Shown here piece by piece: positions 1 to 64,000 of a DNA stretch of 64,000 nucleotides (position 1 is the stretch's first letter; each line of letters opens with the position of its first letter). The translations under genes and the position numbers were made by a program. Below the pieces are notes generated by a model, which did no database searches, was not told the origin of the DNA, and saw only the letters and a program-made list of their open reading frames with translations. This DNA comes from Lutibacter profundi (GTDB lineage: Bacteria > Bacteroidota > Bacteroidia > Flavobacteriales > Flavobacteriaceae): assembly GCF_001543325.1 (NCBI RefSeq), contig NZ_CP013355.1, forward strand, positions 2,817,001-2,881,000, given 5' to 3'.

Positions 1-2250
1 AGACCCCCAAGGAGCAGATGAAATTGCAGTTGTAGCTTTTTCTCCTCCAGTAGGTATTATTGGGTTGGATGGTAAAAAAGGAACCAAATGTTTGGCTACA
101 CAAATAGGACCAACACCTGGTCCGCCACCACCATGGGGAATAGCAAATGTTTTATGTAGGTTTAGATGGCAAACATCTGCGCCAATACTAGCAGGATTGG
201 TTAAGCCTACTTGAGCATTCATATTTGCGCCATCCATATAAACTTGCCCGCCAAATTCATGAATAATTTTAGTAATTTCTTTTATTGAACTTTCAAAAAC
301 TCCATGAGTTGAAGGGTATGTTACCATTAAAGCGCCTAAACTATCTTTATATAATTCTGCTTTTTCACGTAAATCATCTACGTCAATATTTCCTTTCTCT
401 GTTGATTTTGTTACAACAACTTTAAACCCTGCCATTACAGCAGAAGCGGGGTTTGTTCCATGAGCTGAGGAAGGTATTAAACAAATATTTCTATGTTTAT
501 TTCCTTTTGATTCATGAAAAGCTTTGATAACCGTTAAACCAGCGTATTCTCCTTGTGCACCAGAGTTTGGTTGTAATGATGTAGCTGCAAAGCCAGTAAT
601 TTCATTGAGATAGGTTTCCAAATCTGTAATAACTTCTTGGTATCCTTGCGCTTGCTCAATTGGTACAAAAGGATGCATATTACCCCAATTTGGCCAACTC
701 AACGGAAGCATTTCGGTTGCTGCGTTTAATTTCATGGTGCAAGAGCCCAAAGAAATCATAGAGTGTGTTAATGATAAATCTTTTAGCTCTAGTCTTTTAA
801 TGTAGCGCATCATCTCAGTTTCTGAATGGTACTTTTTGAAAGTGTCATTTTCCATAAAAGGAGATTGCCTTGTTAAATTTTTAGGAATAGAATTTTCAGC
901 TATTGAATTTGAACCTATATATTTTTTATCTTCTGCTTCTGCTAAAACGGAAATAATTTCATGAATGTCTTCTAAATTAGAGGTTTCATTGATTGAGATA
1001 CTCACCAAATTAGGTGAAGGATAGAAAAAGTTAATTTCTTTTTTTTCTGCTATTTCTTTAAGTTTTACAGTATTAGAAACTTCAATCGTTAAAGTATCAA
1101 AAAAGGCAGTATTTAATTGTTTTATATTTAATTGTTTTAATCCTTCGTTTAAGGTGGTAGTTAATTTCTGAATTTTACTTGCAATATAAATTAATCCCTT
1201 TGAGCCATGATAAACGCCGTACATACCAGCCATTACAGCCAATAATACCTGTGCAGTGCAAATGTTTGAAGTTGCTTTTTCTCGTTTTATATGCTGCTCA
1301 CGAGTTTGTAAAGCCATACGTAAAGCACGATTACCATCTTTATCATGTGAAACACCAATAATTCTTCCAGGTATTGCACGTTTGTAAGCTTCTTTAGTAG
1401 CAAAATAACCAGCATGAGGCCCGCCGTAACCCATTGGGATACCAAATCGTTGAGTAGTGCCTATTACAACATCAGCACCCCATTCTCCTGGAGGGGTTAA
1501 TATTGTTAGACTTAATAAATCTGCAGCTACAGCTATTTTTGCATCAACAACTTTTGCTTTGTTAATAAAAGTAGAATAATCATATATTTGACCATTTTTA
1601 GAAGGATATTGAATAAGTACTCCAAATACAACTGATGTGAATTCGAAATTTTGGTGGTTACCAAAAACTAATTCAATACCAAGTGGATAAGCTCTTGTTT
1701 TTAAAACATCAATGGTTTGTGGTAAAACTTCATTAGAAACAAAAAATTTAGTTGCATTTTCTTTTTTTTGGGCTCTTGTTCTTGAATTGAATAACATTAA
1801 CATAGCTTCAGCTGCTGCTGTACCTTCATCTAATAAGGAAGCATTTGCTAATTCCATTCCTGTAAGTTCCATTACCATTGTTTGGTAATTTAATAAGGCT
1901 TCTAATCTGCCTTGTGAAATTTCAGCTTGGTATGGGGTGTATGAAGTATACCATCCTGGGTTTTCAAGAATATTACGCTGTATTACTCCAGGTAAAATAG
2001 TTGGGTGATAACCTAAACCAATGTAATTTTTAAATAACTTATTTTTATTAGAAAGTTTTTGAATATGTGTTATATACTCAAATTCACTAAATGGTTTTGG
2101 TAAATTTAAATCGTTAGTTAATCGAATATTGGTAGGAATTGTTTTATTAATTAAATCATCTATTGAATTTACTCCAATGGTTTTTACCATTTCCTTCACC
2201 TCATTTTTTTGAGGGCCTATGTGTCTTAAAACAAAAGAATCTGTTTTCAT
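1..2250 (-). CDS. gcvP: Glycine dehydrogenase (glycine cleavage P-protein), 3' part missing
   Basis: PLP-dependent decarboxylase of the glycine cleavage system, which releases CO2 from glycine and passes aminomethyl to the lipoyl H-protein. 750 intact codons run from the ATG at 2250 to the window edge, so roughly the last 200 residues of a usual ~950-residue P-protein lie outside. The N-terminus MKTDSFVLRHIGP is typical. The PLP-lysine motif LNLHKTFAIPHGGGGPG puts the lysine near residue 700 (codon 151-153). It is a single-chain (bacterial/mitochondrial type) protein, not the split GcvPA/GcvPB form. No disruption was seen. Confidence 0.97.
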   Translation of the reverse strand, partial: MKTDSFVLRHIGPQKNEVKEMVKTIGVNSIDDLINKTIPTNIRLTNDLNLPKPFSEFEYITHIQKLSNKNKLFKNYIGLGYHPTILPGVIQRNILENPGWYTSYTPYQAEISQGRLEALLNYQTMVMELTGMELANASLLDEGTAAAEAMLMLFNSRTRAQKKENATKFFVSNEVLPQTIDVLKTRAYPLGIELVFGNHQNFEFTSVVFGVLIQYPSKNGQIYDYSTFINKAKVVDAKIAVAADLLSLTILTPPGEWGADVVIGTTQRFGIPMGYGGPHAGYFATKEAYKRAIPGRIIGVSHDKDGNRALRMALQTREQHIKREKATSNICTAQVLLAVMAGMYGVYHGSKGLIYIASKIQKLTTTLNEGLKQLNIKQLNTAFFDTLTIEVSNTVKLKEIAEKKEINFFYPSPNLVSISINETSNLEDIHEIISVLAEAEDKKYIGSNSIAENSIPKNLTRQSPFMENDTFKKYHSETEMMRYIKRLELKDLSLTHSMISLGSCTMKLNAATEMLPLSWPNWGNMHPFVPIEQAQGYQEVITDLETYLNEITGFAATSLQPNSGAQGEYAGLTVIKAFHESKGNKHRNICLIPSSAHGTNPASAVMAGFKVVVTKSTEKGNIDVDDLREKAELYKDSLGALMVTYPSTHGVFESSIKEITKIIHEFGGQVYMDGANMNAQVGLTNPASIGADVCHLNLHKTFAIPHGGGGPGVGPICVAKHLVPFLPSNPIIPTGGEKATTAISSAPWGS

Positions 2251-2375
2251 CTATGTAATTTGTATAAATATATTAGTGAGTTCAAAATTACTGAAAATTC
2301 CATAATTAAATTGGCATATTTATTATTGAATTCTAATATTTTGTTAACCATAAAATAAGTATATGTTCAAATAAC

Positions 2376-2383
2376 TACATTTG
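2376..2383 (+). promoter_or_regulatory. -7 box TACATTTG, leaderless start
   Basis: A perfect Bacteroidota -7 box (TAnnTTTG) ends 4 nt before the ATG at 2388, so transcription should begin at or next to the start codon. No clear -33 TTG is seen at the right distance. The start context TACATTTGTGAAATG is nearly repeated in front of recR. Confidence 0.55.
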
Positions 2384-2387
2384 TGAA

Positions 2388-3233
2388 ATGAATTTGTTAA
2401 AAAAAATAATTGATTTCTATATTTTTAGTAATATTCATGTTTCTTTAGCTGGATTTTTTTTAACCAAAATTACCCTCGTTAAATTTGGAATTAGTGATAA
2501 TTTAGTGCCAATATTTGTTGCACTTTCCATTATAGTATCTTATAATTTTATACGTTTTTATGAAATAAAAAATAGCCGACTAAATTGGTTTAGAGATTGG
2601 TTTTTTAGTCATCAAAAAGAATTATTAGTAGTAAGCATTTTAGCTATTTTAGGGCTGAGTTATATTATTTTATTTAGCAAATTTAATTTGAAATCACTAA
2701 TAGTACTTGCGCCATTTGCTCTTATGACTTTTTTTTATGTAATACCGTTATTTAAGGTAGGGAAACTAGAAATTTCCTTTAGAAATTTCCCTTTTATTAA
2801 AATATTTAGTATTGCAATTGCCTGGGCGGGAATTGTAGTTCTTTTTCCATTGTATGAAGCTAAGTATACTTTTAATTTCAATGTTTATTTAGAATTTATT
2901 CAACGTATTTTATTTGTGATAGTAATATTACTTCCTTTTGATATTAGAGATGCGAAAGTGGATTCAGCAGCGCTAAAAACAATACCTCAAATTTTTGGAA
3001 TAGTTACTTCAAAAGTGATAGGGTATGTTTTATTAATTGTGTTTATTGGTTTAGAATTTTTAAAAAAAGAAGATTCTTATTTAGATATTCTTATCATACT
3101 GTTGATTTCAATGATAACTGCTTTGTTTTTAAGGTTTTCATCTCCAAAAAAAACAAGGTATTACACGAGCTTTTGGGTTGAGCTAATCCCTGTTGTGTGG
3201 TTTGGGTTAATGCTGCTATTTTTTGAGAATTAA
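2388..3233 (+). CDS. UbiA-like multispanning membrane protein
   Basis: 281 residues with about eight to nine hydrophobic segments, resembling the UbiA prenyltransferase superfamily. The second Asp-rich motif is recognisable (DIRDAKVD, around residue 184). The first motif, normally NDxxDxxxD, is degenerate (YNFIRFYE near residue 52), so prenyl transfer is doubtful. The gene stands alone, divergent from gcvP. A weak AT-rich inverted repeat (TATAGGT at 3243 and ACCTATA at 3289) follows it and may end transcription. The substrate is unknown. Confidence 0.6.
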   Translation: MNLLKKIIDFYIFSNIHVSLAGFFLTKITLVKFGISDNLVPIFVALSIIVSYNFIRFYEIKNSRLNWFRDWFFSHQKELLVVSILAILGLSYIILFSKFNLKSLIVLAPFALMTFFYVIPLFKVGKLEISFRNFPFIKIFSIAIAWAGIVVLFPLYEAKYTFNFNVYLEFIQRILFVIVILLPFDIRDAKVDSAALKTIPQIFGIVTSKVIGYVLLIVFIGLEFLKKEDSYLDILIILLISMITALFLRFSSPKKTRYYTSFWVELIPVVWFGLMLLFFEN

Positions 3234-3399
3234 ATAGTTTTATATAGGTAATAAATAGAATAATTTTTTTAAATTTATTTAAAAAATCACCTATAATAGT
3301 TTTCTTAAAATGAAATGAAGAGAAGAAGACATATATGTTTTAAAAGAAAATAAACAATTGTTTCCTCTAGTATATTTTATACAAGTAACTAAAAAATAA

Positions 3400-3428
3400 A
3401 AAAGACTGCCTTTTCAGACAGCCTTTTT
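3400..3428 (-). terminator. Intrinsic terminator of the COG1579 gene
   Basis: Read on the minus strand, GGCTGTC, a short loop and GGCAGTC pair through two G-U wobbles, are extended by A/U pairs, and are followed by a T run. On the plus strand the same bases give mismatches, so it is built for the minus-strand transcript ending at 3447. It shares the string GGCTGTCTGAAAAG with the outer arm of the 131-bp repeats at 29015 and 44036. Confidence 0.8.
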
Positions 3429-3446
3429 ATAGAATGAGATAAATTA

Positions 3447-4220
3447 TTATTTCAATAATTTATTAATTTTTTCTTTTTCTTCTTCAGCCAAAGCCCCATC
3501 AACCAAAATTCTACCACTATGCTCATCAGTAATAATTTTTTTACGACTAGCAATTTCAACTTGTCTTTGAGGAGGTATTGTAAAAAAAGAACCTCCGGAA
3601 GCGCCTCTCTCAATAGATACTACTGCTAAACCATTTTTTACACTTGATCTAATTCTATTGTAAGCTTTTAATAAGTGATCGTCAATTAGTTTAGAGTATT
3701 CTTTAGATTTTTTAAGTAGTATTTCTTCTTCTTTAATAGTATCTCCCATAATGTCGTTTAATTCATCCGACTTATGTTTCAATAATTCTTCTTGTTTTGC
3801 TATATTTTCTTTCGTGGCAGTAATTACTTCTTTTTTTTGCTCAACCTTAGCTTTATATTCTTTAATTCGTTTTTCAGCTAACTCAATTTCAAGTTCTTGA
3901 TATTCAGTCTCCTTACTTATTGAATTAAACTCTCTGTTATTACGTACATTTTTTTGTTGTTCGGCGTATTTTTTAAGTAAAGATTTAGCCTCTTCAATTA
4001 CAGATTTTTTATTAGAAATTTCACTTTTTAAGTTTGTTACATCTTCATTTAAATTTGTAAGTCTTTTATTTAAACCCACAATTGCATCTTCTAAATCTTC
4101 AATTTCTAATGGGAGTTCACCTCTTACATTTTTAATTTCATCAACTCTTGAATCAATTAATTGTAAGTCGTAAAGAGCTCTTAATTTTTCTTCAACAGTA
4201 ACTTCTTTCTTTTTAGCCAT
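3447..4220 (-). CDS. COG1579-type coiled-coil protein with degenerate zinc ribbon
   Basis: The start is set at the ATG at 4220 (MAKKKEVTVEEK, 257 residues), one base after the stop of the upstream gene; a longer reading from 4301 would overlap that gene. Residues ~10-190 are highly charged heptad-rich helix. The C-terminal part (GGSFFTIPPQRQVEIASR then DEHSGRILVDG) aligns in pattern with the family's zinc ribbon, but all four cysteines are gone. Family members are linked loosely to nucleic-acid or secretion-related functions; the role here is unknown. It is co-transcribed with the Nif3-like gene. Confidence 0.75.
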   Translation of the reverse strand: MAKKKEVTVEEKLRALYDLQLIDSRVDEIKNVRGELPLEIEDLEDAIVGLNKRLTNLNEDVTNLKSEISNKKSVIEEAKSLLKKYAEQQKNVRNNREFNSISKETEYQELEIELAEKRIKEYKAKVEQKKEVITATKENIAKQEELLKHKSDELNDIMGDTIKEEEILLKKSKEYSKLIDDHLLKAYNRIRSSVKNGLAVVSIERGASGGSFFTIPPQRQVEIASRKKIITDEHSGRILVDGALAEEEKEKINKLLK

Positions 4221-4221
4221 A

Positions 4222-5319
4222 TTATAAGTAATAAATTGGATTTGTGTTTTTTCGTGATAAAATGATTGCAAAATTAGGAAATTTTTTTGTAAGTATATCA
4301 ACTAAAAGATTTTTTGTGAACTGTTCGCTTTCATAATGTCCAATATCTGCAATAACAAGTTTGTTTTCGGCTTTGTAAAATTCATGATATTTAATATCAG
4401 CAGTAATATATACATCAGCTTTTTTGTGAATTGCATTTTTAATAGCAAAACTACCTGAACCACCTAATACGGCAACTCTCTTAATAGGTTTACCAATTAA
4501 TTTAGAGTGTCTAATACCTTGTGCATTCATTGTTTTTTTGAGGAATTTAAAAAATTCAATCTCACTTTTTTCTATGGGTAATTCGCCTATCATTCCTATG
4601 CCTATTTCTTGATGCAAATTGTCTAAGGAAACAATATCATAGGCAACTTCTTCATAAGGATGCACTTTAAAAAGTGTATTTAAAATTTGTTGTTCTTTGT
4701 GTTTTTCAAAGATAACACTTATAAATGTTTCATTTTCTATATGAGTTTCTCCTTTTAAACCAATTGTAGGGTTAGAATCTTCATTTCCTCTGTAAGTTCC
4801 ATAACCGTCAGTATTAAAGCTACAATTGTCATAATTTCCAATACTGCCAGCTCCTTCTTTGAAAAGAGCCAACCTTACTTCTTCAGCATTTTTGATAGGA
4901 ACGTATGTAGTTAATTTTTTTATAGTATGTTTTTGAGGAATTAAGATTTTTTTATTTTGCAGGCCTAAAACTTCACAAATTTTAGCATTTACGCCTTGAA
5001 AAGAATTGTCTAAGGCAGTATGCATTGAATAAATAGCAATGTTATTTTTAATGGCCTTTATTACAACTCTTTCTACATAATTTGATCCAGTTAATTTTTT
5101 TAATCCTGAAAAAATAATAGGATGAAAACTTACAATTAAATTACAATTGTTTACAATAGCTTCATCAACTACATTCTCTAATGTGTCAAGTGTAACCAAT
5201 ACTCCCGTTACTTCGGTACTATAATCACCAACTAATAAGCCAACATTATCAAAGCTTTCAGCATAATTTAGTGGAGCAATTTCTTCAATAGAAGTTGTTA
5301 TGTCTTTAATTTTTATCAT
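4222..5319 (-). CDS. Nif3-like dinuclear metal-centre protein
   Basis: 365 residues, the long NIF3/YqfO form with a CutA-like middle insert (around residues 130-235) between the two halves of the metal-binding fold. Metal-ligand regions are visible in SFHPIIFSG and YSMHTALDN near the N-terminus and in TADIKYHEFY and ADIGHYESE near the C-terminus. Family members have been described as GTP cyclohydrolase-like or metal-dependent hydrolases, but the cellular reaction is unsettled. It is translated first in a two-gene unit with the COG1579 protein, an arrangement common in Bacteroidota. Confidence 0.88.
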   Translation of the reverse strand: MIKIKDITTSIEEIAPLNYAESFDNVGLLVGDYSTEVTGVLVTLDTLENVVDEAIVNNCNLIVSFHPIIFSGLKKLTGSNYVERVVIKAIKNNIAIYSMHTALDNSFQGVNAKICEVLGLQNKKILIPQKHTIKKLTTYVPIKNAEEVRLALFKEGAGSIGNYDNCSFNTDGYGTYRGNEDSNPTIGLKGETHIENETFISVIFEKHKEQQILNTLFKVHPYEEVAYDIVSLDNLHQEIGIGMIGELPIEKSEIEFFKFLKKTMNAQGIRHSKLIGKPIKRVAVLGGSGSFAIKNAIHKKADVYITADIKYHEFYKAENKLVIADIGHYESEQFTKNLLVDILTKKFPNFAIILSRKNTNPIYYL

Positions 5320-5415
5320 AAAATAAGGTATTCTTAAAGCAAAGGTAAATTTAACAGAGTAAAGTTAAAGTATTTAAATAGAAATTTAATAATTTGTTTT
5401 GTATTTTCGCTTTTA

Positions 5416-6435
5416 GTGAATTTTTTACGACAAATAGCATATCCACTTTCTGTATTGTATGGTATAATTACAAGTTTCCGTAATTTTTTATACAATAAAC
5501 ATATATTTAAGTCTACAGCATTTAAAACTCCAGTAATTGTAGTTGGAAATTTAAGTGTTGGAGGAACAGGTAAAACGCCTCAAATAGAATATTTAATTAG
5601 ATTATTAAAAAATGAATATAAGATAGCTGTTTTAAGTAGAGGCTATAAAAGAAAAAGTAAAGGATTTATTATTGCAGATAAAAATACTACAGCTGAAATA
5701 ATTGGAGATGAACCTTACCAATATTATAAAAAATTTGAGGATATAATTGTTGCTGTTGATGTAAATAGAACAAATGGAATACATCTTTTAGAGGAACTAG
5801 AAAACCCACCAGATATTATTTTATTAGATGATGCATTTCAGCATAGAAAGGTAAAAGCAGGTTTGAATATTTTATTGACTTCATATAATAATCTGTATGT
5901 AGATGATATGTTGTTACCAACAGGGAATTTACGAGAAAAAATCAATGGAGCAAAAAGAGCTCAAATTATTATGGTAACAAAATGTCCTAGTGATATATCA
6001 AAAAAAGAACAGTTAAATATTACTAAAAAGTTAAATCCAACCAACCAACAAACACTATTTTTCACAACTATTGAATATAATAATAAATTAAAAGGTTTTT
6101 CTACGTTTAACTTGGATGAATTAAAAAATGTTGAATTGCTGTTAATAACAGGAATTGCAAATCCAACACCTTTAATAGATTATTTAGGGAGTAAAAAAAT
6201 TAAATTTAAGCATTTGAAATACCCAGATCATTATCATTTTAAAAATAAAGATATTGAAGTTATAAATGAGATGTTTCATGCAATTCAGTCAAATAAAAAA
6301 ATAATTTTAACAACAGAGAAAGATTATGTTCGTATCTTTGCCGAATTGCGAAATTTGGTTTTTATAGAAATAAAAACAAAATTTGTGAATGGAAGTATAG
6401 ATTTTGATAAAATAATAAAGAATTATGTGGAATAA
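5416..6435 (+). CDS. lpxK: Tetraacyldisaccharide 4'-kinase
   Basis: Inner-membrane kinase that phosphorylates the 4' position of the lipid A disaccharide (Raetz pathway). It starts with GTG at 5416; no in-frame ATG fits the conserved N-terminus NFLRQIAYPLS. The Walker A motif GNLSVGGTGKTP is at residues ~44-55 and LDDAFQHR near residue 138 is the conserved catalytic region. 339 residues is normal. A -7-like TATTTTCG lies at 5402-5409, just before the start. The 3' end overlaps pnp by 11 bp, implying coupled translation. Confidence 0.95.
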   Translation: MNFLRQIAYPLSVLYGIITSFRNFLYNKHIFKSTAFKTPVIVVGNLSVGGTGKTPQIEYLIRLLKNEYKIAVLSRGYKRKSKGFIIADKNTTAEIIGDEPYQYYKKFEDIIVAVDVNRTNGIHLLEELENPPDIILLDDAFQHRKVKAGLNILLTSYNNLYVDDMLLPTGNLREKINGAKRAQIIMVTKCPSDISKKEQLNITKKLNPTNQQTLFFTTIEYNNKLKGFSTFNLDELKNVELLLITGIANPTPLIDYLGSKKIKFKHLKYPDHYHFKNKDIEVINEMFHAIQSNKKIILTTEKDYVRIFAELRNLVFIEIKTKFVNGSIDFDKIIKNYVE

Positions 6436-7234
6436 AGTTCAGGAGACGGTTAAATTCCTTCAAGAGAAAGGAGTTACAAAACCAGATTATGGTATTATAT
6501 TAGGTACAGGATTAGGAAATTTAGTAGAAAAAATTAACATTGAAATTAGTATACCTTATAGTGAAATACCAAATTTTCCAGTATCAACAGTTGCAGGTCA
6601 TTCCGGTGAATTAATTTTTGGTAGTATTGGAAGTAAAAAAGTTGTTGCTATGCGAGGTAGATTTCATTATTATGAAGGATGGCGTATTGAACAAACTATT
6701 TTTCCGGTACGTGTAATGAAGTTTTTAGGAATAGAAAATTTAATTGTTTCAAATGCTTCTGGAGGTGTAAATCCAGATTTTAAGGTTGGAGATATAATGC
6801 TAATTACAGATCATATAAATTTTATGCCAACGCACCCTTTGCATGGTGAAAATGATGAACGTTTTGGACCTAGATTTGTTGATATGCATGAGCCATATAG
6901 TAAACAAATGATTGCTAAAATGGAGGAAATAGCTATTAAATTAAATATTCCAATTAAAAAAGGAGTTTATTTAGCATTGCAAGGGCCTACTTTTGAAACT
7001 CCTGCTGAATATAAAATGGTTAAAATTTTAGGTGCGGATGCAGTAGGAATGTCTACAGTACCTGAGGTTATTGCTGCAAAACATTTAGGGATGATATGCT
7101 TTGGAATATCTGTAATTACAGATTTAGGTGTAGAAGGGAAAGCAGAAGCAGTATCACATGAAGAAGTTCAAAAGGCAGCTAAACTTTCTGAGGGTGCTAT
7201 TGGTAGATTGGTAGCTGAATTTATAAAGTTTTAA
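6425..7234 (+). CDS. Purine nucleoside phosphorylase, trimeric PNP-I type
   Basis: Phosphorolysis of purine nucleosides to free base and (deoxy)ribose 1-phosphate. 269 residues with LGTGLGNLVE (phosphate loop), AGHSGELIFG, RGRFHYYEGW and SNASGGVNPDF, and the base-binding region QGPTFETPAE with GMSTVPE. These are signatures of the trimeric class rather than hexameric DeoD. It overlaps lpxK, a pairing frequent in Flavobacteriaceae, and is followed by an intrinsic terminator. Confidence 0.93.
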   Translation: MWNKVQETVKFLQEKGVTKPDYGIILGTGLGNLVEKINIEISIPYSEIPNFPVSTVAGHSGELIFGSIGSKKVVAMRGRFHYYEGWRIEQTIFPVRVMKFLGIENLIVSNASGGVNPDFKVGDIMLITDHINFMPTHPLHGENDERFGPRFVDMHEPYSKQMIAKMEEIAIKLNIPIKKGVYLALQGPTFETPAEYKMVKILGADAVGMSTVPEVIAAKHLGMICFGISVITDLGVEGKAEAVSHEEVQKAAKLSEGAIGRLVAEFIKF

Positions 7235-7255
7235 AAACAAATAAATAACATTTTT

Positions 7256-7282
7256 AAAATCTGCTTTTAGCGGATTTTTTTA
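7256..7282 (+). terminator. Intrinsic terminator after pnp
   Basis: Stem AAATCTGC (7257-7264), loop TTTTA, stem GCGGATTT (7270-7277) with one G-U pair, then a T run. It lies between the convergent pnp and ppx genes. Confidence 0.8.
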
Positions 7283-7284
7283 TT

Positions 7285-8181
7285 TTATAATTTATTATAA
7301 TATAAACTTTTAACTATTCCATCTGCAAGTCCAATTTTAGGAACAAATATTTTAGTTGCACCACTCCATTTCATAGCTGATAAGTATATTTTTGTGGCAG
7401 GTAAAATTACATCAGCCCTATCAGGATTTAATCCTAATTCTGAAATACGTTGTTCATAGGTCATTTGTTTTAAAAAGTGATAGTGTGCTTTCATATAAAT
7501 TAACGAAAGTGGTTTCCCCATTGCTTTTCCTGAAAGTTTAAATATTTTATTAATATTCCCCCCAGAGCCAATGAGTGCAAGGTTTTTTAGGTTTTTAGTA
7601 TTTTCTTTTATCCAAATTTCAATTTCATTCCAAATCTGTTTGGCTTCATTTTTACTGTAATTTAAAATCCTAACAGTCCCAATCTTAAAAGATTTTGAGT
7701 TTATAATTTCACCATTTGAAAATAGGGTAAATTCAGTACTTCCACCTCCTACATCAACGTATAAGTACGGTTTGTCTTTTTCAAGAATAGTTGAAATGTC
7801 AGTTGAAAATATAATAGCAGCTTCTTCTTTCCCTTCAATAATGTTAATTTTTATAGTAGTTTTTTTGAAAATTTCATTGGCAACTTCAACTCCATTAGAT
7901 GCTTCTCTCATAGCTGAAGTTGCGCAAGCATAATATTTTTTTACACCATGAACTTCCATTAGTAATTTAAAAGCATCCATTGCTTTTAAGAGCCTATTTT
8001 TATTTTCTTCAGAAATTTTTCCTTTAATAAAAGCGTCGACCCCTAACCGAATTGGTACACGTACCAAAGCAGATTTTCTAAAGCTAGGTTTGTTACTATC
8101 TTTCTCAGTAATTACATTTGTAATTAATAGTCTAACAGCATTAGAGCCAATATCAATTCCAGCAAGTTTTTCAATTTTCAA
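7285..8181 (-). CDS. Ppx/GppA family phosphatase (exopolyphosphatase), short form
   Basis: 298 residues covering only the two ASKHA ATPase-fold domains; the C-terminal HD-like domain of long Ppx is absent. Seen: GIDIGSNAVRLLI at residues ~8-20 (phosphate 1 motif) and YVDVGGGSTEF near residue 138 (phosphate 2). The enzyme should hydrolyse polyphosphate or pppGpp. It is first transcribed after sixA (7-bp gap), a conserved flavobacterial pair. Confidence 0.88.
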   Translation of the reverse strand: MKIEKLAGIDIGSNAVRLLITNVITEKDSNKPSFRKSALVRVPIRLGVDAFIKGKISEENKNRLLKAMDAFKLLMEVHGVKKYYACATSAMREASNGVEVANEIFKKTTIKINIIEGKEEAAIIFSTDISTILEKDKPYLYVDVGGGSTEFTLFSNGEIINSKSFKIGTVRILNYSKNEAKQIWNEIEIWIKENTKNLKNLALIGSGGNINKIFKLSGKAMGKPLSLIYMKAHYHFLKQMTYEQRISELGLNPDRADVILPATKIYLSAMKWSGATKIFVPKIGLADGIVKSLYYNKL

Positions 8182-8188
8182 AATAATG

Positions 8189-8677
8189 CTATTTATAATT
8201 TTTGGGAAATTCAGTTAAAAATGTTTGTCCAGATTTAATATTTTTCCAATGGTTTGTTTCAAATTTAATTCCTATTACACCGCAGGTTGAAACATGATTT
8301 AACAATTTATCTCCAAATTTATTCACAAAATCACTTATGCCATGGTCATGACTAAAAATTATTGCAGAATCAAAACCATCATCTAAGGCTTTTACGGTTT
8401 TAATTAAATAACCATCGCTAAAATTATATAGTGATTTACTTATTTTAATATTTGCAAGCGGATAATTAAAGGTATAGCTAAAAATCATGGCTGTATGTAA
8501 AGCCCTGTTGGCACAACTAGCTATAAATACATCGGGGCAAGCAATTTTTTTTTGTAAAACTCCTGAAATTAAATAGGCATCGTTAATACCTCTTTTTTTT
8601 AAAGGCCTGTCAATATCTTTAATACCTTCATATTCCCAAGAAGATTTTGCGTGTCTAACTATATAGAGTGTTTTCAT
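8189..8677 (-). CDS. sixA: SixA-type histidine phosphatase
   Basis: Histidine phosphatase superfamily (branch 1) protein of 162 residues. The catalytic RHAKSSW motif is at residues 8-14, with a second conserved HDHGISDF near residue 110. SixA removes phosphate from phosphohistidine, for example in phosphotransfer proteins; other small-molecule substrates are possible. It sits in a minus-strand run sss-pdxH-sixA-ppx. Confidence 0.85.
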   Translation of the reverse strand: MKTLYIVRHAKSSWEYEGIKDIDRPLKKRGINDAYLISGVLQKKIACPDVFIASCANRALHTAMIFSYTFNYPLANIKISKSLYNFSDGYLIKTVKALDDGFDSAIIFSHDHGISDFVNKFGDKLLNHVSTCGVIGIKFETNHWKNIKSGQTFLTEFPKNYK

Positions 8678-8708
8678 TTGGTATTAGTTGAGGTTCAAAT
8701 ATAAAGAA

Positions 8709-9356
8709 TTAAGGAGCTAATCGTTCAATTTTCCAGTTAAAATCTTCTTGTAGGGTGTACCTAATTCTATCGTGCATTCTATTTGGGCGCCCCTGCCAAA
8801 ATTCTATACTTTTTGGCTTTACAATATAACCTCCCCAATGTGGAGGTCTTGGAATTTCTTTATGTTCAAATTGTTTCTCAAATGAAGCTAAACGATTGTC
8901 TAAAAATTCACGTGAAGGAACTACTTCACTTTGGTTTGATGCCCAAGCACCTAATTTACTTCCATCGGGTCTAGATTCAAAATAGCCATCAGATAAATTT
9001 GCAGCAATCTTTTCAGCTTTTCCTTGAATAATTACTTGTCGTTCTAAATTATTCCAAAAAAAAGATAAACAAACATTAGGATTTTTTTTAATAGATTTTC
9101 CTTTGTCACTATTGTAGTTCGTGTAAAAAATGAATCCTTCCCAAGTATATTTTTTTAAAAGTACAACTCTACTTTTGGGTGTTCCAACGCTATCAATTGT
9201 TGCAATTGTCATTGCATTTGGTTCAATATTACCTCCAAATTCTTCAACTTCATAAAACCATTTTTGAAATAATTCTATAGGATTTTCTGGAACTTCTTTT
9301 TTTGAAAGTTCTTTCTTTTTATAGATTTTTCGATAATTACTTAAATCTTTCTCCAT
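8709..9356 (-). CDS. pdxH: Pyridoxamine 5'-phosphate oxidase
   Basis: FMN enzyme that oxidises pyridoxine/pyridoxamine 5'-phosphate with O2 to PLP. 215 residues, normal length. Conserved segments include PNAMTIATID, KSRVVLLKKY, FYTNYNSDKG (FMN phosphate contacts), SRPDGSKLGAWAS and the C-terminal EFWQGRPNRMHDR. It is the only clearly O2-dependent vitamin step in this window. Confidence 0.96.
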   Translation of the reverse strand: MEKDLSNYRKIYKKKELSKKEVPENPIELFQKWFYEVEEFGGNIEPNAMTIATIDSVGTPKSRVVLLKKYTWEGFIFYTNYNSDKGKSIKKNPNVCLSFFWNNLERQVIIQGKAEKIAANLSDGYFESRPDGSKLGAWASNQSEVVPSREFLDNRLASFEKQFEHKEIPRPPHWGGYIVKPKSIEFWQGRPNRMHDRIRYTLQEDFNWKIERLAP

Positions 9357-9372
9357 ATAACAAAAATAAAAA

Positions 9373-10836
9373 TTATTTGTTGGGTTTTCTAATTAAATAC
9401 AGTCCAATAAAAGTTAAAAGCCCATTTATTATTAAAAGTTCATATCCAAATATGTAACCATTCAAAAAATTAGTAGAATAAGCATTTGTAAAATAACTTA
9501 CCATAACAGAGAGCACTGCTACAATCCAAACATATTTATCTTTAATAACATATGTTGTGAAAATTCCAAAAGAAAACAAACCTAAAAGAGGACCATAAGT
9601 ATAGGAGGCTACTTGCAATAAGCTACTTATAACATTGTCTTGTAAAAGGTATTTAAAAATAATAATTATAATAATTAACAAAATAGAGATTAAAACGTGG
9701 GTTTTTTTTCGAATATATTTTTGTTTTGATTTTTCTATATTGTTAATATCTAAAAAATCAATACAAAAAGAGGTTGTTAAGGAAGTTAAGGCGCTATCAG
9801 CACTTGAATAGGCTGCAGCAATAAGCCCTAAAATAAACACAATACCAATATGAGTGCTTAAATTATTATTCAAGGCAATTTCAGGAAATAACAAATCGGT
9901 TTTAACATTGCCTTCAACAATAGGAATTGAAATATTAAATTTTTGTGCGTATATAAATAATAAAGCGCCTAAAATTAAAAATATGAAATTCACAATTATA
10001 AGTATAAAACCAAGTGAAACAACATTCCATTGGGCTTCTTTGGTGTTTTTACAAGTTAAGTTTTTTTGCATCATATCCTGGTCTAAACCAGTCATTGCAA
10101 TTGCAATAAACATTCCGCCCAGAAATGATTTTAAAATGTATTTTTTGTCTTTAAAATTATCAATAAATAAAATCTTACTGTATTTATGGTATTCTTCAGA
10201 GGTAAACATATTAGATACAGACCAGTTTAACTTATTTAAAATGATGTAAATGGTTGCGAAAACAGCAAAAAGCATTAGTGAGGTTTGAAAAACATCTGTC
10301 CATACAATTGTTTTAATACCTCCTTTAGAGGTGTAAATCCAAATTAGTAAAACCGAAAAAATAACGGTTATTTCAAAAGGAACATTCCAAAAATCAAATA
10401 TAAAATATTGTAGTACAGATACCATCAAAAATAATCTGAATGATGCAATTAAAATTCTAGAAATAAAGAAGAAAAAAGCACCTGTTTTATGAGAAGTTGT
10501 ACCAAACCGTTGTTTTAAAAACTCATAAATTGAAGTAATTTTCAGTTTATAATATATAGGAATTAGTACATAAGCAATTACAAAATAGCCAAACAAATAT
10601 CCAATAACAATTTGCATATAGCTAAATTGAGAACTTTGTACTAAACCAGGTACTGATATAAATGTTACACCTGAAAGAGAGCCTCCAATCATGCCAAAAG
10701 CTACTACATACCAAGGAGATTTTTTATTGGCGTTAAAGAAGGTCTCATTAGTGTCATTTTTACCCGTGAAATAAGATATTAGAAGCAGTATGCAAAAATA
10801 AATTGCAACCAAAGAAAGTAAATAAATAGGCTTCAT
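9373..10836 (-). CDS. Sodium:solute symporter (SSS family)
   Basis: 487 residues with about 13 transmembrane segments. The SSS signature is visible in [14 protein letters not shown] near residue 52 and in [17 protein letters not shown] near residue 340, where the Ser pair normally binds Na+. The substrate cannot be told. It lies 16 bp upstream of pdxH. A TACATTTA box at 10844-10851 (minus) ends only 7 nt from the ATG, suggesting a leaderless or nearly leaderless mRNA. Confidence 0.88.
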
Positions 10837-10878
10837 TTATAGTTAAATGTATTTGAAATAACAAAGAAACTAAAATTA

Positions 10879-10909
10879 TTGAGAATATCATTTCCTAATT
10901 GTACATTTG
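10879..10909 (+). promoter_or_regulatory. Promoter of recR (TTG-N20-TACATTTG)
   Basis: TTG at 10879-10881 and TACATTTG at 10902-10909, 20 bp apart, match the Bacteroidota -33/-7 consensus. The -7 box ends 4 nt before the chosen ATG at 10914, so the transcript is probably leaderless. Confidence 0.7.
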
Positions 10910-10913
10910 CGAA

Positions 10914-11525
10914 ATGAATTTTTCTTCAAAACTACTAGAAAATGCTGTAAATGAAGTATCTCAATTGCCAGGTATAGGTAAAAGAACTGCTTTGCGATTG
11001 GTATTACATTTATTAAAACAACCAACTTCACAAACGCATCAATTATCAAAATCATTAATTAACTTGGTTGATGAAATTAAATTGTGTGAAAAATGCCACA
11101 ATATTTCAGATGTTGCTATATGTGAAATTTGCGTAAATCCATCAAGAAATTCCGAAATTATTTGTGTTGTAGAAGATGTTAGAGATGTAATGGCTATAGA
11201 AAATACAGCACAATTTAAAGGGTTGTACCATGTTTTAGGAGGTAAAATATCACCAATAGAAGGGGTAGGGCCTCAAAATTTGACAATAGAAAGCTTGATT
11301 GATAAAGTGCAGAATGGTAATGTGAAAGAGGTAATATTTGCTTTAAGTTCTACTATTGAAGGAGATACAACTAATTTTTATATTTTTAAACAATTAGAAA
11401 AGTTTGCAATTAAAACGTCAACAATAGCACGTGGTATAGCAGTTGGTGATGAACTTGAATATGCTGATGAAATTACGTTAGGAAGAAGTATTGTAAATAG
11501 AATTCCGTTTGAAAAATCTATATAG
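10914..11525 (+). CDS. recR: Recombination mediator protein RecR
   Basis: Works with RecO/RecF to load RecA at gaps. The start is ATG 10914 ([14 protein letters not shown]), because an upstream TTG at 10899 would lie within the promoter. Visible are the helix-hairpin-helix [13 protein letters not shown], a zinc finger with CEKC and CEIC pairs at ~55-70, and a Toprim domain beginning [15 protein letters not shown]. About 203 residues, normal length. GT2 begins 3 bp after the stop. Confidence 0.96.
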
Positions 11526-11528
11526 TTT

Positions 11529-12677
11529 ATGGATTTATCTGTAATTATTGTAAACTATAACGTTCAATATTTTTTGGAGCAATGCTTATTAAGTGTTCAG
11601 GCAGCTTCTACAAATTTAGATGTTGAAATTATAGTAGTTGATAATAATTCAACAGATGAAAGCTGTAAATTAGTATCTGAAAAATTTGCAAAAGTTCACC
11701 TTATTAAAAATAAAATAAATTTAGGATTTTCTAAGGCAAACAACCAAGGCGTTGAAATAGCAGAGGGCGAATTTATTTTAATTTTGAATCCTGATACTGT
11801 GGTAGCAGAAGATACTTTTACACAAATTTTAAGCTTTGCAAAAACAAAACAAAACTTAGGAATTTTAGGTGTTAAATTAATTGATGGATCAGGGAGTTTT
11901 TTGCCAGAAAGTAAACGAGGCATACCAACTCCAAGAGTTGCGTTTAACAAACTTTTTGGCATTTCGAGTAAACAAACAGGGAAATACTATGCAACACATT
12001 TAAATGAAGATGAAACTGGAGTTGTTGATATTTTGGTTGGTGCATTTATGCTGTTAAAGCGTACAGTTTTTAATGAGGTGAATGGTTTTGATACCGCTTA
12101 TTTTATGTATGGCGAAGACATAGATTTGAGTTATAAAATTTTAAAAAAAGGATATCAAAACTATTACTTTTCTAAAACGCAAGTAATTCATTATAAAGGC
12201 GAGAGCACTAGAAGAGATACAAAATATTTAAGATATTTTTATAGAGCTATGAAAATATTTTACAGTAAACATTTTAAATTGAATCGTATTTATGATTTTG
12301 CAATGAGTTTTGGAATTGAATTTTGGTTTTTGCTAAAATATTTGAAATTTATACAATTTAAAGAGGAATCACAGCTAACGTTTAACGTGCTTTATCTTGG
12401 AAGAAACAAATTGATAAAAAGTTATTTGGGTAAAAAGTATTTACTAATTAATGAAGAGTTAATGGGTAATTTCAATCAAATAAAAACAATAATTAAACAA
12501 AAAAAAATAGATACTATTATTTTTGATAATGAAGTTGTTACTAATAAAAAAATAATTACACATTTTGAAGCTTTAAAAGGTGAAAATGTAATTTTTAAAA
12601 TACATCCTAAAAGCACTAATTTTTTGATTGGAAGTACAAGTGTTCAAAAAAGAGGGCTTGTAGAAATAATTAAATAA
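11529..12677 (+). CDS. GT2 family glycosyltransferase with extra C-terminal domain
   Basis: Residues ~1-240 are a GT-A fold of the rhamnosyltransferase-like type: VIIVNYN at the start, VDNNSTDES, metal-binding LNPDT near residue 88, and YGEDIDLSYK near residue 196 as acceptor/catalytic region. Residues ~290-382 form an additional domain with Rossmann-like alternation, of unknown role. It probably acts in surface polysaccharide or cell-wall glycan synthesis. It is cotranscribed with recR and meets the acyl-CoA synthetase gene tail-to-tail with a 4-bp gap. Confidence 0.85.
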   Translation: MDLSVIIVNYNVQYFLEQCLLSVQAASTNLDVEIIVVDNNSTDESCKLVSEKFAKVHLIKNKINLGFSKANNQGVEIAEGEFILILNPDTVVAEDTFTQILSFAKTKQNLGILGVKLIDGSGSFLPESKRGIPTPRVAFNKLFGISSKQTGKYYATHLNEDETGVVDILVGAFMLLKRTVFNEVNGFDTAYFMYGEDIDLSYKILKKGYQNYYFSKTQVIHYKGESTRRDTKYLRYFYRAMKIFYSKHFKLNRIYDFAMSFGIEFWFLLKYLKFIQFKEESQLTFNVLYLGRNKLIKSYLGKKYLLINEELMGNFNQIKTIIKQKKIDTIIFDNEVVTNKKIITHFEALKGENVIFKIHPKSTNFLIGSTSVQKRGLVEIIK

Positions 12678-12681
12678 TATG

Positions 12682-14739
12682 CTATTTTTCAATTCTAATT
12701 CTTGCGTCTACTGCTAAAATTTCTTTCGAATTTCCTAGTAACGGATTTAAATCTAATTCAACAATTTCTGGTGCAACACTCACTAGGTATGAGACCTTTG
12801 TAATTATTTCGGCAAATAAAATTGGATTAACACCTTCTTGGTTTCTAACTCCTTTAATAATTTTATATGATTTTAAGTTTTTAATCATTTCGGTAGCTTC
12901 ATTTATAGAAACAGGTGCCAATGATGAACTTATATCTTTGATAACCTCAATAAAAATTCCACCTAAACCACATAGAATTAAATGTCCAAAACTGCCTTCT
13001 TTTTTAACTCCAATAAATAATTCAATCCCTTTTTTCATAGGTTGAATTAACACAGCTTTGGCACTTCCAATTTTCATAATTTTAGAATAGGAATCTAAGA
13101 GTTTATCAATAGAATTTATATTTAAAATAATACCACCAACATCACTTTTGTGAATAGAGCCAACAATTTTCATAACTACGGGTAATCCAAGTTTTTTACT
13201 TGCTAAAATGCATTCTTCTTTTGAATTACAAATAACTTCATTTACTACTGGAATTTTAGCTGCAATTAATAACTCTTTAATTTGTTGAGGCGGTAAAAAA
13301 CCATTGGTTGAATTTTCAATAATCCTTCTAATTGTTTTTAAATTAACTGTAAATGAGTTTACATCTTTAATAGCAGTATTTGTAGGGTTCAATGTTTTAG
13401 CTAAAGCATTTCCAAATAAAACCTCATCAGGAAACATTACATTTCCTTTCGAAATGAAATAATCAATTTCTTTTTTTACATTCACAACTGATGGTAAAAC
13501 TGGAAAAATAGGTTTATTACAAGTCCTCATTTTTTTATGAAGTATATCATAAACATCGTATACTTCAAATAAACCCGGACTACCAAAAATAACCACCATT
13601 GCGTCAATTCCTGAAAATTTATTTTCGCAATAATCAATAATGGTTTCTAATTGTTCTGCATTTCCTGTTGCTAAAAAATCTATAGGATTTGATACCGATG
13701 AGCCTAAATATAATTTAGAGAGTAGCTCATCGCTATCTTTACCACTAATTTCGGGTACATTTAGTCCGTTTTTCGACAACGTATCAGTGAGCATTACAGC
13801 AGGCCCACCAGCATGTGTAATTATGGCTATGTTTTTACCTTTTAATGCAGGAAGCATAAAAATGGAGGCAACTGTAATTAATTCATTTCTACCATAACAA
13901 CGCACAATACCCGCTTTTTTAAACAAGGCATCAACAGCATTATCAGAATTAGCTAAAGCGCCTGTATGTGAACTTGCGGCTCTACTTCCTGCTGATGAAC
14001 TCCCTGCTTTTATAGCGGCAATTTTACAACCTTTTTGAATTAAAGATGATGCGTGTTTTAATAATTTTTTAGGGTTTTCAATACTTTCAATATAGAGTAA
14101 TTTTACTTTAGAACTTTTTATATCATCAAAAGTATTATCTAAATGTTCTAGCACTTCCTCAACACCAATTTGAGCGGAATTACCAACAGAGTAAACACTA
14201 GAAAAAGTAAGACCAGTTGACATAGCAGCTTCAATAATAAAAACGGCAGTTGCTCCAGATCCAGAAATAAAATCTACTCCTTTTGAATTTAGTTTTGGTA
14301 TTGGCCTTGTAAAAACTCCAACATAATTTTGATTTATGAAACCAATATTATTTGGTCCCAAAAGTGTACCTCCAGCATTATTTATTTCGTTGACTATTTC
14401 TTGTTCTAATTTTTTTCCCTCCGCATCTTTTTCACTATAACCTGCTGAAAAAATAATAAATCCTTTCGTGTTTTTTGTGTGTGTTAGTATTTTAGTTGTT
14501 TCTAACGTAAATTTTGCAGAAATAGCAATTATAGCTAAATCAACTTTAGGAATTTGAGAAACTTCTTGGTAACACTTTATGCCTTGAACCTCAGTTTCTT
14601 TAGGATTAACAGCTATCAACTTTCCTTTAAAATTATGTTCAATTAAATTTTTAAGAACACTTCCACCAGGAGTTTGAATATTATTTGATGCTCCAATAAC
14701 AACAATGCTTTTTGGATTAATTAGGTTTTTGTGTAACAT
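12682..14739 (-). CDS. ADP-forming acyl-CoA (acetyl-CoA) synthetase, fused alpha-beta
   Basis: Converts acyl-CoA + ADP + Pi to acid + CoA + ATP, the energy-saving last step of peptide fermentation in archaea and some bacteria. 685 residues: a CoA-binding Rossmann domain (VVIGASNN at 14-21), a ligase-CoA domain with the phospho-histidine motif SHTGALANS near residue 257, and from ~470 an ATP-grasp beta part with the second histidine in SIHKSDVGGI. It lies downstream of iorAB on the same strand, which suggests aryl- or branched acyl-CoA as substrate. GNAT fusion is absent. Confidence 0.9.
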   Translation of the reverse strand: MLHKNLINPKSIVVIGASNNIQTPGGSVLKNLIEHNFKGKLIAVNPKETEVQGIKCYQEVSQIPKVDLAIIAISAKFTLETTKILTHTKNTKGFIIFSAGYSEKDAEGKKLEQEIVNEINNAGGTLLGPNNIGFINQNYVGVFTRPIPKLNSKGVDFISGSGATAVFIIEAAMSTGLTFSSVYSVGNSAQIGVEEVLEHLDNTFDDIKSSKVKLLYIESIENPKKLLKHASSLIQKGCKIAAIKAGSSSAGSRAASSHTGALANSDNAVDALFKKAGIVRCYGRNELITVASIFMLPALKGKNIAIITHAGGPAVMLTDTLSKNGLNVPEISGKDSDELLSKLYLGSSVSNPIDFLATGNAEQLETIIDYCENKFSGIDAMVVIFGSPGLFEVYDVYDILHKKMRTCNKPIFPVLPSVVNVKKEIDYFISKGNVMFPDEVLFGNALAKTLNPTNTAIKDVNSFTVNLKTIRRIIENSTNGFLPPQQIKELLIAAKIPVVNEVICNSKEECILASKKLGLPVVMKIVGSIHKSDVGGIILNINSIDKLLDSYSKIMKIGSAKAVLIQPMKKGIELFIGVKKEGSFGHLILCGLGGIFIEVIKDISSSLAPVSINEATEMIKNLKSYKIIKGVRNQEGVNPILFAEIITKVSYLVSVAPEIVELDLNPLLGNSKEILAVDARIRIEK

Positions 14740-14754
14740 TTATAAAAATACTTG

Positions 14755-15339
14755 CTAAGATACGGTTTCAGTTGCTATTTCTTTTCCTTTATTAAAAGCG
14801 TCTATATTTTTAGTTACAATACGATCTCCTTTGCGCTGAAAAAGGGTTTTAATTGCTTGTTTTAAACTTTCTTCACTTAATGGAATAATTGATGAAGCAG
14901 CACCTAATAAAACGATGTTTGTAGCTTTGGAATTACCTAAGTCTTTGGCTATTTTTTTTGCATCAATTAAAATATGATTAGGGTATGATTTTATTTCAGT
15001 ATATAACTCTTCTAACTCAGGATAATCAGTAATATTTAAAAAAGGATTTGAATCAGTTATCAAATATCCATCTTTTTTTAAGAAGGGTAAATAGCGCAAT
15101 AATTCCATAGGTTCTACAGAAATTATCATATCTGCTTTTCCTTGTGGAATTAAATCGGAATAAATTTTAGTGTCTGAAATTCGAACATGAGACTGCACTG
15201 CTCCACCTCGTTGACTCATACCGTGAACTTCAGATTGTTTTAAATGTAAGTTAGATGCTAATGCAGCTGTGTCTAAAATTGCAGCAATAGTTAAAATTCC
15301 TTGTCCTCCAACTCCTGCTAATAATATATTTGTTTTCAT
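14755..15339 (-). CDS. iorB: Indolepyruvate:ferredoxin oxidoreductase, beta subunit
   Basis: 194 residues of the gamma-type 2-oxoacid:ferredoxin oxidoreductase domain, beginning NILLAGVGGQGILTIA, with the conserved SEVHGMSQRGGAVQSHVR. It pairs with IorA, whose stop lies 9 bp upstream, to oxidise arylpyruvates (from aromatic amino acids) to aryl-acetyl-CoA. Confidence 0.93.
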   Translation of the reverse strand: MKTNILLAGVGGQGILTIAAILDTAALASNLHLKQSEVHGMSQRGGAVQSHVRISDTKIYSDLIPQGKADMIISVEPMELLRYLPFLKKDGYLITDSNPFLNITDYPELEELYTEIKSYPNHILIDAKKIAKDLGNSKATNIVLLGAASSIIPLSEESLKQAIKTLFQRKGDRIVTKNIDAFNKGKEIATETVS

Positions 15340-15348
15340 TTATTACAG

Positions 15349-16965
15349 TTAATTTAATGAAACGTTTTTTATTTTTTTTAATTTGTCTTTCTTTTCTTTT
15401 GGTAATTGAACACATGGGCGTTGAGAAATAATTACTGAAACACCGTTGTAATTAAGTTCTTCACGAATTAAATCTATATTTTGATCTAAATTTTTATGAA
15501 GGGGAGTTATTACTTTCAAGTGATTTTCTTCAACACCTAATCCTCTGCAAATATCAATCAGCCTTCCAGAAGCTGAGGAATCTTGTGCACCTGTCATTGC
15601 AATGGCAGAATTGTCTGAAATTATAACCGTTATAGGTGTTTTTTCAATAACAGCGTTTAACAAGCCAGTCATTCCAGAATGAGTGAATGTTGAATCTCCA
15701 ATAATTGCAATTGAAGGATGTATACCGGCATCCGCAGCGCCTTTTGCCATTGTAATAGAAGCTCCCATTTCTATAAGTGCATCTATGCTGTTATAAGGAG
15801 GTAGTGCACCTAAGGCATAGCAGCCAATATCACCAAAAACTTGCTGACTTTCTGTTTCTGTTTTTAATTTATTGATGGCATCAAATAAATCGCGATGGCC
15901 ACAACCTACACATAATTCAGGAGGTCTTCCTGATACTACTTTTGGAAGATTTTCGTCAATTACAATATCAAATCCCAGTGCATTTGCAATATTGTCTGGG
16001 TTTAGCTCTCCAACACGAGGAATAGCTCCACTTAAGCGTCCAATAACATTTCTATTTTCACCTAAAAAATCGGAGATAGCTTCTTCAATAAAAGGATAAC
16101 CATCTTCTAACACCAATATTTTTTTACAAGTATTGAATAATTTTTTGATTGGTTTTTTAGGAATTGGATATTGTGAAATTTTTAGAATAGGGTAAGGGCA
16201 TTTACCACTTTCAAAATTTTCCATTAAATAGTTATAAGCTATTCCAGAAGCTATAATTCCTAAAGAAGTATTAGGACCTTTAATAAATTCATTGAAATAG
16301 CTATTTTCGGAGTTTTCGAGGATATCAGATTGAATATTAACTAAATAGTTGTACCTATTTCTAGCGTACATTGGGATTAATGAAAATTGAGTTGCATTTT
16401 TTGGTAGGTGAATGTTATTTTGTTTTATGCTATTTCCTACGTTAACTCCAGCTCTTGAATGTGATAATCTGGTTACCATTCTCAATAAAACAGGTAAACT
16501 ATATTTTTCAGATAAATCAAAAGCATATTTTGTAATATCATAAGCTTCTTGTTGGTTAGAAGGTTCTAACATAGGCACCATAGCAAATTTTCCATAAAAA
16601 CGAGAATCCTGTTCATTTTGTGATGAATGCATAGAAGGATCATCGGCAACTACTACAACTAAGCCACCATTAATGCCGGAAACAGACATATTCATAAACA
16701 CATCAGCAGCAACATTTAATCCAACATGTTTCATAACAGCCATAGCTCTTTTACCTGCGTATGACATGCCAAGAGCTGATTCCATTGCTGTTTTTTCATT
16801 AACAGACCATTGTGAATGAATAGTGAGTTCTTTAGCTAATTTTGAACGTTGAATGTATTCTGTAATTTCTGTTGATGGAGTTCCTGGATACGCATAAACA
16901 CCTGATAACCCAGCATCAATGGCTCCTTGTGCTAAAGCTTCATTGCCTAATAGAAGTTTTTTCAT
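15349..16965 (-). CDS. iorA: Indolepyruvate oxidoreductase, alpha subunit, without ferredoxin domain
   Basis: TPP enzyme for oxidative decarboxylation of aromatic 2-oxoacids to acyl-CoA. The pyrimidine-binding part opens with AYPGTPSTEITEYI, and the TPP/Mg motif is GDSTFTHSG ... ISDNSAIAMTG in the last third. ELCVGCGHRDLFDAI precedes it. At 538 residues it stops soon after SQRPCVQLPKEKK, where usual IorA proteins carry ~70-90 more residues with two 4Fe-4S clusters. Electrons must therefore leave by another carrier. Expression is probably activated through the dyad at 17033. Confidence 0.92.
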   Translation of the reverse strand: MKKLLLGNEALAQGAIDAGLSGVYAYPGTPSTEITEYIQRSKLAKELTIHSQWSVNEKTAMESALGMSYAGKRAMAVMKHVGLNVAADVFMNMSVSGINGGLVVVVADDPSMHSSQNEQDSRFYGKFAMVPMLEPSNQQEAYDITKYAFDLSEKYSLPVLLRMVTRLSHSRAGVNVGNSIKQNNIHLPKNATQFSLIPMYARNRYNYLVNIQSDILENSENSYFNEFIKGPNTSLGIIASGIAYNYLMENFESGKCPYPILKISQYPIPKKPIKKLFNTCKKILVLEDGYPFIEEAISDFLGENRNVIGRLSGAIPRVGELNPDNIANALGFDIVIDENLPKVVSGRPPELCVGCGHRDLFDAINKLKTETESQQVFGDIGCYALGALPPYNSIDALIEMGASITMAKGAADAGIHPSIAIIGDSTFTHSGMTGLLNAVIEKTPITVIISDNSAIAMTGAQDSSASGRLIDICRGLGVEENHLKVITPLHKNLDQNIDLIREELNYNGVSVIISQRPCVQLPKEKKDKLKKIKNVSLN

Positions 16966-17001
16966 AAAATTCTAGTTTATATAATTGTCTATATTGTGTT
17001 G

Positions 17002-17044
17002 TAAAATTAATTAAATATTTTCAATTTTTGTATGATTAAAGTCA
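17002..17044 (-). promoter_or_regulatory. iorA promoter with TGAT-N4-GTCA activator dyad
   Basis: Dyad TGATTAAAGTCA at 17033-17044. The -7 box on the minus strand is TAATTTTA at 17002-17009 (one mismatch to TAnnTTTG). Centre-to-centre spacing is exactly 33 bp, placing the dyad near -41 from a start at about 16998 and giving a ~33-nt leader before iorA. Same architecture as the cytochrome promoters. Confidence 0.7.
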
Positions 17045-17201
17045 TACATATAACACGTAATATATTGACAAACAGAATATTATATCAGCAATAGAATATG
17101 TAAAAAATTATAGATTAGAAAGGTGTTTAAACTTTTTTTGTAGTAAATTAATATTAAAAGTAATAAGTTTTTAAGAATTTGTTATTTGAGAAGTTTTGAG
17201 C

Positions 17202-17753
17202 TTAATTGTTGTCCCAATTATTTTTATTTCTAATATTTTTGTATAATTTAATTCCTAGCATTAATAATATAGAAACACTAACAATACCAATAACTCCAAA
17301 AATCCAACCTAATGAATTTTTGAGTATCACTAAAAAAACACAAGCAAATAAAATAATTGTAGCAACTTCATTCCAAATTCTTAAGGCAAATGAAGAGTAT
17401 TTTAAATATCCTTTTTCAATTTGATTGTACATAATTTGACAAGTCCAGTGGTAGGCAAAAAGTAAAGCAACAAACCCTAATTTAATGAGCATCCAGTTAG
17501 TTTGTAACCATGCAGGTTGTAAAATTAATAACCAAATGGCAAAGCCTGTAGCCAAAATAGCAGAAGGCCATGTTATAATATACCAAAGCCTTTTTATCAT
17601 TAACTTATATTGCTTTAATAATATATTTTTTTCTATTTCAGGTTTTTCTTCAGCTTCTTTATAATAAATAAATAATCTAATAATATAGAATAAACCGGCA
17701 AACCAAGTTGTAATAAAAATGATGTGAAGTGATTTTATGTATAAATATGTCAT
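17202..17753 (-). CDS. hemJ: Protoporphyrinogen oxidase HemJ
   Basis: UPF0093/CopD-like membrane protein of 183 residues with four to five membrane helices. IKSLHIIFITTWFAGLFY holds the conserved histidine near residue 10, and NWMLIKLGFVALLFAYH the conserved lysine near residue 91, both needed in characterised HemJ. It converts protoporphyrinogen IX to protoporphyrin IX, the step not otherwise encoded here, so it completes the neighbouring haem pathway. Confidence 0.88.
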   Translation of the reverse strand: MTYLYIKSLHIIFITTWFAGLFYIIRLFIYYKEAEEKPEIEKNILLKQYKLMIKRLWYIITWPSAILATGFAIWLLILQPAWLQTNWMLIKLGFVALLFAYHWTCQIMYNQIEKGYLKYSSFALRIWNEVATIILFACVFLVILKNSLGWIFGVIGIVSVSILLMLGIKLYKNIRNKNNWDNN

Positions 17754-17870
17754 AATTTATTAGGAAAGATATTTAAAGTTCAAAAATACCAATAATTAAG
17801 ATAAAATAATGCTACGGGTTCAATTTTATAAAAATAGCGTATATTATAGAATCTAACTAAAATTATAACA

Positions 17871-17878
17871 TAACTTTG
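17871..17878 (+). promoter_or_regulatory. -7 box TAACTTTG of the MFS gene
   Basis: TAnnTTTG match 37 bp before the ATG at 17916. No dyad or clear -33 element at the expected distance. Confidence 0.45.
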
Positions 17879-17915
17879 CAACGTCAACGAGGGAATAACA
17901 TATTTTAGAAAAGAT

Positions 17916-19103
17916 ATGAAATATATTTCGCGTACTGTTTGGGTTTTATCGCTTGTTAGTTTGTTTACTGATACGGCAAGTGAAATGTTGTATCCAGTAA
18001 TGCCAATTTATTTAAAATCTATTGGTTTTTCAATTGTACTTATAGGAATTCTTGAAGGTTTGGCTGAAGCAGTTGCTGGGTTAAGTAAAGGTTATTTTGG
18101 TAAGCTGTCAGATCAATCGGCTAGGAGAGTCCCTTTTGTTCAAATTGGTTACACTTTTAGCGCAATTTCAAAACCTATGATGGCTATTTTTGTGTATCCA
18201 CTTTGGATTTTCTTTGCAAGAACTTTAGATCGTTTTGGTAAAGGTATAAGAACCGGAGCCAGAGATGCAATTCTTTCAGATGAAGCTACGCTAAAAACCA
18301 AAGGGAAAATATTTGGGTTTCATAGATCTATGGATACTTTAGGAGCAGTTTTTGGACCGTTGTTTGCATTACTTTATTTATATTTCTATCCAAATAATTA
18401 TAAAACACTATTTTACATAGCGTTTATTCCTGGTATTTTAGCTGTGATTTCAACCTCTTTTCTCAAAGAAAAGAAAACGAAACTTCATAAAATAAAAAAA
18501 GCAGTATCTTTTTTTTCATTTCTAAACTATTGGAAGGAAAGTCCGGTAGTTTACAGAAAAGTTGTGATAGGGCTTTTATTTTTTACACTATTTAACAGTT
18601 CAGATGTGTTTTTGTTGTTAAAAGCAAAGCAAGCTGGTTTAAGTGATACGCAGGTTATAGGTGTTTATATCTTTTATAATTTAATTTATGCATTAAGTGC
18701 ATTTCCGGCAGGAATTATAGCTGACAAAATTGGTTTAAAAAAGATGTTTATAATAGGTCTTGTATTTTTTGCAGTTGTTTATTTAGGAATGGGATTTAGT
18801 ACAAATCTATACATTATTATGGGATTGTTTTTGCTATATGGCATCTACGCGTCTGCAACAGAAGGTATTTCAAAAGCTTGGATTAGTAATATTACTTCAA
18901 AAAAAGATACTGCTACTGCAATTGGTACTTATGCTGGATTTCAAAGTATTTTTACAATGTTAGCTAGTTCTTTTGCCGGACTTATTTGGTATAAATTTGG
19001 AGCAAATACATCTTTTTTTGTAACCAGTTTTGCAACAAGTATAGTTATAATTTATTTTATTTTTTTAAGAGAAATTAAAAGTAAAGGCTCAATATTAAAT
19101 TAA
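17916..19103 (+). CDS. MFS transporter
   Basis: 395 residues with 12 predicted membrane helices in two halves. The MFS loop 2-3 motif appears as GYFGKLSDQSARRVPF near residue 60 and its second-half copy as GIIADKIGLKKMF near residue 268. The substrate is unknown. Its position beside hemH and hemJ permits, but does not show, a role with tetrapyrroles or metals. The last 4 bp overlap the end of the convergent hemH. Confidence 0.85.
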   Translation: MKYISRTVWVLSLVSLFTDTASEMLYPVMPIYLKSIGFSIVLIGILEGLAEAVAGLSKGYFGKLSDQSARRVPFVQIGYTFSAISKPMMAIFVYPLWIFFARTLDRFGKGIRTGARDAILSDEATLKTKGKIFGFHRSMDTLGAVFGPLFALLYLYFYPNNYKTLFYIAFIPGILAVISTSFLKEKKTKLHKIKKAVSFFSFLNYWKESPVVYRKVVIGLLFFTLFNSSDVFLLLKAKQAGLSDTQVIGVYIFYNLIYALSAFPAGIIADKIGLKKMFIIGLVFFAVVYLGMGFSTNLYIIMGLFLLYGIYASATEGISKAWISNITSKKDTATAIGTYAGFQSIFTMLASSFAGLIWYKFGANTSFFVTSFATSIVIIYFIFLREIKSKGSILN

Positions 19104-20119
19104 TTTTTAGAATTCCAATTATTTATCCATTTAGATAGTGTTTTCGCCCACTGGTTATTATCATTCAAACAAGGTATTGTAGCAAAGTGTTTCCCACCAT
19201 TTTGAATGAAAGAATGTTTAGCTTCTATACCAATTTCTTCTAATGTTTCCAAACAATCAGAAACAAATGCTGGAGTAACAACAGCCAAATTTTTAATGCC
19301 ATTTTTTGCAAACTTATCAATAGTTTGGTCTGTATAAGGTTGTAACCAAGGGTCACGTCCTAATCTAGATTGAAATGAAGTGCTAAAAGTGTTTTCTTTT
19401 AAATTTAACTGTTTTGCAACTAGTTTTGTTGTTTCATAACATTGATGTCTGTAACAAAATTTGTGAGCTTCAGAAGGAGTATTACAACAACTATTGTCTA
19501 TTTTACAATGAGATTTTGTGATATCTGATTTTTTAATATGTCTTTCAGGAACCCCATGGTAAGAAAAAAGTAAGTGTTCAGGTTGTAGAATATCAAGTTC
19601 CTTTTTTATACTGTTACTTAAAACTTTAATGTAACTTTCATTATTGTAAAAGGCAGGAAGATGAGTTAGTTTTATATGAGAAAAATGTTTTTCAACAATT
19701 TTATTTGCTAAAACAACAATTGTTTCAGTTGTTGCCATAGCAAATTGAGGATATAGAGGAATTAATAAAATCTCCGTAATACCTTGATTTGCTAATTTTT
19801 CAATACCATTTTTTATAGATGGATTTCCGTAACGCATGGCTAATTCAACAGGTAAATCAGTTTCTTGCTGTACTTTTTTTAGTAACCTTTCAGAAAGTAC
19901 TATTAAAGGAGATCCTTCTTTCCACCAAATTTTTTTATAGGCTTCAGCAGATTTTTTTGGACGTGTGTTTAAAATGATGCCTTTAACCAATAGGAAGCGT
20001 GAAATATAAGGCAAATCAATCACGCGTTTATCCATTAAAAATTCACCTAAATATTTTTTCACATCTTTAACTGATGTACTATTTGGTGATCCTAAATTTA
20101 CTAGTAAAACTCCTTTCAT
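19100..20119 (-). CDS. hemH: Ferrochelatase
   Basis: Inserts Fe2+ into protoporphyrin IX. 339 residues, with GVLLVNLGSPNS at the start, the catalytic histidine in FSYHGVPERH near residue 190, and SRLGRDPWLQPYT and TPAFVSDCLETLEEIG in the C-terminal half. Several cysteines cluster at residues ~210-235 (CKIDNSCCNTP, FCYRHQC), a pattern seen in some bacterial ferrochelatases. araC lies 6 bp upstream on the same strand. Confidence 0.95.
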   Translation of the reverse strand: MKGVLLVNLGSPNSTSVKDVKKYLGEFLMDKRVIDLPYISRFLLVKGIILNTRPKKSAEAYKKIWWKEGSPLIVLSERLLKKVQQETDLPVELAMRYGNPSIKNGIEKLANQGITEILLIPLYPQFAMATTETIVVLANKIVEKHFSHIKLTHLPAFYNNESYIKVLSNSIKKELDILQPEHLLFSYHGVPERHIKKSDITKSHCKIDNSCCNTPSEAHKFCYRHQCYETTKLVAKQLNLKENTFSTSFQSRLGRDPWLQPYTDQTIDKFAKNGIKNLAVVTPAFVSDCLETLEEIGIEAKHSFIQNGGKHFATIPCLNDNNQWAKTLSKWINNWNSKN

Positions 20120-20125
20120 TAATAT

Positions 20126-21019
20126 TTATGATTTTGCAAATTGTTTAGGTGTGATTTCAAATTTTCTTTTAAAAGCAGCAATAAAATGACTTGATGTACT
20201 ATAGCCCAAATATAAAGCTATTTCATTAACGTTCAATTGTCTTTCTAGTAATAATTTTTTTGCTAATTCCATTTTGTAATTAAGTAAAAAAGTAAATACA
20301 GGAACTCCATAAAACTCCTTAAATTCAGTTTTTAACTTTTTAATATTTAAACCAACTTCCTTTGCTAATTGAGGTAGAGAAGGAGGGTTATTCATTTTCT
20401 TAATAATAAGTTGTTTAGCGTGTTTAATTTTACTGGCAGTTTCTTCATTGGCAATATACGGACAAGATTCGTTTTCACTTTCAGAAGTTGAGGAGAAATA
20501 ATAACTTAACAGTTCAAATACTTTTCCTTTTATATAAATTAATTTAAGTAATTCAGGTGATTGTTTAAGGGTTAGCTGACTTAAAATTAATTTAATAACA
20601 GAACTTATTTTTTTTGGTTCTATAATTGGATTTCCAGTTTTAAAGCTACTAAAGTTAAAAAGAAAATTTCCTTCAATTGAAAATAAAGAATGGAAATATT
20701 CGATAGAAATTAAAATTACAATTAATTCAGAGTCAGGAGGTAAATTAAAAAAAACATTCATTTCATTGTCTTTAAAGTATACCATACTTGAATTACCTGA
20801 GTCTAAATTTATAGCGCAGTGTTCTAAGTTAAAAGCTATTCTACATGTTTTGTTGTTGCAGAAAAATAATTGAATGTAATTATTCTTTAATTGTATCGTA
20901 AACAAATCGTTAGATAAAGATAAGTTATTGAATTTTAACACCTTAAAGGTTTCTTCTTCATTGAAAATACAGTGTGTACTTTTGTCGATGTTTTTGTAAT
21001 TGTTTAAACTTGTCTCCAT
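20126..21019 (-). CDS. AraC-family transcriptional regulator
   Basis: 297 residues. The N-terminal ~190 residues are an unassigned ligand or cupin-like part. Residues ~195-297 are a double HTH AraC domain: LPQLAKEVGLNIKKLKTEF and NVNEIALYLGYSTSSHF. It is divergent from hemA and cotranscribed with hemH, so haem biosynthesis is the likely target. Direct repeats GTACTTTTGTCGATA in the shared intergenic region are candidate sites. Confidence 0.85.
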   Translation of the reverse strand: METSLNNYKNIDKSTHCIFNEEETFKVLKFNNLSLSNDLFTIQLKNNYIQLFFCNNKTCRIAFNLEHCAINLDSGNSSMVYFKDNEMNVFFNLPPDSELIVILISIEYFHSLFSIEGNFLFNFSSFKTGNPIIEPKKISSVIKLILSQLTLKQSPELLKLIYIKGKVFELLSYYFSSTSESENESCPYIANEETASKIKHAKQLIIKKMNNPPSLPQLAKEVGLNIKKLKTEFKEFYGVPVFTFLLNYKMELAKKLLLERQLNVNEIALYLGYSTSSHFIAAFKRKFEITPKQFAKS

Positions 21020-21105
21020 AGGTTGTTTTTGTTAAAAAAGAGCATTTGTTGTCTGTGTAAAAGTAATGAATAAAAGTTAATACATAAAAGATTATTAATA
21101 ATTAA

Positions 21106-21149
21106 TGATATTTGTCATATTAATTAATCCTTTATACAGTGTAAGTTTA
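21106..21149 (+). promoter_or_regulatory. Activator dyad and -7 box between araC and hemA
   Basis: Dyad TGATATTTGTCA at 21106-21117 and TAAGTTTA (one mismatch to TAnnTTTG) at 21142-21149, centres 34 bp apart, one more than in the other promoters. This would give hemA a ~140-nt leader. No fitting -7 box was found toward araC. Confidence 0.5.
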
Positions 21150-21222
21150 TTTGAGTTTTTAGAAATTATTTAGATTTACAATTGTTTAAAATACACAATA
21201 CAAACTTATGGCGACAATAAAA

Positions 21223-21272
21223 GTACTTTTGTCGATATTATGTCTCTAAATATAGTTGTACTTTTGTCGATA
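21223..21272 (+). promoter_or_regulatory. Direct repeats GTACTTTTGTCGATA upstream of hemA
   Basis: Two identical 15-bp copies at 21223-21237 and 21258-21272, 35 bp apart. A third, 14-bp copy in the same direction is at 20976-20989 inside the 5' end of araC. Each contains TACTTTTG, which fits the -7 consensus, so they may be tandem promoters, AraC sites, or both. The first copy also forms an imperfect palindrome with GCGACAATAAAAGTAC before it. Confidence 0.55.
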
Positions 21273-21295
21273 CTTATTGGTAACAACATTTTATT

Positions 21296-22561
21296 ATGAG
21301 TCATGAAAACATGCCTACAAAATTATACAACGTAGGGTTAAGTTATAAAAAAGCAGATGTAAAAGTTCGCGGCGAATTTAGTATTACAAAAGAGAATCAA
21401 AAATTATTATTAGAAGATGCAAAAGAAAAGGGTATTGATGGCATTTTTGTATTGTCTACGTGTAATAGAACAGAGATAACAGGCTTTGCAAAACATCCGT
21501 TCGAGTTAATTAGTCTTTTAATAAAATATTCAAAAGGTAATGTTGAAGAATTTATTAAGGTTTCAAATGTTTATAAAAATAAAGACGCTGTAAAACATTT
21601 GTTCAATATTGGAACAGGATTAGATAGTCAAATTTTAGGTGATTATGAAATAGTAGGCCAGTTAAAAGAAGCTTTTAAATTAGCAAAAAAAATAGGCACT
21701 ATAAATGCTTATTTAGAGCGGTTGATGAATTTAATTTTGCAAGCCAGCAAAGATGTAAAAAATAATACTAAATTAAGTTCAGGAACAACTTCAGTTGCCT
21801 ATGCTGCAATTCAATACATTATTGATAATGTAGCGAATTATAATACTAAAAATATCCTTATCTATGGTTTGGGTAAAATAGGTAAAAACACCTTCAAAAA
21901 TTTAATTGAATACACCTCTAATAATCATATTACACTTATAAATAGAACCCTAGAAAAGGCAGTTGAATATGCTAAATTGTATCCTGAAATTGAGATTGCA
22001 AATTATAGTGAATTAAGTGAGCAAATTCATAAAACGGACATTCTAATTGTATCTACAGGGTCTGATATTCCTACAATAACAAAAAAACATTTAAAAGAAG
22101 GGAAGCAATTAGTAATATTAGATTTGTCAATGCCTGAAAATGTAGAAGTTTCAGTAAAAGAAAACCCAGAGATTACCCTAGTTAATGTTGATGAGCTATC
22201 AAAGATTACACATAAAACAATTGAAACTCGCAAAAGTGAAATTCCTATTGCAGAACAAATAATTGAAAAATATAAAGAAGAATTTAACAGTTGGATATCA
22301 CTTCGTAAATTTGTACCAGCAGTTAATGCTTTAAAAGAATCTCTTCAGGCTATTCAGCATGATGAAATTGATTTTCATACAAAAAAAGTTAAAAACTTTA
22401 ATGTGGAACAAGCAGAAATGATTACATCAAGAATTATTCAAAAAATAACAACGCAATTTGTTAAGCATTTGAAAGACGAAGAAACTTCTGTTGATCAAAG
22501 TATTAGTGTTATAAGTAAAATGTTTCATATTAATGAACTAAGTTTAAATGAGAACGATTAG
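21296..22561 (+). CDS. hemA: Glutamyl-tRNA reductase
   Basis: First committed step of C5-pathway tetrapyrrole synthesis: NADPH reduction of glutamyl-tRNA to glutamate-1-semialdehyde. 421 residues. The catalytic cysteine is in VLSTCNRTEITG near residue 53, the NADPH-binding fold has IYGLGKIGKNTFKN, and a C-terminal helical dimerisation region follows. A second ATG at codon 6 is a possible start. The 3' end overlaps hemCD by 14 bp. Confidence 0.96.
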   Translation: MSHENMPTKLYNVGLSYKKADVKVRGEFSITKENQKLLLEDAKEKGIDGIFVLSTCNRTEITGFAKHPFELISLLIKYSKGNVEEFIKVSNVYKNKDAVKHLFNIGTGLDSQILGDYEIVGQLKEAFKLAKKIGTINAYLERLMNLILQASKDVKNNTKLSSGTTSVAYAAIQYIIDNVANYNTKNILIYGLGKIGKNTFKNLIEYTSNNHITLINRTLEKAVEYAKLYPEIEIANYSELSEQIHKTDILIVSTGSDIPTITKKHLKEGKQLVILDLSMPENVEVSVKENPEITLVNVDELSKITHKTIETRKSEIPIAEQIIEKYKEEFNSWISLRKFVPAVNALKESLQAIQHDEIDFHTKKVKNFNVEQAEMITSRIIQKITTQFVKHLKDEETSVDQSISVISKMFHINELSLNEND

Positions 22562-24128
22562 AATTGGGACTCGCTCGAGTCAATTAGCACTATGGCAAGC
22601 AAATACAGTAGCAAAACAATTAGAACATTTAGGGCATACCATAGAAATAGTAAAAATAGATTCTATTGGAGATAAAGTTTTAGATAAACCACTGTATGAG
22701 TTAGGAATAACAGGTGTGTTTACTAAAAATTTGGATATAGCCCTTTTGAATGAAAAAATAGATATTTCTGTAAATTCTTTTAAAGATGTTCCAACAAAAT
22801 TACCAGAGGGGATAGTACAGGCTGCAGTTTTAAAAAGAGGGGATTTTAATGATGTATTGATTTTAAAGGAAGATGAAAATTTTTTCACAAAAAAATCGGC
22901 AATAATTGCTACAGGAAGTTTACGAAGAAAAGCGCAATGGTTGTATAGATATCCAAATCATACCATTACAGGTTTGAGAGGAAACGTAAATACACGTTTG
23001 CAAAAATTAGAAGATAATAATTGGGATGGAGCTATTTTTGCAATGGCCGGATTGAAAAGGCTTAAGCTACTACCTTCAAATGAGAAACATATTAAATTAG
23101 ATTGGATGATACCTGCACCTGCACAAGGAGCAGTTATGATTTCAACTTTAGCAAAAGATGAAGAGTTACTTGAGATTTGCAGTGAATTAAATGATGAAAA
23201 AACAGCCATTTGTGTTAAAATTGAACGTAAATTTTTAGAAGTTTTAGAAGGAGGTTGTACAGCTCCAATTGGCGCTTTAGCTATGATTTGGGATGATGTT
23301 ATAAAGTTTAAAGGCGTTTTATTTAGTCCAGATGGAAAAAATAAAATTGAATTTTATAAAGAAGTTGAGGTAGATAACGCAACTGATTTAGGAGAATATG
23401 CTGCTAATTATATATTGGAAAGAGGAGGTAAAAAATTAATGCGCAAAATTATTGTTATAGATAAGGACATTAATGTGTATTCTACCAAAAACTTGTCTCT
23501 TAATCAACAAAAAAGTTTATCGCCTAAAATAGGAGTTTCTATGAGTGACTTTATTGTCACTAGAAGCAATAGGTTAAAATCTGTTATTGTTAAAAAAACC
23601 ATTGAAAATGTAATAATTACAAGTCAAAATGCTGTTGATGCTTTATTGGATAGCTTTATACCAACAGAATTAAATTTTAAAAATATTTATTGTGTAGGTA
23701 AAAGGACAAAACGGCTAATTGAAAGAAAAATAGGGAAAGTAACCCATGTTGAAAATTCGGCAGAGAAACTAGCAAACTATTTAGTGAAAAATGTAGAAGA
23801 AAAAGAAATAACTTATTTTTGTGGTAATAAAAGAAGAACGGAGTTGCCAACTATTTTATCTGGGAGTAATATAACTCTACATGAAATAGAGTGTTATCAA
23901 ACGCAATTAACACCTAGAAAAGTAGAAGATAAATACGATGGGATTCTTTTTTATAGCCCAACAGGAATTGAAAGCTATTTAAAAAAGAATACATCAAATA
24001 AAAGTGTAGCATTTTGTATTGGAGATACAACAGCTTCGTATGCAAAAAAACATTTCGAAAAAGTAGTGGTTGCAAAAATTCCATCAGTTGAAAGTTTACT
24101 TAAGTCTGTTAATGAATATTTTCAATAA
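22548..24128 (+). CDS. hemCD: Fused porphobilinogen deaminase - uroporphyrinogen-III synthase
   Basis: Residues 1-~300 are HemC: IGTRSSQLALWQA at the start, TGSLRRKAQWLY, LRGNVNTRLQKL and the dipyrromethane-cofactor cysteine in LEGGCTAPIGAL near residue 236. Residues ~310-526 are HemD-like: IENVIITSQNAVDALL, the GILFYSPTGIESYL motif and FCIGDTTASYAKK. One protein therefore polymerises porphobilinogen and closes the ring. No internal stop or shift. A 9-bp perfect hairpin (24114-24136) spans the stop codon but has no T tract. Confidence 0.93.
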   Translation: MRTIRIGTRSSQLALWQANTVAKQLEHLGHTIEIVKIDSIGDKVLDKPLYELGITGVFTKNLDIALLNEKIDISVNSFKDVPTKLPEGIVQAAVLKRGDFNDVLILKEDENFFTKKSAIIATGSLRRKAQWLYRYPNHTITGLRGNVNTRLQKLEDNNWDGAIFAMAGLKRLKLLPSNEKHIKLDWMIPAPAQGAVMISTLAKDEELLEICSELNDEKTAICVKIERKFLEVLEGGCTAPIGALAMIWDDVIKFKGVLFSPDGKNKIEFYKEVEVDNATDLGEYAANYILERGGKKLMRKIIVIDKDINVYSTKNLSLNQQKSLSPKIGVSMSDFIVTRSNRLKSVIVKKTIENVIITSQNAVDALLDSFIPTELNFKNIYCVGKRTKRLIERKIGKVTHVENSAEKLANYLVKNVEEKEITYFCGNKRRTELPTILSGSNITLHEIECYQTQLTPRKVEDKYDGILFYSPTGIESYLKKNTSNKSVAFCIGDTTASYAKKHFEKVVVAKIPSVESLLKSVNEYFQ

Positions 24129-24192
24129 AAATATTCCTATTATATTTAATGAAAGCTTAGTTGGAATGTAATAAAATGAAATAAATAAAATT

Positions 24193-25155
24193 ATGAATAG
24201 AACAAGACGTCTTCGTAAAACAGAAAATATTCGTCGTTTAGTAAGAGAAAACAAACTTACAATAGACGATTTAATTTATCCTTTATTTATAGAGGAAGGA
24301 GTTGGTATTGAAACTGAAATAGTCTCTATGCCAGGAATTAAACGTTTTTCGTTAGACAGAATTTCTAAAGAATTAGATGAAGTTGTAGCTCTAGATATTC
24401 CGGCAGTATTACTTTTTGGAATCCCAGCTAAAAAAGATGAAATTGGCTCTGAAACTTGGAATGACGATGGTATAATGCAGCAAGCCGTTCGATTTATTAA
24501 GAAAAATTACCCAGGTTTATATGTTATTACAGATGTTTGTTTTTGTGAATATACAAGCCATGGGCATTGTGGTATAATTCACGATAATGATGTTGATAAT
24601 GATGCTACTCTAGTTAATATAGCAAAACAAGTAATTTCCCATGCAAAAGCAGGTGTTGATATGGTGGCGCCTTCAGGAATGATGGATGGAATGATTGAAA
24701 GTATTCGTGAGGCTTTGGATAATACCGGTTTTTCAAATCTTCCTATAATGTCTTATGCTGTAAAATATTCTTCAGCTTTTTATGGCCCATTTAGAGATGC
24801 AGCAGATTCAGCTCCAACATTTGGAGACAGAAGAACCTACCAAATGGATCCTTCAAATAGAGATGAAGGTATGCGTGAAGCAACTTTTGACGATCAAGAA
24901 GGAGCAGATATATTAATGGTAAAACCAGCCTTATCATACTTAGATATTATAAGAGATTTAAAAAATAATTTTGATAAACCAATAGCCTGCTATAATGTAA
25001 GTGGTGAGTATGCAATGATAAAAGCAGCCGCAGAAAAAGGATGGATTGATGGTGAACGTGTAATGATGGAAAGCTTATTATCTATGAAAAGAGCTGGAGC
25101 AGATATTATTATTACCTATTTTGCCAAAGAAGCTGCTAAATTATTGTTGAAATAA
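24193..25155 (+). CDS. hemB: Delta-aminolevulinic acid dehydratase
   Basis: Condenses two ALA to porphobilinogen. 320 residues. Zn-type cysteines occur in [14 protein letters not shown] near residue 117. The Schiff-base lysines lie in [14 protein letters not shown] and [12 protein letters not shown]. Normal length. It lies between hemCD and hemL in the haem operon. Confidence 0.97.
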
Positions 25156-25189
25156 TAGTAGCTTATAGAGTTTGTTTAAAGTTGATCAC

Positions 25190-25241
25190 TGAGCGGAGTC
25201 GAAGTGATTATTGTTATAGAAGTTAATCTCGGCTCCGCTCA
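25190..25241. repeat. Palindromic repeat, TGAGCGGAGTCGA family
   Basis: TGAGCGGAGTCGA (25190-25202) and TCGGCTCCGCTCA (25229-25241) are inverted with one mismatch around a 26-bp loop, in the only sizeable gap of the haem operon (hemB-hemL). The core resembles the palindrome at 34819-34871. Such dispersed palindromes are common in Flavobacteriaceae; here it may shape mRNA processing between the two cistrons. Confidence 0.75.
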
Positions 25242-25259
25242 ATCACCAAAAATAAAAAA

Positions 25260-26558
25260 ATGAAATTAGAAAAATCGATAGAATTATATACCAAAGGAAA
25301 AAAGCACTTGGTAGGTGCTGTAAATTCACCTGTAAGAGCATTTAAATCGGTTGGAGGAGTACCCTTGTTTATTGACAGGGCAAAGGGTAGTAAAATTATT
25401 GATGTTGATGGGAATGAATACGTAGATATGGTTTTATCGTATGGGCCAATGATTTTAGGTCATAGAAATAGTGTTGTTGAAAAAACAATCAAAAAATACT
25501 TAAAAAAAGGCTACTCTTTTGGAGCTTCAACCAGAGGCGAAATTATTTTAGCAGGAATGGTTTGTGATGCTTTTCCGGGAATGGATAAAGTTCGTTTTGT
25601 AAATTCTGGAACTGAAGCTGTTTTAAGTGCAATTCGTTTGGCAAGAGCATTTACAGGAAAAAATAAAATTATAAAATTTGCTGGTTGTTATCATGGTCAT
25701 TCAGATGCTTTATTGGTTGCTGCGGGTTCTGGTTTAGCAACATTAAGTATACCTGGAAGTAAAGGTGTGCCTGAAGATGCCGTTAAAAATACATTAATAG
25801 CTGAATTTAATAATATTGACAGTGTAGAACGTCATTTGGCTGAAAACAAAGATATTGCAGCAGTAATTTTTGAGCCAATTGCTGGAAATATGGGGGTTGT
25901 TTTGCCAACTCAAGAGTTTATTGAAGAGTTAAGAGAGTTAACTAAAGCAAGTGGCGTTTTGTTAATTGCCGATGAGGTAATGACAGGCTTTCGTTCAAAA
26001 TTTGGAGGCGCCCAAGAATTGTTAGGTATAGAGGCAGACATAACATGTTTAGGTAAAGTTGTAGGAGGAGGTTTTCCTGTTGGTGCTTATGGAGCAAGGA
26101 ATGAAATTATGGAAATGGTTTCACCTTTAGGAGAGATGTATCAGGCAGGAACTTTATCGGGTAACCCAATAGCCATGTCTTGTGGTATAGCGACATTGAA
26201 AGAGTTAAAAAAGAGAAATCCTTACGAAGATTTTGAGAAAACTGCTGCTTTTTTAGAGCGTGTTTTATTAGATGCAGCTAATGAAAACGGAGTTGACCTT
26301 CAGGTAAATAGATTTGGATCTATGATTAATCCTTTTTTTACAAAAGAAAAAGTTGTTGACTTTAAATCGGCTCAGACGAGTGATGTTAAAAAGTTTAAAA
26401 CATTTTTTTGGAAAATGATTGAAAATGGCGTGTTTTTACCACCATCACAGTTCGAGTCTTGGTTTCTGGCAACAGCAATGAGTAAAAGAGATATATATAA
26501 AGTGAAATCGGCAATACAAATTGCAATGAAAGCAGTTGCTAAAAAATTTAAAAAATAA
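25260..26558 (+). CDS. hemL: Glutamate-1-semialdehyde 2,1-aminomutase
   Basis: PLP enzyme forming 5-aminolevulinate. 432 residues. Seen: [41 protein letters not shown] and the PLP lysine in [17 protein letters not shown] near residue 265. hemE starts 1 bp after the stop. Confidence 0.97.
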
Positions 26559-26559
26559 G

Positions 26560-27591
26560 ATGTCAAAAATAAAAAACGATTTATTTTTAAGAGCCTTAAA
26601 AGGTGAAACGGTTGAGCGACCTCCAGTATGGATGATGCGTCAAGCAGGAAGATACTTGCCAGAATTTATAGCTATTCGTGAGAAGTATGATTTTTTTACA
26701 CGTTGTAGAACTCCTGAATTAGCTTCAGAAATAACAGTACAACCAATTCGAAGATTTGGAATGGATGCTGCAATATTATTTTCTGATATTTTGGTGATTC
26801 CACAAGCCATGAATATTGAAGTTCAAATGAAGGAAGGAATAGGTCCTTGGCTACCAAACCCTATTCGTTCTCAAAAAGATGTAGATAATGTTATTGTTCC
26901 TGATGTAACGGTTGAATTGAAATATGTGATGGATGCCATTAAAGTAACAAAGCAAATGTTGGATAATGAGGTGCCACTAATTGGGTTTGCGGGTTCTCCT
27001 TGGACAATCTTATGTTATTGTGTGCAGGGACAAGGTTCAAAAACCTTTGATAAGGCAAAAGAATTTTGTTTTACACAGCCAATAGCAGCACACCGTTTAT
27101 TGCAAAAAATAACCGATACAACCATTGCTTATTTAAAAGAAAAAGTAAAAGCAGGCGTAGATGTTGTTCAACTATTTGATTCTTGGGGAGGAATGTTATC
27201 TCCAGTAGATTATCAAGAATTTTCTTGGAAATATATCAATCAAATCATCGAAGCATTAAAAGATGATGCTCCAGTAATAGCATTTGGAAAAGGCTGTTGG
27301 TTTGCATTAGAAGAAATGTCTAAATCAAATGCTGCTGCTTTAGGTGTTGATTGGACAATTACTCCACAAATGGCACGTAAATTAACCGGGAATAAAATCA
27401 CTTTACAAGGTAATTTTGATCCAGTACGTTTATTATCACCTCCAAAAGTGATTAAACAAATGGTTAAAGAAATGATAGATGATTTTGGAAAAGATAAATA
27501 TATTGTAAATTTAGGACATGGTATTTTACCCCATGTGCCTTTAGAAAATGCAAAGGCATTTATTGATGCCGTTAAGGAATACAACCAATAA
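26560..27591 (+). CDS. hemE: Uroporphyrinogen decarboxylase
   Basis: Forms coproporphyrinogen III. The start is ATG 26560 ([16 protein letters not shown]), 1 bp past hemL; a longer reading from 26536 would begin inside hemL. 343 residues, with the family signatures [16 protein letters not shown] near the N-terminus and [16 protein letters not shown] near residue 148. hemN follows after 2 bp. Confidence 0.97.
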
Positions 27592-27593
27592 AA

Positions 27594-28958
27594 ATGAATA
27601 CTACTAGCTTAATTCAAAAATACAATATACCGGGGCCAAGATATACAAGTTATCCAACTGTACCTTTTTGGGATAAGGAAGGAATTGCATTAGAAGATTG
27701 GAAAAAAACAGTGAAAAAATCTTTCGATGAAAGTAATGAGACAGAAGGGATAAGCCTGTATATTCACCTTCCATTTTGTGAGAGTTTATGTACATTTTGT
27801 GCATGTCATAAGAAAATTACCAAGCGTCATGAAGTAGAACAACCATACATTGAAACTGTTTTAAAAGAATGGGATTTATATTGTGATTTATTGGAAGAAA
27901 GACCAAAAATTAGAGAAATTCACTTAGGAGGAGGTACACCTACCTATTTTTCTTCAGAAAATTTAAAAAAACTTATTGATGGGGTTTTTAAAAGGGCCGA
28001 TAAGTTTACAGAATTTGATTTTAGTTATGAGGCTCATCCAAATCTAACTTCTGAAAAACAACTACAAACATTGTATGATTTAGGCTCAAGAAGAAATAGT
28101 TTTGGTATCCAAGATTATGATCCTATCGTTCAAAAAGCCATACATAGACTTCAAAGTTTTGAACAAGTAAAAAAGGTGAATGACTTATCTCGTAAAATAG
28201 GTTATGAATCTATCAGTCACGATTTAATTTTTGGATTGCCATTTCAAACTGAAGAAAGTATTAGAAACACCATTAAAAATACAATTGCACTAAAGCCAGA
28301 TAGAATAGCATATTACAGTTATGCTCATGTGCCATGGATTAAAGGTGTTGGGCAACGTGGTTTTGATGAAAATGACTTACCAAAAGATAATGAAAAGCGT
28401 TATTTATATGAATTGGGCAAGCAATTATTTTTTGACAATGGTTATGTTGAAATTGGAATGGATCATTTTGCATTGCCATCAGACTCACTACATAAGGCGA
28501 TGGAAAGCAGAAAGTTACATCGTAATTTCATGGGGTACACTGCTGGTAAAACGGAATTGATGATTGGTTTAGGAATGTCATCAATAAGTGATTCATGGTA
28601 TGCTTTTGCTCAAAATGAAAAAACAATAGAGAATTATACGGAAAAAGTAAATCAAGGAATTATCCCTATTTTTAAAGGTCATTTATTAACAGAGAAAGAT
28701 TTAATTATTAGAAAACACATATTAAACCTAATGTGTAATTTAGAGACTGAATGGAAGATAGGATTAGAAGCGAAAGTGAAAAATGAAATTGTTAATCGTT
28801 TAAAACCAATTATAGATGATGGTTTGGTTGAGGTTACCGAAAACAAAGTGTTTGTAAATGAAAAGGGAAGAATGTTTGTACGGAATATATGTATGGCTTT
28901 TGACCTTAGGTTGATTGAAAATAAACCAGAGACTAGAATTTTTTCAATGACGATTTAA
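27594..28958 (+). CDS. hemN: Oxygen-independent coproporphyrinogen III oxidase
   Basis: Radical SAM enzyme converting coproporphyrinogen III to protoporphyrinogen IX without O2. 454 residues. The cluster motif is PFCESLCTFCACHK (CxxxCxxC plus the extra Cys typical of true HemN) near residue 60; LGGGTPTYFS and the C-terminal HemN domain are present. No HemF is encoded in the window, so haem here can be made anaerobically. Confidence 0.95.
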   Translation: MNTTSLIQKYNIPGPRYTSYPTVPFWDKEGIALEDWKKTVKKSFDESNETEGISLYIHLPFCESLCTFCACHKKITKRHEVEQPYIETVLKEWDLYCDLLEERPKIREIHLGGGTPTYFSSENLKKLIDGVFKRADKFTEFDFSYEAHPNLTSEKQLQTLYDLGSRRNSFGIQDYDPIVQKAIHRLQSFEQVKKVNDLSRKIGYESISHDLIFGLPFQTEESIRNTIKNTIALKPDRIAYYSYAHVPWIKGVGQRGFDENDLPKDNEKRYLYELGKQLFFDNGYVEIGMDHFALPSDSLHKAMESRKLHRNFMGYTAGKTELMIGLGMSSISDSWYAFAQNEKTIENYTEKVNQGIIPIFKGHLLTEKDLIIRKHILNLMCNLETEWKIGLEAKVKNEIVNRLKPIIDDGLVEVTENKVFVNEKGRMFVRNICMAFDLRLIENKPETRIFSMTI

Positions 28959-29007
28959 AATATTTTAAGTTTAATGTAAAAAAGATTAATTTTTTTAATT
29001 CTAGTTA

Positions 29008-29152
29008 AAAAAACGAGGCTATCTGAAAAGCAATTATACTTGTCATTTTGAACAAAGTGAAAAATCTCAACATCTTGATATATAAGTGTTTAATTTCAAG
29101 GAGATTCTTTATTTACATTTAGAATGACACTTTTTAGACAGCCTCGTTTTTT
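29008..29152. repeat. Nested palindromic repeat, copy 1
   Basis: Outer arms of 23 bp (29008-29030 and 29130-29152, two mismatches) end in A and T runs and could terminate transcription from both sides, between convergent hemN and ccsBA. Inside is a second inverted repeat with ends TGTCATTTTGA (29041) and TAGAATGACA (29120). The 131-bp core 29015-29145 matches 44036-44166 with three substitutions. No open reading frame inside. Confidence 0.9.
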
Positions 29153-29156
29153 ATAG

Positions 29157-32100
29157 TTAGGCATTTATTGATTTTTTGAATAATTTTTCCTTTATTCCTG
29201 CTGCAATTATTAAAACTAGCAACGAAAAAATTAGTATCCAAGCCCATATCGGAAATATAGGTGTTTCCCCACTAGCATAACTATGCATTCCTTTAGAAAG
29301 GTAATAGTTTACACCAAAAAATGTCATAAGTACACTAGCAAAACTCACAACTGCACCTACATTAAAAATATATAAGCTTTTCATTTTAGGAACCAATCTA
29401 AAATGTAGTACAATAGAATAAGTTAGAACAATAACTAAAGCCCAGGTTTCTTTAGCATCCCAGCCCCAATATCTTCCCCAAGATTCATTTGCCCAAATAC
29501 CCCCAAGAAAAGTTCCAACTGTTGCTAAAAAAAGTCCAACTGTCAAATTCATTTCATTGATATGTGTTAATTCGGCAATTATTAAGTCAATTTTTTTATA
29601 ATTTTTAACATTCTTAATAAGGTATAATATTAAGTTCATCAACCCTAAAATAAAGCCTAAACCTAAAAACCCATAACTAATGGTGAGGGTGGCAACATGA
29701 ATGATTAGCCAATATGATTTAAGTACAGGTTGTAAATTTGTTAATTGAGGGTCGTAACTACTGTGGCTGGCAGTCATTAGGGTGAAAAAAGCTAATAAAG
29801 CTGTTGCAGCCAGTGTAATTTTAGAATAACGTACAAAACTAAATCCGGCTAATAAACTACCCCAAGCAATTAAAATTAATGCTTCATATCCATTGCTCCA
29901 AGGAGCATGACCAGATAGGTACCATCTTAGGCCCATTCCATAAGTGTGGTATATAAATGCAATGGCTAAAATTCCAATAAATACATTCAATGTTGTAGTT
30001 AATATTTTACTTTTCTTAGACTTTAAATTATCTATAAAAGCGAGAACCAGTAAGACAACACTTAATAAGGCATATATGTTTTTTAAATTGATAAATATTT
30101 TTGACTTATTATAACTAATTTCCGTGGTTATTTTAGATTCAGATGGTAACAAGTCTCCAGCACTACTTTGTTTTTGAATGTTTTTAAAGTAGCCTAGTAT
30201 TCTATTGGGTCTTGAGTAATCACCAGATCTTGTTGCATTAAACACATCGGTTAAATAAAGCATCATTAAATTTTTATAGTTGAGTTCCTTCAAATTTAAA
30301 TCTTGATTTAATGCTTTTATTGCACCTTTGAGAGGCTTGGTAGCAAGAGGGTCATTCCAATGAATCCATTTATTATTAACTGAATTTTGTAATGGAAATA
30401 TTTTTAATAAATTTCCTTGAAACGCCATCATAAAAATTTCTACACGTTCATTTACTTTAATAATTTCTTTATCAAAAGTATTTTGTTCTGAAGGTGAATT
30501 TCGAAAGGCAGTTTCAGCAACATTTTTAAGTTTATATGATCCATCTTCATTAAAGAAGTTATTAAAAGAAGCTCTTTTCCCTTCTGCACCAATAATACCC
30601 ATTACTGATTTTTCTCTTACATAAATTATTTTTTGTTGTTTCCAAAACTCAGCATTTACAGGTAAATCAATAAATACCTGCATGGCATTCATTTTTCCAT
30701 ATTTAGGCACATCAAACTTATCTTTTCTTGAGATTTTATGTAAAACGTCGTAAGCTAAAGTGTTAACAGGTTTAAACCGTCCCTCATAGGTTTGTACAAT
30801 AAGACGACCAAATTTTTCAGCATGTTGTACGCTTACAGGATTAGGGTTTGCCTCATGAATATGGTTTGAAGTCTCCTGCGAATATGAAGAAGTTACTAAT
30901 AAAAAAGCAAAAATGAGTAGAGAAGCTATTTTTTTTCTTTTTTTACGTTTATTTTTAATTTTATGAATAAGATCTCTATATCTTGAATTTTTATTAAGAA
31001 GGGTTAATATAAATCCAAGTGTTAGTAAAAAATAGCCAAAATAGGAAATCCAAGTACCATAAAAATCATGATTTACAGATAAAATAGTTCCTTTTTCGTC
31101 TTGATCATAGGATGATTGAAAAAACCTAAATCCATCATAATTTAATACGTGATTCATGTAAATTCTATAATTTTCAGAGAAGCCTTTATTTTTATCAATT
31201 AAAGTTACTTCACTTGCGTATGAGGAAGGGCTGTCAGAGCCAGCATACCTTTCTAAAATAAATTTATTCAAGTGAAGATAAAAAGGTAATTTTAACGTTT
31301 TTATGCCATAACTCATTTGTAAGTTTAAACCATCTAGCGTAACTTTTTGGTAATTATCAACGTATCCTTGGCCACCTAATATGGTAACGTCTTTGCTTTT
31401 TCCATTAAAAGATACGTTTACTAATAATGCATCAGGCCCGTCATTTTCGGAATCACCTGCTATATAACGAACTTTTGCATTTCTATAATGTTTAGTTAAA
31501 ATTAAGTTAATACCAGAGTCTTCTGGTTCGTATAATTGTTTTGCTTTAAGCTCTCCAATAGAATCTTTGGAGATTTCAGTAACTAACATTTCTGGCATTT
31601 TAGTTATTTTTATTGCTTCTGGATAACTGAGAAATAACCTATTGTTATCATTAATTATTTTTAAAGCATCTTCTATTTCATTATTGTTAAAAGAAATAAC
31701 AAACCCATGAGTTTCTTTAAATTCTCCATCCTTTATAAGTACAACATCTTTATGCCCTTGAACAGTTAATGTTAATTCGATAAGGTTAATTCCTTCTCCA
31801 TCGGTTTCTTCATAGATTTCCTGTGCATTTTTTATATAATTTTTATATTTAACTTCAACTTGCCCTTTTCCTTTAATGTCCATATTAATATCAAATGAAT
31901 TTTTTATAAATTCACTCAAAACTAGTGGCTCAACAGTAGAATAATTTTGATTGTTATCTGTAGTTTTTATAGTTAAAAAAGTTTCTGAAGTATAAATAAA
32001 ATTTGATGATTCTCCTTGGCGTATGTGCATACTTCCTTCAAATCCAATATATCTAGTAACACCAGCTCCTATAATTATTACAATAAAAGCAACGTGGAAT

Positions 32101-32339
32101 AAAAACCCGGGTAATTTACCTTTGCTTAATAGATGATATCTTTTTATACTTCCAATAAAATTTATAACTAACAGTAATAATAAAAACTCGAACCATTTAG
32201 CATTGTAAACAAGTAATTTTGCAGTTATTGTATCGTATTTATCTTCAATAAATGTTGCACTAGCAATTGCAATAGTGAAAATAATTAATAGAACAAGTGT
32301 TGTTCTTGATGAGATTATAAGGGCTATTAGTTTTTTCAT
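29157..32339 (-). CDS. ccsBA: CcsBA-type cytochrome c haem lyase (System II, ResB-ResC fusion)
   Basis: Exports haem and ligates it to CxxCH apocytochromes on the outer face of the membrane. 1060 residues from the ATG at 32339. That start is preferred over 32402 because the predicted transcript begins at about 32374. The N-terminal part is CcsB/ResB-like (four helices and a large periplasmic domain). The C-terminal part is CcsA with the WWD-type haem-handling motif GGIWANESWGRYWGWDAKE. Homologous to NrfI of epsilonproteobacteria. Serves the adjacent multihaem cytochromes. Confidence 0.93.
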   Translation of the reverse strand: MKKLIALIISSRTTLVLLIIFTIAIASATFIEDKYDTITAKLLVYNAKWFEFLLLLLVINFIGSIKRYHLLSKGKLPGFLFHVAFIVIIIGAGVTRYIGFEGSMHIRQGESSNFIYTSETFLTIKTTDNNQNYSTVEPLVLSEFIKNSFDINMDIKGKGQVEVKYKNYIKNAQEIYEETDGEGINLIELTLTVQGHKDVVLIKDGEFKETHGFVISFNNNEIEDALKIINDNNRLFLSYPEAIKITKMPEMLVTEISKDSIGELKAKQLYEPEDSGINLILTKHYRNAKVRYIAGDSENDGPDALLVNVSFNGKSKDVTILGGQGYVDNYQKVTLDGLNLQMSYGIKTLKLPFYLHLNKFILERYAGSDSPSSYASEVTLIDKNKGFSENYRIYMNHVLNYDGFRFFQSSYDQDEKGTILSVNHDFYGTWISYFGYFLLTLGFILTLLNKNSRYRDLIHKIKNKRKKRKKIASLLIFAFLLVTSSYSQETSNHIHEANPNPVSVQHAEKFGRLIVQTYEGRFKPVNTLAYDVLHKISRKDKFDVPKYGKMNAMQVFIDLPVNAEFWKQQKIIYVREKSVMGIIGAEGKRASFNNFFNEDGSYKLKNVAETAFRNSPSEQNTFDKEIIKVNERVEIFMMAFQGNLLKIFPLQNSVNNKWIHWNDPLATKPLKGAIKALNQDLNLKELNYKNLMMLYLTDVFNATRSGDYSRPNRILGYFKNIQKQSSAGDLLPSESKITTEISYNKSKIFINLKNIYALLSVVLLVLAFIDNLKSKKSKILTTTLNVFIGILAIAFIYHTYGMGLRWYLSGHAPWSNGYEALILIAWGSLLAGFSFVRYSKITLAATALLAFFTLMTASHSSYDPQLTNLQPVLKSYWLIIHVATLTISYGFLGLGFILGLMNLILYLIKNVKNYKKIDLIIAELTHINEMNLTVGLFLATVGTFLGGIWANESWGRYWGWDAKETWALVIVLTYSIVLHFRLVPKMKSLYIFNVGAVVSFASVLMTFFGVNYYLSKGMHSYASGETPIFPIWAWILIFSLLVLIIAAGIKEKLFKKSINA

Positions 32340-32372
32340 GGATTTTAATTTATTTGTTAAATTTAACAGTAA

Positions 32373-32451
32373 TGTAACAAAAGTAACATTTAAACTCTTC
32401 ATTTATATTGACAATTATCACGATTTTAAATCTTTTTTTTGTATAAATTTA
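32373..32451. promoter_or_regulatory. Divergent ccsBA / nrfJ-like promoter with one central activator dyad
   Basis: Dyad TGACAATTATCA at 32409-32420. Toward ccsBA, a perfect -7 box TACTTTTG (minus, 32378-32385) lies with centres 33 bp apart. Toward the NrfJ-like gene, TAAATTTA (32444-32451, one mismatch) is also 33 bp away, so one site can activate both directions. A second dyad, TGTAACAAAAGTAACA (32373-32388), covers the ccsBA -7 box, a position suited to repression. Confidence 0.75.
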
Positions 32452-32485
32452 CCCAGTATTTAATAGAAATTTAAAAATAAATAAC

Positions 32486-33211
32486 ATGAAATTTTATATA
32501 AGTTTAATAGTATCTATTGTTTTGTTATCAGCATGTAAAACAGACAAAAAAGAATCGGAGAAAAATAAATCTGGTGTTCATGAGGTGGTAGCTCAAGAAG
32601 TACTACAAGTAAAGGATTATACGTACATACGAGCATTAGAAGACGGAAAAGAAAAATGGCTTGCTGTACCTTCATTTCAAGCTGAAGTAGGTAAAACTTA
32701 TTATTTTAAAAATGGTATGGAAATGCCTAATTTTGAGAGTAGGGAATTGAAGAGAACATTTCCAACAATTTATTTTGTTGAAGGAGTAAGCACAGACCCA
32801 AATGTAAGTACAATTCTAAATAGTGTTAATACTAATACAATAGATACTAATACAATAAATCTATCACCAAAATCAAAACCGAAGTTAGAAAAGAAAGCGG
32901 TTAAAATTAAGCCTATTACTGGATCAGTTACAATAGAACAATTGTATAAAAATGCGAAACAATACGAGGGTAAAATTGTAAAAGTTAAAGGTAAAGTCAC
33001 AAAATTTAACCCAGCAATTATGAATAAAAATTGGATTCATATTCAAGATGGAACAGAATACAATGGGAAATTTGATCTAACCTTGGTTACAGATGCACAG
33101 GGCAATGTAGGTGATGTTATTGTTATAGAAGGGAAAGTTTCCTTAAATAAAGATTTTGGTTATGGCTACTTTTATGAATTAATTGTAGAGAATGCCGTAT
33201 TGGTAGAATAA
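32486..33211 (+). CDS. NrfJ-like lipoprotein with OB-fold domain (paralogue 1)
   Basis: 241 residues. Lipobox VLLSAC at residues 12-17. Residues ~28-105 form an NrfJ-like module (VLQVKDYTYIRALEDG, KEKWLAVPSF, GMEMPNFESRELKRTFP). Residues ~150-241 form an OB-fold-like domain (YEGKIVKVKGKVTKFNP, NWIHIQDGTEYNGKFDL). It resembles NrfJ, encoded with NrfI (CcsBA) in Wolinella-type nrf operons; its biochemical role is unknown, perhaps in cytochrome or redox-cofactor maturation. Tandem with paralogue 2. Confidence 0.8.
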   Translation: MKFYISLIVSIVLLSACKTDKKESEKNKSGVHEVVAQEVLQVKDYTYIRALEDGKEKWLAVPSFQAEVGKTYYFKNGMEMPNFESRELKRTFPTIYFVEGVSTDPNVSTILNSVNTNTIDTNTINLSPKSKPKLEKKAVKIKPITGSVTIEQLYKNAKQYEGKIVKVKGKVTKFNPAIMNKNWIHIQDGTEYNGKFDLTLVTDAQGNVGDVIVIEGKVSLNKDFGYGYFYELIVENAVLVE

Positions 33212-33229
33212 ATAGTTTAAAATAGAAAG

Positions 33230-33928
33230 ATGAGAGGATTAAAAATATTTTTGACCTTAGTTTTAATAATAACTTTTTTTGTAAATAGTTATAGCCAGCA
33301 ATCTAAATCTACGGTGCATAAAGTTGAAGTTGTTGAAGTACTTCAGGTAAATTCTTATACTTATTTACGTGTAAAAGAAAATAATGATGTTAAATGGTTA
33401 GCTGTTCCAACGGTTAATGCAAACAAGGGAGATATTTATTTTTACAAAGGAGGTATGGAAATGCCAAATTTTGAAAGTAAAGAATTAAATAGAACTTTTA
33501 AATCAGTTATTTTTTTGGGGGCAATTAGCAAAAACCCTACAGGTAAAGATAACATATCGTTTAAACATACTAAAGTAACAAAAGAAAAAGAAATTAATTT
33601 AGAAAATGAATTACCAATTAATATAAAGCCCATTGAAGGAGGTGTTACAATCTCCGAACTATTTAAAAATAAAAAATATTATCAAGGTAAAAGAGTTAAA
33701 ATTAGGGGTAAAGTAATCAAATTTAATTCTCAAGTTATGAGTAAAAATTGGATACACCTACAAGATGGAACAGCTAATAATGATAATTTTGATATTACAA
33801 TAACATCAAATGCGAATGTGAATGTGGGTGATATAGTTACTTTAGAAGGCTTAGTTTCATTAGATAAAGATTTTGGTTATGGTTATTTCTATAAATTAAT
33901 TATTGAAAATGCTGTATTGATTGATTAA
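33230..33928 (+). CDS. NrfJ-like secreted protein with OB-fold domain (paralogue 2)
   Basis: 232 residues, the same two-domain plan as the preceding gene (VLQVNSYTYLRVKENN, GGMEMPNFESKELNRTF, then KRVKIRGKVIKFNSQ and NWIHLQDGTANN). It has a cleavable signal peptide (ends near YSQQS) and no lipobox, so the pair gives one membrane-anchored and one soluble periplasmic version. The 18-bp gap shows cotranscription. A strong terminator follows. Confidence 0.8.
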   Translation: MRGLKIFLTLVLIITFFVNSYSQQSKSTVHKVEVVEVLQVNSYTYLRVKENNDVKWLAVPTVNANKGDIYFYKGGMEMPNFESKELNRTFKSVIFLGAISKNPTGKDNISFKHTKVTKEKEINLENELPINIKPIEGGVTISELFKNKKYYQGKRVKIRGKVIKFNSQVMSKNWIHLQDGTANNDNFDITITSNANVNVGDIVTLEGLVSLDKDFGYGYFYKLIIENAVLID

Positions 33929-33959
33929 ATGTTTTAAACACTTGAAAAACTATTCTAGA

Positions 33960-34000
33960 AAAAAAGAGGTGCTAATTTTAATAAAAAGCACCTCTTTTTT
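33960..34000. terminator. Bidirectional terminator
   Basis: A 14-bp perfect inverted repeat, AAAAAAGAGGTGCT (33960-33973) and AGCACCTCTTTTTT (33987-34000), with A/T tails on both sides. It separates the convergent NrfJ-like and multihaem cytochrome genes. Confidence 0.92.
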
Positions 34001-34027
34001 ATGAAATATTTTTGAATAGAATTAAGT

Positions 34028-34713
34028 TTACTTTTTATGACAGGTGAAACATAGAGCACTACCGTCATTAGATTTCCACAGCGATAGAGTTTTAGTCACA
34101 ATACCATTACTCCCATGCATATTATGACATCCAGAACACCCTTGAGTATTTCTTGAAATATGTACATCGTGGCACGAGGTACATTCTAATTTATTATTTT
34201 CTAATAAATCATCTTCAATTGTACCTCCAAGTCCTGAAAGTGTTGTACTTGGGTCATACAATCCTCCATCAGCCAAAGCGAGAGCCGTATCGTAGGTTAT
34301 AGAAATAGGATGATCATTTTTTAAATCAGATGTTAAATTTCCAAAATTTGTAAATATTGTTCCATTTGTATTTCCACTATGGCTATCTATGGCAACAGTT
34401 CCATCATGACAGGAAAGACAAAGTTTTGTATTTCCTGCGGGTTGCTCAGATACACCATCTATAGTTGGGCTTGAGTACATTTCAAATATAGCATTTGTTA
34501 ATTGATGATTCCATAAAGGAGATTTTAGAATTTCTGTATTAGCATTATGGGGCGTATGGCACGGTTTACAATATTCATTTCCACTCCAAGAAGCCCCACT
34601 AAATCATGGTGGCTTTGTTTAAGGCCTTGACCATTAATTGTGTTGCAAAATAATAATATAAGCATATAAGTAATAGTATTTATAATTTTTAACTCTTGAA
34701 TTATGAATTTCAT
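34028..34713 (-). pseudogene. Five-haem cytochrome c, frameshifted
   Basis: The signal peptide and first codons (from ATG 34713, through GQGLKQSHHDL) are in one frame. The rest is in another, beginning SGASWSGNEYCKPCHTPH and continuing through CLSCH, CTSCH, CSGCH and CFTCH to 34028. The shift lies at about 34599-34604, where one T is missing compared with the expected HDFSG seen in the paralogue at 40348. Restored length is about 228 residues. The N-terminal haem module is shared with the genes at 40348 and 41207. Causes could be decay, switching or a sequencing error. Confidence 0.8.
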
Positions 34714-34735
34714 TAGATGAAAGGATTAAATTAGA

Positions 34736-34931
34736 TAGAGGTCAGTAGATAACTACATCTAAATTTGAAATGGTAAAACACTGAATATAAAAAGTGTAAT
34801 GCAAAATAATTTGTCTGTTCGAGCGCAGTCGAGAACTATATCACACATAAATAGGTCTCGACTGCGCTCGACCTGACACAAACAAATAGAATTTATTAAA
34901 TTAATCGTATGAAACTATCTACTGACCTCTA
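34736..34931. repeat. 196-bp nested palindromic element
   Basis: Perfect 16-bp outer arms TAGAGGTCAGTAGATA (34736-34751) and TATCTACTGACCTCTA (34916-34931) enclose a second inverted repeat with 16-bp arms TCGAGCGCAGTCGAGA (34819-34834) and its complement (34856-34871). It fills the gap upstream of the five-haem gene. No coding potential, no promoter dyad and no target duplication were recognised. Confidence 0.85.
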
Positions 34932-34978
34932 AAATTAGATATTTAATATAATAACTCAATTAAGTGTTTTGTTGTAAA

Positions 34979-36049
34979 TTATCTTTTATATGTTAATGCT
35001 TTATGGCAGCCAGTACATGTACCTCCATTTTCATTTTCACTAAATTTTAAAGGCATACTCCAACGTCCAAATTTTCTAGTTTTTGCAATTAATTTGGTGT
35101 TGTTTGCAGAATGAACATCATGACAATTTGTGCAAGTTCTTCCTTTATCCTTATTTAAATGAAGAAAGTGTAAATTACGATCTCCATCTCTAAATTCAGT
35201 AGCGGTGGTGGTGTTCTTTAAATTTAGTAGGTCAGTATCGTGACAATTGAAACAAAGGGTGTAATTATCTTCCAAACCTTTGGCGTAATTTCCTAGAGGA
35301 TATGTTTCTTTTAATAATTGTTTGTTTTTATTTGAAAAGTGAGCATTATGACATGAAGTACATCGTTTTTTTAGAGCTTTGTGTATATGGCTACTTTCAT
35401 CTAACTGTTTACCGATGTTTGCAATTTCACGATCATTTTCAGTAATAGTCTTATTGTGGCAATTTAAACATAACTGTTTACTATTTTCAACTAATAATCT
35501 TTTTTGGTTTGAGGCATGAGGTGTATGGCAAATCATACAAGATTTACCATCAAAAGATGGTTTATGTATGCTTATTGCTGTTTCCTCTGCTTTTTCGAAA
35601 TCTTCATGACAGGTAAAACATAGAGCAGGAGACTGTTCAAGTATAAAGTTTTTATTGTTTGAGCTGTGTACATCATGACATTCAGTACATTTTCCTTTTT
35701 TAACGGGCTTATGAATATATTTTTTTTTGAATTCGGCTTGTGTTTCTTCATGACAGGAATAACAAAGGTTTGCTCCTTCTTCGAGAAATTTAAAACCAGT
35801 TACATTTTCTAAAGGGTGTTTTGCTCCATTTGATACGTGGCAAACGGTACAATCAGTTGCTGTTGGACCATGAAGGATATCTTTTTTAACAGTATTCTTG
35901 TGACATTCAATACAAGTTTTTTCACCTTTTTTAGTTTGACTGAAAACATTTACTTGTGTTAGTAATAAACAAACAAATAAAATTATTCCAGAAAACTTTA
36001 GGGTATTAAAGTTTAATTTTTTGACTGATTGTTTTTTAGATATTTTCAT
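34979..36049 (-). CDS. Undecahaem (11 CxxCH) periplasmic cytochrome c
   Basis: 356 residues with a signal peptide ending near VNVFSQTKK. Eleven CxxCH motifs are spread over the mature chain (CIECH, CTVCH, CYSCH, CTECH, CFTCH, CMICH, CLNCH, CTSCH, CFNCH, CTNCH, CTGCH), many followed by xxH as in doubled-CXXCH cytochromes. No CxxCK catalytic motif. No lipobox, so it is soluble periplasmic or secreted. It directly follows the barrel gene (24-bp gap) and would be the inner partner of a porin-cytochrome conduit. Confidence 0.9.
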   Translation of the reverse strand: MKISKKQSVKKLNFNTLKFSGIILFVCLLLTQVNVFSQTKKGEKTCIECHKNTVKKDILHGPTATDCTVCHVSNGAKHPLENVTGFKFLEEGANLCYSCHEETQAEFKKKYIHKPVKKGKCTECHDVHSSNNKNFILEQSPALCFTCHEDFEKAEETAISIHKPSFDGKSCMICHTPHASNQKRLLVENSKQLCLNCHNKTITENDREIANIGKQLDESSHIHKALKKRCTSCHNAHFSNKNKQLLKETYPLGNYAKGLEDNYTLCFNCHDTDLLNLKNTTTATEFRDGDRNLHFLHLNKDKGRTCTNCHDVHSANNTKLIAKTRKFGRWSMPLKFSENENGGTCTGCHKALTYKR

Positions 36050-36073
36050 TTGAATTCGTTTTTATTAATATTT

Positions 36074-38053
36074 TTAAAATTTTCTTGATAAGCGGATTGT
36101 AAACCTGTTAAAATCCATTTTCTCATTAAACAATTTGCTCTTATATAATTCAACTCCAGTTGATAAAAATAATTGACGAATACGAGTTGTAAATGTTAAC
36201 CTGCTGGTTAATAAGTTTAAGTCAACACCTTCACCTTCTTGTTTAATATAACTTCCTTCTATATTGAGTTTTGTTTTTTGGTTGATATTGTAGGAAATAT
36301 TTCCTGAAATATTGGAGTATTTTTGTTTAATTCCTTCTTCAACAATCATTTGATAATCTCGTACATCTCCATTAAATGTGAAAAATAATTTTTCTTTTAT
36401 GTTACCTTGTAAAATTAAATAGTACTTTGTAAGTCTATATGGTATTATAGTGCTTTTATAATTGTCTTTTTCAATTCCTCCACTAATAAAATTAAAATTA
36501 AAACGAGTTCCATATACATTTTGATTAAAATAATCGAGTGTTAAAAAAGCGATGTTGACAGGATTAACAAAATCTTGGTTAGCTGATTTGTAATAAAAAG
36601 TGATCTTATTTCTAAATAAAGAAACAGATGCATTAAAGTAATTAATAACAGCTCTGTATTTATATGAACTAGGTTGTATTGCTATATAATTAATATAAAC
36701 AATTTCGTTATTTGCTATTTGGCCTCCTGGTATACGTTGAATTTCTAAGAGTTCATTTCTTTTAATTAATAAATAGTCAAAATTTAATCTATATATAATT
36801 GTTCCTGAAGCATCATTTACTTCAACTGTGGAGGCATTAATATTTTGATTTTTTAATAATACTATTCGATTATCAGAAAGTGTTTGTTCTTCTCTTTCAA
36901 TAGCAAAAAACAAGTCATCACTTACTCTTTCTTGTTGATTTGTGTTTAAACTATAATTTAAAGATAATGTACCTTTTAAAGGTGTTTTTTTTGTATAATT
37001 AATATTTAACCCTTTTCTGTTTATTATTTCTTTATATTGTTTATCACTAATATTGTTATATTCAAAAGATATATTTGTCCTCAAACTTTTATACAATTGG
37101 TGAGATAGTGTACTTCTTATATCGTGTTGTTTTAAATTTTGAATACCTCCTTTTATATCAAAAAAGTTATAGTTGCCAGCGTAGTTAAATTTATAAGGAA
37201 GTTTAAAGAAGAGATTTTCAGATATTTCAAATCGTTTGTAATTAAAATTGCCTTGTTGGTTGTAGTTTGAGACTCTAGAATTGAAATTATAGTTCTTTTT
37301 TGAATCTAAGAAAATACGGTTGTTCATACTCCATATAGTAATATCGTTTTTTATGAAGGTATTCACTAAATCGCTCTCTGAAACAGAAAAAGTAGTATTG
37401 TACGTATATTTATTGTGAGAATAAACAATTTGATTAAAATCATTAGCTCCAATAGATTTTTCAGATCTCATTTCTAAATTATTATGCTCTGTAATAAAAC
37501 TCCTATCTGTTTGTAACTCTATCTGTTCTCCCTTACCTTTATTATATGAAATTTTAATAGGAATATATTTATTAGTATATGAAAATACACTACCATAATT
37601 TCTGTAGTTTGATTTTAAATTTGTTAAATTTTCTCTATTGTTATATCCTTCATTTATATTCATAAATACATTTAAGTTTAATGAATTTTGTTTAAATATA
37701 TAAGCTCTTACATTTAATTTTTTAAGCGTATTTATTTCATTTCGGTCAGGGCTTACTAGAGATAAATATTGTCCTGTTTCTGGGCTATACCCAACATCGA
37801 GGTCTAATGATAAAAAATTGGGATGCCAAAAATAACTTTGAGAATTTAAAAACAATCCTCCCGATAAAAACGAACTTTGTAAACGTTCATTTACATTGCT
37901 TCTAGTTGTTTTTTGATCCCAAAAGAAACTGTTTAAATTTAGTTCACCATTTAATGACGTTAGTTTCCAAAATCTAGTTTCTATTTGTGAGCTTTGAGAA
38001 AAACTACAAATTGTAAATAAAAATATAAAATATAATAAACTTAATTTTTTCAT
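36074..38053 (-). CDS. Large outer-membrane beta-barrel, candidate cytochrome conduit porin
   Basis: 659 residues. A signal peptide ends near CSFSQSSQ. The rest is alternating polar/hydrophobic strands rich in Asn, Tyr and Phe, ending FTIRLSRKF with the terminal Phe of outer-membrane barrels. No TonB plug or CxxC was seen, and no clear similarity to MtrB/PioB by eye. It lies between the 11-haem and 9-haem cytochromes, the order known for porin-cytochrome complexes. The conduit role is inferred from context only. Confidence 0.72.
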   Translation of the reverse strand: MKKLSLLYFIFLFTICSFSQSSQIETRFWKLTSLNGELNLNSFFWDQKTTRSNVNERLQSSFLSGGLFLNSQSYFWHPNFLSLDLDVGYSPETGQYLSLVSPDRNEINTLKKLNVRAYIFKQNSLNLNVFMNINEGYNNRENLTNLKSNYRNYGSVFSYTNKYIPIKISYNKGKGEQIELQTDRSFITEHNNLEMRSEKSIGANDFNQIVYSHNKYTYNTTFSVSESDLVNTFIKNDITIWSMNNRIFLDSKKNYNFNSRVSNYNQQGNFNYKRFEISENLFFKLPYKFNYAGNYNFFDIKGGIQNLKQHDIRSTLSHQLYKSLRTNISFEYNNISDKQYKEIINRKGLNINYTKKTPLKGTLSLNYSLNTNQQERVSDDLFFAIEREEQTLSDNRIVLLKNQNINASTVEVNDASGTIIYRLNFDYLLIKRNELLEIQRIPGGQIANNEIVYINYIAIQPSSYKYRAVINYFNASVSLFRNKITFYYKSANQDFVNPVNIAFLTLDYFNQNVYGTRFNFNFISGGIEKDNYKSTIIPYRLTKYYLILQGNIKEKLFFTFNGDVRDYQMIVEEGIKQKYSNISGNISYNINQKTKLNIEGSYIKQEGEGVDLNLLTSRLTFTTRIRQLFLSTGVELYKSKLFNEKMDFNRFTIRLSRKF

Positions 38054-38060
38054 AAACTAG

Positions 38061-38912
38061 TTATTGCTTATTTAAAAGAAATTTATCATTTTTTCCTCCG
38101 TGTGGATTGTGACATTCAATACATTTGTTATTTTTAATATCTATATGATATTCCGTTTTTGTAATATCTATAGAATTATGGCAGCTCAAGCATAAATTAT
38201 CTCCAGTATTTATTAAAAGTTTTGGAGCTTTGTTAGTATGCGTTCCATGACACTGGAAACAGTTTCCTGAATCTACAGGACCATGTAAAAATTGGTATTC
38301 TTTTTTATAATTGTCGTGGCATTTGTAACAGCTCTCAGGCTGAAGACTCATTCTATTATTTCCTCCATGTGGGTTGTGACATTCAATACAACTTGTTTTT
38401 TTAATATCCTTATGTATTATGTTTTCTGAAACTTGTTTTGAATTATGACAACTAAGACAGAGTTTTTTATCAGATTCTACCAACAAATTTTTTAATTTTG
38501 ATTGGTGTGGCGCATGGCACTGTATGCAATCATTTGAGGCAACAGGCCCGTGTAAAATCTCAAATTTCTGACTAAAATCTGTATGGCATTGATTGCATAA
38601 CTCTGGTATAGGAAGTTTAGTTTTTCCCATATCATCTCTGTTGTGACAACTAGCACAATCTCTCTCTCTGTACGGAGGGTGAAGATTGAATTCACTTTTT
38701 TTAACAATTGACACCAAAGTTTTTTTAGTATCAATATCAATGGTTTGTAAGGAATCGTTAATAGTAGTAAATTCAGTTTTATAAGGTGAAGGAACTCCAT
38801 CAAACAAAAAAGATTTAACGCCATAACTTAATTCGGGAGAACAAGTCCAAAAGAATGAAATAGCTACTATAAATAATAGATAATTAATAAATTTGTATTT
38901 GCCTAAATTCAT
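38061..38912 (-). CDS. Nine-haem lipoprotein cytochrome c
   Basis: 283 residues. Lipobox FFWTC at residues 20-24. Nine CxxCH motifs (CASCH, CNQCH, CIQCH, CLSCH, CIECH, CYKCH, CFQCH, CLSCH, CIECH), arranged as near-repeats of ~60 residues with CxECHNPHGG. The segment KSFLFDGVPSP after the signal is typical of anchored multihaem cytochromes. No catalytic CxxCK. Immediately upstream of the barrel (7-bp gap), it is the candidate outer-membrane lipoprotein partner. Orientation, surface or periplasmic, cannot be told. Confidence 0.9.
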   Translation of the reverse strand: MNLGKYKFINYLLFIVAISFFWTCSPELSYGVKSFLFDGVPSPYKTEFTTINDSLQTIDIDTKKTLVSIVKKSEFNLHPPYRERDCASCHNRDDMGKTKLPIPELCNQCHTDFSQKFEILHGPVASNDCIQCHAPHQSKLKNLLVESDKKLCLSCHNSKQVSENIIHKDIKKTSCIECHNPHGGNNRMSLQPESCYKCHDNYKKEYQFLHGPVDSGNCFQCHGTHTNKAPKLLINTGDNLCLSCHNSIDITKTEYHIDIKNNKCIECHNPHGGKNDKFLLNKQ

Positions 38913-39014
38913 ACTTTTTTAGTCTGAAATAATTAAAAATTCAGTATTGAAAATTATTGAATCATCTAAAATAATTATCAGTTTTTCAACTTTTAATGGG
39001 ATATATTAGACTTA

Positions 39015-40088
39015 TTACTCTTTCTTTTTGGGTGTTATACGACCATAAATACTCACTTTATCTGGCCCATATTGGTTTGCAACAAAAATTAAATATTTTA
39101 AATCAAATTTCTGGTCAACATATTTTTCAAAATATTTTAAATTATCATAATCAATCATAACTTTTGTTGGTAGCCACATATCTCCTTTGGATTTGTAATG
39201 GCCTCCAAAAAAGAGTAATAACTCTCCTTTCTTGTTAAAAATTTGCACATTCTCAAAGCTCGCATCTACAACATATATATTTTCTTCTTTATCTACGGCA
39301 ATGCCTTTAGGGCGAACTAAATCACCAATATTTTTTCCGTATTTAGAAATTGTTTTTAAATACACTCCTTTAAGAGTAAAAATTTTAATATCACCACTAC
39401 CCATATCACTTACAAAAACCTTATTATTTGTTATAGTTAGGTTGGCAGGTTTGTATAAATAATTAGCATCTCCACTTTCTGATTTTGGGAAATAGTACTC
39501 AAATTTGTATGTTTCTTTGTTGTAAACGTTTATTCTGTTGTTGCCAGAGTCTGCAACAAATATATTTTGGCTATTTACAAACACATCGGAGGGTTTTATG
39601 TTTTTATCTTTTCCGAATGAAGTTATATAGGTTCCATCACCATCGAAAACAAAGACTTTTTGTAGTGCAATATCTGTAATATATAGTTTGTTATTTTTAT
39701 CAACGTAGCAGTTGAGAGGCAGTTTTAACCGATATTGACCTTCGGGAATAAAATAATTAAATTTATTTGTCTCAAAATCAATAATTTCTAGTCCTCCACC
39801 TAAAGAAACATCACAAATATATAATTTTCCATTACGCATAAATAAACCATAAGGTTTATAAATTGGGAGGGTTTGATTTTCACCAACAATAGATTTAGTA
39901 AAAGCAGATTGTTTTTTTGCAATATCTAATGAGCTACTAATACTTGTTAAATATTGAATTCTAGGAGTTGCAGGTGCCGCCGGATATGTTACTTTTTTTG
40001 CAGTACTAGCTTTATTAATATGTGGAGAACACGAGTTGAAAATAAGTGTTATACTTAAAAGATAAAAAAAATATATTTTGAAGTCCAT
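39015..40088 (-). CDS. NHL-repeat beta-propeller lipoprotein
   Basis: 357 residues. Lipobox IFNSC followed by SPHINK. At least five NHL-type repeats, for example PYGLFMRNGKLYICDV, PSDVFVNSQNIFVADSGN and PKGIAVDKEENIYVVDAS. It is probably a scaffold or binding protein for the cytochromes. First gene of the propeller / 9-haem / barrel / 11-haem operon, with its own activator dyad at 40165. Confidence 0.85.
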   Translation of the reverse strand: MDFKIYFFYLLSITLIFNSCSPHINKASTAKKVTYPAAPATPRIQYLTSISSSLDIAKKQSAFTKSIVGENQTLPIYKPYGLFMRNGKLYICDVSLGGGLEIIDFETNKFNYFIPEGQYRLKLPLNCYVDKNNKLYITDIALQKVFVFDGDGTYITSFGKDKNIKPSDVFVNSQNIFVADSGNNRINVYNKETYKFEYYFPKSESGDANYLYKPANLTITNNKVFVSDMGSGDIKIFTLKGVYLKTISKYGKNIGDLVRPKGIAVDKEENIYVVDASFENVQIFNKKGELLLFFGGHYKSKGDMWLPTKVMIDYDNLKYFEKYVDQKFDLKYLIFVANQYGPDKVSIYGRITPKKKE

Positions 40089-40133
40089 TTTTTAATTAGT
40101 TTTATATATTATTCTAATAGCAGTGTTTCTAGG

Positions 40134-40176
40134 TGAATTTAGGTATAATAATGGTGTTATACTATGATTAAAATCA
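40134..40176 (-). promoter_or_regulatory. Promoter of the propeller-barrel operon with activator dyad
   Basis: Dyad TGATTAAAATCA at 40165-40176. At exactly 33 bp centre-to-centre lies TAAATTCA on the minus strand (40134-40141), with two mismatches to TAnnTTTG. The predicted start near 40130 leaves a ~42-nt leader. The rest of the 40089-40347 gap shows nothing else convincing. Confidence 0.65.
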
Positions 40177-40347
40177 GTTTTTAGGTATGAGTAAAAGGAG
40201 TGTGTAGAGTTTAATTTTTAAATAATATTTCAATAGAAATAACATTGTTAACATTATTTTTTGAGAGGTTTTTGAAAATTAATTACAATAAATAGAGGGC
40301 TAATTACAGCCCCCTATTTGTTTACTTAAAATTTTAGATTGTAGATT

Positions 40348-40965
40348 CTATTTGTTATGGCAAGTTAAACAAAGTGCACTACTTGCATTTGATTTAACCA
40401 ATAATTTTGCGACACCAGAGCCATTGTGGACGTCATGGCAAGAAGAACATTGTACTTTTCCTGCAAGTAATAAATCTGCATTAATAGTACCCCCAACTCC
40501 TGAACTAGTAGTAATAGGATCAAACAATCCGCCATCTGTTGTGGCTAATGCAGCATCATACGTAAATGAAACAGGATGTTCACTACTTAAGTCTGTTCCT
40601 ACAAGATCATTTCCGCTAATGAATTTTGTACCACCTGTTTGTCCACCAAAGTTATCCATAGCAACTGTACCGTCATGGCAACTCAAGCATAATTTTGAAG
40701 AACCATCTGGTTGACCAGTAGTTGCATCAAGCGATGCACTGGTATACAATGTAAAAGTAGTTGTAGTTACTTCGTGGTTCCATAATGGAGCGGTTAAACC
40801 TGTTACAGCACCGTGAGGAGTATGACATACTACACAAACTTCCCCTCCAGGATTCCATGTTTTTCCTGAGAAATCATGTGCAGATCCAGCAATGTTTTGT
40901 CCAAAACTTACAATACTCATAAATAAGGACAAACCTAACGTTAACAATATTTTTGTTGTTTTCAT
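40348..40965 (-). CDS. Tetrahaem cytochrome c
   Basis: 205 residues. A signal peptide ends near IVSFGQNIAG. Four CxxCH motifs (CVVCH, CLSCH, CSSCH, CLTCH). It is the stand-alone form of a module also seen in the genes at 34028 and 41207: CHTPHG, PLWNHE, GQPDGSSKLCLSCHDGT, SSEHPVSFTYDAAL, CSSCHDVH. Single-gene unit with its own promoter carrying both dyad types. Probably a periplasmic electron shuttle. Confidence 0.9.
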   Translation of the reverse strand: MKTTKILLTLGLSLFMSIVSFGQNIAGSAHDFSGKTWNPGGEVCVVCHTPHGAVTGLTAPLWNHEVTTTTFTLYTSASLDATTGQPDGSSKLCLSCHDGTVAMDNFGGQTGGTKFISGNDLVGTDLSSEHPVSFTYDAALATTDGGLFDPITTSSGVGGTINADLLLAGKVQCSSCHDVHNGSGVAKLLVKSNASSALCLTCHNK

Positions 40966-41014
40966 AATAATAGTTTTAATATATTTTAGTAAAAATTATG
41001 TTTAATATCTAGAA

Positions 41015-41078
41015 CAAATTTAAGGGTAATAATGAGTAAAAAAGATGATTTTTATCACATTATGTAACATTAGTTACA
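41015..41078 (-). promoter_or_regulatory. Tetrahaem cytochrome promoter with two dyads
   Basis: Perfect -7 box TAAATTTG on the minus strand (41015-41022). Activator dyad TGATTTTTATCA at 41046-41057, centres 33 bp apart. A second palindrome, TGTAACATTAGTTACA (6-bp arms), at 41063-41078 lies 19 bp further upstream. The leader is about 46 nt. Confidence 0.8.
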
Positions 41079-41206
41079 GTTTTATTTATTTTTTTTACTT
41101 AAAAAGTATCGTCATGTTAATTCAAACTTATTTAAGTTACTTAAAATATAGAAGCTAAAAGGTTTTTGCTTATTTTAAAATAAATAATGAGAAATATTCT
41201 ATAATA

Positions 41207-42886
41207 TTAATATGATTCAGGTCTATGATTTTCACCATGACATCTTAAATAGCAACGACCTCTATTTGTTCCAGTATCTTCATATTTTAACCTACCATTA
41301 CTAGATGGTGTTACTACATCTGTCCTAAAATTGATAAGGTTAGAGTTATTGGTGCTATTACCCTGTGTACTACTAATACCATGTGCATCATGACATACAC
41401 TACAAGGCGTGTTCTCCTCAACAATATGTAACCTATGCTCTTTAAAAGTATTTATATCATTTATAATATTATTTCTGTTGTGACAACTATAACAAAGCGC
41501 ATACGCTTGAGCAGACTCTACAGTGTAGTCTGCAGTTTCATATTGTAATTTTAAAATTTGAGGATATATTGAACCGTGTGGTCCTGCAGGGCCATTTGAA
41601 TTGTTGCTAGCATGACAGCTAGTACAGTACAATACGGTACTTGCAGTATTAGGAGAGATAAGGTTACTTGTTATCTCCGAGTTGTTTCTAGGACCTGCAA
41701 TGGGGTGGAAAGAAGGATTTGAAGGTTCAAATTCTAATCTAACATTGTTTTGAACAATTAGCCTAGGAAGTGATGGTGATGGTGACCAAGAGTTACCGGC
41801 ATGACATTTGTAGCATATCTCATAGGTGTTTGTAGCTGGATTTACAGGGTTTCCCGCTTGATTAATACCACTTACACCTTTGTTGAAACCATTTACAGAA
41901 GGGGCAGTTGCAATAGTTGAATTTGAAGCGTGAGGATTATGGCAATCTTGACATTCTACATGTTTAGTTGTTACAGAAGTTGATTCTGTAGGGTCATGAA
42001 CTATTGAGTAATTATAGACATCGTGTTTATAAGTTTTAGAAAGTTCAGCCTGTATGTTTTTGTTAGCAATATTTCCGTTATGGCAATCAAGACAATTATT
42101 TTCTTCGAGGTTTGATTTTAGTAATCGTAGCTTACCATCTGCATTGTGAGGATTGTGACAATTAGCACATGCGTTTTGAGAAACCGTAGCGTAAGCTGAC
42201 TCTAGATGAGCCCAAGGATTAGTTCCAGATCCATTCCAAGTTTTAGTAGAAGTTTTATGAGTACTATTATTCCAATAAGTTCGGTCGTGACACAGAAAAC
42301 ACAAATCAGAAAATTCAATAGAAGCTCTAAGGAATTTAGGATTGATTTCTTTATGTGGGTCATGGCAAGATGTACATTGTAATTTAGAGTTATAATCAAG
42401 TATTGCCATGGAATTTAAAGGAGGTGTTTTCAGCTGTCCATCTACTGCCGCTAATGCTGCATCGTAGGTAAAAGAAATAGGGTGGTCGTTAGATAAATCA
42501 GTAGTAAGGTTACTTTTTGAAGGCATTACACCAGTCATATCTATAGGGGTGGTTCTGCTAATAACTTCACCTAAAGCAATTGTTCCATCATGACAAGAAA
42601 GACAAAGAATTGAACTTCCGTCAGGCTGTCCGGGTACAGCATCTAAAGTAGAACTATTGTATAAGATGTAGGTTGTTCCAGAGCTATTTTTATTCCATAG
42701 AGGAGCTCTTGGGCTACTGTTATGTGGTGTGTGACAAAAAATACAAATTTCAGACTCTGATGTAGCTTTTATTGTTCCAGTACTACTAACAGATAAATTG
42801 TGTTTGGTAGTTATTATAGATTGTGCATTTAAAAATGCATAAAAACTGAATAAAATGTATAATATTAAAATAGAAATATTTTTCAT
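41207..42886 (-). CDS. Large multihaem cytochrome c (11 CxxCH plus one CX3CH)
   Basis: 559 residues. A signal peptide ends near FLNAQSII. The N-terminal ~190 residues are the tetrahaem-type module (CIFCHTPH, PLWNKN, CLSCHDGT, HPISFTYDAAL, CTSCHDPH). Further motifs are CFLCH, CANCH, CLDCH, CQDCH, CYKCH, CTSCH, CYSCH and CSVCH. The chain ends GRCYLRCHGENHRPESY, where a CX3CH could bind a twelfth haem. No CxxCK. Cotranscribed 2 bp behind the split propeller gene. Perhaps secreted. Confidence 0.9.
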   Translation of the reverse strand: MKNISILILYILFSFYAFLNAQSIITTKHNLSVSSTGTIKATSESEICIFCHTPHNSSPRAPLWNKNSSGTTYILYNSSTLDAVPGQPDGSSILCLSCHDGTIALGEVISRTTPIDMTGVMPSKSNLTTDLSNDHPISFTYDAALAAVDGQLKTPPLNSMAILDYNSKLQCTSCHDPHKEINPKFLRASIEFSDLCFLCHDRTYWNNSTHKTSTKTWNGSGTNPWAHLESAYATVSQNACANCHNPHNADGKLRLLKSNLEENNCLDCHNGNIANKNIQAELSKTYKHDVYNYSIVHDPTESTSVTTKHVECQDCHNPHASNSTIATAPSVNGFNKGVSGINQAGNPVNPATNTYEICYKCHAGNSWSPSPSLPRLIVQNNVRLEFEPSNPSFHPIAGPRNNSEITSNLISPNTASTVLYCTSCHASNNSNGPAGPHGSIYPQILKLQYETADYTVESAQAYALCYSCHNRNNIINDINTFKEHRLHIVEENTPCSVCHDAHGISSTQGNSTNNSNLINFRTDVVTPSSNGRLKYEDTGTNRGRCYLRCHGENHRPESY

Positions 42887-42888
42887 TT

Positions 42889-43901
42889 TTATCTTTTAAG
42901 GAGTTTAAATATTTGAATTCTAGAGTTGTAGCTGTCAGTAATATAAATAAAATCTTTATTGTCTATATATATACCTGATGGCATCCAAAATTCACCTTGT
43001 TTTCTACCTTGTTTGCCAAACTGGTATAAAAAATTACCTGAAATATCAAAAACCTGTACTGTATGGAATAAGGCGTCACTAATATAAATATTTCCATGTG
43101 AATCTGTTGCAATGCCTTTTGGTCGCGAAAAATAACCAGTAGCATTTCCAACTTCACCAAAAACGGAAATTACTTTACCATTTTTATCAAATACCTGAAC
43201 TCTAAAATTCATGGCATCAATAATATAGGCGTTACCAAGTTGATCAATCCAAATTGATGTAGGGAAATTAAATTCTCCCGGTTTGGTACCTCTTTTACCT
43301 ATTGTTTTAATTAATTTACCTTGCTCATTTAGTATTGAAATTTTATGAGCTTTAGTTTCAATAACCCAAATTTTATTTGAAACCTTAGAGTAAGCTATTC
43401 CTGTTGGCTGTTCAAGTAAGAGAGAATCGTTAAAGATAGTTAATGTTTTCTGCTTCTCATTCATACGATATATGTTGTTTAAGCGAGAATCAGTAAAAAG
43501 TATTTCATTTGAAGGAAGTTTGCATAAACTCACTAAAGAAGGAAATTTTTCTTTTTCTTTTTTAATATTTTAGGAACTCTTAATTTATTGTCATTTATAT
43601 TGAAAATGGTACCAGTTCCTTGATCTAAAATTATAAAGCTTGTAGAATCTAAAGCAATAATAGCAAGTGGCTTTGTAATTTTAGGAATGTTTTTTCTTCC
43701 AAATAAAAAAGTAAAAAGCCAATTTTTTTTTGAAGAGTCCTTCTTATTAGTTGCTTTTGGAAATTGGCTAACCCATTTAACTTGATACCTTTCTGTTGTG
43801 TTGTTTTTTATTGAAGTTATTTTTTGTGCATTACTTTGAAAATAAAGGATAAATAAAATAAAACTTATTACAAATTTAATATTTCTAACACGGGGGTTCA
43901 T
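42889..43901 (-). pseudogene. NHL-repeat propeller gene split by a -1 shift in a poly-A tract
   Basis: Frame 1 runs from ATG 43901 (signal peptide ending QSNAQK) to TAG at 43533. Frame 2 carries the propeller repeats (PTGIAYSKVSNKIWVIETK, PTSIWIDQLGNAYIIDA, PKGIATDSHGNIYISDA) to 42889. Before the stop, frame 1 reads A AAA AAG (43557-43563), a classical slippery heptamer. A -1 slip there gives a continuous ~337-residue protein like that at 39015. A GTG overlapping the stop (TAGTG) could instead restart frame 2. It may be a recoded gene, a broken gene or a sequencing error. Confidence 0.75.
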
Positions 43902-43923
43902 AATTATAATATTTATAAAATAA

Positions 43924-43992
43924 AGTAACTATTGTTACACAGCATCTCACAAATTTATAGATTAATATTTTATTAAGAAGTGATTTATATCA
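43924..43992 (-). promoter_or_regulatory. Promoter of the split propeller / 12-haem operon
   Basis: Perfect -7 box TAAATTTG (minus, 43950-43957). Activator dyad TGATTTATATCA at 43981-43992, centres 33 bp apart. The palindrome GTAAC-TATT-GTTAC (43925-43938) lies just downstream of the predicted start near 43946, a place suited to repression. Confidence 0.8.
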
Positions 43993-44030
43993 TGTTTTTG
44001 GATGAGATAGTAGTTGTTGATATTACATAT

Positions 44031-44170
44031 AAAAAGAGGCTGTCTGAAAAGCAATTATACTTGTCATTTTGAACAAAGTGAAAAATCTCAACATCTTGAT
44101 ATATAAGTGTTTAATTTCAAGGAGATTCTTCATTTACATTCAGAATGACACTTTTTAGACAGCCTCTTTA
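44031..44170. repeat. Nested palindromic repeat, copy 2
   Basis: Core 44036-44166 matches copy 1 (29015-29145) at 128 of 131 positions. Outer arms GAGGCTGTCTGAAAAG and CTTTTTAGACAGCCTC; inner arms begin TGTCATTTTGA and end AGAATGACA. It separates the NrfCD/cytochrome operon end (44198) from the next promoter (43992) and probably ends the upstream transcript. Confidence 0.9.
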
Positions 44171-44197
44171 AGATAAATATTTATTTAAAATATTTAA

Positions 44198-44596
44198 TTA
44201 CTCGGCTAAAGTTCTCATATAGTTAATAATTAACCATCTATCTTCATCGTCTGGCAATTTTTTAGTAAACTCGGGCATATCATCTCTACCAATAGTTGTT
44301 TTATAGAATAAAGCACCATCACTTTGTGCTTGGAATTCTTCAGAAGAAAAATCTCCTAATTCACCATCAAGATCCTCAGCTTTTGGCCCATCTCCATAAC
44401 CTTCGACACCATGGCAAGATTTACAATGCTTGTTATATAATGATTTTCCAATTGCTGTATCTGTACCTGCATCAACAGGATTTTTCATTGTCTCGTATTT
44501 TTCAGGAACTTTCCATTCTTCTTGCGTTAATGATGTAAAAGAGTATAATACAAATGTTACAACTCCAATAATTGTTAAAATTTTTACTGTTTTCAT
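44198..44596 (-). CDS. Class I monohaem cytochrome c
   Basis: 132 residues. An N-terminal signal or anchor (IIGVVTFVLYSFTS) precedes a single haem motif CKSCHG near residue 60, with the distal methionine probably in GRDDMPEF near residue 106. Typical small electron carrier. It lies last in the Tat / 4Fe-4S / NrfD / Ig-like operon and is the natural link from the quinol module to the multihaem proteins. Confidence 0.92.
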   Translation of the reverse strand: MKTVKILTIIGVVTFVLYSFTSLTQEEWKVPEKYETMKNPVDAGTDTAIGKSLYNKHCKSCHGVEGYGDGPKAEDLDGELGDFSSEEFQAQSDGALFYKTTIGRDDMPEFTKKLPDDEDRWLIINYMRTLAE

Positions 44597-44600
44597 GTTT

Positions 44601-45478
44601 TTAGATTTTAGATTTAGAAATTTTAAATAGATTAGTTATTAAATATATAATTAAACCCCATATTCCAAATATTAATAAATTGGGAAATATAAGTAAGAAT
44701 AAAGGTGTTTTATTTCTAGGTGACCACATTGTTCTTTCGTTAAAAGTTGATTCATCAACTATTGGTACTCCAATTGGCGCATTAACAATTGCCTTTACGG
44801 TTCCAAAATCATCACTTTCATTAAGAACTACTTCAATAGCTATATTCCCATCCATACCAGGAATTCCATTATCAATAGGTATAAAGATGGCGCCATTTTC
44901 ATTGGTATAGTTAAATTCATTTCCAATTTTTAAAGGTTTAAATAACCTTTGTACTTGAATATTTAATGATTCACCTGTTATAGGAGTGTTTGTAGCTGTA
45001 TTTATTAGAGTTGCTGATATGTAATTGACACTATCTTTTGTAATAAGTTTGGCTCTAATGTCAACATCTTTAAAAACAATATTTTTTTTAGCTTTCTTAA
45101 AAGTATCATTTCCTTTAAACGATATTAGAAGGTTATACGTACCTGTTGAATCTGGTTTAATAGCATTCAAGCTTTTAAATATAAACTTACTTTCACCATC
45201 AATATTGGTAGTGGTTTCTCCAACTTTAATTTTTTGTTATGTACCTTGTTGTAAATAGTTAGATTAATGTTTGAAACTTTAATATTTTTTCTTTTAACTC
45301 TAGCAGTTACTTTAATGTTTAAATAGATTTCTCCATCCATTATCTTTATATACTGAGCCTTTAATCTGACTTTTACTTTTTTTACTTTTTGAGCATATAC
45401 ATCTTGTGAACCAGTAGAAAGTAGTAACATACTTAAAATAGCAAGAAAAATAAAGCGAAATTTTAATTGATTTTTCAT
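44601..45478 (-). pseudogene. Ig/transthyretin-like membrane-anchored protein, frameshifted
   Basis: Frame 1 from ATG 45478 has a signal peptide (ending DVYAQKVKK) and ~50 residues of beta-rich sequence. The natural continuation (VGETTTNIDGESKF, FKSLNAIKPDSTGTYNL) is in another frame and runs to 44601, ending in a C-terminal membrane helix (LLIFPNLLIFGIWGLIIYL). One base is missing in the A6 run at 45230-45235 (minus strand). Restored length is ~291 residues. Its start overlaps the stop of nrfD by one base. Function unknown; perhaps an assembly scaffold for the quinol module. Confidence 0.7.
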
Positions 45479-46794
45479 TATTCAGCGTTTTTAGTATTTT
45501 TTAATAATTCTTCTTGCTCATCAGCTGTTCTTTGAATAGGTATTATAGGTAAATAGCGTACCAATAGTGTAATTATTAATAGTGCCATTGCCAATGTTGC
45601 AATAGTAATTAGCCATTCGTGTATACTTGGAAAATAATGGTGCCAAGATTCGGGCACACCTTGTATAGGTAAAAATGGATGTAATAAGGTTGGCGTAACA
45701 ATAAGATACCGTTTCCACCAAGAAGCAATAACTACAACTAAACCAATTATAAACATTGGAAGTGGTTTTCTTCCTTTTTTAAATAATAAAACTATAATAG
45801 GTATTATTAAACCACCTATAATTACAAACCAAAACAAAGGCGCATACTGTCCAGAAATTAGAGTGTTTAAATGTATTTCTTCTTCTTTTGAGGCTGTAAA
45901 TGTGGGTATTAAGTACTCATTGATATTAAAATACAAATAAGTTAAACAAGCCAATACTAAAAATTTTCCAAGCTTGTCAAAGTGATTATCAGTAATAAAA
46001 TGCTCTAATTTATAGGCTCTTCTAACAACGTAAATAACAGTTATAAGTGCACCTACACCAGCAACAAAAGCACCTGAAATAAAATAAGCTCCCATGTTAG
46101 TGCTATCCCAACCAATTCTATAAGTTGTTGAGAATAGCCATGCATCAATAGTTTGTAAAATTAATCCAACAGGTATAATCATTAAAGCAATAATTTGGAT
46201 AGATTTTGTTTGAATTGCTTTTTGAGCTTTACTGCCTGTCCAGTTTAAAGATAGTTTTCCATACCATTTACTTAATTTGGGACTTTTATCTTTAAAATAC
46301 TCTTTAAGTATTTTAAAATCAGGAAGTAATGGAAAGTATAATAATAACAAACTTAAAACAATGTATGTTGGAATTATTATAACATCCCAAGTAATAGGTG
46401 ACTGCAACCTTGCGTGAATGAACAAATTTAGGAGTCTATCAGGTCTGGCCATATCAATCATAATGGTTATTCCTGCCATTACAATTGCAGCCAAAGAAAT
46501 AATTTCAGCAATTCTAACGACTGGAGTTCTCCAATTATTTTTAGTTAATCTTAAAACGGCAACAGTAACTGAACCTACAAAACTTGTAGCTACAAAAAAA
46601 ACAAAATTTGAAATGTAAATTCCCCATAATGTATAATCTCTCATATTAGTTACAACTTGTCCTTTAATAAGTTGATCTATATAAGCAATAATTCCAATAA
46701 TAATAATAACGATTAATGAAATTGTCCAAATAGTACCTAGCTTTCCAAATTTTTTGGGAGCCAAATCATTTAATAGTTTATCGTATTTTTTCAT
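45478..46794 (-). CDS. NrfD/PsrC-family quinol-interacting membrane protein
   Basis: 438 residues with about ten membrane helices, N-terminal charged cytoplasmic stretch, conserved polar residues within helices (DMARPDRLLN, SPITWDVIII, WDSTNMGAYF). Family members exchange electrons and sometimes protons with menaquinol, together with an NrfC/PsrB-like 4Fe-4S partner, which is the gene 2 bp upstream. No haem motifs. No molybdopterin subunit is encoded nearby, so the module probably hands electrons to cytochromes. Confidence 0.88.
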   Translation of the reverse strand: MKKYDKLLNDLAPKKFGKLGTIWTISLIVIIIIGIIAYIDQLIKGQVVTNMRDYTLWGIYISNFVFFVATSFVGSVTVAVLRLTKNNWRTPVVRIAEIISLAAIVMAGITIMIDMARPDRLLNLFIHARLQSPITWDVIIIPTYIVLSLLLLYFPLLPDFKILKEYFKDKSPKLSKWYGKLSLNWTGSKAQKAIQTKSIQIIALMIIPVGLILQTIDAWLFSTTYRIGWDSTNMGAYFISGAFVAGVGALITVIYVVRRAYKLEHFITDNHFDKLGKFLVLACLTYLYFNINEYLIPTFTASKEEEIHLNTLISGQYAPLFWFVIIGGLIIPIIVLLFKKGRKPLPMFIIGLVVVIASWWKRYLIVTPTLLHPFLPIQGVPESWHHYFPSIHEWLITIATLAMALLIITLLVRYLPIIPIQRTADEQEELLKNTKNAE

Positions 46795-46796
46795 AA

Positions 46797-47774
46797 TTAT
46801 TTGGATTTTTCAACAGATTGAAATTCTGTATAATTCTCTAAGCCTTTTTCAAAATCAACTAATCTATCAACAGGAGGTAGGTAATAAACACTAGGTTCGG
46901 TGCCTAAGCCTTCCATAATTCTATATCCAGATTTATCTTTTAGTAGTTTACTAAATCTTAATGTTTCATCACCGTTTGTAACGGTATCTTCATATTTGTC
47001 TCCAAAATAGAAAACTCCGTTTGGACAAGCAGTAACACAATGGGGCAGTTTTCCTTCTTGTATTGCATGAGGACAAAAGTCACATTTGTCTACAGTTCCT
47101 TTTATACTTGGAACTCCAGCATGTTCTGGTGAAGATTTCTGGTGGTCATGCATTTTAAGATCTTTAGCTAAAGTGATTTCACCCTGATTGGGGTCACTCC
47201 AATTAAAGACTCTTGTTGAATATGGGCAGGCAGCCATACAGAAGCGACAGCCTATACAGCGTTTATTGTCAATTAAAACTAAACCATCTCTTCTTTTAAA
47301 AGTTGCATCTACGGGGCAAACAGTTACACATGCAGGGTGGTCACAATGTTGGCAGGTAGTTGGCATCCAGTAAGGGGCTGTATCTTTGGATTCTTGCATT
47401 TTATAAACTTTAAGCCAAGCATTATCACCTGTTATATAGTGATATTTATTACAGGCACTTTGACATTTTAAAGCATTTTTACATTTTGCCAAATCTACAA
47501 CCATAACAAATTTTCGATTTGGCATTCCTTCTCTTACATTGTACTCTTTGTGCTTTTTAGAATTATCCATTTCCATAACTTCTGAAGAATCTACTTGAAT
47601 TATAGTTCCTTCAGTGGTCATTAATTCTATTTTTCCAGTTGAATTACTAGTTGGTTTTGCACTTAATTTTGAGGCAAGTTTTGTTAAACCAATTCCACCA
47701 ATAGCTGTTAAAAGACTTAATTTTATTCCTTTATCAATAAATTTACGTCTTGAGTTAGTTTTGTTATTTTTCAT
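46797..47774 (-). CDS. Tat-exported 4Fe-4S protein (NrfC/DmsB type)
   Basis: 325 residues. Twin-arginine signal NSRRKFIDKG at the N-terminus. Cluster motifs: CQHCDHPACVTVCP, CIGCRFCMAACP and CDFC...CVTACP. The first cluster has an unusual spacing, CKNALKCQSAC, instead of CxxCxxC. It electrically connects NrfD with periplasmic acceptors. Flanked by the 89-residue Tat protein (2 bp upstream) and nrfD (2 bp downstream). Confidence 0.9.
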   Translation of the reverse strand: MKNNKTNSRRKFIDKGIKLSLLTAIGGIGLTKLASKLSAKPTSNSTGKIELMTTEGTIIQVDSSEVMEMDNSKKHKEYNVREGMPNRKFVMVVDLAKCKNALKCQSACNKYHYITGDNAWLKVYKMQESKDTAPYWMPTTCQHCDHPACVTVCPVDATFKRRDGLVLIDNKRCIGCRFCMAACPYSTRVFNWSDPNQGEITLAKDLKMHDHQKSSPEHAGVPSIKGTVDKCDFCPHAIQEGKLPHCVTACPNGVFYFGDKYEDTVTNGDETLRFSKLLKDKSGYRIMEGLGTEPSVYYLPPVDRLVDFEKGLENYTEFQSVEKSK

Positions 47775-47776
47775 AA

Positions 47777-48046
47777 TTAGAGTTTTCTGCCTAGCCAGTT
47801 TAGAAACGATTTATTTGAAATATTTTGCTTAATAATTTTAGCTTTTTTTAAAGAGCTAACCTTAATTTTTACAATTGTTCCATCAGGTTTTAATAAAGTT
47901 TGATATTTTTCATCATCTTCAGAAATAGTTATTTTATCAGATACTGATTTTCCAAACCCTAGAAAAGGTAGTAGTAAAGTACTTCCTAAAATAGGTAAAA
48001 TGCCTCTTCTTGAAATTTGTCTTTTTTTTCGTAACTCTTGTTTCAT
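47777..48046 (-). CDS. Small Tat-signal protein of the NrfCD operon
   Basis: 89 residues. Twin-arginine motif ISRRGILPILG followed by a hydrophobic stretch, then a charged region (YQTLLKPDGTIVKIKVSSL) and a Trp-containing C-terminus (NKSFLNWLGRKL). No cofactor motif. Its segment LKPDGTIVKI parallels TTEGTIIQVDSSEV in the next protein, suggesting a shared N-terminal module without the clusters. First gene of the operon. Function unknown; I know of no characterised homologue. Confidence 0.65.
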   Translation of the reverse strand: MKQELRKKRQISRRGILPILGSTLLLPFLGFGKSVSDKITISEDDEKYQTLLKPDGTIVKIKVSSLKKAKIIKQNISNKSFLNWLGRKL

Positions 48047-48131
48047 CTTGAAATGTTATTTAATGCTAAAACGAATAGCTAATTATTGTCCTAAAAGATA
48101 TTTATTTAGGTATTTAATTCACATTCATTTA

Positions 48132-48174
48132 CGAATTTAAGAACTATTAAATCTTAAATTTATGATTTAAATCA
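48132..48174 (-). promoter_or_regulatory. Promoter of the Tat / 4Fe-4S / NrfD operon
   Basis: Perfect dyad TGATTTAAATCA (48163-48174) and the -7 box TAAATTCG on the minus strand (48132-48139, one mismatch), centres 33 bp apart. The leader is about 80 nt, longer than in the sister operons. Confidence 0.75.
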
Positions 48175-48257
48175 TTATTTAAAAATATATAAATAATTGA
48201 TAATCAATAATATAAACCTTATTTAGAATTGTTTTAATTAATTTTTATAAAATTTTA

Positions 48258-48295
48258 AGCAACTTTTGTTACAAATAGAAGTAATTTTTGTTACA
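48258..48295. promoter_or_regulatory. Tandem GTAAC-N4-GTTAC-like dyads
   Basis: AGCAACTTTTGTTACA (48258-48273) and AGTAATTTTTGTTACA (48280-48295), each one mismatch from GTAAC-N4-GTTAC, with centres 22 bp apart (two helical turns). They lie ~100-120 bp upstream of the activator dyad of the NrfCD operon. Confidence 0.55.
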
Positions 48296-48491
48296 AACAA
48301 ATTTTAAGATTAGTGTATGTGCCAGAAATTTGTAAGAAAATATTATTTAACGTATTAAAAATACTAATGATTTTATGTGCATATAATAACATTATGGCAT
48401 GATAAAGTAATTTAAACAATAAGTAAGACAAAATATAAAGATTAATTAATATGTTGCCTTACTGTTGAGTTTCGTTTATCTATTTTATAGT

Positions 48492-49412
48492 TTAAAAATT
48501 GTAGTTCCTCGTAATATTAAATCCAATTAAAAATTGACCTCCACCTTTTCCAAAAGGAGAATCTGTTCCAAATCCGTCATTTTGGTTAAACATATAATTT
48601 TGTTGTGGTACAATACCATTGTAGTTTGTTGCAAAAATTTGAAATGCGTGAGCAGAAGTAGAAAATTCAACGCCAAAGCTAATACCAGGAGAAGGGTTAT
48701 CTAACATAAAACTAGTTAAAGGTTGGCTATAATCTATCATTATTGAAGTTTGGTCGCTTATTTTATAGCGCCCTCCAAATGCAATTGCCACCATATCATT
48801 TCTCATGGTATTTTTTACCACGTTATAATGCGAAACACTTGGAGCAATTTGTAAAGAAAGTTTTGGGTTAAACCTACGAGCTATAATTAATTGATTGAAA
48901 TTAGAATATCTATCTGATAAATACCTGAAATTCTCTTTTTTGCGTGCGTCTATTGTGAAATTACCATAGTAAGTAACACTTACGGGCATTTTGTTTGATC
49001 GTGTTTGTTGTAATAAGGCAACTTTCCAATTAAATTCTTGTAAACGATTAAATTTAGTAGTTCCAAAACCAATAGTAACTCTATCATGTACAGCATAGGA
49101 AAGTCCAATTCTAATATTTGATGGAGCACAAATACCTATTAAGTCATTTGCTCCGCCATTGTTCATTAATCCAAATCTGTGTTGTATCTACTGCAGGCGT
49201 ACCCGTTGTCGAATTTAATAAAGGTCTGGCTTCATTCCAAACCTCATCAATATCTCCATCAAATATTGGTACTGTTGAGAATTTTTTCACTAATAATTCA
49301 TCAGTAATAGATTCAATTCCTTTTCAACTACAGGGGCTAGAGGTGCATTACCATGTGTATAATTTACTAATGTAATTAGGGCTATTACAGCTAGTGCTAA
49401 ACTAAATTTTTG
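48492..49412 (-). pseudogene. Collapsed gene: secreted EB-dh-like N-terminus fused out of frame to a DUF5777 barrel
   Basis: The C-terminal frame (48492 to ~49180) encodes a DUF5777-type beta-barrel from HRFGLMNNGGANDL and APSNIRIGLSY to the end RNYNF. Upstream, a second frame reads VPIFDGDIDEVWNEARPLL, reminiscent of ethylbenzene-dehydrogenase-like haem-binding domains. A third reads a signal-peptide-like stretch (LKQKFSLALAVIALITLV) with no ATG. Shifts fall near 49165 and 49317. The normal N-terminal part of DUF5777 is missing, so an internal deletion is likely. The promoter dyad at 49448 is kept. Confidence 0.65.
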
Positions 49413-49416
49413 TTTT

Positions 49417-49459
49417 AAAATTTATAGTTATTATAAAAAGAATTATATGATTTAAGTCA
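49417..49459 (-). promoter_or_regulatory. Activator dyad and -7 box of the collapsed barrel gene
   Basis: Dyad TGATTTAAGTCA (49448-49459) and TAAATTTT on the minus strand (49417-49424, one mismatch), centres 33 bp apart. The predicted start (~49413) falls within the signal-peptide remnant, consistent with loss of the original leader and start codon. Confidence 0.6.
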
Positions 49460-49694
49460 TTTAAAAAAATAGTATACTTATTTTCAAGGGGTTATGTGAT
49501 TTTAAAATCCCTTTATTTTTATTACTGTTTTAATTCTTAAGCTAGGTTAGAGAATCAAAACATTTTACATTATTCTATATGAAATATCTTAAAAAATAAA
49601 AACTGTTAAAATTTTTAGATGTTATTATATGTATAATTACGAATATGATAATTTAAGGAGAAAATATATTTTTTAGATTAAAGAGTTTTTATTA

Positions 49695-49722
49695 TTTGTA
49701 AACTAGATTTTTTGTAAATTTG
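49695..49722 (+). promoter_or_regulatory. Promoter of the E2 gene
   Basis: TTTG at 49695-49698 and a perfect -7 box TAAATTTG at 49715-49722, 16 bp apart; the ATG follows 19 bp later. No activator dyad at the -41 position, unlike the cytochrome operons. Confidence 0.55.
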
Positions 49723-49741
49723 CACTTCTAAAAAAATAATA

Positions 49742-51064
49742 ATGGCAAGATTTGAAGTGAAACTTCCAAAAATGGGTGAAAGTGTTGCAGAAGCAACCAT
49801 AATTTCTTGGTTAAAAAATGTAGGTGATACCGTTGAGTTGGATGAGGCAATTGTTGAAATAGCAACTGATAAAGTAGACTCTGAAGTTCCAAGTGAGGTA
49901 GAAGGAACAATTACAGAACTATTATTTGATGAGAATGATGTTGTAAATGTTGGAGAAACTATTGCTATTATTGAAACTTTAGGAGAACCTAATAAAAGCG
50001 ATGATGATTTAATTTCATTAGAAGATGTAAAGGAAGAGGTGTCAGCTATTGAGGAGCAAGTTGAAAAAACTACTGAACCAACAGCAATTGAAAAAAATTC
50101 AACTTCAGGTAAATTTTATTCGCCGTTAGTTCGAAATATAGCTGAGACAGAAGGTGTTTCTATGGAAGAATTAGAAACAATTATTGGAACGGGAAAAGAT
50201 AGCAGAGTTACTAAAAATGATATTTTAGCCTATGTTAAAAGTGGAAGAAGCAGTACTGAAAATCACACTAAAAATATTGAAGCAATACAAACCAATCAAT
50301 CTAAAATAAAAAAAGAAGTATCTTCAAATACTGCAATGCCAGTTTCTGTTAATGGTGAAGACGAAATTGTTGAGATGTCTCGTATGGGGAAATTAATAGC
50401 TCATCACATGGTAGCATCTGTACAAACGTCAGCACATGTACAATCGTTTATTGAAGTTGATGTTACTAATATTGTGAAGTGGAGAAATAAAATTAAAGAT
50501 CAGTTCTTTGCTCGAGAAGGAGAAAAAATTACCTACACACCAATTTTTATGCAAGCCGTTGCAAAAGCAATTAAAGATTTTCCTATGATTAATATTGCAG
50601 TTGATGGCGATAAAATAATAAAGAGAGGTAATATTAATTTAGGTATGGCAGCGGCGTTGGCAGATGGTAATTTAATTGTTCCTGTTATAAAAAATGCAGA
50701 TCAATTAAATTTAATTGGCATGACAAAAGCAGTAAATGATTTGGCAAATAAAGCTAGAAAAGGGCAATTAAAGCCTAATGATATTCAAGGAGGAACATAC
50801 ACAGTTACAAATGTTGGAAGTTTTGGTAGCGTTTTTGGCACACCAATAATTAATCAACCTCAAGTTGCTATTTTAGCATTGGGAGCTGTTAGAAAAGTTC
50901 CAGCAGTAATTGAAACTTCAGAAGGTGATTTTATAGGAATTCGACACAAAATGTTCATATCACATTCTTATGACCATAGAGTTGTAAACGGAGCTTTAGG
51001 GGGCATGTTTATAAAATCAATAAAAGAAAATTTAGAAGCTTGGGATATAAATACTGAGTTTTAA
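49742..51064 (+). CDS. Dihydrolipoamide acyltransferase (E2) of a 2-oxoacid dehydrogenase
   Basis: 440 residues. Lipoyl domain 1-~80 with the lipoyl lysine in EIATDKVDSEVPSE near residue 43; E3/E1-binding domain (PLVRNIAETEGVSMEELE ... SRVTKNDILAYV) at ~120-160; acyltransferase domain ~205-440 ending with the catalytic HSYDHRVVNGALGG. The sequence is of the branched-chain/2-oxoglutarate-like E2 type common in Bacteroidota; the exact complex cannot be told. No E1 or E3 gene adjoins it. Confidence 0.92.
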   Translation: MARFEVKLPKMGESVAEATIISWLKNVGDTVELDEAIVEIATDKVDSEVPSEVEGTITELLFDENDVVNVGETIAIIETLGEPNKSDDDLISLEDVKEEVSAIEEQVEKTTEPTAIEKNSTSGKFYSPLVRNIAETEGVSMEELETIIGTGKDSRVTKNDILAYVKSGRSSTENHTKNIEAIQTNQSKIKKEVSSNTAMPVSVNGEDEIVEMSRMGKLIAHHMVASVQTSAHVQSFIEVDVTNIVKWRNKIKDQFFAREGEKITYTPIFMQAVAKAIKDFPMINIAVDGDKIIKRGNINLGMAAALADGNLIVPVIKNADQLNLIGMTKAVNDLANKARKGQLKPNDIQGGTYTVTNVGSFGSVFGTPIINQPQVAILALGAVRKVPAVIETSEGDFIGIRHKMFISHSYDHRVVNGALGGMFIKSIKENLEAWDINTEF

Positions 51065-51121
51065 AAAGAAACTACAAATAATTAGAAATACTATTTTATT
51101 TTTTAATAAGTTACAACTATA

Positions 51122-51793
51122 ATGAAAGACCTTAAAATTCAAATTAATGTAAGTTCTGATACTTTTATTAGAGATCCTAACAGCTCAGAACTTGGTCGAA
51201 GAATAATTTTTAATGGTATTAATTTAATAGATGAATTAGGTTTTGAAAGTTTTACATTTAAAAAATTAGGTGAAAAAATAGGCTCTCCAGAAAGTTCTAT
51301 TTATAGGTACTTTGAAAGTAAACATATGCTGTTGGTTTATTTAACAAATTGGTATTGGAGTTGGATTGAATATAAATTAGTTTTTTCAACTATTAACTTA
51401 AGTTCATCAAAGGAAAAACTTGAGAAAGCAATAAAAATTTTAACAGAAACTATTAAAACAGATGATTTGTTTTCTTACGTTAATGAAACTACGTTAGATA
51501 GGATTATTATGAATGAGGGAGGTAAGGTATATCATATTAAAGACGTTGATAAAGAAAATAAAAAAGGTTATTTCAAAGTTTATATGCAGGTAGTACAAAG
51601 GGTTAGTGAAATTGTTTTAGAACTCAATCCTAAATATAAATTTTCTCATATGCTTATATCAACAATAATTGAAGGAGCATACCAACAAAGGTTTTTTGCA
51701 GAGCATATACCGGCACTTACAGATATTGATAAAAAAAATGAAAAGACTATTACAGAATTTTACACAAAATTAGTATTTAATGCAATTAAATAA
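51122..51793 (+). CDS. TetR-like regulator (paralogue 1)
   Basis: 223 residues. The N-terminal HTH at ~30-75 reads FTFKKLGEKIGSPESSIYR, then YFESKHMLLVYLTNWYWSW. The C-terminal ligand domain has no known match to me. It is strongly similar throughout to the regulator at 54156. It precedes the SulP gene at 51985 with its own gap, so it probably controls that transporter. Confidence 0.82.
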   Translation: MKDLKIQINVSSDTFIRDPNSSELGRRIIFNGINLIDELGFESFTFKKLGEKIGSPESSIYRYFESKHMLLVYLTNWYWSWIEYKLVFSTINLSSSKEKLEKAIKILTETIKTDDLFSYVNETTLDRIIMNEGGKVYHIKDVDKENKKGYFKVYMQVVQRVSEIVLELNPKYKFSHMLISTIIEGAYQQRFFAEHIPALTDIDKKNEKTITEFYTKLVFNAIK

Positions 51794-51899
51794 TACTTTT
51801 AAAGTGTACTATTTTATATATAACTTTAAGAAATTCAACACAAATATAAAGATTACACTTTCTAAAGTATAGGGAAAAATAACATTCCTAATATTTATG

Positions 51900-51907
51900 T
51901 AAATTTG
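51900..51907 (+). promoter_or_regulatory. -7 box TAAATTTG of the first SulP gene
   Basis: Perfect TAnnTTTG match 77 bp before the ATG at 51985. The ~75-nt leader between holds no clear hairpin. Confidence 0.5.
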
Positions 51908-51984
51908 TAGGCAAGAGTATTGAAAATTTTTAACAAACTTTTGTTTTAACGCTAGTTAGGATATTAAATAACAATTATTAAATT

Positions 51985-53838
51985 ATGAAGAATAAACTAT
52001 TTAATTTTAAACACTTAAAAGGTGATTTGTTTGGTGGTATTACTGCTGGTATTGTTGCTTTACCATTGGCATTAGCTTTTGGGGTAAGCTCAGGATTAGG
52101 TCCAAGTGCAGGTCTTTATGGAGCTATTTTTGTAGGTTTTTTTGCCGCTCTATTTGGAGGAACAAATACTCAAATTTCTGGACCAACAGCTCCAATGACC
52201 GCAGTAAGTATGGTTGTTATTGCTGGGATTGTGGCAGCCTTTGATGGAGATGTTTCAAAAGCCTTGCCCGCTATATTAACAGTATTTTTGTTGGCAGGTA
52301 TAATGCAAATAGGGTTAGGGTTTATTGGATTAGGAAAATATATCAAATATATACCATATCCTGTAGTTTCAGGGTTTATGACTGCAATAGGGGTTATTAT
52401 TTTGGTTACACAAATATTACCTTCGGTAGGATATTACCCTAAGGAAGATGTTGAATTTGTAAATGAATTCAAACCTTATGCAGAAGAGATTATTTTAGAA
52501 AATATTTTAAAGGATGAAGCAGGAGAAGGTATTTTGGTGTTAGAAGACTTTAAAGAAACAGTTAGCAGAGCAAAAAATATAACAGCATCTCAAATATTGA
52601 AAGAGTCGCAAACTCTTGCAGCCAAAGAGGCTTCAGGAGTATTAGGAACATTAAAAGTATTGCCGAAAGCTTTGAGTAATATTAATTGGTTAGAGTTAAT
52701 TTTAGCTTTAGGAACAATTATTATAATTTATGGATTTAAACGAATTACTACAGCTGTACCAAGTACATTAGTAGCTTTACTTGTTATGTCTGGAATTGCC
52801 ACAGGTTTTAAGCTGAATTATAGACCTATTGAAGAAATACCAAGTGGATTACCTTTACCAAATTTAGAAATTTTCACTAATTTTAATATTGGGAGTATTA
52901 GCCCTTATATTTTTACAGCCCTAACTTTGGCTCTATTAGGAGCAATAGATTCTTTATTAACTTCAGTGGTAGCTGATAATATGACTAAAACAAAACACAA
53001 GCCAAATAAGGAGTTGATAGGGCAGGGAATAGGAAATAGTATTGCCGCACTATTTGGTGGTATACCAGGAGCTGGAGCAACAATTAGAACGGTTGTTAAC
53101 ATTAATGCAGGAGGGAAAACTAGACTGTCAGGTATGGTGGCAGCTATTTTACTCTTAATTATTTTATTGGCCTTAGGACCTATAGCATCTCAAATTCCTG
53201 CAGCTGTGTTAGCAGGGATATTAATTACCGTAGGTATTGGAGTAATGGATTATAAAGGCTTAAAAGCTATACCATATATGCCAAAACCAGAGGTGGTTAT
53301 AATGTTGGTTGTTTTAGTGTTATCATCTGTTTGGAACTTGGTATACGCCGTTGGAATAGGTTTGATAATTGCATCTTTAATGTTTATGAAAAAAATAGGG
53401 GATTTAACAGCTGATAGATCAAGCATTGAATCTTTTGATAGATCAAAAGCATGGCCAGATGAAGTTAATTTATCAAAAAATTTAAAAAATGAAGTTTTTA
53501 TAAAGCATATAAGAGGACCTTTATTCTTTGGGTCTACAAGTTATTTTCAGCAATTAGTGAAACAAATTCCTAATACTGCCTCAATAATAATTATAAGAAT
53601 GGGGAGAATGCAATATATAGATCAATCAGGATTATATGCTATGGAAGACGTTTTGGTTGATTTAACAAAACAAGGCAAAAAAATATTGTTAGTAAATATT
53701 ATTGAGCAACCACGTTACATGCTTGAACGTATTGATATAATACCAGATTTAGTACCCGAAGATCAAATTTTTGATAGTTTTGATGAAAGTTTGGTTTGGG
53801 TTAAAGAAAATGCTGTCAGTATTAATAGAGCTCAATAG
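51985..53838 (+). CDS. SulP-family anion transporter with STAS domain (long form)
   Basis: 617 residues. FKHLKGDLFGGITAGIVALP and the SulP signature (GLYGAIFVGFFAALFGGTN, ISGPTAPMT) open a ~10-14-helix transport domain. An extra ~80-residue hydrophilic segment (about residues 152-230) interrupts it. Residues ~505-617 are a STAS domain (GPLFFGST, YIDQSGLYAMED). SulP proteins carry sulfate, bicarbonate or other anions; a BicA-like Na+/HCO3- role is suggested by the nearby carbonic anhydrase and NhaB. Confidence 0.9.
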   Translation: MKNKLFNFKHLKGDLFGGITAGIVALPLALAFGVSSGLGPSAGLYGAIFVGFFAALFGGTNTQISGPTAPMTAVSMVVIAGIVAAFDGDVSKALPAILTVFLLAGIMQIGLGFIGLGKYIKYIPYPVVSGFMTAIGVIILVTQILPSVGYYPKEDVEFVNEFKPYAEEIILENILKDEAGEGILVLEDFKETVSRAKNITASQILKESQTLAAKEASGVLGTLKVLPKALSNINWLELILALGTIIIIYGFKRITTAVPSTLVALLVMSGIATGFKLNYRPIEEIPSGLPLPNLEIFTNFNIGSISPYIFTALTLALLGAIDSLLTSVVADNMTKTKHKPNKELIGQGIGNSIAALFGGIPGAGATIRTVVNINAGGKTRLSGMVAAILLLIILLALGPIASQIPAAVLAGILITVGIGVMDYKGLKAIPYMPKPEVVIMLVVLVLSSVWNLVYAVGIGLIIASLMFMKKIGDLTADRSSIESFDRSKAWPDEVNLSKNLKNEVFIKHIRGPLFFGSTSYFQQLVKQIPNTASIIIIRMGRMQYIDQSGLYAMEDVLVDLTKQGKKILLVNIIEQPRYMLERIDIIPDLVPEDQIFDSFDESLVWVKENAVSINRAQ

Positions 53839-53875
53839 CACCACTTAATTAGTTTAAATATTAGTTGTATAATAA

Positions 53876-53897
53876 AAGCTTATATTTTTTTAAGCTT
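53876..53897 (+). terminator. Weak hairpin after the first SulP gene
   Basis: AAGCTTA (53876-53882) and TAAGCTT (53891-53897) with a T-rich loop, 35 bp beyond the stop. The rest of the 317-bp gap to 54155 holds only the tetR2 promoter; a 60-codon frame at 53939 is not credible. Confidence 0.35.
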
Positions 53898-54113
53898 GTT
53901 ATTCAATCTGTATATGCAACTCTAATTCTATAATTATAATGGTACAGCCACTAATTATACTGATGCCATTTAAAATTTACGTTAAAATTAGGTATGTACA
54001 AAAAACATTAAAATCATTTGGTGTTTTGTCTTGCGTTTTAAATTTAATTTTTAAACTACAAAGTGTTAATAGTTGCATATTATGTGTTTTACAAAAAAAA
54101 TACATAATAAAAC

Positions 54114-54145
54114 TTGCATAATTGATAGTAATACTATTATATTTG
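54114..54145 (+). promoter_or_regulatory. Promoter of the second TetR gene (TTG-N21-TATATTTG)
   Basis: TTG at 54114-54116 and TATATTTG at 54138-54145, 21 bp apart, match the consensus. The ATG at 54156 leaves only a few leader bases. Confidence 0.6.
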
Positions 54146-54155
54146 CAAGTGTAAT

Positions 54156-54824
54156 ATGAAAGATTTACAAATACATATAGAGGTTAACTCAGAATTATAT
54201 TTGAAAAAACCTGATTCATCTGAATTAGGACGTAGAATTATATCAGGAAGTATTGAGTTGATAAACGAACTTGGTTTTGAAGAATTTACATTTAAGAAAT
54301 TAGGTAATAAAATTGGATCTCCTGAAAGTTCTATTTATCGTTATTTTGAAAGTAAACATACATTATTAATTTACCTTACCTCTTGGTTTTGGAGTTGGAT
54401 TGAATATCGCTTGGTTTTCGCCACAATAAATGTCAATTCACCAATTGATAAGTTAAAAAGAGCCATTAAAATATTAACTCAACCAGTAGTAGTTGATAAG
54501 TCGTTTTCATATATAAACGAAGTATTATTGCATAAAATTATAATAACGGAATCTGTAAAAGTATTTCATACCAAAGATGTAGATGATGAAAATAAAAAGG
54601 GTTATTTTAAATCGTACAAACAAGTTGTTCAGAGGGTTAGTGGCATGGTAATAGAGATAAATCCAAATTTTAAATTTCCTCATATGCTAGTTTCTACTGT
54701 TATTGAGGGGGCAAATCATCAAAGGTATTTTGCACAACATTTACCATCGTTAACTAACGTAGAAAAAGGAAAAGAAAACATAGTAGAATTTTATATAGAC
54801 TTAATTTTTAAAGTTATTAAGTAA
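54156..54824 (+). CDS. TetR-like regulator (paralogue 2)
   Basis: 222 residues, collinear with paralogue 1. The HTH region FTFKKLGNKIGSPESSIYR is nearly identical, the C-terminal half is more diverged, and KGYFKSYKQVVQRVSG is conserved. It heads the second SulP/carbonic anhydrase/NhaB unit. The closely similar HTH helices suggest both regulators see related operators. Confidence 0.82.
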   Translation: MKDLQIHIEVNSELYLKKPDSSELGRRIISGSIELINELGFEEFTFKKLGNKIGSPESSIYRYFESKHTLLIYLTSWFWSWIEYRLVFATINVNSPIDKLKRAIKILTQPVVVDKSFSYINEVLLHKIIITESVKVFHTKDVDDENKKGYFKSYKQVVQRVSGMVIEINPNFKFPHMLVSTVIEGANHQRYFAQHLPSLTNVEKGKENIVEFYIDLIFKVIK

Positions 54825-55154
54825 ATGAGTGAAAGCGTTTTTCATAGAATATCTTTAATAAGGTTGTTTGTTTTTAACATATTGATAGCTGTTATGATAA
54901 TTCTACCTGCCGCACAAACGCTAGAACTTTTAAGTCTATCAAATTATGAATTAGTTAAGTTTAATGATGATGGAAGTACTGACAATCAAGAAAATATAGA
55001 GCGTAATAGTAAAGATGAAAAAACAGTATTTCAAATTTACAATGTTACTTATTCCTATTACGGTTATAAGAAAAAAATACGATATAAAAAGAATCAAGAA
55101 TTAATATCATACTTTAATCAGGATATTTTTATACCACCGCCTGAAAAAATATAA
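54825..55154 (+). CDS. Small single-span membrane protein of unknown function
   Basis: 109 residues. The start ATG follows the tetR2 stop directly (TAAATG), indicating translational coupling. One membrane helix at ~12-35 (LFVFNILIAVMIILPAA), then a polar domain with YNVTYSYYGYKK and the C-terminus DIFIPPPEKI. I do not recognise it. By position it may sense or assist the ion module. Confidence 0.6.
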   Translation: MSESVFHRISLIRLFVFNILIAVMIILPAAQTLELLSLSNYELVKFNDDGSTDNQENIERNSKDEKTVFQIYNVTYSYYGYKKKIRYKKNQELISYFNQDIFIPPPEKI

Positions 55155-55329
55155 TCTCCATACGCTACAACTCAAAATATTTAAGAGATAAACTTATATC
55201 TATAGCACAATTTCTAGAAGAAATTGAGGGTTGTTATATTATAAATTAATAAAAATTTAATCAATTACAGATATAAAGGTAGGTGCTAAAAACCAATGTT
55301 GTATCAATCAAAAAAAAAATAAAAAAATC

Positions 55330-56925
55330 ATGAATTCTTCAAATCCATTTAAAAACTTAAAAGCTGATTTGCCAGCGAGTGTTGTTGTATTTTTTGTTGC
55401 ACTTCCTCTTTGTTTAGGAATAGCATTAGCTAGTGGAGCACCTTTGTTTTCTGGCTTAATAGCGGGTATTATAGGAGGTATAATAGTTGGAGCATTAAGT
55501 GGCTCGCAAATTGGTGTTAGTGGTCCAGCGGCCGGACTTGCAGCAATTGTTTTAACAGCTATTGGTACTCTTGGTAGTTTCGAAAATTTTCTTTTAGCGG
55601 TAGTACTAGGAGGTGTAATTCAAGTGCTTTTTGGAATACTAAAGGCTGGTATTATTGGTTATTACTTCCCTTCATCTGTAATCAAAGGAATGCTAACAGG
55701 AATAGGTATTATAATAATTCTTAAACAAATACCCCATTTTTTTGGTTATGATGCCAATTTAGCAGAAGGTTTCGCATTCTTTGATGTTGACGGAGAAAAT
55801 ACATTTTCAGAAATTATTAATTCTATCAATAATATTAGTCTTGGAGCAACATTAGTTGCTATTATAGGTTTAGGAATTCTTATTCTTTGGGACAGTGTTT
55901 TAACCAAAAAAGCTAAAATATTTAGACTTATTCAAGGGCCTTTAGTAGCAGTAGTATTTGGTATAGTATATTTTGTTATAACAAAAGGTAATGAAAAGCT
56001 GGGTATTTCTTCAGCACACTTGGTAAGTGTACCTGTGCCAGAAGATATTACATCTTTTATAAGTCAGTTTAGTTTTCCAAACTTTGGAGCCATTACAAAA
56101 CCTGAAATTTGGATAGTTGCTTTTACAATTGCATTAGTAGCCAGTCTTGAGACGTTGTTGTGTGTTGAGGCTACAGATAAACTTGATCCATTAAAAAGAG
56201 TAACACCTACAAATAGAGAACTATTGGCTCAAGGTACAGGAAATATTCTTTCAGGACTTGTAGGTGGTTTACCTATTACACAAGTAATTGTGCGTAGCTC
56301 TGCGAATATCCAATCTGGCGGAAAAACTAAAATGTCTGCAATTATTCACGGTATCTTACTCTTAATTTCTGTGATTTTAATTCCAAAATTGTTAAATATG
56401 ATACCACTATCAGTACTTGCATCTGTTTTACTTATAGTTGGTTATAAACTTGCAAAACCTATGTTATTCAAGCAAATGTATGAATTAGGGTGGAAACAAT
56501 TTGTACCGTTTGTGGTAACTGTTTTGGGAATTGTTTTTACAGATTTACTTGTAGGAATAGGTCTTGGATTGGGTGTTGGAATTATTGTAGTTTTAATAAA
56601 GAGTTTCCAAAATTCTCACTTTTTACATATTGAAGATAAAAGTAATGGGAAACATAAAATTAAAATGACTCTTGCTGAAGAAGTAACTTTCTTTAACAAA
56701 GGAGCAATTCTTAAAGAATTAGACAGTCTTCCTAGAGATACTTATTTAGAGCTAGACGTTAGAAAAACACGCTATTTAGACAATGATATTATTGAAATTT
56801 TAGAAGACTTCTCAATTAAAGCAAAGAATAGAAATATAGATGTTAAACTTATTTCTGAAAGAGGAATTATTGAAAACCCAAGTAGTTATATACAATTTTT
56901 TAAACTAAGACCTAAAACTGCTTAA
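55330..56925 (+). CDS. SulP-family anion transporter (second, short STAS)
   Basis: 531 residues. FKNLKADLPASVVVFFVALP at the start, ISGPAAGL-type motif GVSGPAAGLAAIVL near residue 64, and about 12 helices. The C-terminal ~90 residues form a degenerate STAS-like region (EVTFFNKGAILKELDSL, DVRKTRYLDNDIIEIL). It is more like the SulP branch that is often linked with carbonic anhydrase. Followed by usp (31 bp) and the carbonic anhydrase gene. Confidence 0.9.
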   Translation: MNSSNPFKNLKADLPASVVVFFVALPLCLGIALASGAPLFSGLIAGIIGGIIVGALSGSQIGVSGPAAGLAAIVLTAIGTLGSFENFLLAVVLGGVIQVLFGILKAGIIGYYFPSSVIKGMLTGIGIIIILKQIPHFFGYDANLAEGFAFFDVDGENTFSEIINSINNISLGATLVAIIGLGILILWDSVLTKKAKIFRLIQGPLVAVVFGIVYFVITKGNEKLGISSAHLVSVPVPEDITSFISQFSFPNFGAITKPEIWIVAFTIALVASLETLLCVEATDKLDPLKRVTPTNRELLAQGTGNILSGLVGGLPITQVIVRSSANIQSGGKTKMSAIIHGILLLISVILIPKLLNMIPLSVLASVLLIVGYKLAKPMLFKQMYELGWKQFVPFVVTVLGIVFTDLLVGIGLGLGVGIIVVLIKSFQNSHFLHIEDKSNGKHKIKMTLAEEVTFFNKGAILKELDSLPRDTYLELDVRKTRYLDNDIIEILEDFSIKAKNRNIDVKLISERGIIENPSSYIQFFKLRPKTA

Positions 56926-56956
56926 TGCAAGATGAATAAATAAAAAACTTATTATT

Positions 56957-57784
56957 ATGATGGAAGCTAAATATAAAATATTAGTATTAGTAGACTTATC
57001 TGAAACATCTCATGAAACTTTAAAAAATGCTTTGAATTTAGCAAAAGTGATTGGGGGTAGTTTAGAAGTATTCCATGTGAAATCATTAACAAATATTGTG
57101 AAAAATGAAAATCAAATCTCAGCGATGAGGTCTTTAGATGAGGAAAAGAATTTATCTAAAAGAAAATTACAAAATTTAGTAAATATTTTCTCAAAAGAAG
57201 AAAGTATTCCCCTTACATTTGATTTCGCATTTGGCAATGTAAAAAATGAAATTGAACATCACATTGAGAAAATCAAACCAGACATTATTGTTTTGGGGAA
57301 AAGAAGACAGAAAGTTTTTAATTTTTTGGGCGAAGATGTGACACAATTTTTATTAAATAAATTTTTTGGCATTATTTTAATTGCTGGTGAAGGTAAAAAC
57401 CTTCAATCAATTGATGGTATTTCAATTGGTTTTTACAGTGATACATTGGGTGATTATAACGTTGAAATCACTAAAGATTTAAGTAAGAAAGCAATCAGTC
57501 CTATAAAATTTTTTAAAGTACGTAAAAGATCCTCCGTTCATGCTACAAATGAAGCTGTGAACCGTCTAAAATCTACTTATAATGGCAAAAATGTAGTCGA
57601 ATATGAATTTGAAGAAAGTTCAGATGCATTGATAAATTTTGTATCAAAAAATAAAATAGGATTGTTATGTATGGGCAGAGGAGGTAAGAAAAAAGACTGG
57701 ACAGATAAATTTATAGGCGAAATCATTGGAACTAATAGGGAAAATAGTAAATTAAAGGCTCCTTTGCTTATTTATGGAAGATAG
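56957..57784 (+). CDS. Tandem universal stress protein
   Basis: 275 residues: two UspA-like folds. The first begins YKILVLVDLSETSHETLKNA and contains DIIVLGKRRQKVFNFLG; the second (from ~145) is diverged and ends GLLCMGRGGKKKDW. The typical ATP-binding G-2x-G-9x-G(S/T) is incomplete. It sits inside the transporter/carbonic anhydrase unit and may tune it. Confidence 0.82.
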   Translation: MMEAKYKILVLVDLSETSHETLKNALNLAKVIGGSLEVFHVKSLTNIVKNENQISAMRSLDEEKNLSKRKLQNLVNIFSKEESIPLTFDFAFGNVKNEIEHHIEKIKPDIIVLGKRRQKVFNFLGEDVTQFLLNKFFGIILIAGEGKNLQSIDGISIGFYSDTLGDYNVEITKDLSKKAISPIKFFKVRKRSSVHATNEAVNRLKSTYNGKNVVEYEFEESSDALINFVSKNKIGLLCMGRGGKKKDWTDKFIGEIIGTNRENSKLKAPLLIYGR

Positions 57785-57893
57785 TAATAATAAAGAAACT
57801 TTAAAATGAGCCTAATATTTTTTAAAGAAGTATAAATAAAAGTAAAATATAATACTTGCCAAATAAGGCATAAAATAATTAAAAAGAATAATT

Positions 57894-58511
57894 ATGAGAA
57901 CACAAACAAAAATAACACAAGATAATCTTACACCTAAAGATGCACACAAAATTTTAGTTGAGGGTAATCATAGATTTGTACAAAATTTAAAAGCACAAAG
58001 AAATTTACAAGACCAAGTATTTGAAACAAGTAAAGGCCAATACCCTTTTGCTGTAATACTAAGTTGTATTGATTCAAGGGTTCCAGCTGAACTGGTTTTT
58101 GATCAAGGAATAGGTGATATTTTTAGTGCAAGAGTTGCTGGGAATATTATTAATGAGGATATACTAGGCTCTATGGAATATGCGTGTAAAGTTGCAGGTT
58201 CTAAAATAGTTGTAGTTATGGGACATACCAAATGTGGTGCTGTAACTGCTGCTTGTCAAAATGTTAAATTAGGAAATATTACGCCCTTATTACACAAAAT
58301 AAAGCCAGCCGTTGATATAATAAAAGTTGAAAGAGGAGAATTTGATGAAGAAGCAATAGAGGAAGTAGCTTTAGTCAATGTGAAAATTTCAATTGATAGA
58401 ATTAGAGAAGAAAGTCCAATACTGTTAGAAATGGAAGAAAATAATGAAATTGAAATTGTTGGAGCTATTTATGATGTATCAAATGGTAAAGTAGACTTTT
58501 TTGAATCATGA
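57894..58511 (+). CDS. Beta-class carbonic anhydrase
   Basis: Interconverts CO2 and HCO3-. 205 residues. Zn ligands and active-site dyad are visible in ILSCIDSRVPAE (Cys, Asp-Arg) near residue 60 and MGHTKCGAVTAA (His, Cys) near residue 115. No signal peptide, so it is cytoplasmic. The stop overlaps the DUF2490 start (ATGA). Confidence 0.95.
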   Translation: MRTQTKITQDNLTPKDAHKILVEGNHRFVQNLKAQRNLQDQVFETSKGQYPFAVILSCIDSRVPAELVFDQGIGDIFSARVAGNIINEDILGSMEYACKVAGSKIVVVMGHTKCGAVTAACQNVKLGNITPLLHKIKPAVDIIKVERGEFDEEAIEEVALVNVKISIDRIREESPILLEMEENNEIEIVGAIYDVSNGKVDFFES

Positions 58512-59200
58512 ATATAGTTGTAAATTCAATTAAAAGAATTTCATTAATACTACTTATTTTACCCTTTTCTCTTCTTGCTCAGCAAGAAGAGGTGGGTAAT
58601 TGGCTTATGTATTTTGGGACAAATAAAATTAGTGATAAATATAGTATTCATACAGAAATACAATATAGAAATTATACAATAACTCCAAATAATACAGAGC
58701 AATTATTATTAAGAACAGGATTAAATTACCATTTTTCTGATAGAGCTACTGTAACAGCTGGTTATGCATATATACCTTCTTATATTTATGAATCTGAACA
58801 AAAATCACCTGAAACAGAGGAGCACCGTATTTGGCAACAATTTATTTTAACCAATAAAATTGGTAGAGTAAAATTTGAACATAGATACAGAATTGAACAA
58901 CGATGGGTTAATCATGATTATAAAAATCGTTTACGATACCGTTTAATGTTATTTGTACCACTAAATAAACCTAAAATTGAAAAAGGAAGTGTTTTTTTAG
59001 GCTTGTATGATGAAATTTTTATCAATACAAAAGAAACTTTTTTTGATAGAAATAGGTTGTATGGAGCCTTAGGATATCAATACAATAAAACAACAAGTAT
59101 GCAGGTAGGTATGATGCATCAGCAAGTAAATAATATAGGGAAATGGTATTTACAATTTGCTCTAGTTTTTAATACAGATTTGACAAACAAAAATAATTAA
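58508..59200 (+). CDS. DUF2490 secreted/outer-membrane protein
   Basis: 230 residues. A signal peptide ends near SLLAQQEE; the rest is an even beta pattern (WLMYFGTNKI, LRTGLNYHFSDRATVTAGYAY, FEHRYRIEQRW) fitting a small outer-membrane barrel. Family function is unknown. Translationally coupled to the carbonic anhydrase, so it belongs to the ion module. Confidence 0.82.
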   Translation: MNIVVNSIKRISLILLILPFSLLAQQEEVGNWLMYFGTNKISDKYSIHTEIQYRNYTITPNNTEQLLLRTGLNYHFSDRATVTAGYAYIPSYIYESEQKSPETEEHRIWQQFILTNKIGRVKFEHRYRIEQRWVNHDYKNRLRYRLMLFVPLNKPKIEKGSVFLGLYDEIFINTKETFFDRNRLYGALGYQYNKTTSMQVGMMHQQVNNIGKWYLQFALVFNTDLTNKNN

Positions 59201-59215
59201 TTTCAAAATAAAAGA

Positions 59216-60685
59216 ATGCTTAAAAACTTTTTAGGGAATAGCCCTATATGGTATAAATACACAATAATTAGTTTTTTAATTTTTAATGTAATTTTCTATT
59301 TCACTTTAGGGTCAACAATAACAGCTTGGATTTTTATTGCTGAATTTATTTTCACACTAGCTATGGCTCTAAAATGCTATCCACTAGTTTCAGGAGGTTT
59401 ATTAGCAATACAAATTTTATTTTTAAATCTAACAACAGCAAAAAATGCCTATCATGAAGTAGCACAAAACCTTGAAGTTATATTGCTATTAATGTTTATG
59501 GTAGCCGCTATTTATTTTATGAAACCCTTATTAATGTTTATTTTTAGTAAGGTTTTTACAAAAGTAAAATCAAAGTTAGCTTTATCACTGTTATTTGTAA
59601 TTCTTTCCGCTGCTCTTTCAGCGTTTTTAGATGCGTTAACTGTAACTGCAGTTTTAATTAGTGTTGGTGTTGGGTTTTACGGTGTATATCACAAAATTCA
59701 TTCAAGTGACCTTGATTTAAATGACGACGGTACATTAGATAGAAAACAATTAAGTGGAGAAACATTAGAACAGTTTCGTGGTTTTTTAAGAAGTTTAATA
59801 ATGCATGGTGTGGTAGGTACAGCACTAGGTGGTGTAATGACTTTGGTAGGAGAACCTCAAAATCTACTAATTGGAGAAAAAATGGGCTGGGATTTTATTG
59901 AGTTCTTTAAACAAATGGATGTAATAACAATCCCTGTTTTTTTTGCAGGGTTGTTGACAACAATTATTCTTGAAAAATTTAAACTATTTGGTTTTGGTGC
60001 AAAATTACCAGATGTTGCTAGACAAATAATTGAAAATTACACAATTATAGAAGATGAAAATCGTACTGAAAGAGAGAAACACAGACTTGTAGTTCAAGCC
60101 ATTGCTATGGTACTACTTATAATTGGTTTAGCTTTACATTTGGCTCCAGTAGGGTTTATAGGTTTGGCTTTAATTATTTTTCAAACGGCATTCATGGGGG
60201 TAACAGATGAGCATCATATAGGGCCTGCATTTGAAGAGGCGTTACCTTTTACAGCATTATTGGTTGTCTTTTTTGTAATTGTGGCAATGATTCATGACCA
60301 ACACTTGTTTAAACCAATTATTGAATGGGCACTATCTATGGAACCATCAACACAACCAATGATGTTCTATATTGCAAACGGATTACTATCAGCAATTAGT
60401 GATAATGTTTTTGTTGCTACCGTTTATATAAATGAAATTCAAGCCTCATTTAATGCAGGAGAATTATCGAGATTACAATACGAAAAATTGGCCATTGCAA
60501 TTAATACAGGCACAAATTTACCAAGTGTTGCAACACCAAATGGACAGGCAGCATTTTTATTTTTGCTTACTTCAGCATTAGCTCCTTTAATTAATTTATC
60601 TTATGGAAGAATGGTAAAAATGGCTTTCCCATATGCAATTGTTTTAGGAGGTGTTGGTTTATTATGTGTTATGTATTTACTGTAG
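59216..60685 (+). CDS. nhaB: Na+/H+ antiporter, NhaB family
   Basis: 489 residues, about 12 helices. The NhaB hallmark region [20 protein letters not shown] near residue 140, the loop [16 protein letters not shown] and the later [14 protein letters not shown] with [20 protein letters not shown] are evident. It exports Na+ and would sustain the Na+ gradient needed by Na+-coupled SulP bicarbonate uptake. Last gene of the unit, ended by a hairpin at 60711. Confidence 0.93.
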
Positions 60686-60710
60686 ATTAGGCAGTGGTAT
60701 TGTTATAAAG

Positions 60711-60757
60711 AAAAGTATAACTTATTAAAATAATCATCTTTAATAAGTTATACTTTT
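60711..60757. terminator. Bidirectional hairpin terminator
   Basis: 19-bp perfect inverted repeat with arms 60711-60729 and 60739-60757, beginning AAAAGTATAACTTATT and ending with TACTTTT, between the convergent nhaB and porin genes. Confidence 0.85.
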
Positions 60758-60803
60758 ATATTTGATAATGATGTATGATCAAAAGTTTATGAGGTTTATT
60801 AAT

Positions 60804-62009
60804 TTAAAAAGCAACCTGAAATTTCATTTGAAAAATAGTGCTATTACCAACAGCTTTTAATTTAGCAGAGGTATAGTCAATACTAAATTTTGTTACTGGA
60901 TTTAAATGCCAGTTAATACCAACTGTTATGTCGTTTAAAACTCCTCCTTCAATAGATTTATCAGCATAATCTGCAGAAGAAAATCTCGTAACAAACTCTA
61001 CAGCTCCAATTCCTTTTCCTGTTGCATTGAAATTAGATTTTGGAGAAACCCTTTTAAAATACCCTACTTTTTTCGAATAATTTTTATGTTCTCCTGTAAT
61101 AAAATAACTTAGTTCAATATAGTATCCAAAAAAATTATAATTTTCTAATAAATCTTTTCTATTGACTCTAGAATGGATATACTCAGACTGAAGAGAGAAA
61201 TAGTTGAGCATTAATGCAACTTCTATTCCTGTTAATTGAACATTGTCAACTTGATTTATGATTCCTGTATTGATATAGCTGGTAAGTAAATAAGCTTCTG
61301 GTCTAGATTTTATGCTGTACTTACTTTCATTGGGAGTTCTATAACTATATGCTAATCCAACGTGTAGAAATTTATTTTTTTCTTTGTTAGAAATTGGTAA
61401 TGCTGTAATTCTTCCGGTAAAGTTGTACTTATTTCCAAAACTTGTAAGTCCAAAATTATTGGTATCTCTAAAAGTACCAATAGCCCAAGTCGCATTTTCA
61501 TTAAAAGCAGTATTCGAAAACATAAAACCATTATTTCTACCAGGTGTTATATCAATATTTGAAGCACGTTCAATAAACGACATATCGTTACTGCTATTGT
61601 ATTGATCTAGTCCAAATGGCTCTTTAAAATATCCAATTGTAAATTTTCCTACAATAGGTAATTTATGAATTGAAATGTGAATATCTTTAACAGTAGTTGG
61701 CCCTTCTGCAAATTCAAGTTGTAAATTATAACTAATAAAATTAAAGATAGAACCAGAATTGTAAAGTCTAATTCTTCTAAATTTAGAACCGTTATTTGGT
61801 TTTCCAAATAAGTTATCAATTACTTCATTTTGTGAAGAATAAGACCAATGTTGTTGAATTATTCCTCCAAATTTCATTTTAAAATTACCGTCATTACTTT
61901 CTAAATGATAACCTTTATTCCAAAATAATTTAAATTTTTTAGTTTCTTGTGCCCAAATAAAAGTGAAATTAATTAAGAAAATAATTCCTAAAAAAAGAAG
62001 TTTTTTCAT
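60804..62009 (-). CDS. OprO/OprP-like phosphate-selective porin
   Basis: 401 residues. A signal peptide ends near TFIWAQETKK. It shows the porin pattern FKLFWNKGYHLESNDGNFKM, KFGGIIQQHWSY, a middle GYFKEPFGLDQYNSSNDMSF, and the final beta strand STIFQMKFQVAF with terminal Phe. It passes anions or polyphosphate in the family. Follows tsaD on the same strand with a 2-bp gap. Confidence 0.86.
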   Translation of the reverse strand: MKKLLFLGIIFLINFTFIWAQETKKFKLFWNKGYHLESNDGNFKMKFGGIIQQHWSYSSQNEVIDNLFGKPNNGSKFRRIRLYNSGSIFNFISYNLQLEFAEGPTTVKDIHISIHKLPIVGKFTIGYFKEPFGLDQYNSSNDMSFIERASNIDITPGRNNGFMFSNTAFNENATWAIGTFRDTNNFGLTSFGNKYNFTGRITALPISNKEKNKFLHVGLAYSYRTPNESKYSIKSRPEAYLLTSYINTGIINQVDNVQLTGIEVALMLNYFSLQSEYIHSRVNRKDLLENYNFFGYYIELSYFITGEHKNYSKKVGYFKRVSPKSNFNATGKGIGAVEFVTRFSSADYADKSIEGGVLNDITVGINWHLNPVTKFSIDYTSAKLKAVGNSTIFQMKFQVAF

Positions 62010-62011
62010 TA

Positions 62012-63046
62012 TTAATTTTCAGTTACTTTTAATCTTGCAGTAGTAATAGTTTTTTGATTTAAAAAAGTATTTTCTAAGTATTTAAGATAACCTACAATGG
62101 CTATCATACCAGCATTATCAGTTGTATATTCAAATTTTGGGATATAAGTAGTCCATCCTAATTTTTCTTCGTAAGATTTTAAAACTAATCTTATTTCAGA
62201 ATTTGCACTAACACCTCCAGCAATAGCAACATGTTTAATTCCTGTTTCATTAACGGCCTTTTTTAGTTTATCAAATAAAATTTCTACAATGGTATACTGT
62301 ATAGATGCACAAATATCATCTAAATTTTCTTTAATGAAATGTGGATTTTCTTTAGTTTTTTTCTGAATAAAATAAAGAATAGCTGTTTTAAGCCCGCTAA
62401 AACTAAAATTCAATGCATCAACTTTAGGTTTGGTAAACTTAAAAGCTTTAGGGTTTCCTGTTTTTGCATGTTTATCTATTAAAGGGCCTCCCGGGTAAGG
62501 TAACCCAAGAATTTTAGCCGATTTATCAAAAGCCTCACCAACAGCATCATCTAATGTTTCTCCAAGAATTTCCATATTAAAATAACTAGAAATTTTTACA
62601 ATTTGGGTATGTCCGCCACTTATGGTTAAACACAAAAAAGGAAACGGTGGTTTTTGTTGTTTCTCATCATCAATAAAATGAGCTAAAACATGTCCTTGCA
62701 TATGGTTAATAGCAATTAAAGGTATGTTTAAAGCTAAAGAAATTGATTTGGCAAATGAACTTCCAACCAATAATGAACCCATTAATCCAGGTCCGCGTGT
62801 AAAAGCTATGGCATTTAAGTCTTTTTTGTCGATATTTGCCTGTTGAATTGCTTGTTGAATTACAGGTACAATATTTTGTTGATGCGCACGAGATGCCAAT
62901 TCAGGAACAACACCGCCATATTTAGCGTGAATTTCTTGAGTTGCAACAACATTTGAAAGTATTTTTCCGTTGCATATTACAGCAGCACTTGTATCATCAC
63001 AAGAAGATTCAATACCAAGAATATAAATTGATTTATTTTTAATCAT
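62012..63046 (-). CDS. tsaD: tRNA N6-threonylcarbamoyladenosine transferase
   Basis: Transfers threonylcarbamoyl to A37 of ANN-decoding tRNAs. 344 residues: ILGIESSCDDTSAAVI at the start, ELASRAHQQNIVP, the Fe/Zn-binding INHMQGHVLAHF near residue 112, SGGHTQIV and AGGVSANSEIR. Normal length. It is divergent from tamB with an 18-bp gap. Confidence 0.97.
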   Translation of the reverse strand: MIKNKSIYILGIESSCDDTSAAVICNGKILSNVVATQEIHAKYGGVVPELASRAHQQNIVPVIQQAIQQANIDKKDLNAIAFTRGPGLMGSLLVGSSFAKSISLALNIPLIAINHMQGHVLAHFIDDEKQQKPPFPFLCLTISGGHTQIVKISSYFNMEILGETLDDAVGEAFDKSAKILGLPYPGGPLIDKHAKTGNPKAFKFTKPKVDALNFSFSGLKTAILYFIQKKTKENPHFIKENLDDICASIQYTIVEILFDKLKKAVNETGIKHVAIAGGVSANSEIRLVLKSYEEKLGWTTYIPKFEYTTDNAGMIAIVGYLKYLENTFLNQKTITTARLKVTEN

Positions 63047-63064
63047 TTAATAACAAATAAAGGC

Positions 63065-64000
63065 ATGAAAATTGCCATAAAAAACGCAAATTTAAGGCAT
63101 ATCAAACGAATTAAAAAAATAGTTGTTAGAATTTTACTGATACTGCTCCTTTTAATGGCTGTAGTAAGCATGTTATTATCTATAACTGCAGTACAAACCA
63201 AGTTAGGTAAAACAGCTACAAGTTACCTGCAAAAAGAGTTTGACGTGACCATTAATGTTGATAAAATTGATTTCTCCTTTTTAGGCAATGTTCAACTTAA
63301 AGATATTTTAATAAAAAATCATCATGCAGATACACTAATCTATGTTAAAAATTTAGAAACTTCTATTTTTAGTTATCGCAATATGGTGAATAGTAAATTA
63401 GATTTCGGACAGATTTCATTAAATGGTTTTATTTTAAATATAAATACGTACAAAGGAGAAAAGGATGATGCTTTAACCGTATTTATTGATAAATTTGATG
63501 ATGGAGTTAAGACAGATAAACCTTCAGGTTTTTTGCTAACAGCAACCAATTTGAAATTAGAAGATGGCTATGTTGAAGTTATTGACTATAATAAATTTAC
63601 AGAGAAGCCTTTATTTTTTAAAAATATTAGTGGAGGCACTAAAAACTTTAAAATACAAGGGCCTAATGTGTATACCATTATTGAAAATTTAAGTTTTGTT
63701 GAAAATCATGGCATAGAGATTAAAAGTTTATCGAGTGATTTTACCTATACTAAAACACATATGAATTTTATAAATACGCTGTTAACAACTGAAGTCTCTT
63801 CAATTTTAACAGATATAATTTTTACGTATAAGAGAGAAGACTTTTCTGATTTTAATAATAAAGTTAAAATAGAGGCAAATGTTAAAAAGGCAACGGTTTC
63901 AATAAGAGATTTAAAAAATTTTTACAATGAAATAGGAACAAATGATGTGTTACACTTTACAACAAAAATTACAGGAACCTTAAATAACTTTACAACTAAA
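63065..64000 (+). CDS. tamB: TamB/AsmA-like translocation module protein, 5' part
   Basis: 312 codons to the window edge from ATG 63065. An N-terminal basic stretch and one membrane helix (VRILLILLLLMAVVSMLL) are followed by LGKTATSYLQKEFDVTINVDKI, the typical start of inner-membrane-anchored TamB-like proteins that span the periplasm. The C-terminal DUF490 domain lies outside. The divergent tsaD/tamB layout is common in Flavobacteriaceae and supports the call. Confidence 0.85.
   Translation, partial: MKIAIKNANLRHIKRIKKIVVRILLILLLLMAVVSMLLSITAVQTKLGKTATSYLQKEFDVTINVDKIDFSFLGNVQLKDILIKNHHADTLIYVKNLETSIFSYRNMVNSKLDFGQISLNGFILNINTYKGEKDDALTVFIDKFDDGVKTDKPSGFLLTATNLKLEDGYVEVIDYNKFTEKPLFFKNISGGTKNFKIQGPNVYTIIENLSFVENHGIEIKSLSSDFTYTKTHMNFINTLLTTEVSSILTDIIFTYKREDFSDFNNKVKIEANVKKATVSIRDLKNFYNEIGTNDVLHFTTKITGTLNNFTTK

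Follow-up and report, generated by a model that had tools for sequence, protein, structure and literature searches.

What kind of regulator, acting through what promoter arrangement, could account for the short dyads that recur upstream of haem and cytochrome genes in this part of the Lutibacter profundi genome? An earlier note on the window (the whole 64-kb stretch of DNA analysed) read them as one FNR/CRP-like regulon linking fermentation, haem and cytochrome operons. The explanation that we favour, and consider quite probable as a whole, is that the dyads are FNR-type activator sites centred at -41.5, that an FNR-like protein is their main regulator and represses its own gene, and that a REC-CRP fusion shares the sites in the genomes that have it.

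Dyads and -7 boxes in the window

The pattern TGAY-N4-RTCA occurs ten times in the window, at the eight places listed in the earlier note (Table 1) and at 37431 and 47185. By a simple gene caller, which leaves 5.9 kb of the window intergenic, the listed eight all lie between genes, as had been claimed, and the other two are genic. Markov models of off-window intergenic DNA, which give 3.9-5.3 TGAY-RTCA dyads per 115 kb, predict about 0.2-0.3 in those 5.9 kb versus the eight observed, in agreement with the note's hand estimate of fewer than one. Re-measuring also reproduced the reported geometry: the centre of a TAnnTTTG-like box (scored on six letters) is exactly 33 bp from the dyad centre at seven promoters and at the remnant at 49448, and 34 bp from it at hemA. 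The eight 33-bp boxes match all six letters in three cases, five in four and four in one.

Table 1. Dyads, -7 boxes and associated genes; positions are those of the window and the dyad-to-box distance is 33 bp unless stated otherwise
Feature	Position	Strand	Dyad	Box	Box position	Remarks
iorA promoter dyad	17033..17044	-	TGACTTTAATCA	TAATTTTA	17002-17009	predicted start ~16997
IOR-alpha-like gene (iorA)	15349-16965					best NCBIfam match IOR_alpha, 545 bits, under cut-off 651
hemA upstream dyad	21106..21117	+	TGATATTTGTCA	TAAGTTTA	21142-21149	34 bp; 5/6 letters
Dyad common to two promoters, ccsBA side	32409..32420	-		TACTTTTG	32378-32385	gene 29157-32402
Same dyad, other reading	32409..32420	+		TAAATTTA	32444-32451	promoter of gene 32486-33211
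Propeller operon dyad	40165..40176	-	TGATTTTAATCA	TAAATTCA	40134-40141	weakest box (4/6 letters); genes 39015-40088, 38061-38912, 36074-38053, 34979-36049
Multihaem cytochrome gene dyad	41046..41057	-	TGATAAAAATCA	TAAATTTG	41015-41022	gene 40348-40965
Split propeller operon dyad	43981..43992	-	TGATATAAATCA	TAAATTTG	43950-43957	split propeller (43533-43901, 42889-43533) and multihaem cytochrome
NrfC/NrfD-like operon dyad	48163..48174	-	TGATTTAAATCA	TAAATTCG	48132-48139
DUF5777 gene upstream dyad	49448..49459	-	TGACTTAAATCA	TAAATTTT	49417-49424	5' frames of the downstream gene broken
FNR-like gene (outside the window)	G000:C1:221914-222597(-)	-				divergent from ccoI-like gene and ccoNOPG

The predicted ccsBA start at ~32373 implies that translation would be expected from a methionine later than the first ATG of the open reading frame. 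The gene read in the other direction from the same dyad, called nrfJ-like in the earlier note, has no Pfam match. The operon behind the 40165 dyad encodes an NHL propeller, multihaem cytochromes and one protein without a Pfam match. Likely oxygen control would extend to an uncharacterised multihaem-cytochrome/propeller cluster. The 48163 promoter probably leads into the NrfC/NrfD-like operon through a small ORF with a leader that, by eye, is twin-Arg-like; the best NCBIfam match of this operon's Fe-S protein is DsrO, under the cut-off.

The hemA promoter is the least certain of the window set. Among 29 hemA loci of the same family an upstream dyad is found at 15 (the present one included), and no box lies in the opposite direction from the dyad at these loci. 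Because a perfect 33-bp box is present at only one of them (L187), hemA is a weak member: the dyad and the 34-bp box of the original claim stand, but relatives do not follow the 33-bp rule, and hemA was dropped as a typical regulon member.

Spacing across the genome and the order

The genome-wide scan for dyad and box that the earlier note had proposed was run against reversed and shifted controls, and 33-bp enrichment was found. In an off-window sample (1.16 Mb of 2.97 Mb, taken as 58 20-kb stretches), TAnnTT is present at 33 bp in 12/48 intergenic dyad-orientations (24 dyads, both readings) and at the neighbouring offsets of 32 and 34 bp in 5/48 and 4/48, respectively; for the 33-bp peak, P = 9e-10 against a background of 0.024 per offset. 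The composite TGATN4ATCA-N23-TANNTT has 25 matches in the whole genome, four of them in the window, versus one for the reversed pattern. Across 148 genomes of the order Flavobacteriales there are 190 composites at 33 bp (N23), 18 at 28 bp (N18) and three reversed, and the window's own family has 102 at N23 versus two at N18; the composite is present in 66 of the 148 genomes. Genic dyads are frequent off-window (54 genic TGAY-RTCA to 24 intergenic), as might be expected if the dyads were chance products of AT-rich intergenic DNA, but the spacing peak, both kinds of control and the conservation all contradict that explanation, which we judge to be extremely improbable. A class I placement was also considered and rejected, with no clear off-window peak and nine boxes at 53-56 bp versus about 4.5 expected from background.

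Published start sites place the flavobacterial sigma-A box at -12 to -5 (passages of PMC9723704), so the dyad centre falls at -41.5, the class II position of CRP/FNR proteins, which refines the earlier "near -41". There the dyad, a predicted binding site of an FNR-type activator, would occupy the place of the -35/-33 element beside the sigma-A -7 box; at low oxygen, RNA polymerase would be recruited there through class II contacts with the DNA-bound dimer. That the dyad stands in place of a -33 element had been suggested before, and none was seen among the 24 own-genome composite sites. G is found at -5 in 18 of these 24 sites, though the search pattern left that position free. Their TGAT-N4-ATCA core is the search pattern itself, so the core match is built in; at the outer positions T occurs at -48 in 4/24 and A at -35 in 1/24.

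Genome-wide counts, controls on spacing and conservation lend good support to an FNR/CRP-type regulon with predicted class II geometry. The idea of one such regulon stands on the same evidence, but the "fermentation" label is too narrow because the wider composite set includes genes for cbb3 oxidase, nitrite and NO reductase-like proteins, sulfide oxidation, Complex I and haem synthesis. According to passages of PMC9723704, cbb3 oxidase and haem genes are raised under O2 limitation in F. psychrophilum. The titles and abstracts of the literature searched describe no low-oxygen regulator with its site and promoter rule for the order; a predicted set of all three is supplied here.

The FNR-like protein and its cysteines

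There is no CRP/FNR gene in the window, as first reported, and eight CRP/FNR (cNMP-binding) genes lie elsewhere in the genome. The likeliest main regulator of the composites, an indirect assignment given these eight genes, is the FNR-like protein encoded beside the cbb3-oxidase genes, divergently from ccoNOPG and a ccoI-like gene for a metal-transporting P-type ATPase. It has the CRP/FNR fold with a Crp-type HTH, and scores 95.4 bits against NCBIfam Fnr PRK11161.1, under the curated cut-off of 228. Ser212 (E. coli numbering), a contact residue of FNR, is not kept, which counts against the assignment.

Of 77 named loci, 59 have a box of at least 5/6 letters exactly 33 bp from a dyad in the region 2.2-3.3 kb upstream of fnr, which in the loci read is the ccoN promoter. 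The exact box is missing at the other 18, eight of which have no dyad there. Further boxes are concentrated at 47 bp (11) and at 56 bp (12), a pattern that may reflect common descent and that qualifies the rejection of a class I placement. On the fnr side, 55 of 78 dyads have a perfect box at a distance of 19-21 bp; the dyad of the present genome is degenerate, with two mismatches. We infer that this is a repression position, with the dyad at about -28, from which the same site would repress fnr. The two conserved spacings give predictions of direction, on at 33 bp and off at about 20 bp. The idea that the fnr-side dyad also activates the ccoI-like gene was rejected, since perfect boxes at 32-34 bp toward that gene are found in only 10/78.

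Cysteines C4, C7, C53 and C106 of the FNR-like protein are conserved, the third at a position unlike that in E. coli FNR. Their spacing is C-x2-C-x45-C in 30/30 and 80/80 named loci instead of C-x2-C-x5-C (77 of the 80 pass the script, and the other three keep the four cysteines and carry Ser in place of the Pro that it required). The E. coli ligand arrangement C-x2-C-x5-C ... C is thus absent, and the E. coli third-ligand position is Asn in the present protein. Four conserved cysteines are enough in number for one cluster, and C4, C7, C53 and C106 probably hold a [4Fe-4S] cluster; C53 lies on a predicted beta-strand (model pLDDT 86.8). A survey of relatives (20 loci, 22 sequences) found at least three N-terminal cysteines in 9/9 that lack C53 and have C4, C7 and C106. 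Five others have a third N-terminal cysteine together with C53, and the main clade has two N-terminal cysteines plus C53. These patterns suggest how a third-ligand swap may have arisen, and provide a cysteine map of a putative variant oxygen sensor that is open to experiment.

Composites track the FNR orthologue: with genomes grouped by the orthologue matches listed, at least one composite is found in 40 of the 43 genomes outside family f5 that have the orthologue (four cysteines inspected in 36 of the 43) and in 12 of the remaining 86 outside f5. Against FNR stands family f5, in which all four cysteine positions are lost jointly (9 of 19 genomes inspected) and the DNA-reading helix and many promoters are kept despite this loss, with 32 composites in 14 of the 19 genomes.

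REC-CRP fusions and known systems

Also against FNR, genomes G039 (six composites) and G102 (one) have a REC-CRP fusion and no close FNR orthologue among the matches listed. The fusion combines Response_reg, cNMP_binding and HTH_Crp_2 domains, so is not a LuxR-type FixJ, and in full-length form is present in at least 16 of the 148 genomes; driven by a haem-PAS-like kinase, it probably uses the same sites where present. A rival proposal is that this fusion (L002/L003 type), once phosphorylated by its haem-PAS-like kinase, is the main regulator, with control by the FNR-like protein confined to cbb3 and its own gene. Its genomic setting fits: kinase and fusion genes adjoin a usp composite in the present genome (L002) and in G039, an hsp20 composite adjoins the pair in G128 and likewise the present L003 (no kinase seen beside it), and at 8/16 loci a dyad and a box of at least 5/6 letters at 32-34 bp occur no more than 200 bp after the gene. 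The PAS domain of the G128 kinase is strongly FixL-like (E 7e-29), and those of the present genome match DosP/FixL weakly (4e-10 to 1e-9). The L003-type gene here carries a composite in its own promoter, but is frame-split. Full-length fusions were found in only 16/148 genomes among the matches listed, and all eight same-family genomes without one among those matches (G002, G030, G048, G056, G064, G114, G124 and G143) have 1-9 composites each. We rate the proposal as unlikely.

A somewhat better, still tentative, possibility is that each site is a target of both proteins and that their sum determines the output, as with rhizobial FnrN and FixK. The recognition helices have E and R in common (GTATESAIR in FNR, GIATESLIR or GIAKETLIR in the fusions), and both genes adjoin the same kind of composite; however, many genomes have just one of the two proteins among the matches listed, and binding of both is a prediction from sequence. 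We prefer the FNR-like protein as main regulator. The sites, their spacing and conservation, the linkage of genes and the pattern of cysteines are observations, and binding of the protein, its cluster, the response to O2, activation and repression are predictions from them. The version of this reading in which a Flavobacteriales FNR with a relocated third cysteine (C53, in the beta-roll versus the N-terminal loop) would activate at -41.5 and repress fnr at about -28, the same site being read by the haem-kinase-driven REC-CRP, has in our estimate about an even chance of being correct.

In comparison with E. coli and Aliivibrio fischeri FNR (E. coli residue numbers and roles being general background), the FNR-like protein has the CRP fold, the N-terminal CxxC, the recognition-helix E/R and a fourth cysteine, C106 aligning with the C of VCEIP, and its putative sites have the TGAT-N4-ATCA core and the predicted class II position at -41.5. 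Unlike in those proteins, the third ligand is missing and C53 aligns with an Ala of AfFNR; and unlike for E. coli FNR, the outer TT/AA of the site (TTGAT-N4-ATCAA) is not conserved, and the protein would work on a -7 TAnnTTTG promoter. Rhizobial FnrN/FixK-fixNOQP is similar in that an FNR-type protein controls a high-affinity cbb3 oxidase and that O2 has a second, FixL-type input (PMC7888657), but here receiver and CRP-type output are in one protein, not FixJ or FxkR then FixK. Bacteroides MalR-type CRP homologues belong to the same Bacteroidota CRP/FNR family, and a Flavobacteriales homologue has been assigned to MalR and carbon sensing; the passages concerned (PMC8510549) give that homologue no cysteine set and a motif search by a MalR matrix, and it may be another paralogue. 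The best PDB match in both sequence and fold is the P. gingivalis CRP-like protein 2GAU, which differs by phmmer in having Tyr at C53 and Leu at C106, the aligned part starting past the N-terminal cysteine pair.

Spacing of the dyad and the -7 box

Ten TGAY-N4-RTCA dyads are present in the window (bases 2817001-2881000 of the 2.97-Mb single-contig genome); eight are intergenic, as the earlier note had it, and the other two lie inside genes. Its spacing, re-measured centre to centre, also holds, with a TAnnTTTG-like -7 box exactly 33 bp from the dyad in seven promoters and a remnant and at 34 bp at hemA. A genome-wide enrichment scan, proposed there, gave 25 matches to the strict composite (TGATN4ATCA-N23-TANNTT), 21 of them outside the window, versus one for the reversed control. 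In a 1.16 Mb off-window sample of the same genome, dyads between genes exceed the expectation of Markov models four- to sixfold (24 TGAY-RTCA observed versus 3.9-5.3; 11 TGAT-ATCA versus 2.2-2.8), and the dyad-box distances have one dominant peak, at 33 bp (12 of 48 dyad-orientations, P ~9e-10), beside 5 at 32 bp and 4 at 34 bp on a background of 0.024 per offset. The bare TGATN4ATCA is only mildly enriched genome-wide (116 versus 88 in the reversed control per strand), so the signal is carried by the spacing and the intergenic position. There is no clear off-window peak at class I distances (9 boxes at 53-56 bp versus ~4.5 expected); the short distances 18 and 19 bp have 4 and 3 boxes, respectively, among the 48 dyad-orientations.

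Composite L020 lies inside a gene, the only one of the 25 noted so. Among the other 24, the dyad is followed by T in 17, nothing is conserved at -33, and G is found at -5 in 18 though it is absent from the search pattern. Class II activators bind at a site centred at -41.5. The sigma-A box TAnnTTTG of Flavobacterium psychrophilum occupies -12 to -5 (Guerin et al. 2021, PMC9723704), and a dyad 33 bp upstream of such a box's centre would thus be centred at -41.5; this predicted centre is the class II position and agrees with the "near -41" of the earlier note. The same paper describes cbb3 oxidase and haem enzymes as induced when oxygen is limiting; neither FNR nor CRP is mentioned in its main text.

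When sought with TANNTTTG in 148 genomes of the order, the composite has 190 matches in 66 genomes (reversed control, 3), and a gap 5 bp shorter gives 18 in 17 genomes, of which 4 are near-identical copies in f5, a family treated below. All 21 genomes of the window's own family have the composite, the corresponding counts being 102 versus 2.

The candidate FNR-like regulator and its cysteines

Eight cNMP-binding regulators are encoded in the L. profundi genome, one of which is FNR-like; its gene (fnr) lies next to ccoNO, ccoP, ccoG and the gene of a metal P-type ATPase, and the protein is 77-85% identical to its orthologues at the six best named loci, which are titled Lutibacter (four), Gelidibacter (one) and "Flavobacteriaceae bacterium" (one). 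Among the matches listed at E <= 2e-47, and with f5 counted apart, 43 genomes have an FNR orthologue (four cysteines inspected in 36), and 40 of these have the composite, as do 14 of 19 f5 genomes and 12 of the 86 that belong to neither group. The region 2.2-3.3 kb upstream of fnr, which is the ccoN promoter region in the loci inspected for gene order, contains a dyad in 69 of the 77 named loci that are long enough; a box matching at least five of six letters lies at exactly 33 bp in 59 of the 77, and others at 32 bp (6) or 34 bp (3). We note that -7-like boxes in this region of L200-L279 also pile up at 47 bp (11) and 56 bp (12; loci or boxes). Toward fnr itself, a dyad is found within 400 bp upstream in 75 of 80 named loci, and perfect boxes lie at 19, 20 and 21 bp from 25, 22 and 8 of 78 dyads, respectively. 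This would put the dyad near -28, over the fnr promoter, an arrangement that reads as autorepression. The L. profundi fnr has only a two-mismatch dyad, 20 bp from a perfect box.

All 30 FNR-like sequences taken from across the order have the pattern C-x2-C-x45-C, and C106 is kept in all 28 that were aligned; 77 of the 80 named loci pass a cysteine-pattern script, and the other three keep the four cysteines with Ser where the script asked for Pro. In a phmmer alignment with A. fischeri FNR, C4, C7 and C106 align with cysteines, whereas the third ligand is unmatched and C53 stands opposite Ala. A set of 22 sequences comprises 4 from f5, 9 without C53 and 9 with it. All nine without C53 keep C4, C7 and C106 and have at least three N-terminal cysteines (L280, L282, L283, L284, L285, L287, L290b, L291 and L291b, in the last of which some may precede the start codon). 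Of those with C53, five have a third N-terminal cysteine (L281, L286, L288, L289, L290); in the other four (L292-L295), two N-terminal cysteines follow the probable start codon. This distribution supports, but does not prove, replacement of the third ligand by C53. The nine f5 orthologues inspected, the 4 just counted among them, have no cysteine at any of the four positions, some having one a single position before C106, and keep GTATESAIR; the f5 loci L159-L163 and L296-L299 lack the four cysteines and have the same recognition helix, and dyads are still upstream in all four of L296-L299.

Among the titles and abstract openings listed by searches of an open-access library, none describes an FNR from flavobacteria, the cysteine pattern of such a protein or a 33-bp rule; subscription journals are mostly outside this search, which does not establish absence from print. 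PMC8510549 attributes a CRP/FNR homologue from Flavobacteriales to MalR, and PMC12937710 treats FNR/CRP structures.

Predicted targets and a possible second input

The target of each of the 25 composites was taken as the longest ORF beginning within 400 nt; three have none, and some assignments are approximate. Targets with family matches above or near the cut-off include sulfide:quinone reductase, a VorB-type 2-oxoacid oxidoreductase, transhydrogenase alpha, NuoB and menaquinone-dependent HemG; a persulfide-dioxygenase-like/rhodanese protein and a NorC-like cytochrome match weakly. Others are cytochrome cd1, a NorB-like COX1 protein adjoining NorC, Hsp20, the propeller, multihaem and NrfCD operons of the window, and a gene for a receiver domain fused to a CRP-like output (REC-CRP; family assigned from its paralogue L002). 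Rhodanese, citrate synthase, FadL-like barrel and ResB/CcsB-like protein are tentative names given from sequence.

The earlier note had counted hemA in the regulon, with a spacing of 34 bp. An upstream dyad is present at 15 of 29 same-family hemA loci (L. profundi included), but a perfect box at 33 bp is found only in L187, and several loci have another conserved stretch in its place. hemA may be regulated by the same site without the standard geometry. In several genomes (L177-L188) the stretch that follows the hemA dyad resembles AAAAACCACAAACGATATTAAAAGT.

L. profundi has two REC-CRP fusion genes. At L002 a PAS histidine kinase gene precedes the REC-CRP gene, and a composite and the gene of a universal stress protein come after it. 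Among the matches listed, full-length REC-CRP relatives occur in 16 of 148 genomes, and at 8 of the 16 loci a composite (box at 32-34 bp) lies within 200 bp after the gene. The L. profundi kinase matches DosP and FixL (E 4e-10 to 1e-9), and that of genome G128 matches the FixL haem PAS (E 7e-29). It is plausible that the FNR-like protein and REC-CRP share sites. The second fusion gene, at L003, is split by a frameshift, slippage or an assembly error.

Coordinates of fnr and of individual genes noted in and outside the window
Feature	Coordinates	Observation
fnr	G000:C1:221914-222597(-)	
Sulfide:quinone reductase gene, L009	G000:C1 about 12992	NCBIfam type III selenoprotein subtype, 626 vs 525 bits
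REC-CRP gene, L003	L003:1010-2073 (G000:C1 about 439928-440991)	two frames, split near a run of eight A; intact relative L002 in the same genome
Cytochrome cluster	window 34028-47774	multihaem CXXCH cytochromes, NHL propellers, a barrel-looking protein without Pfam match, an NrfCD-like membrane module; might conduct electrons through the outer membrane
NHL propeller gene	window 42889-43901	two overlapping/abutting frames; junction not a long homopolymer
Small-protein gene	window 44601-45478	two overlapping/abutting frames; junction not a long homopolymer
DUF5777 barrel gene	window 48492-49412	several frame breaks in the 5' part, behind an intact-looking dyad and box
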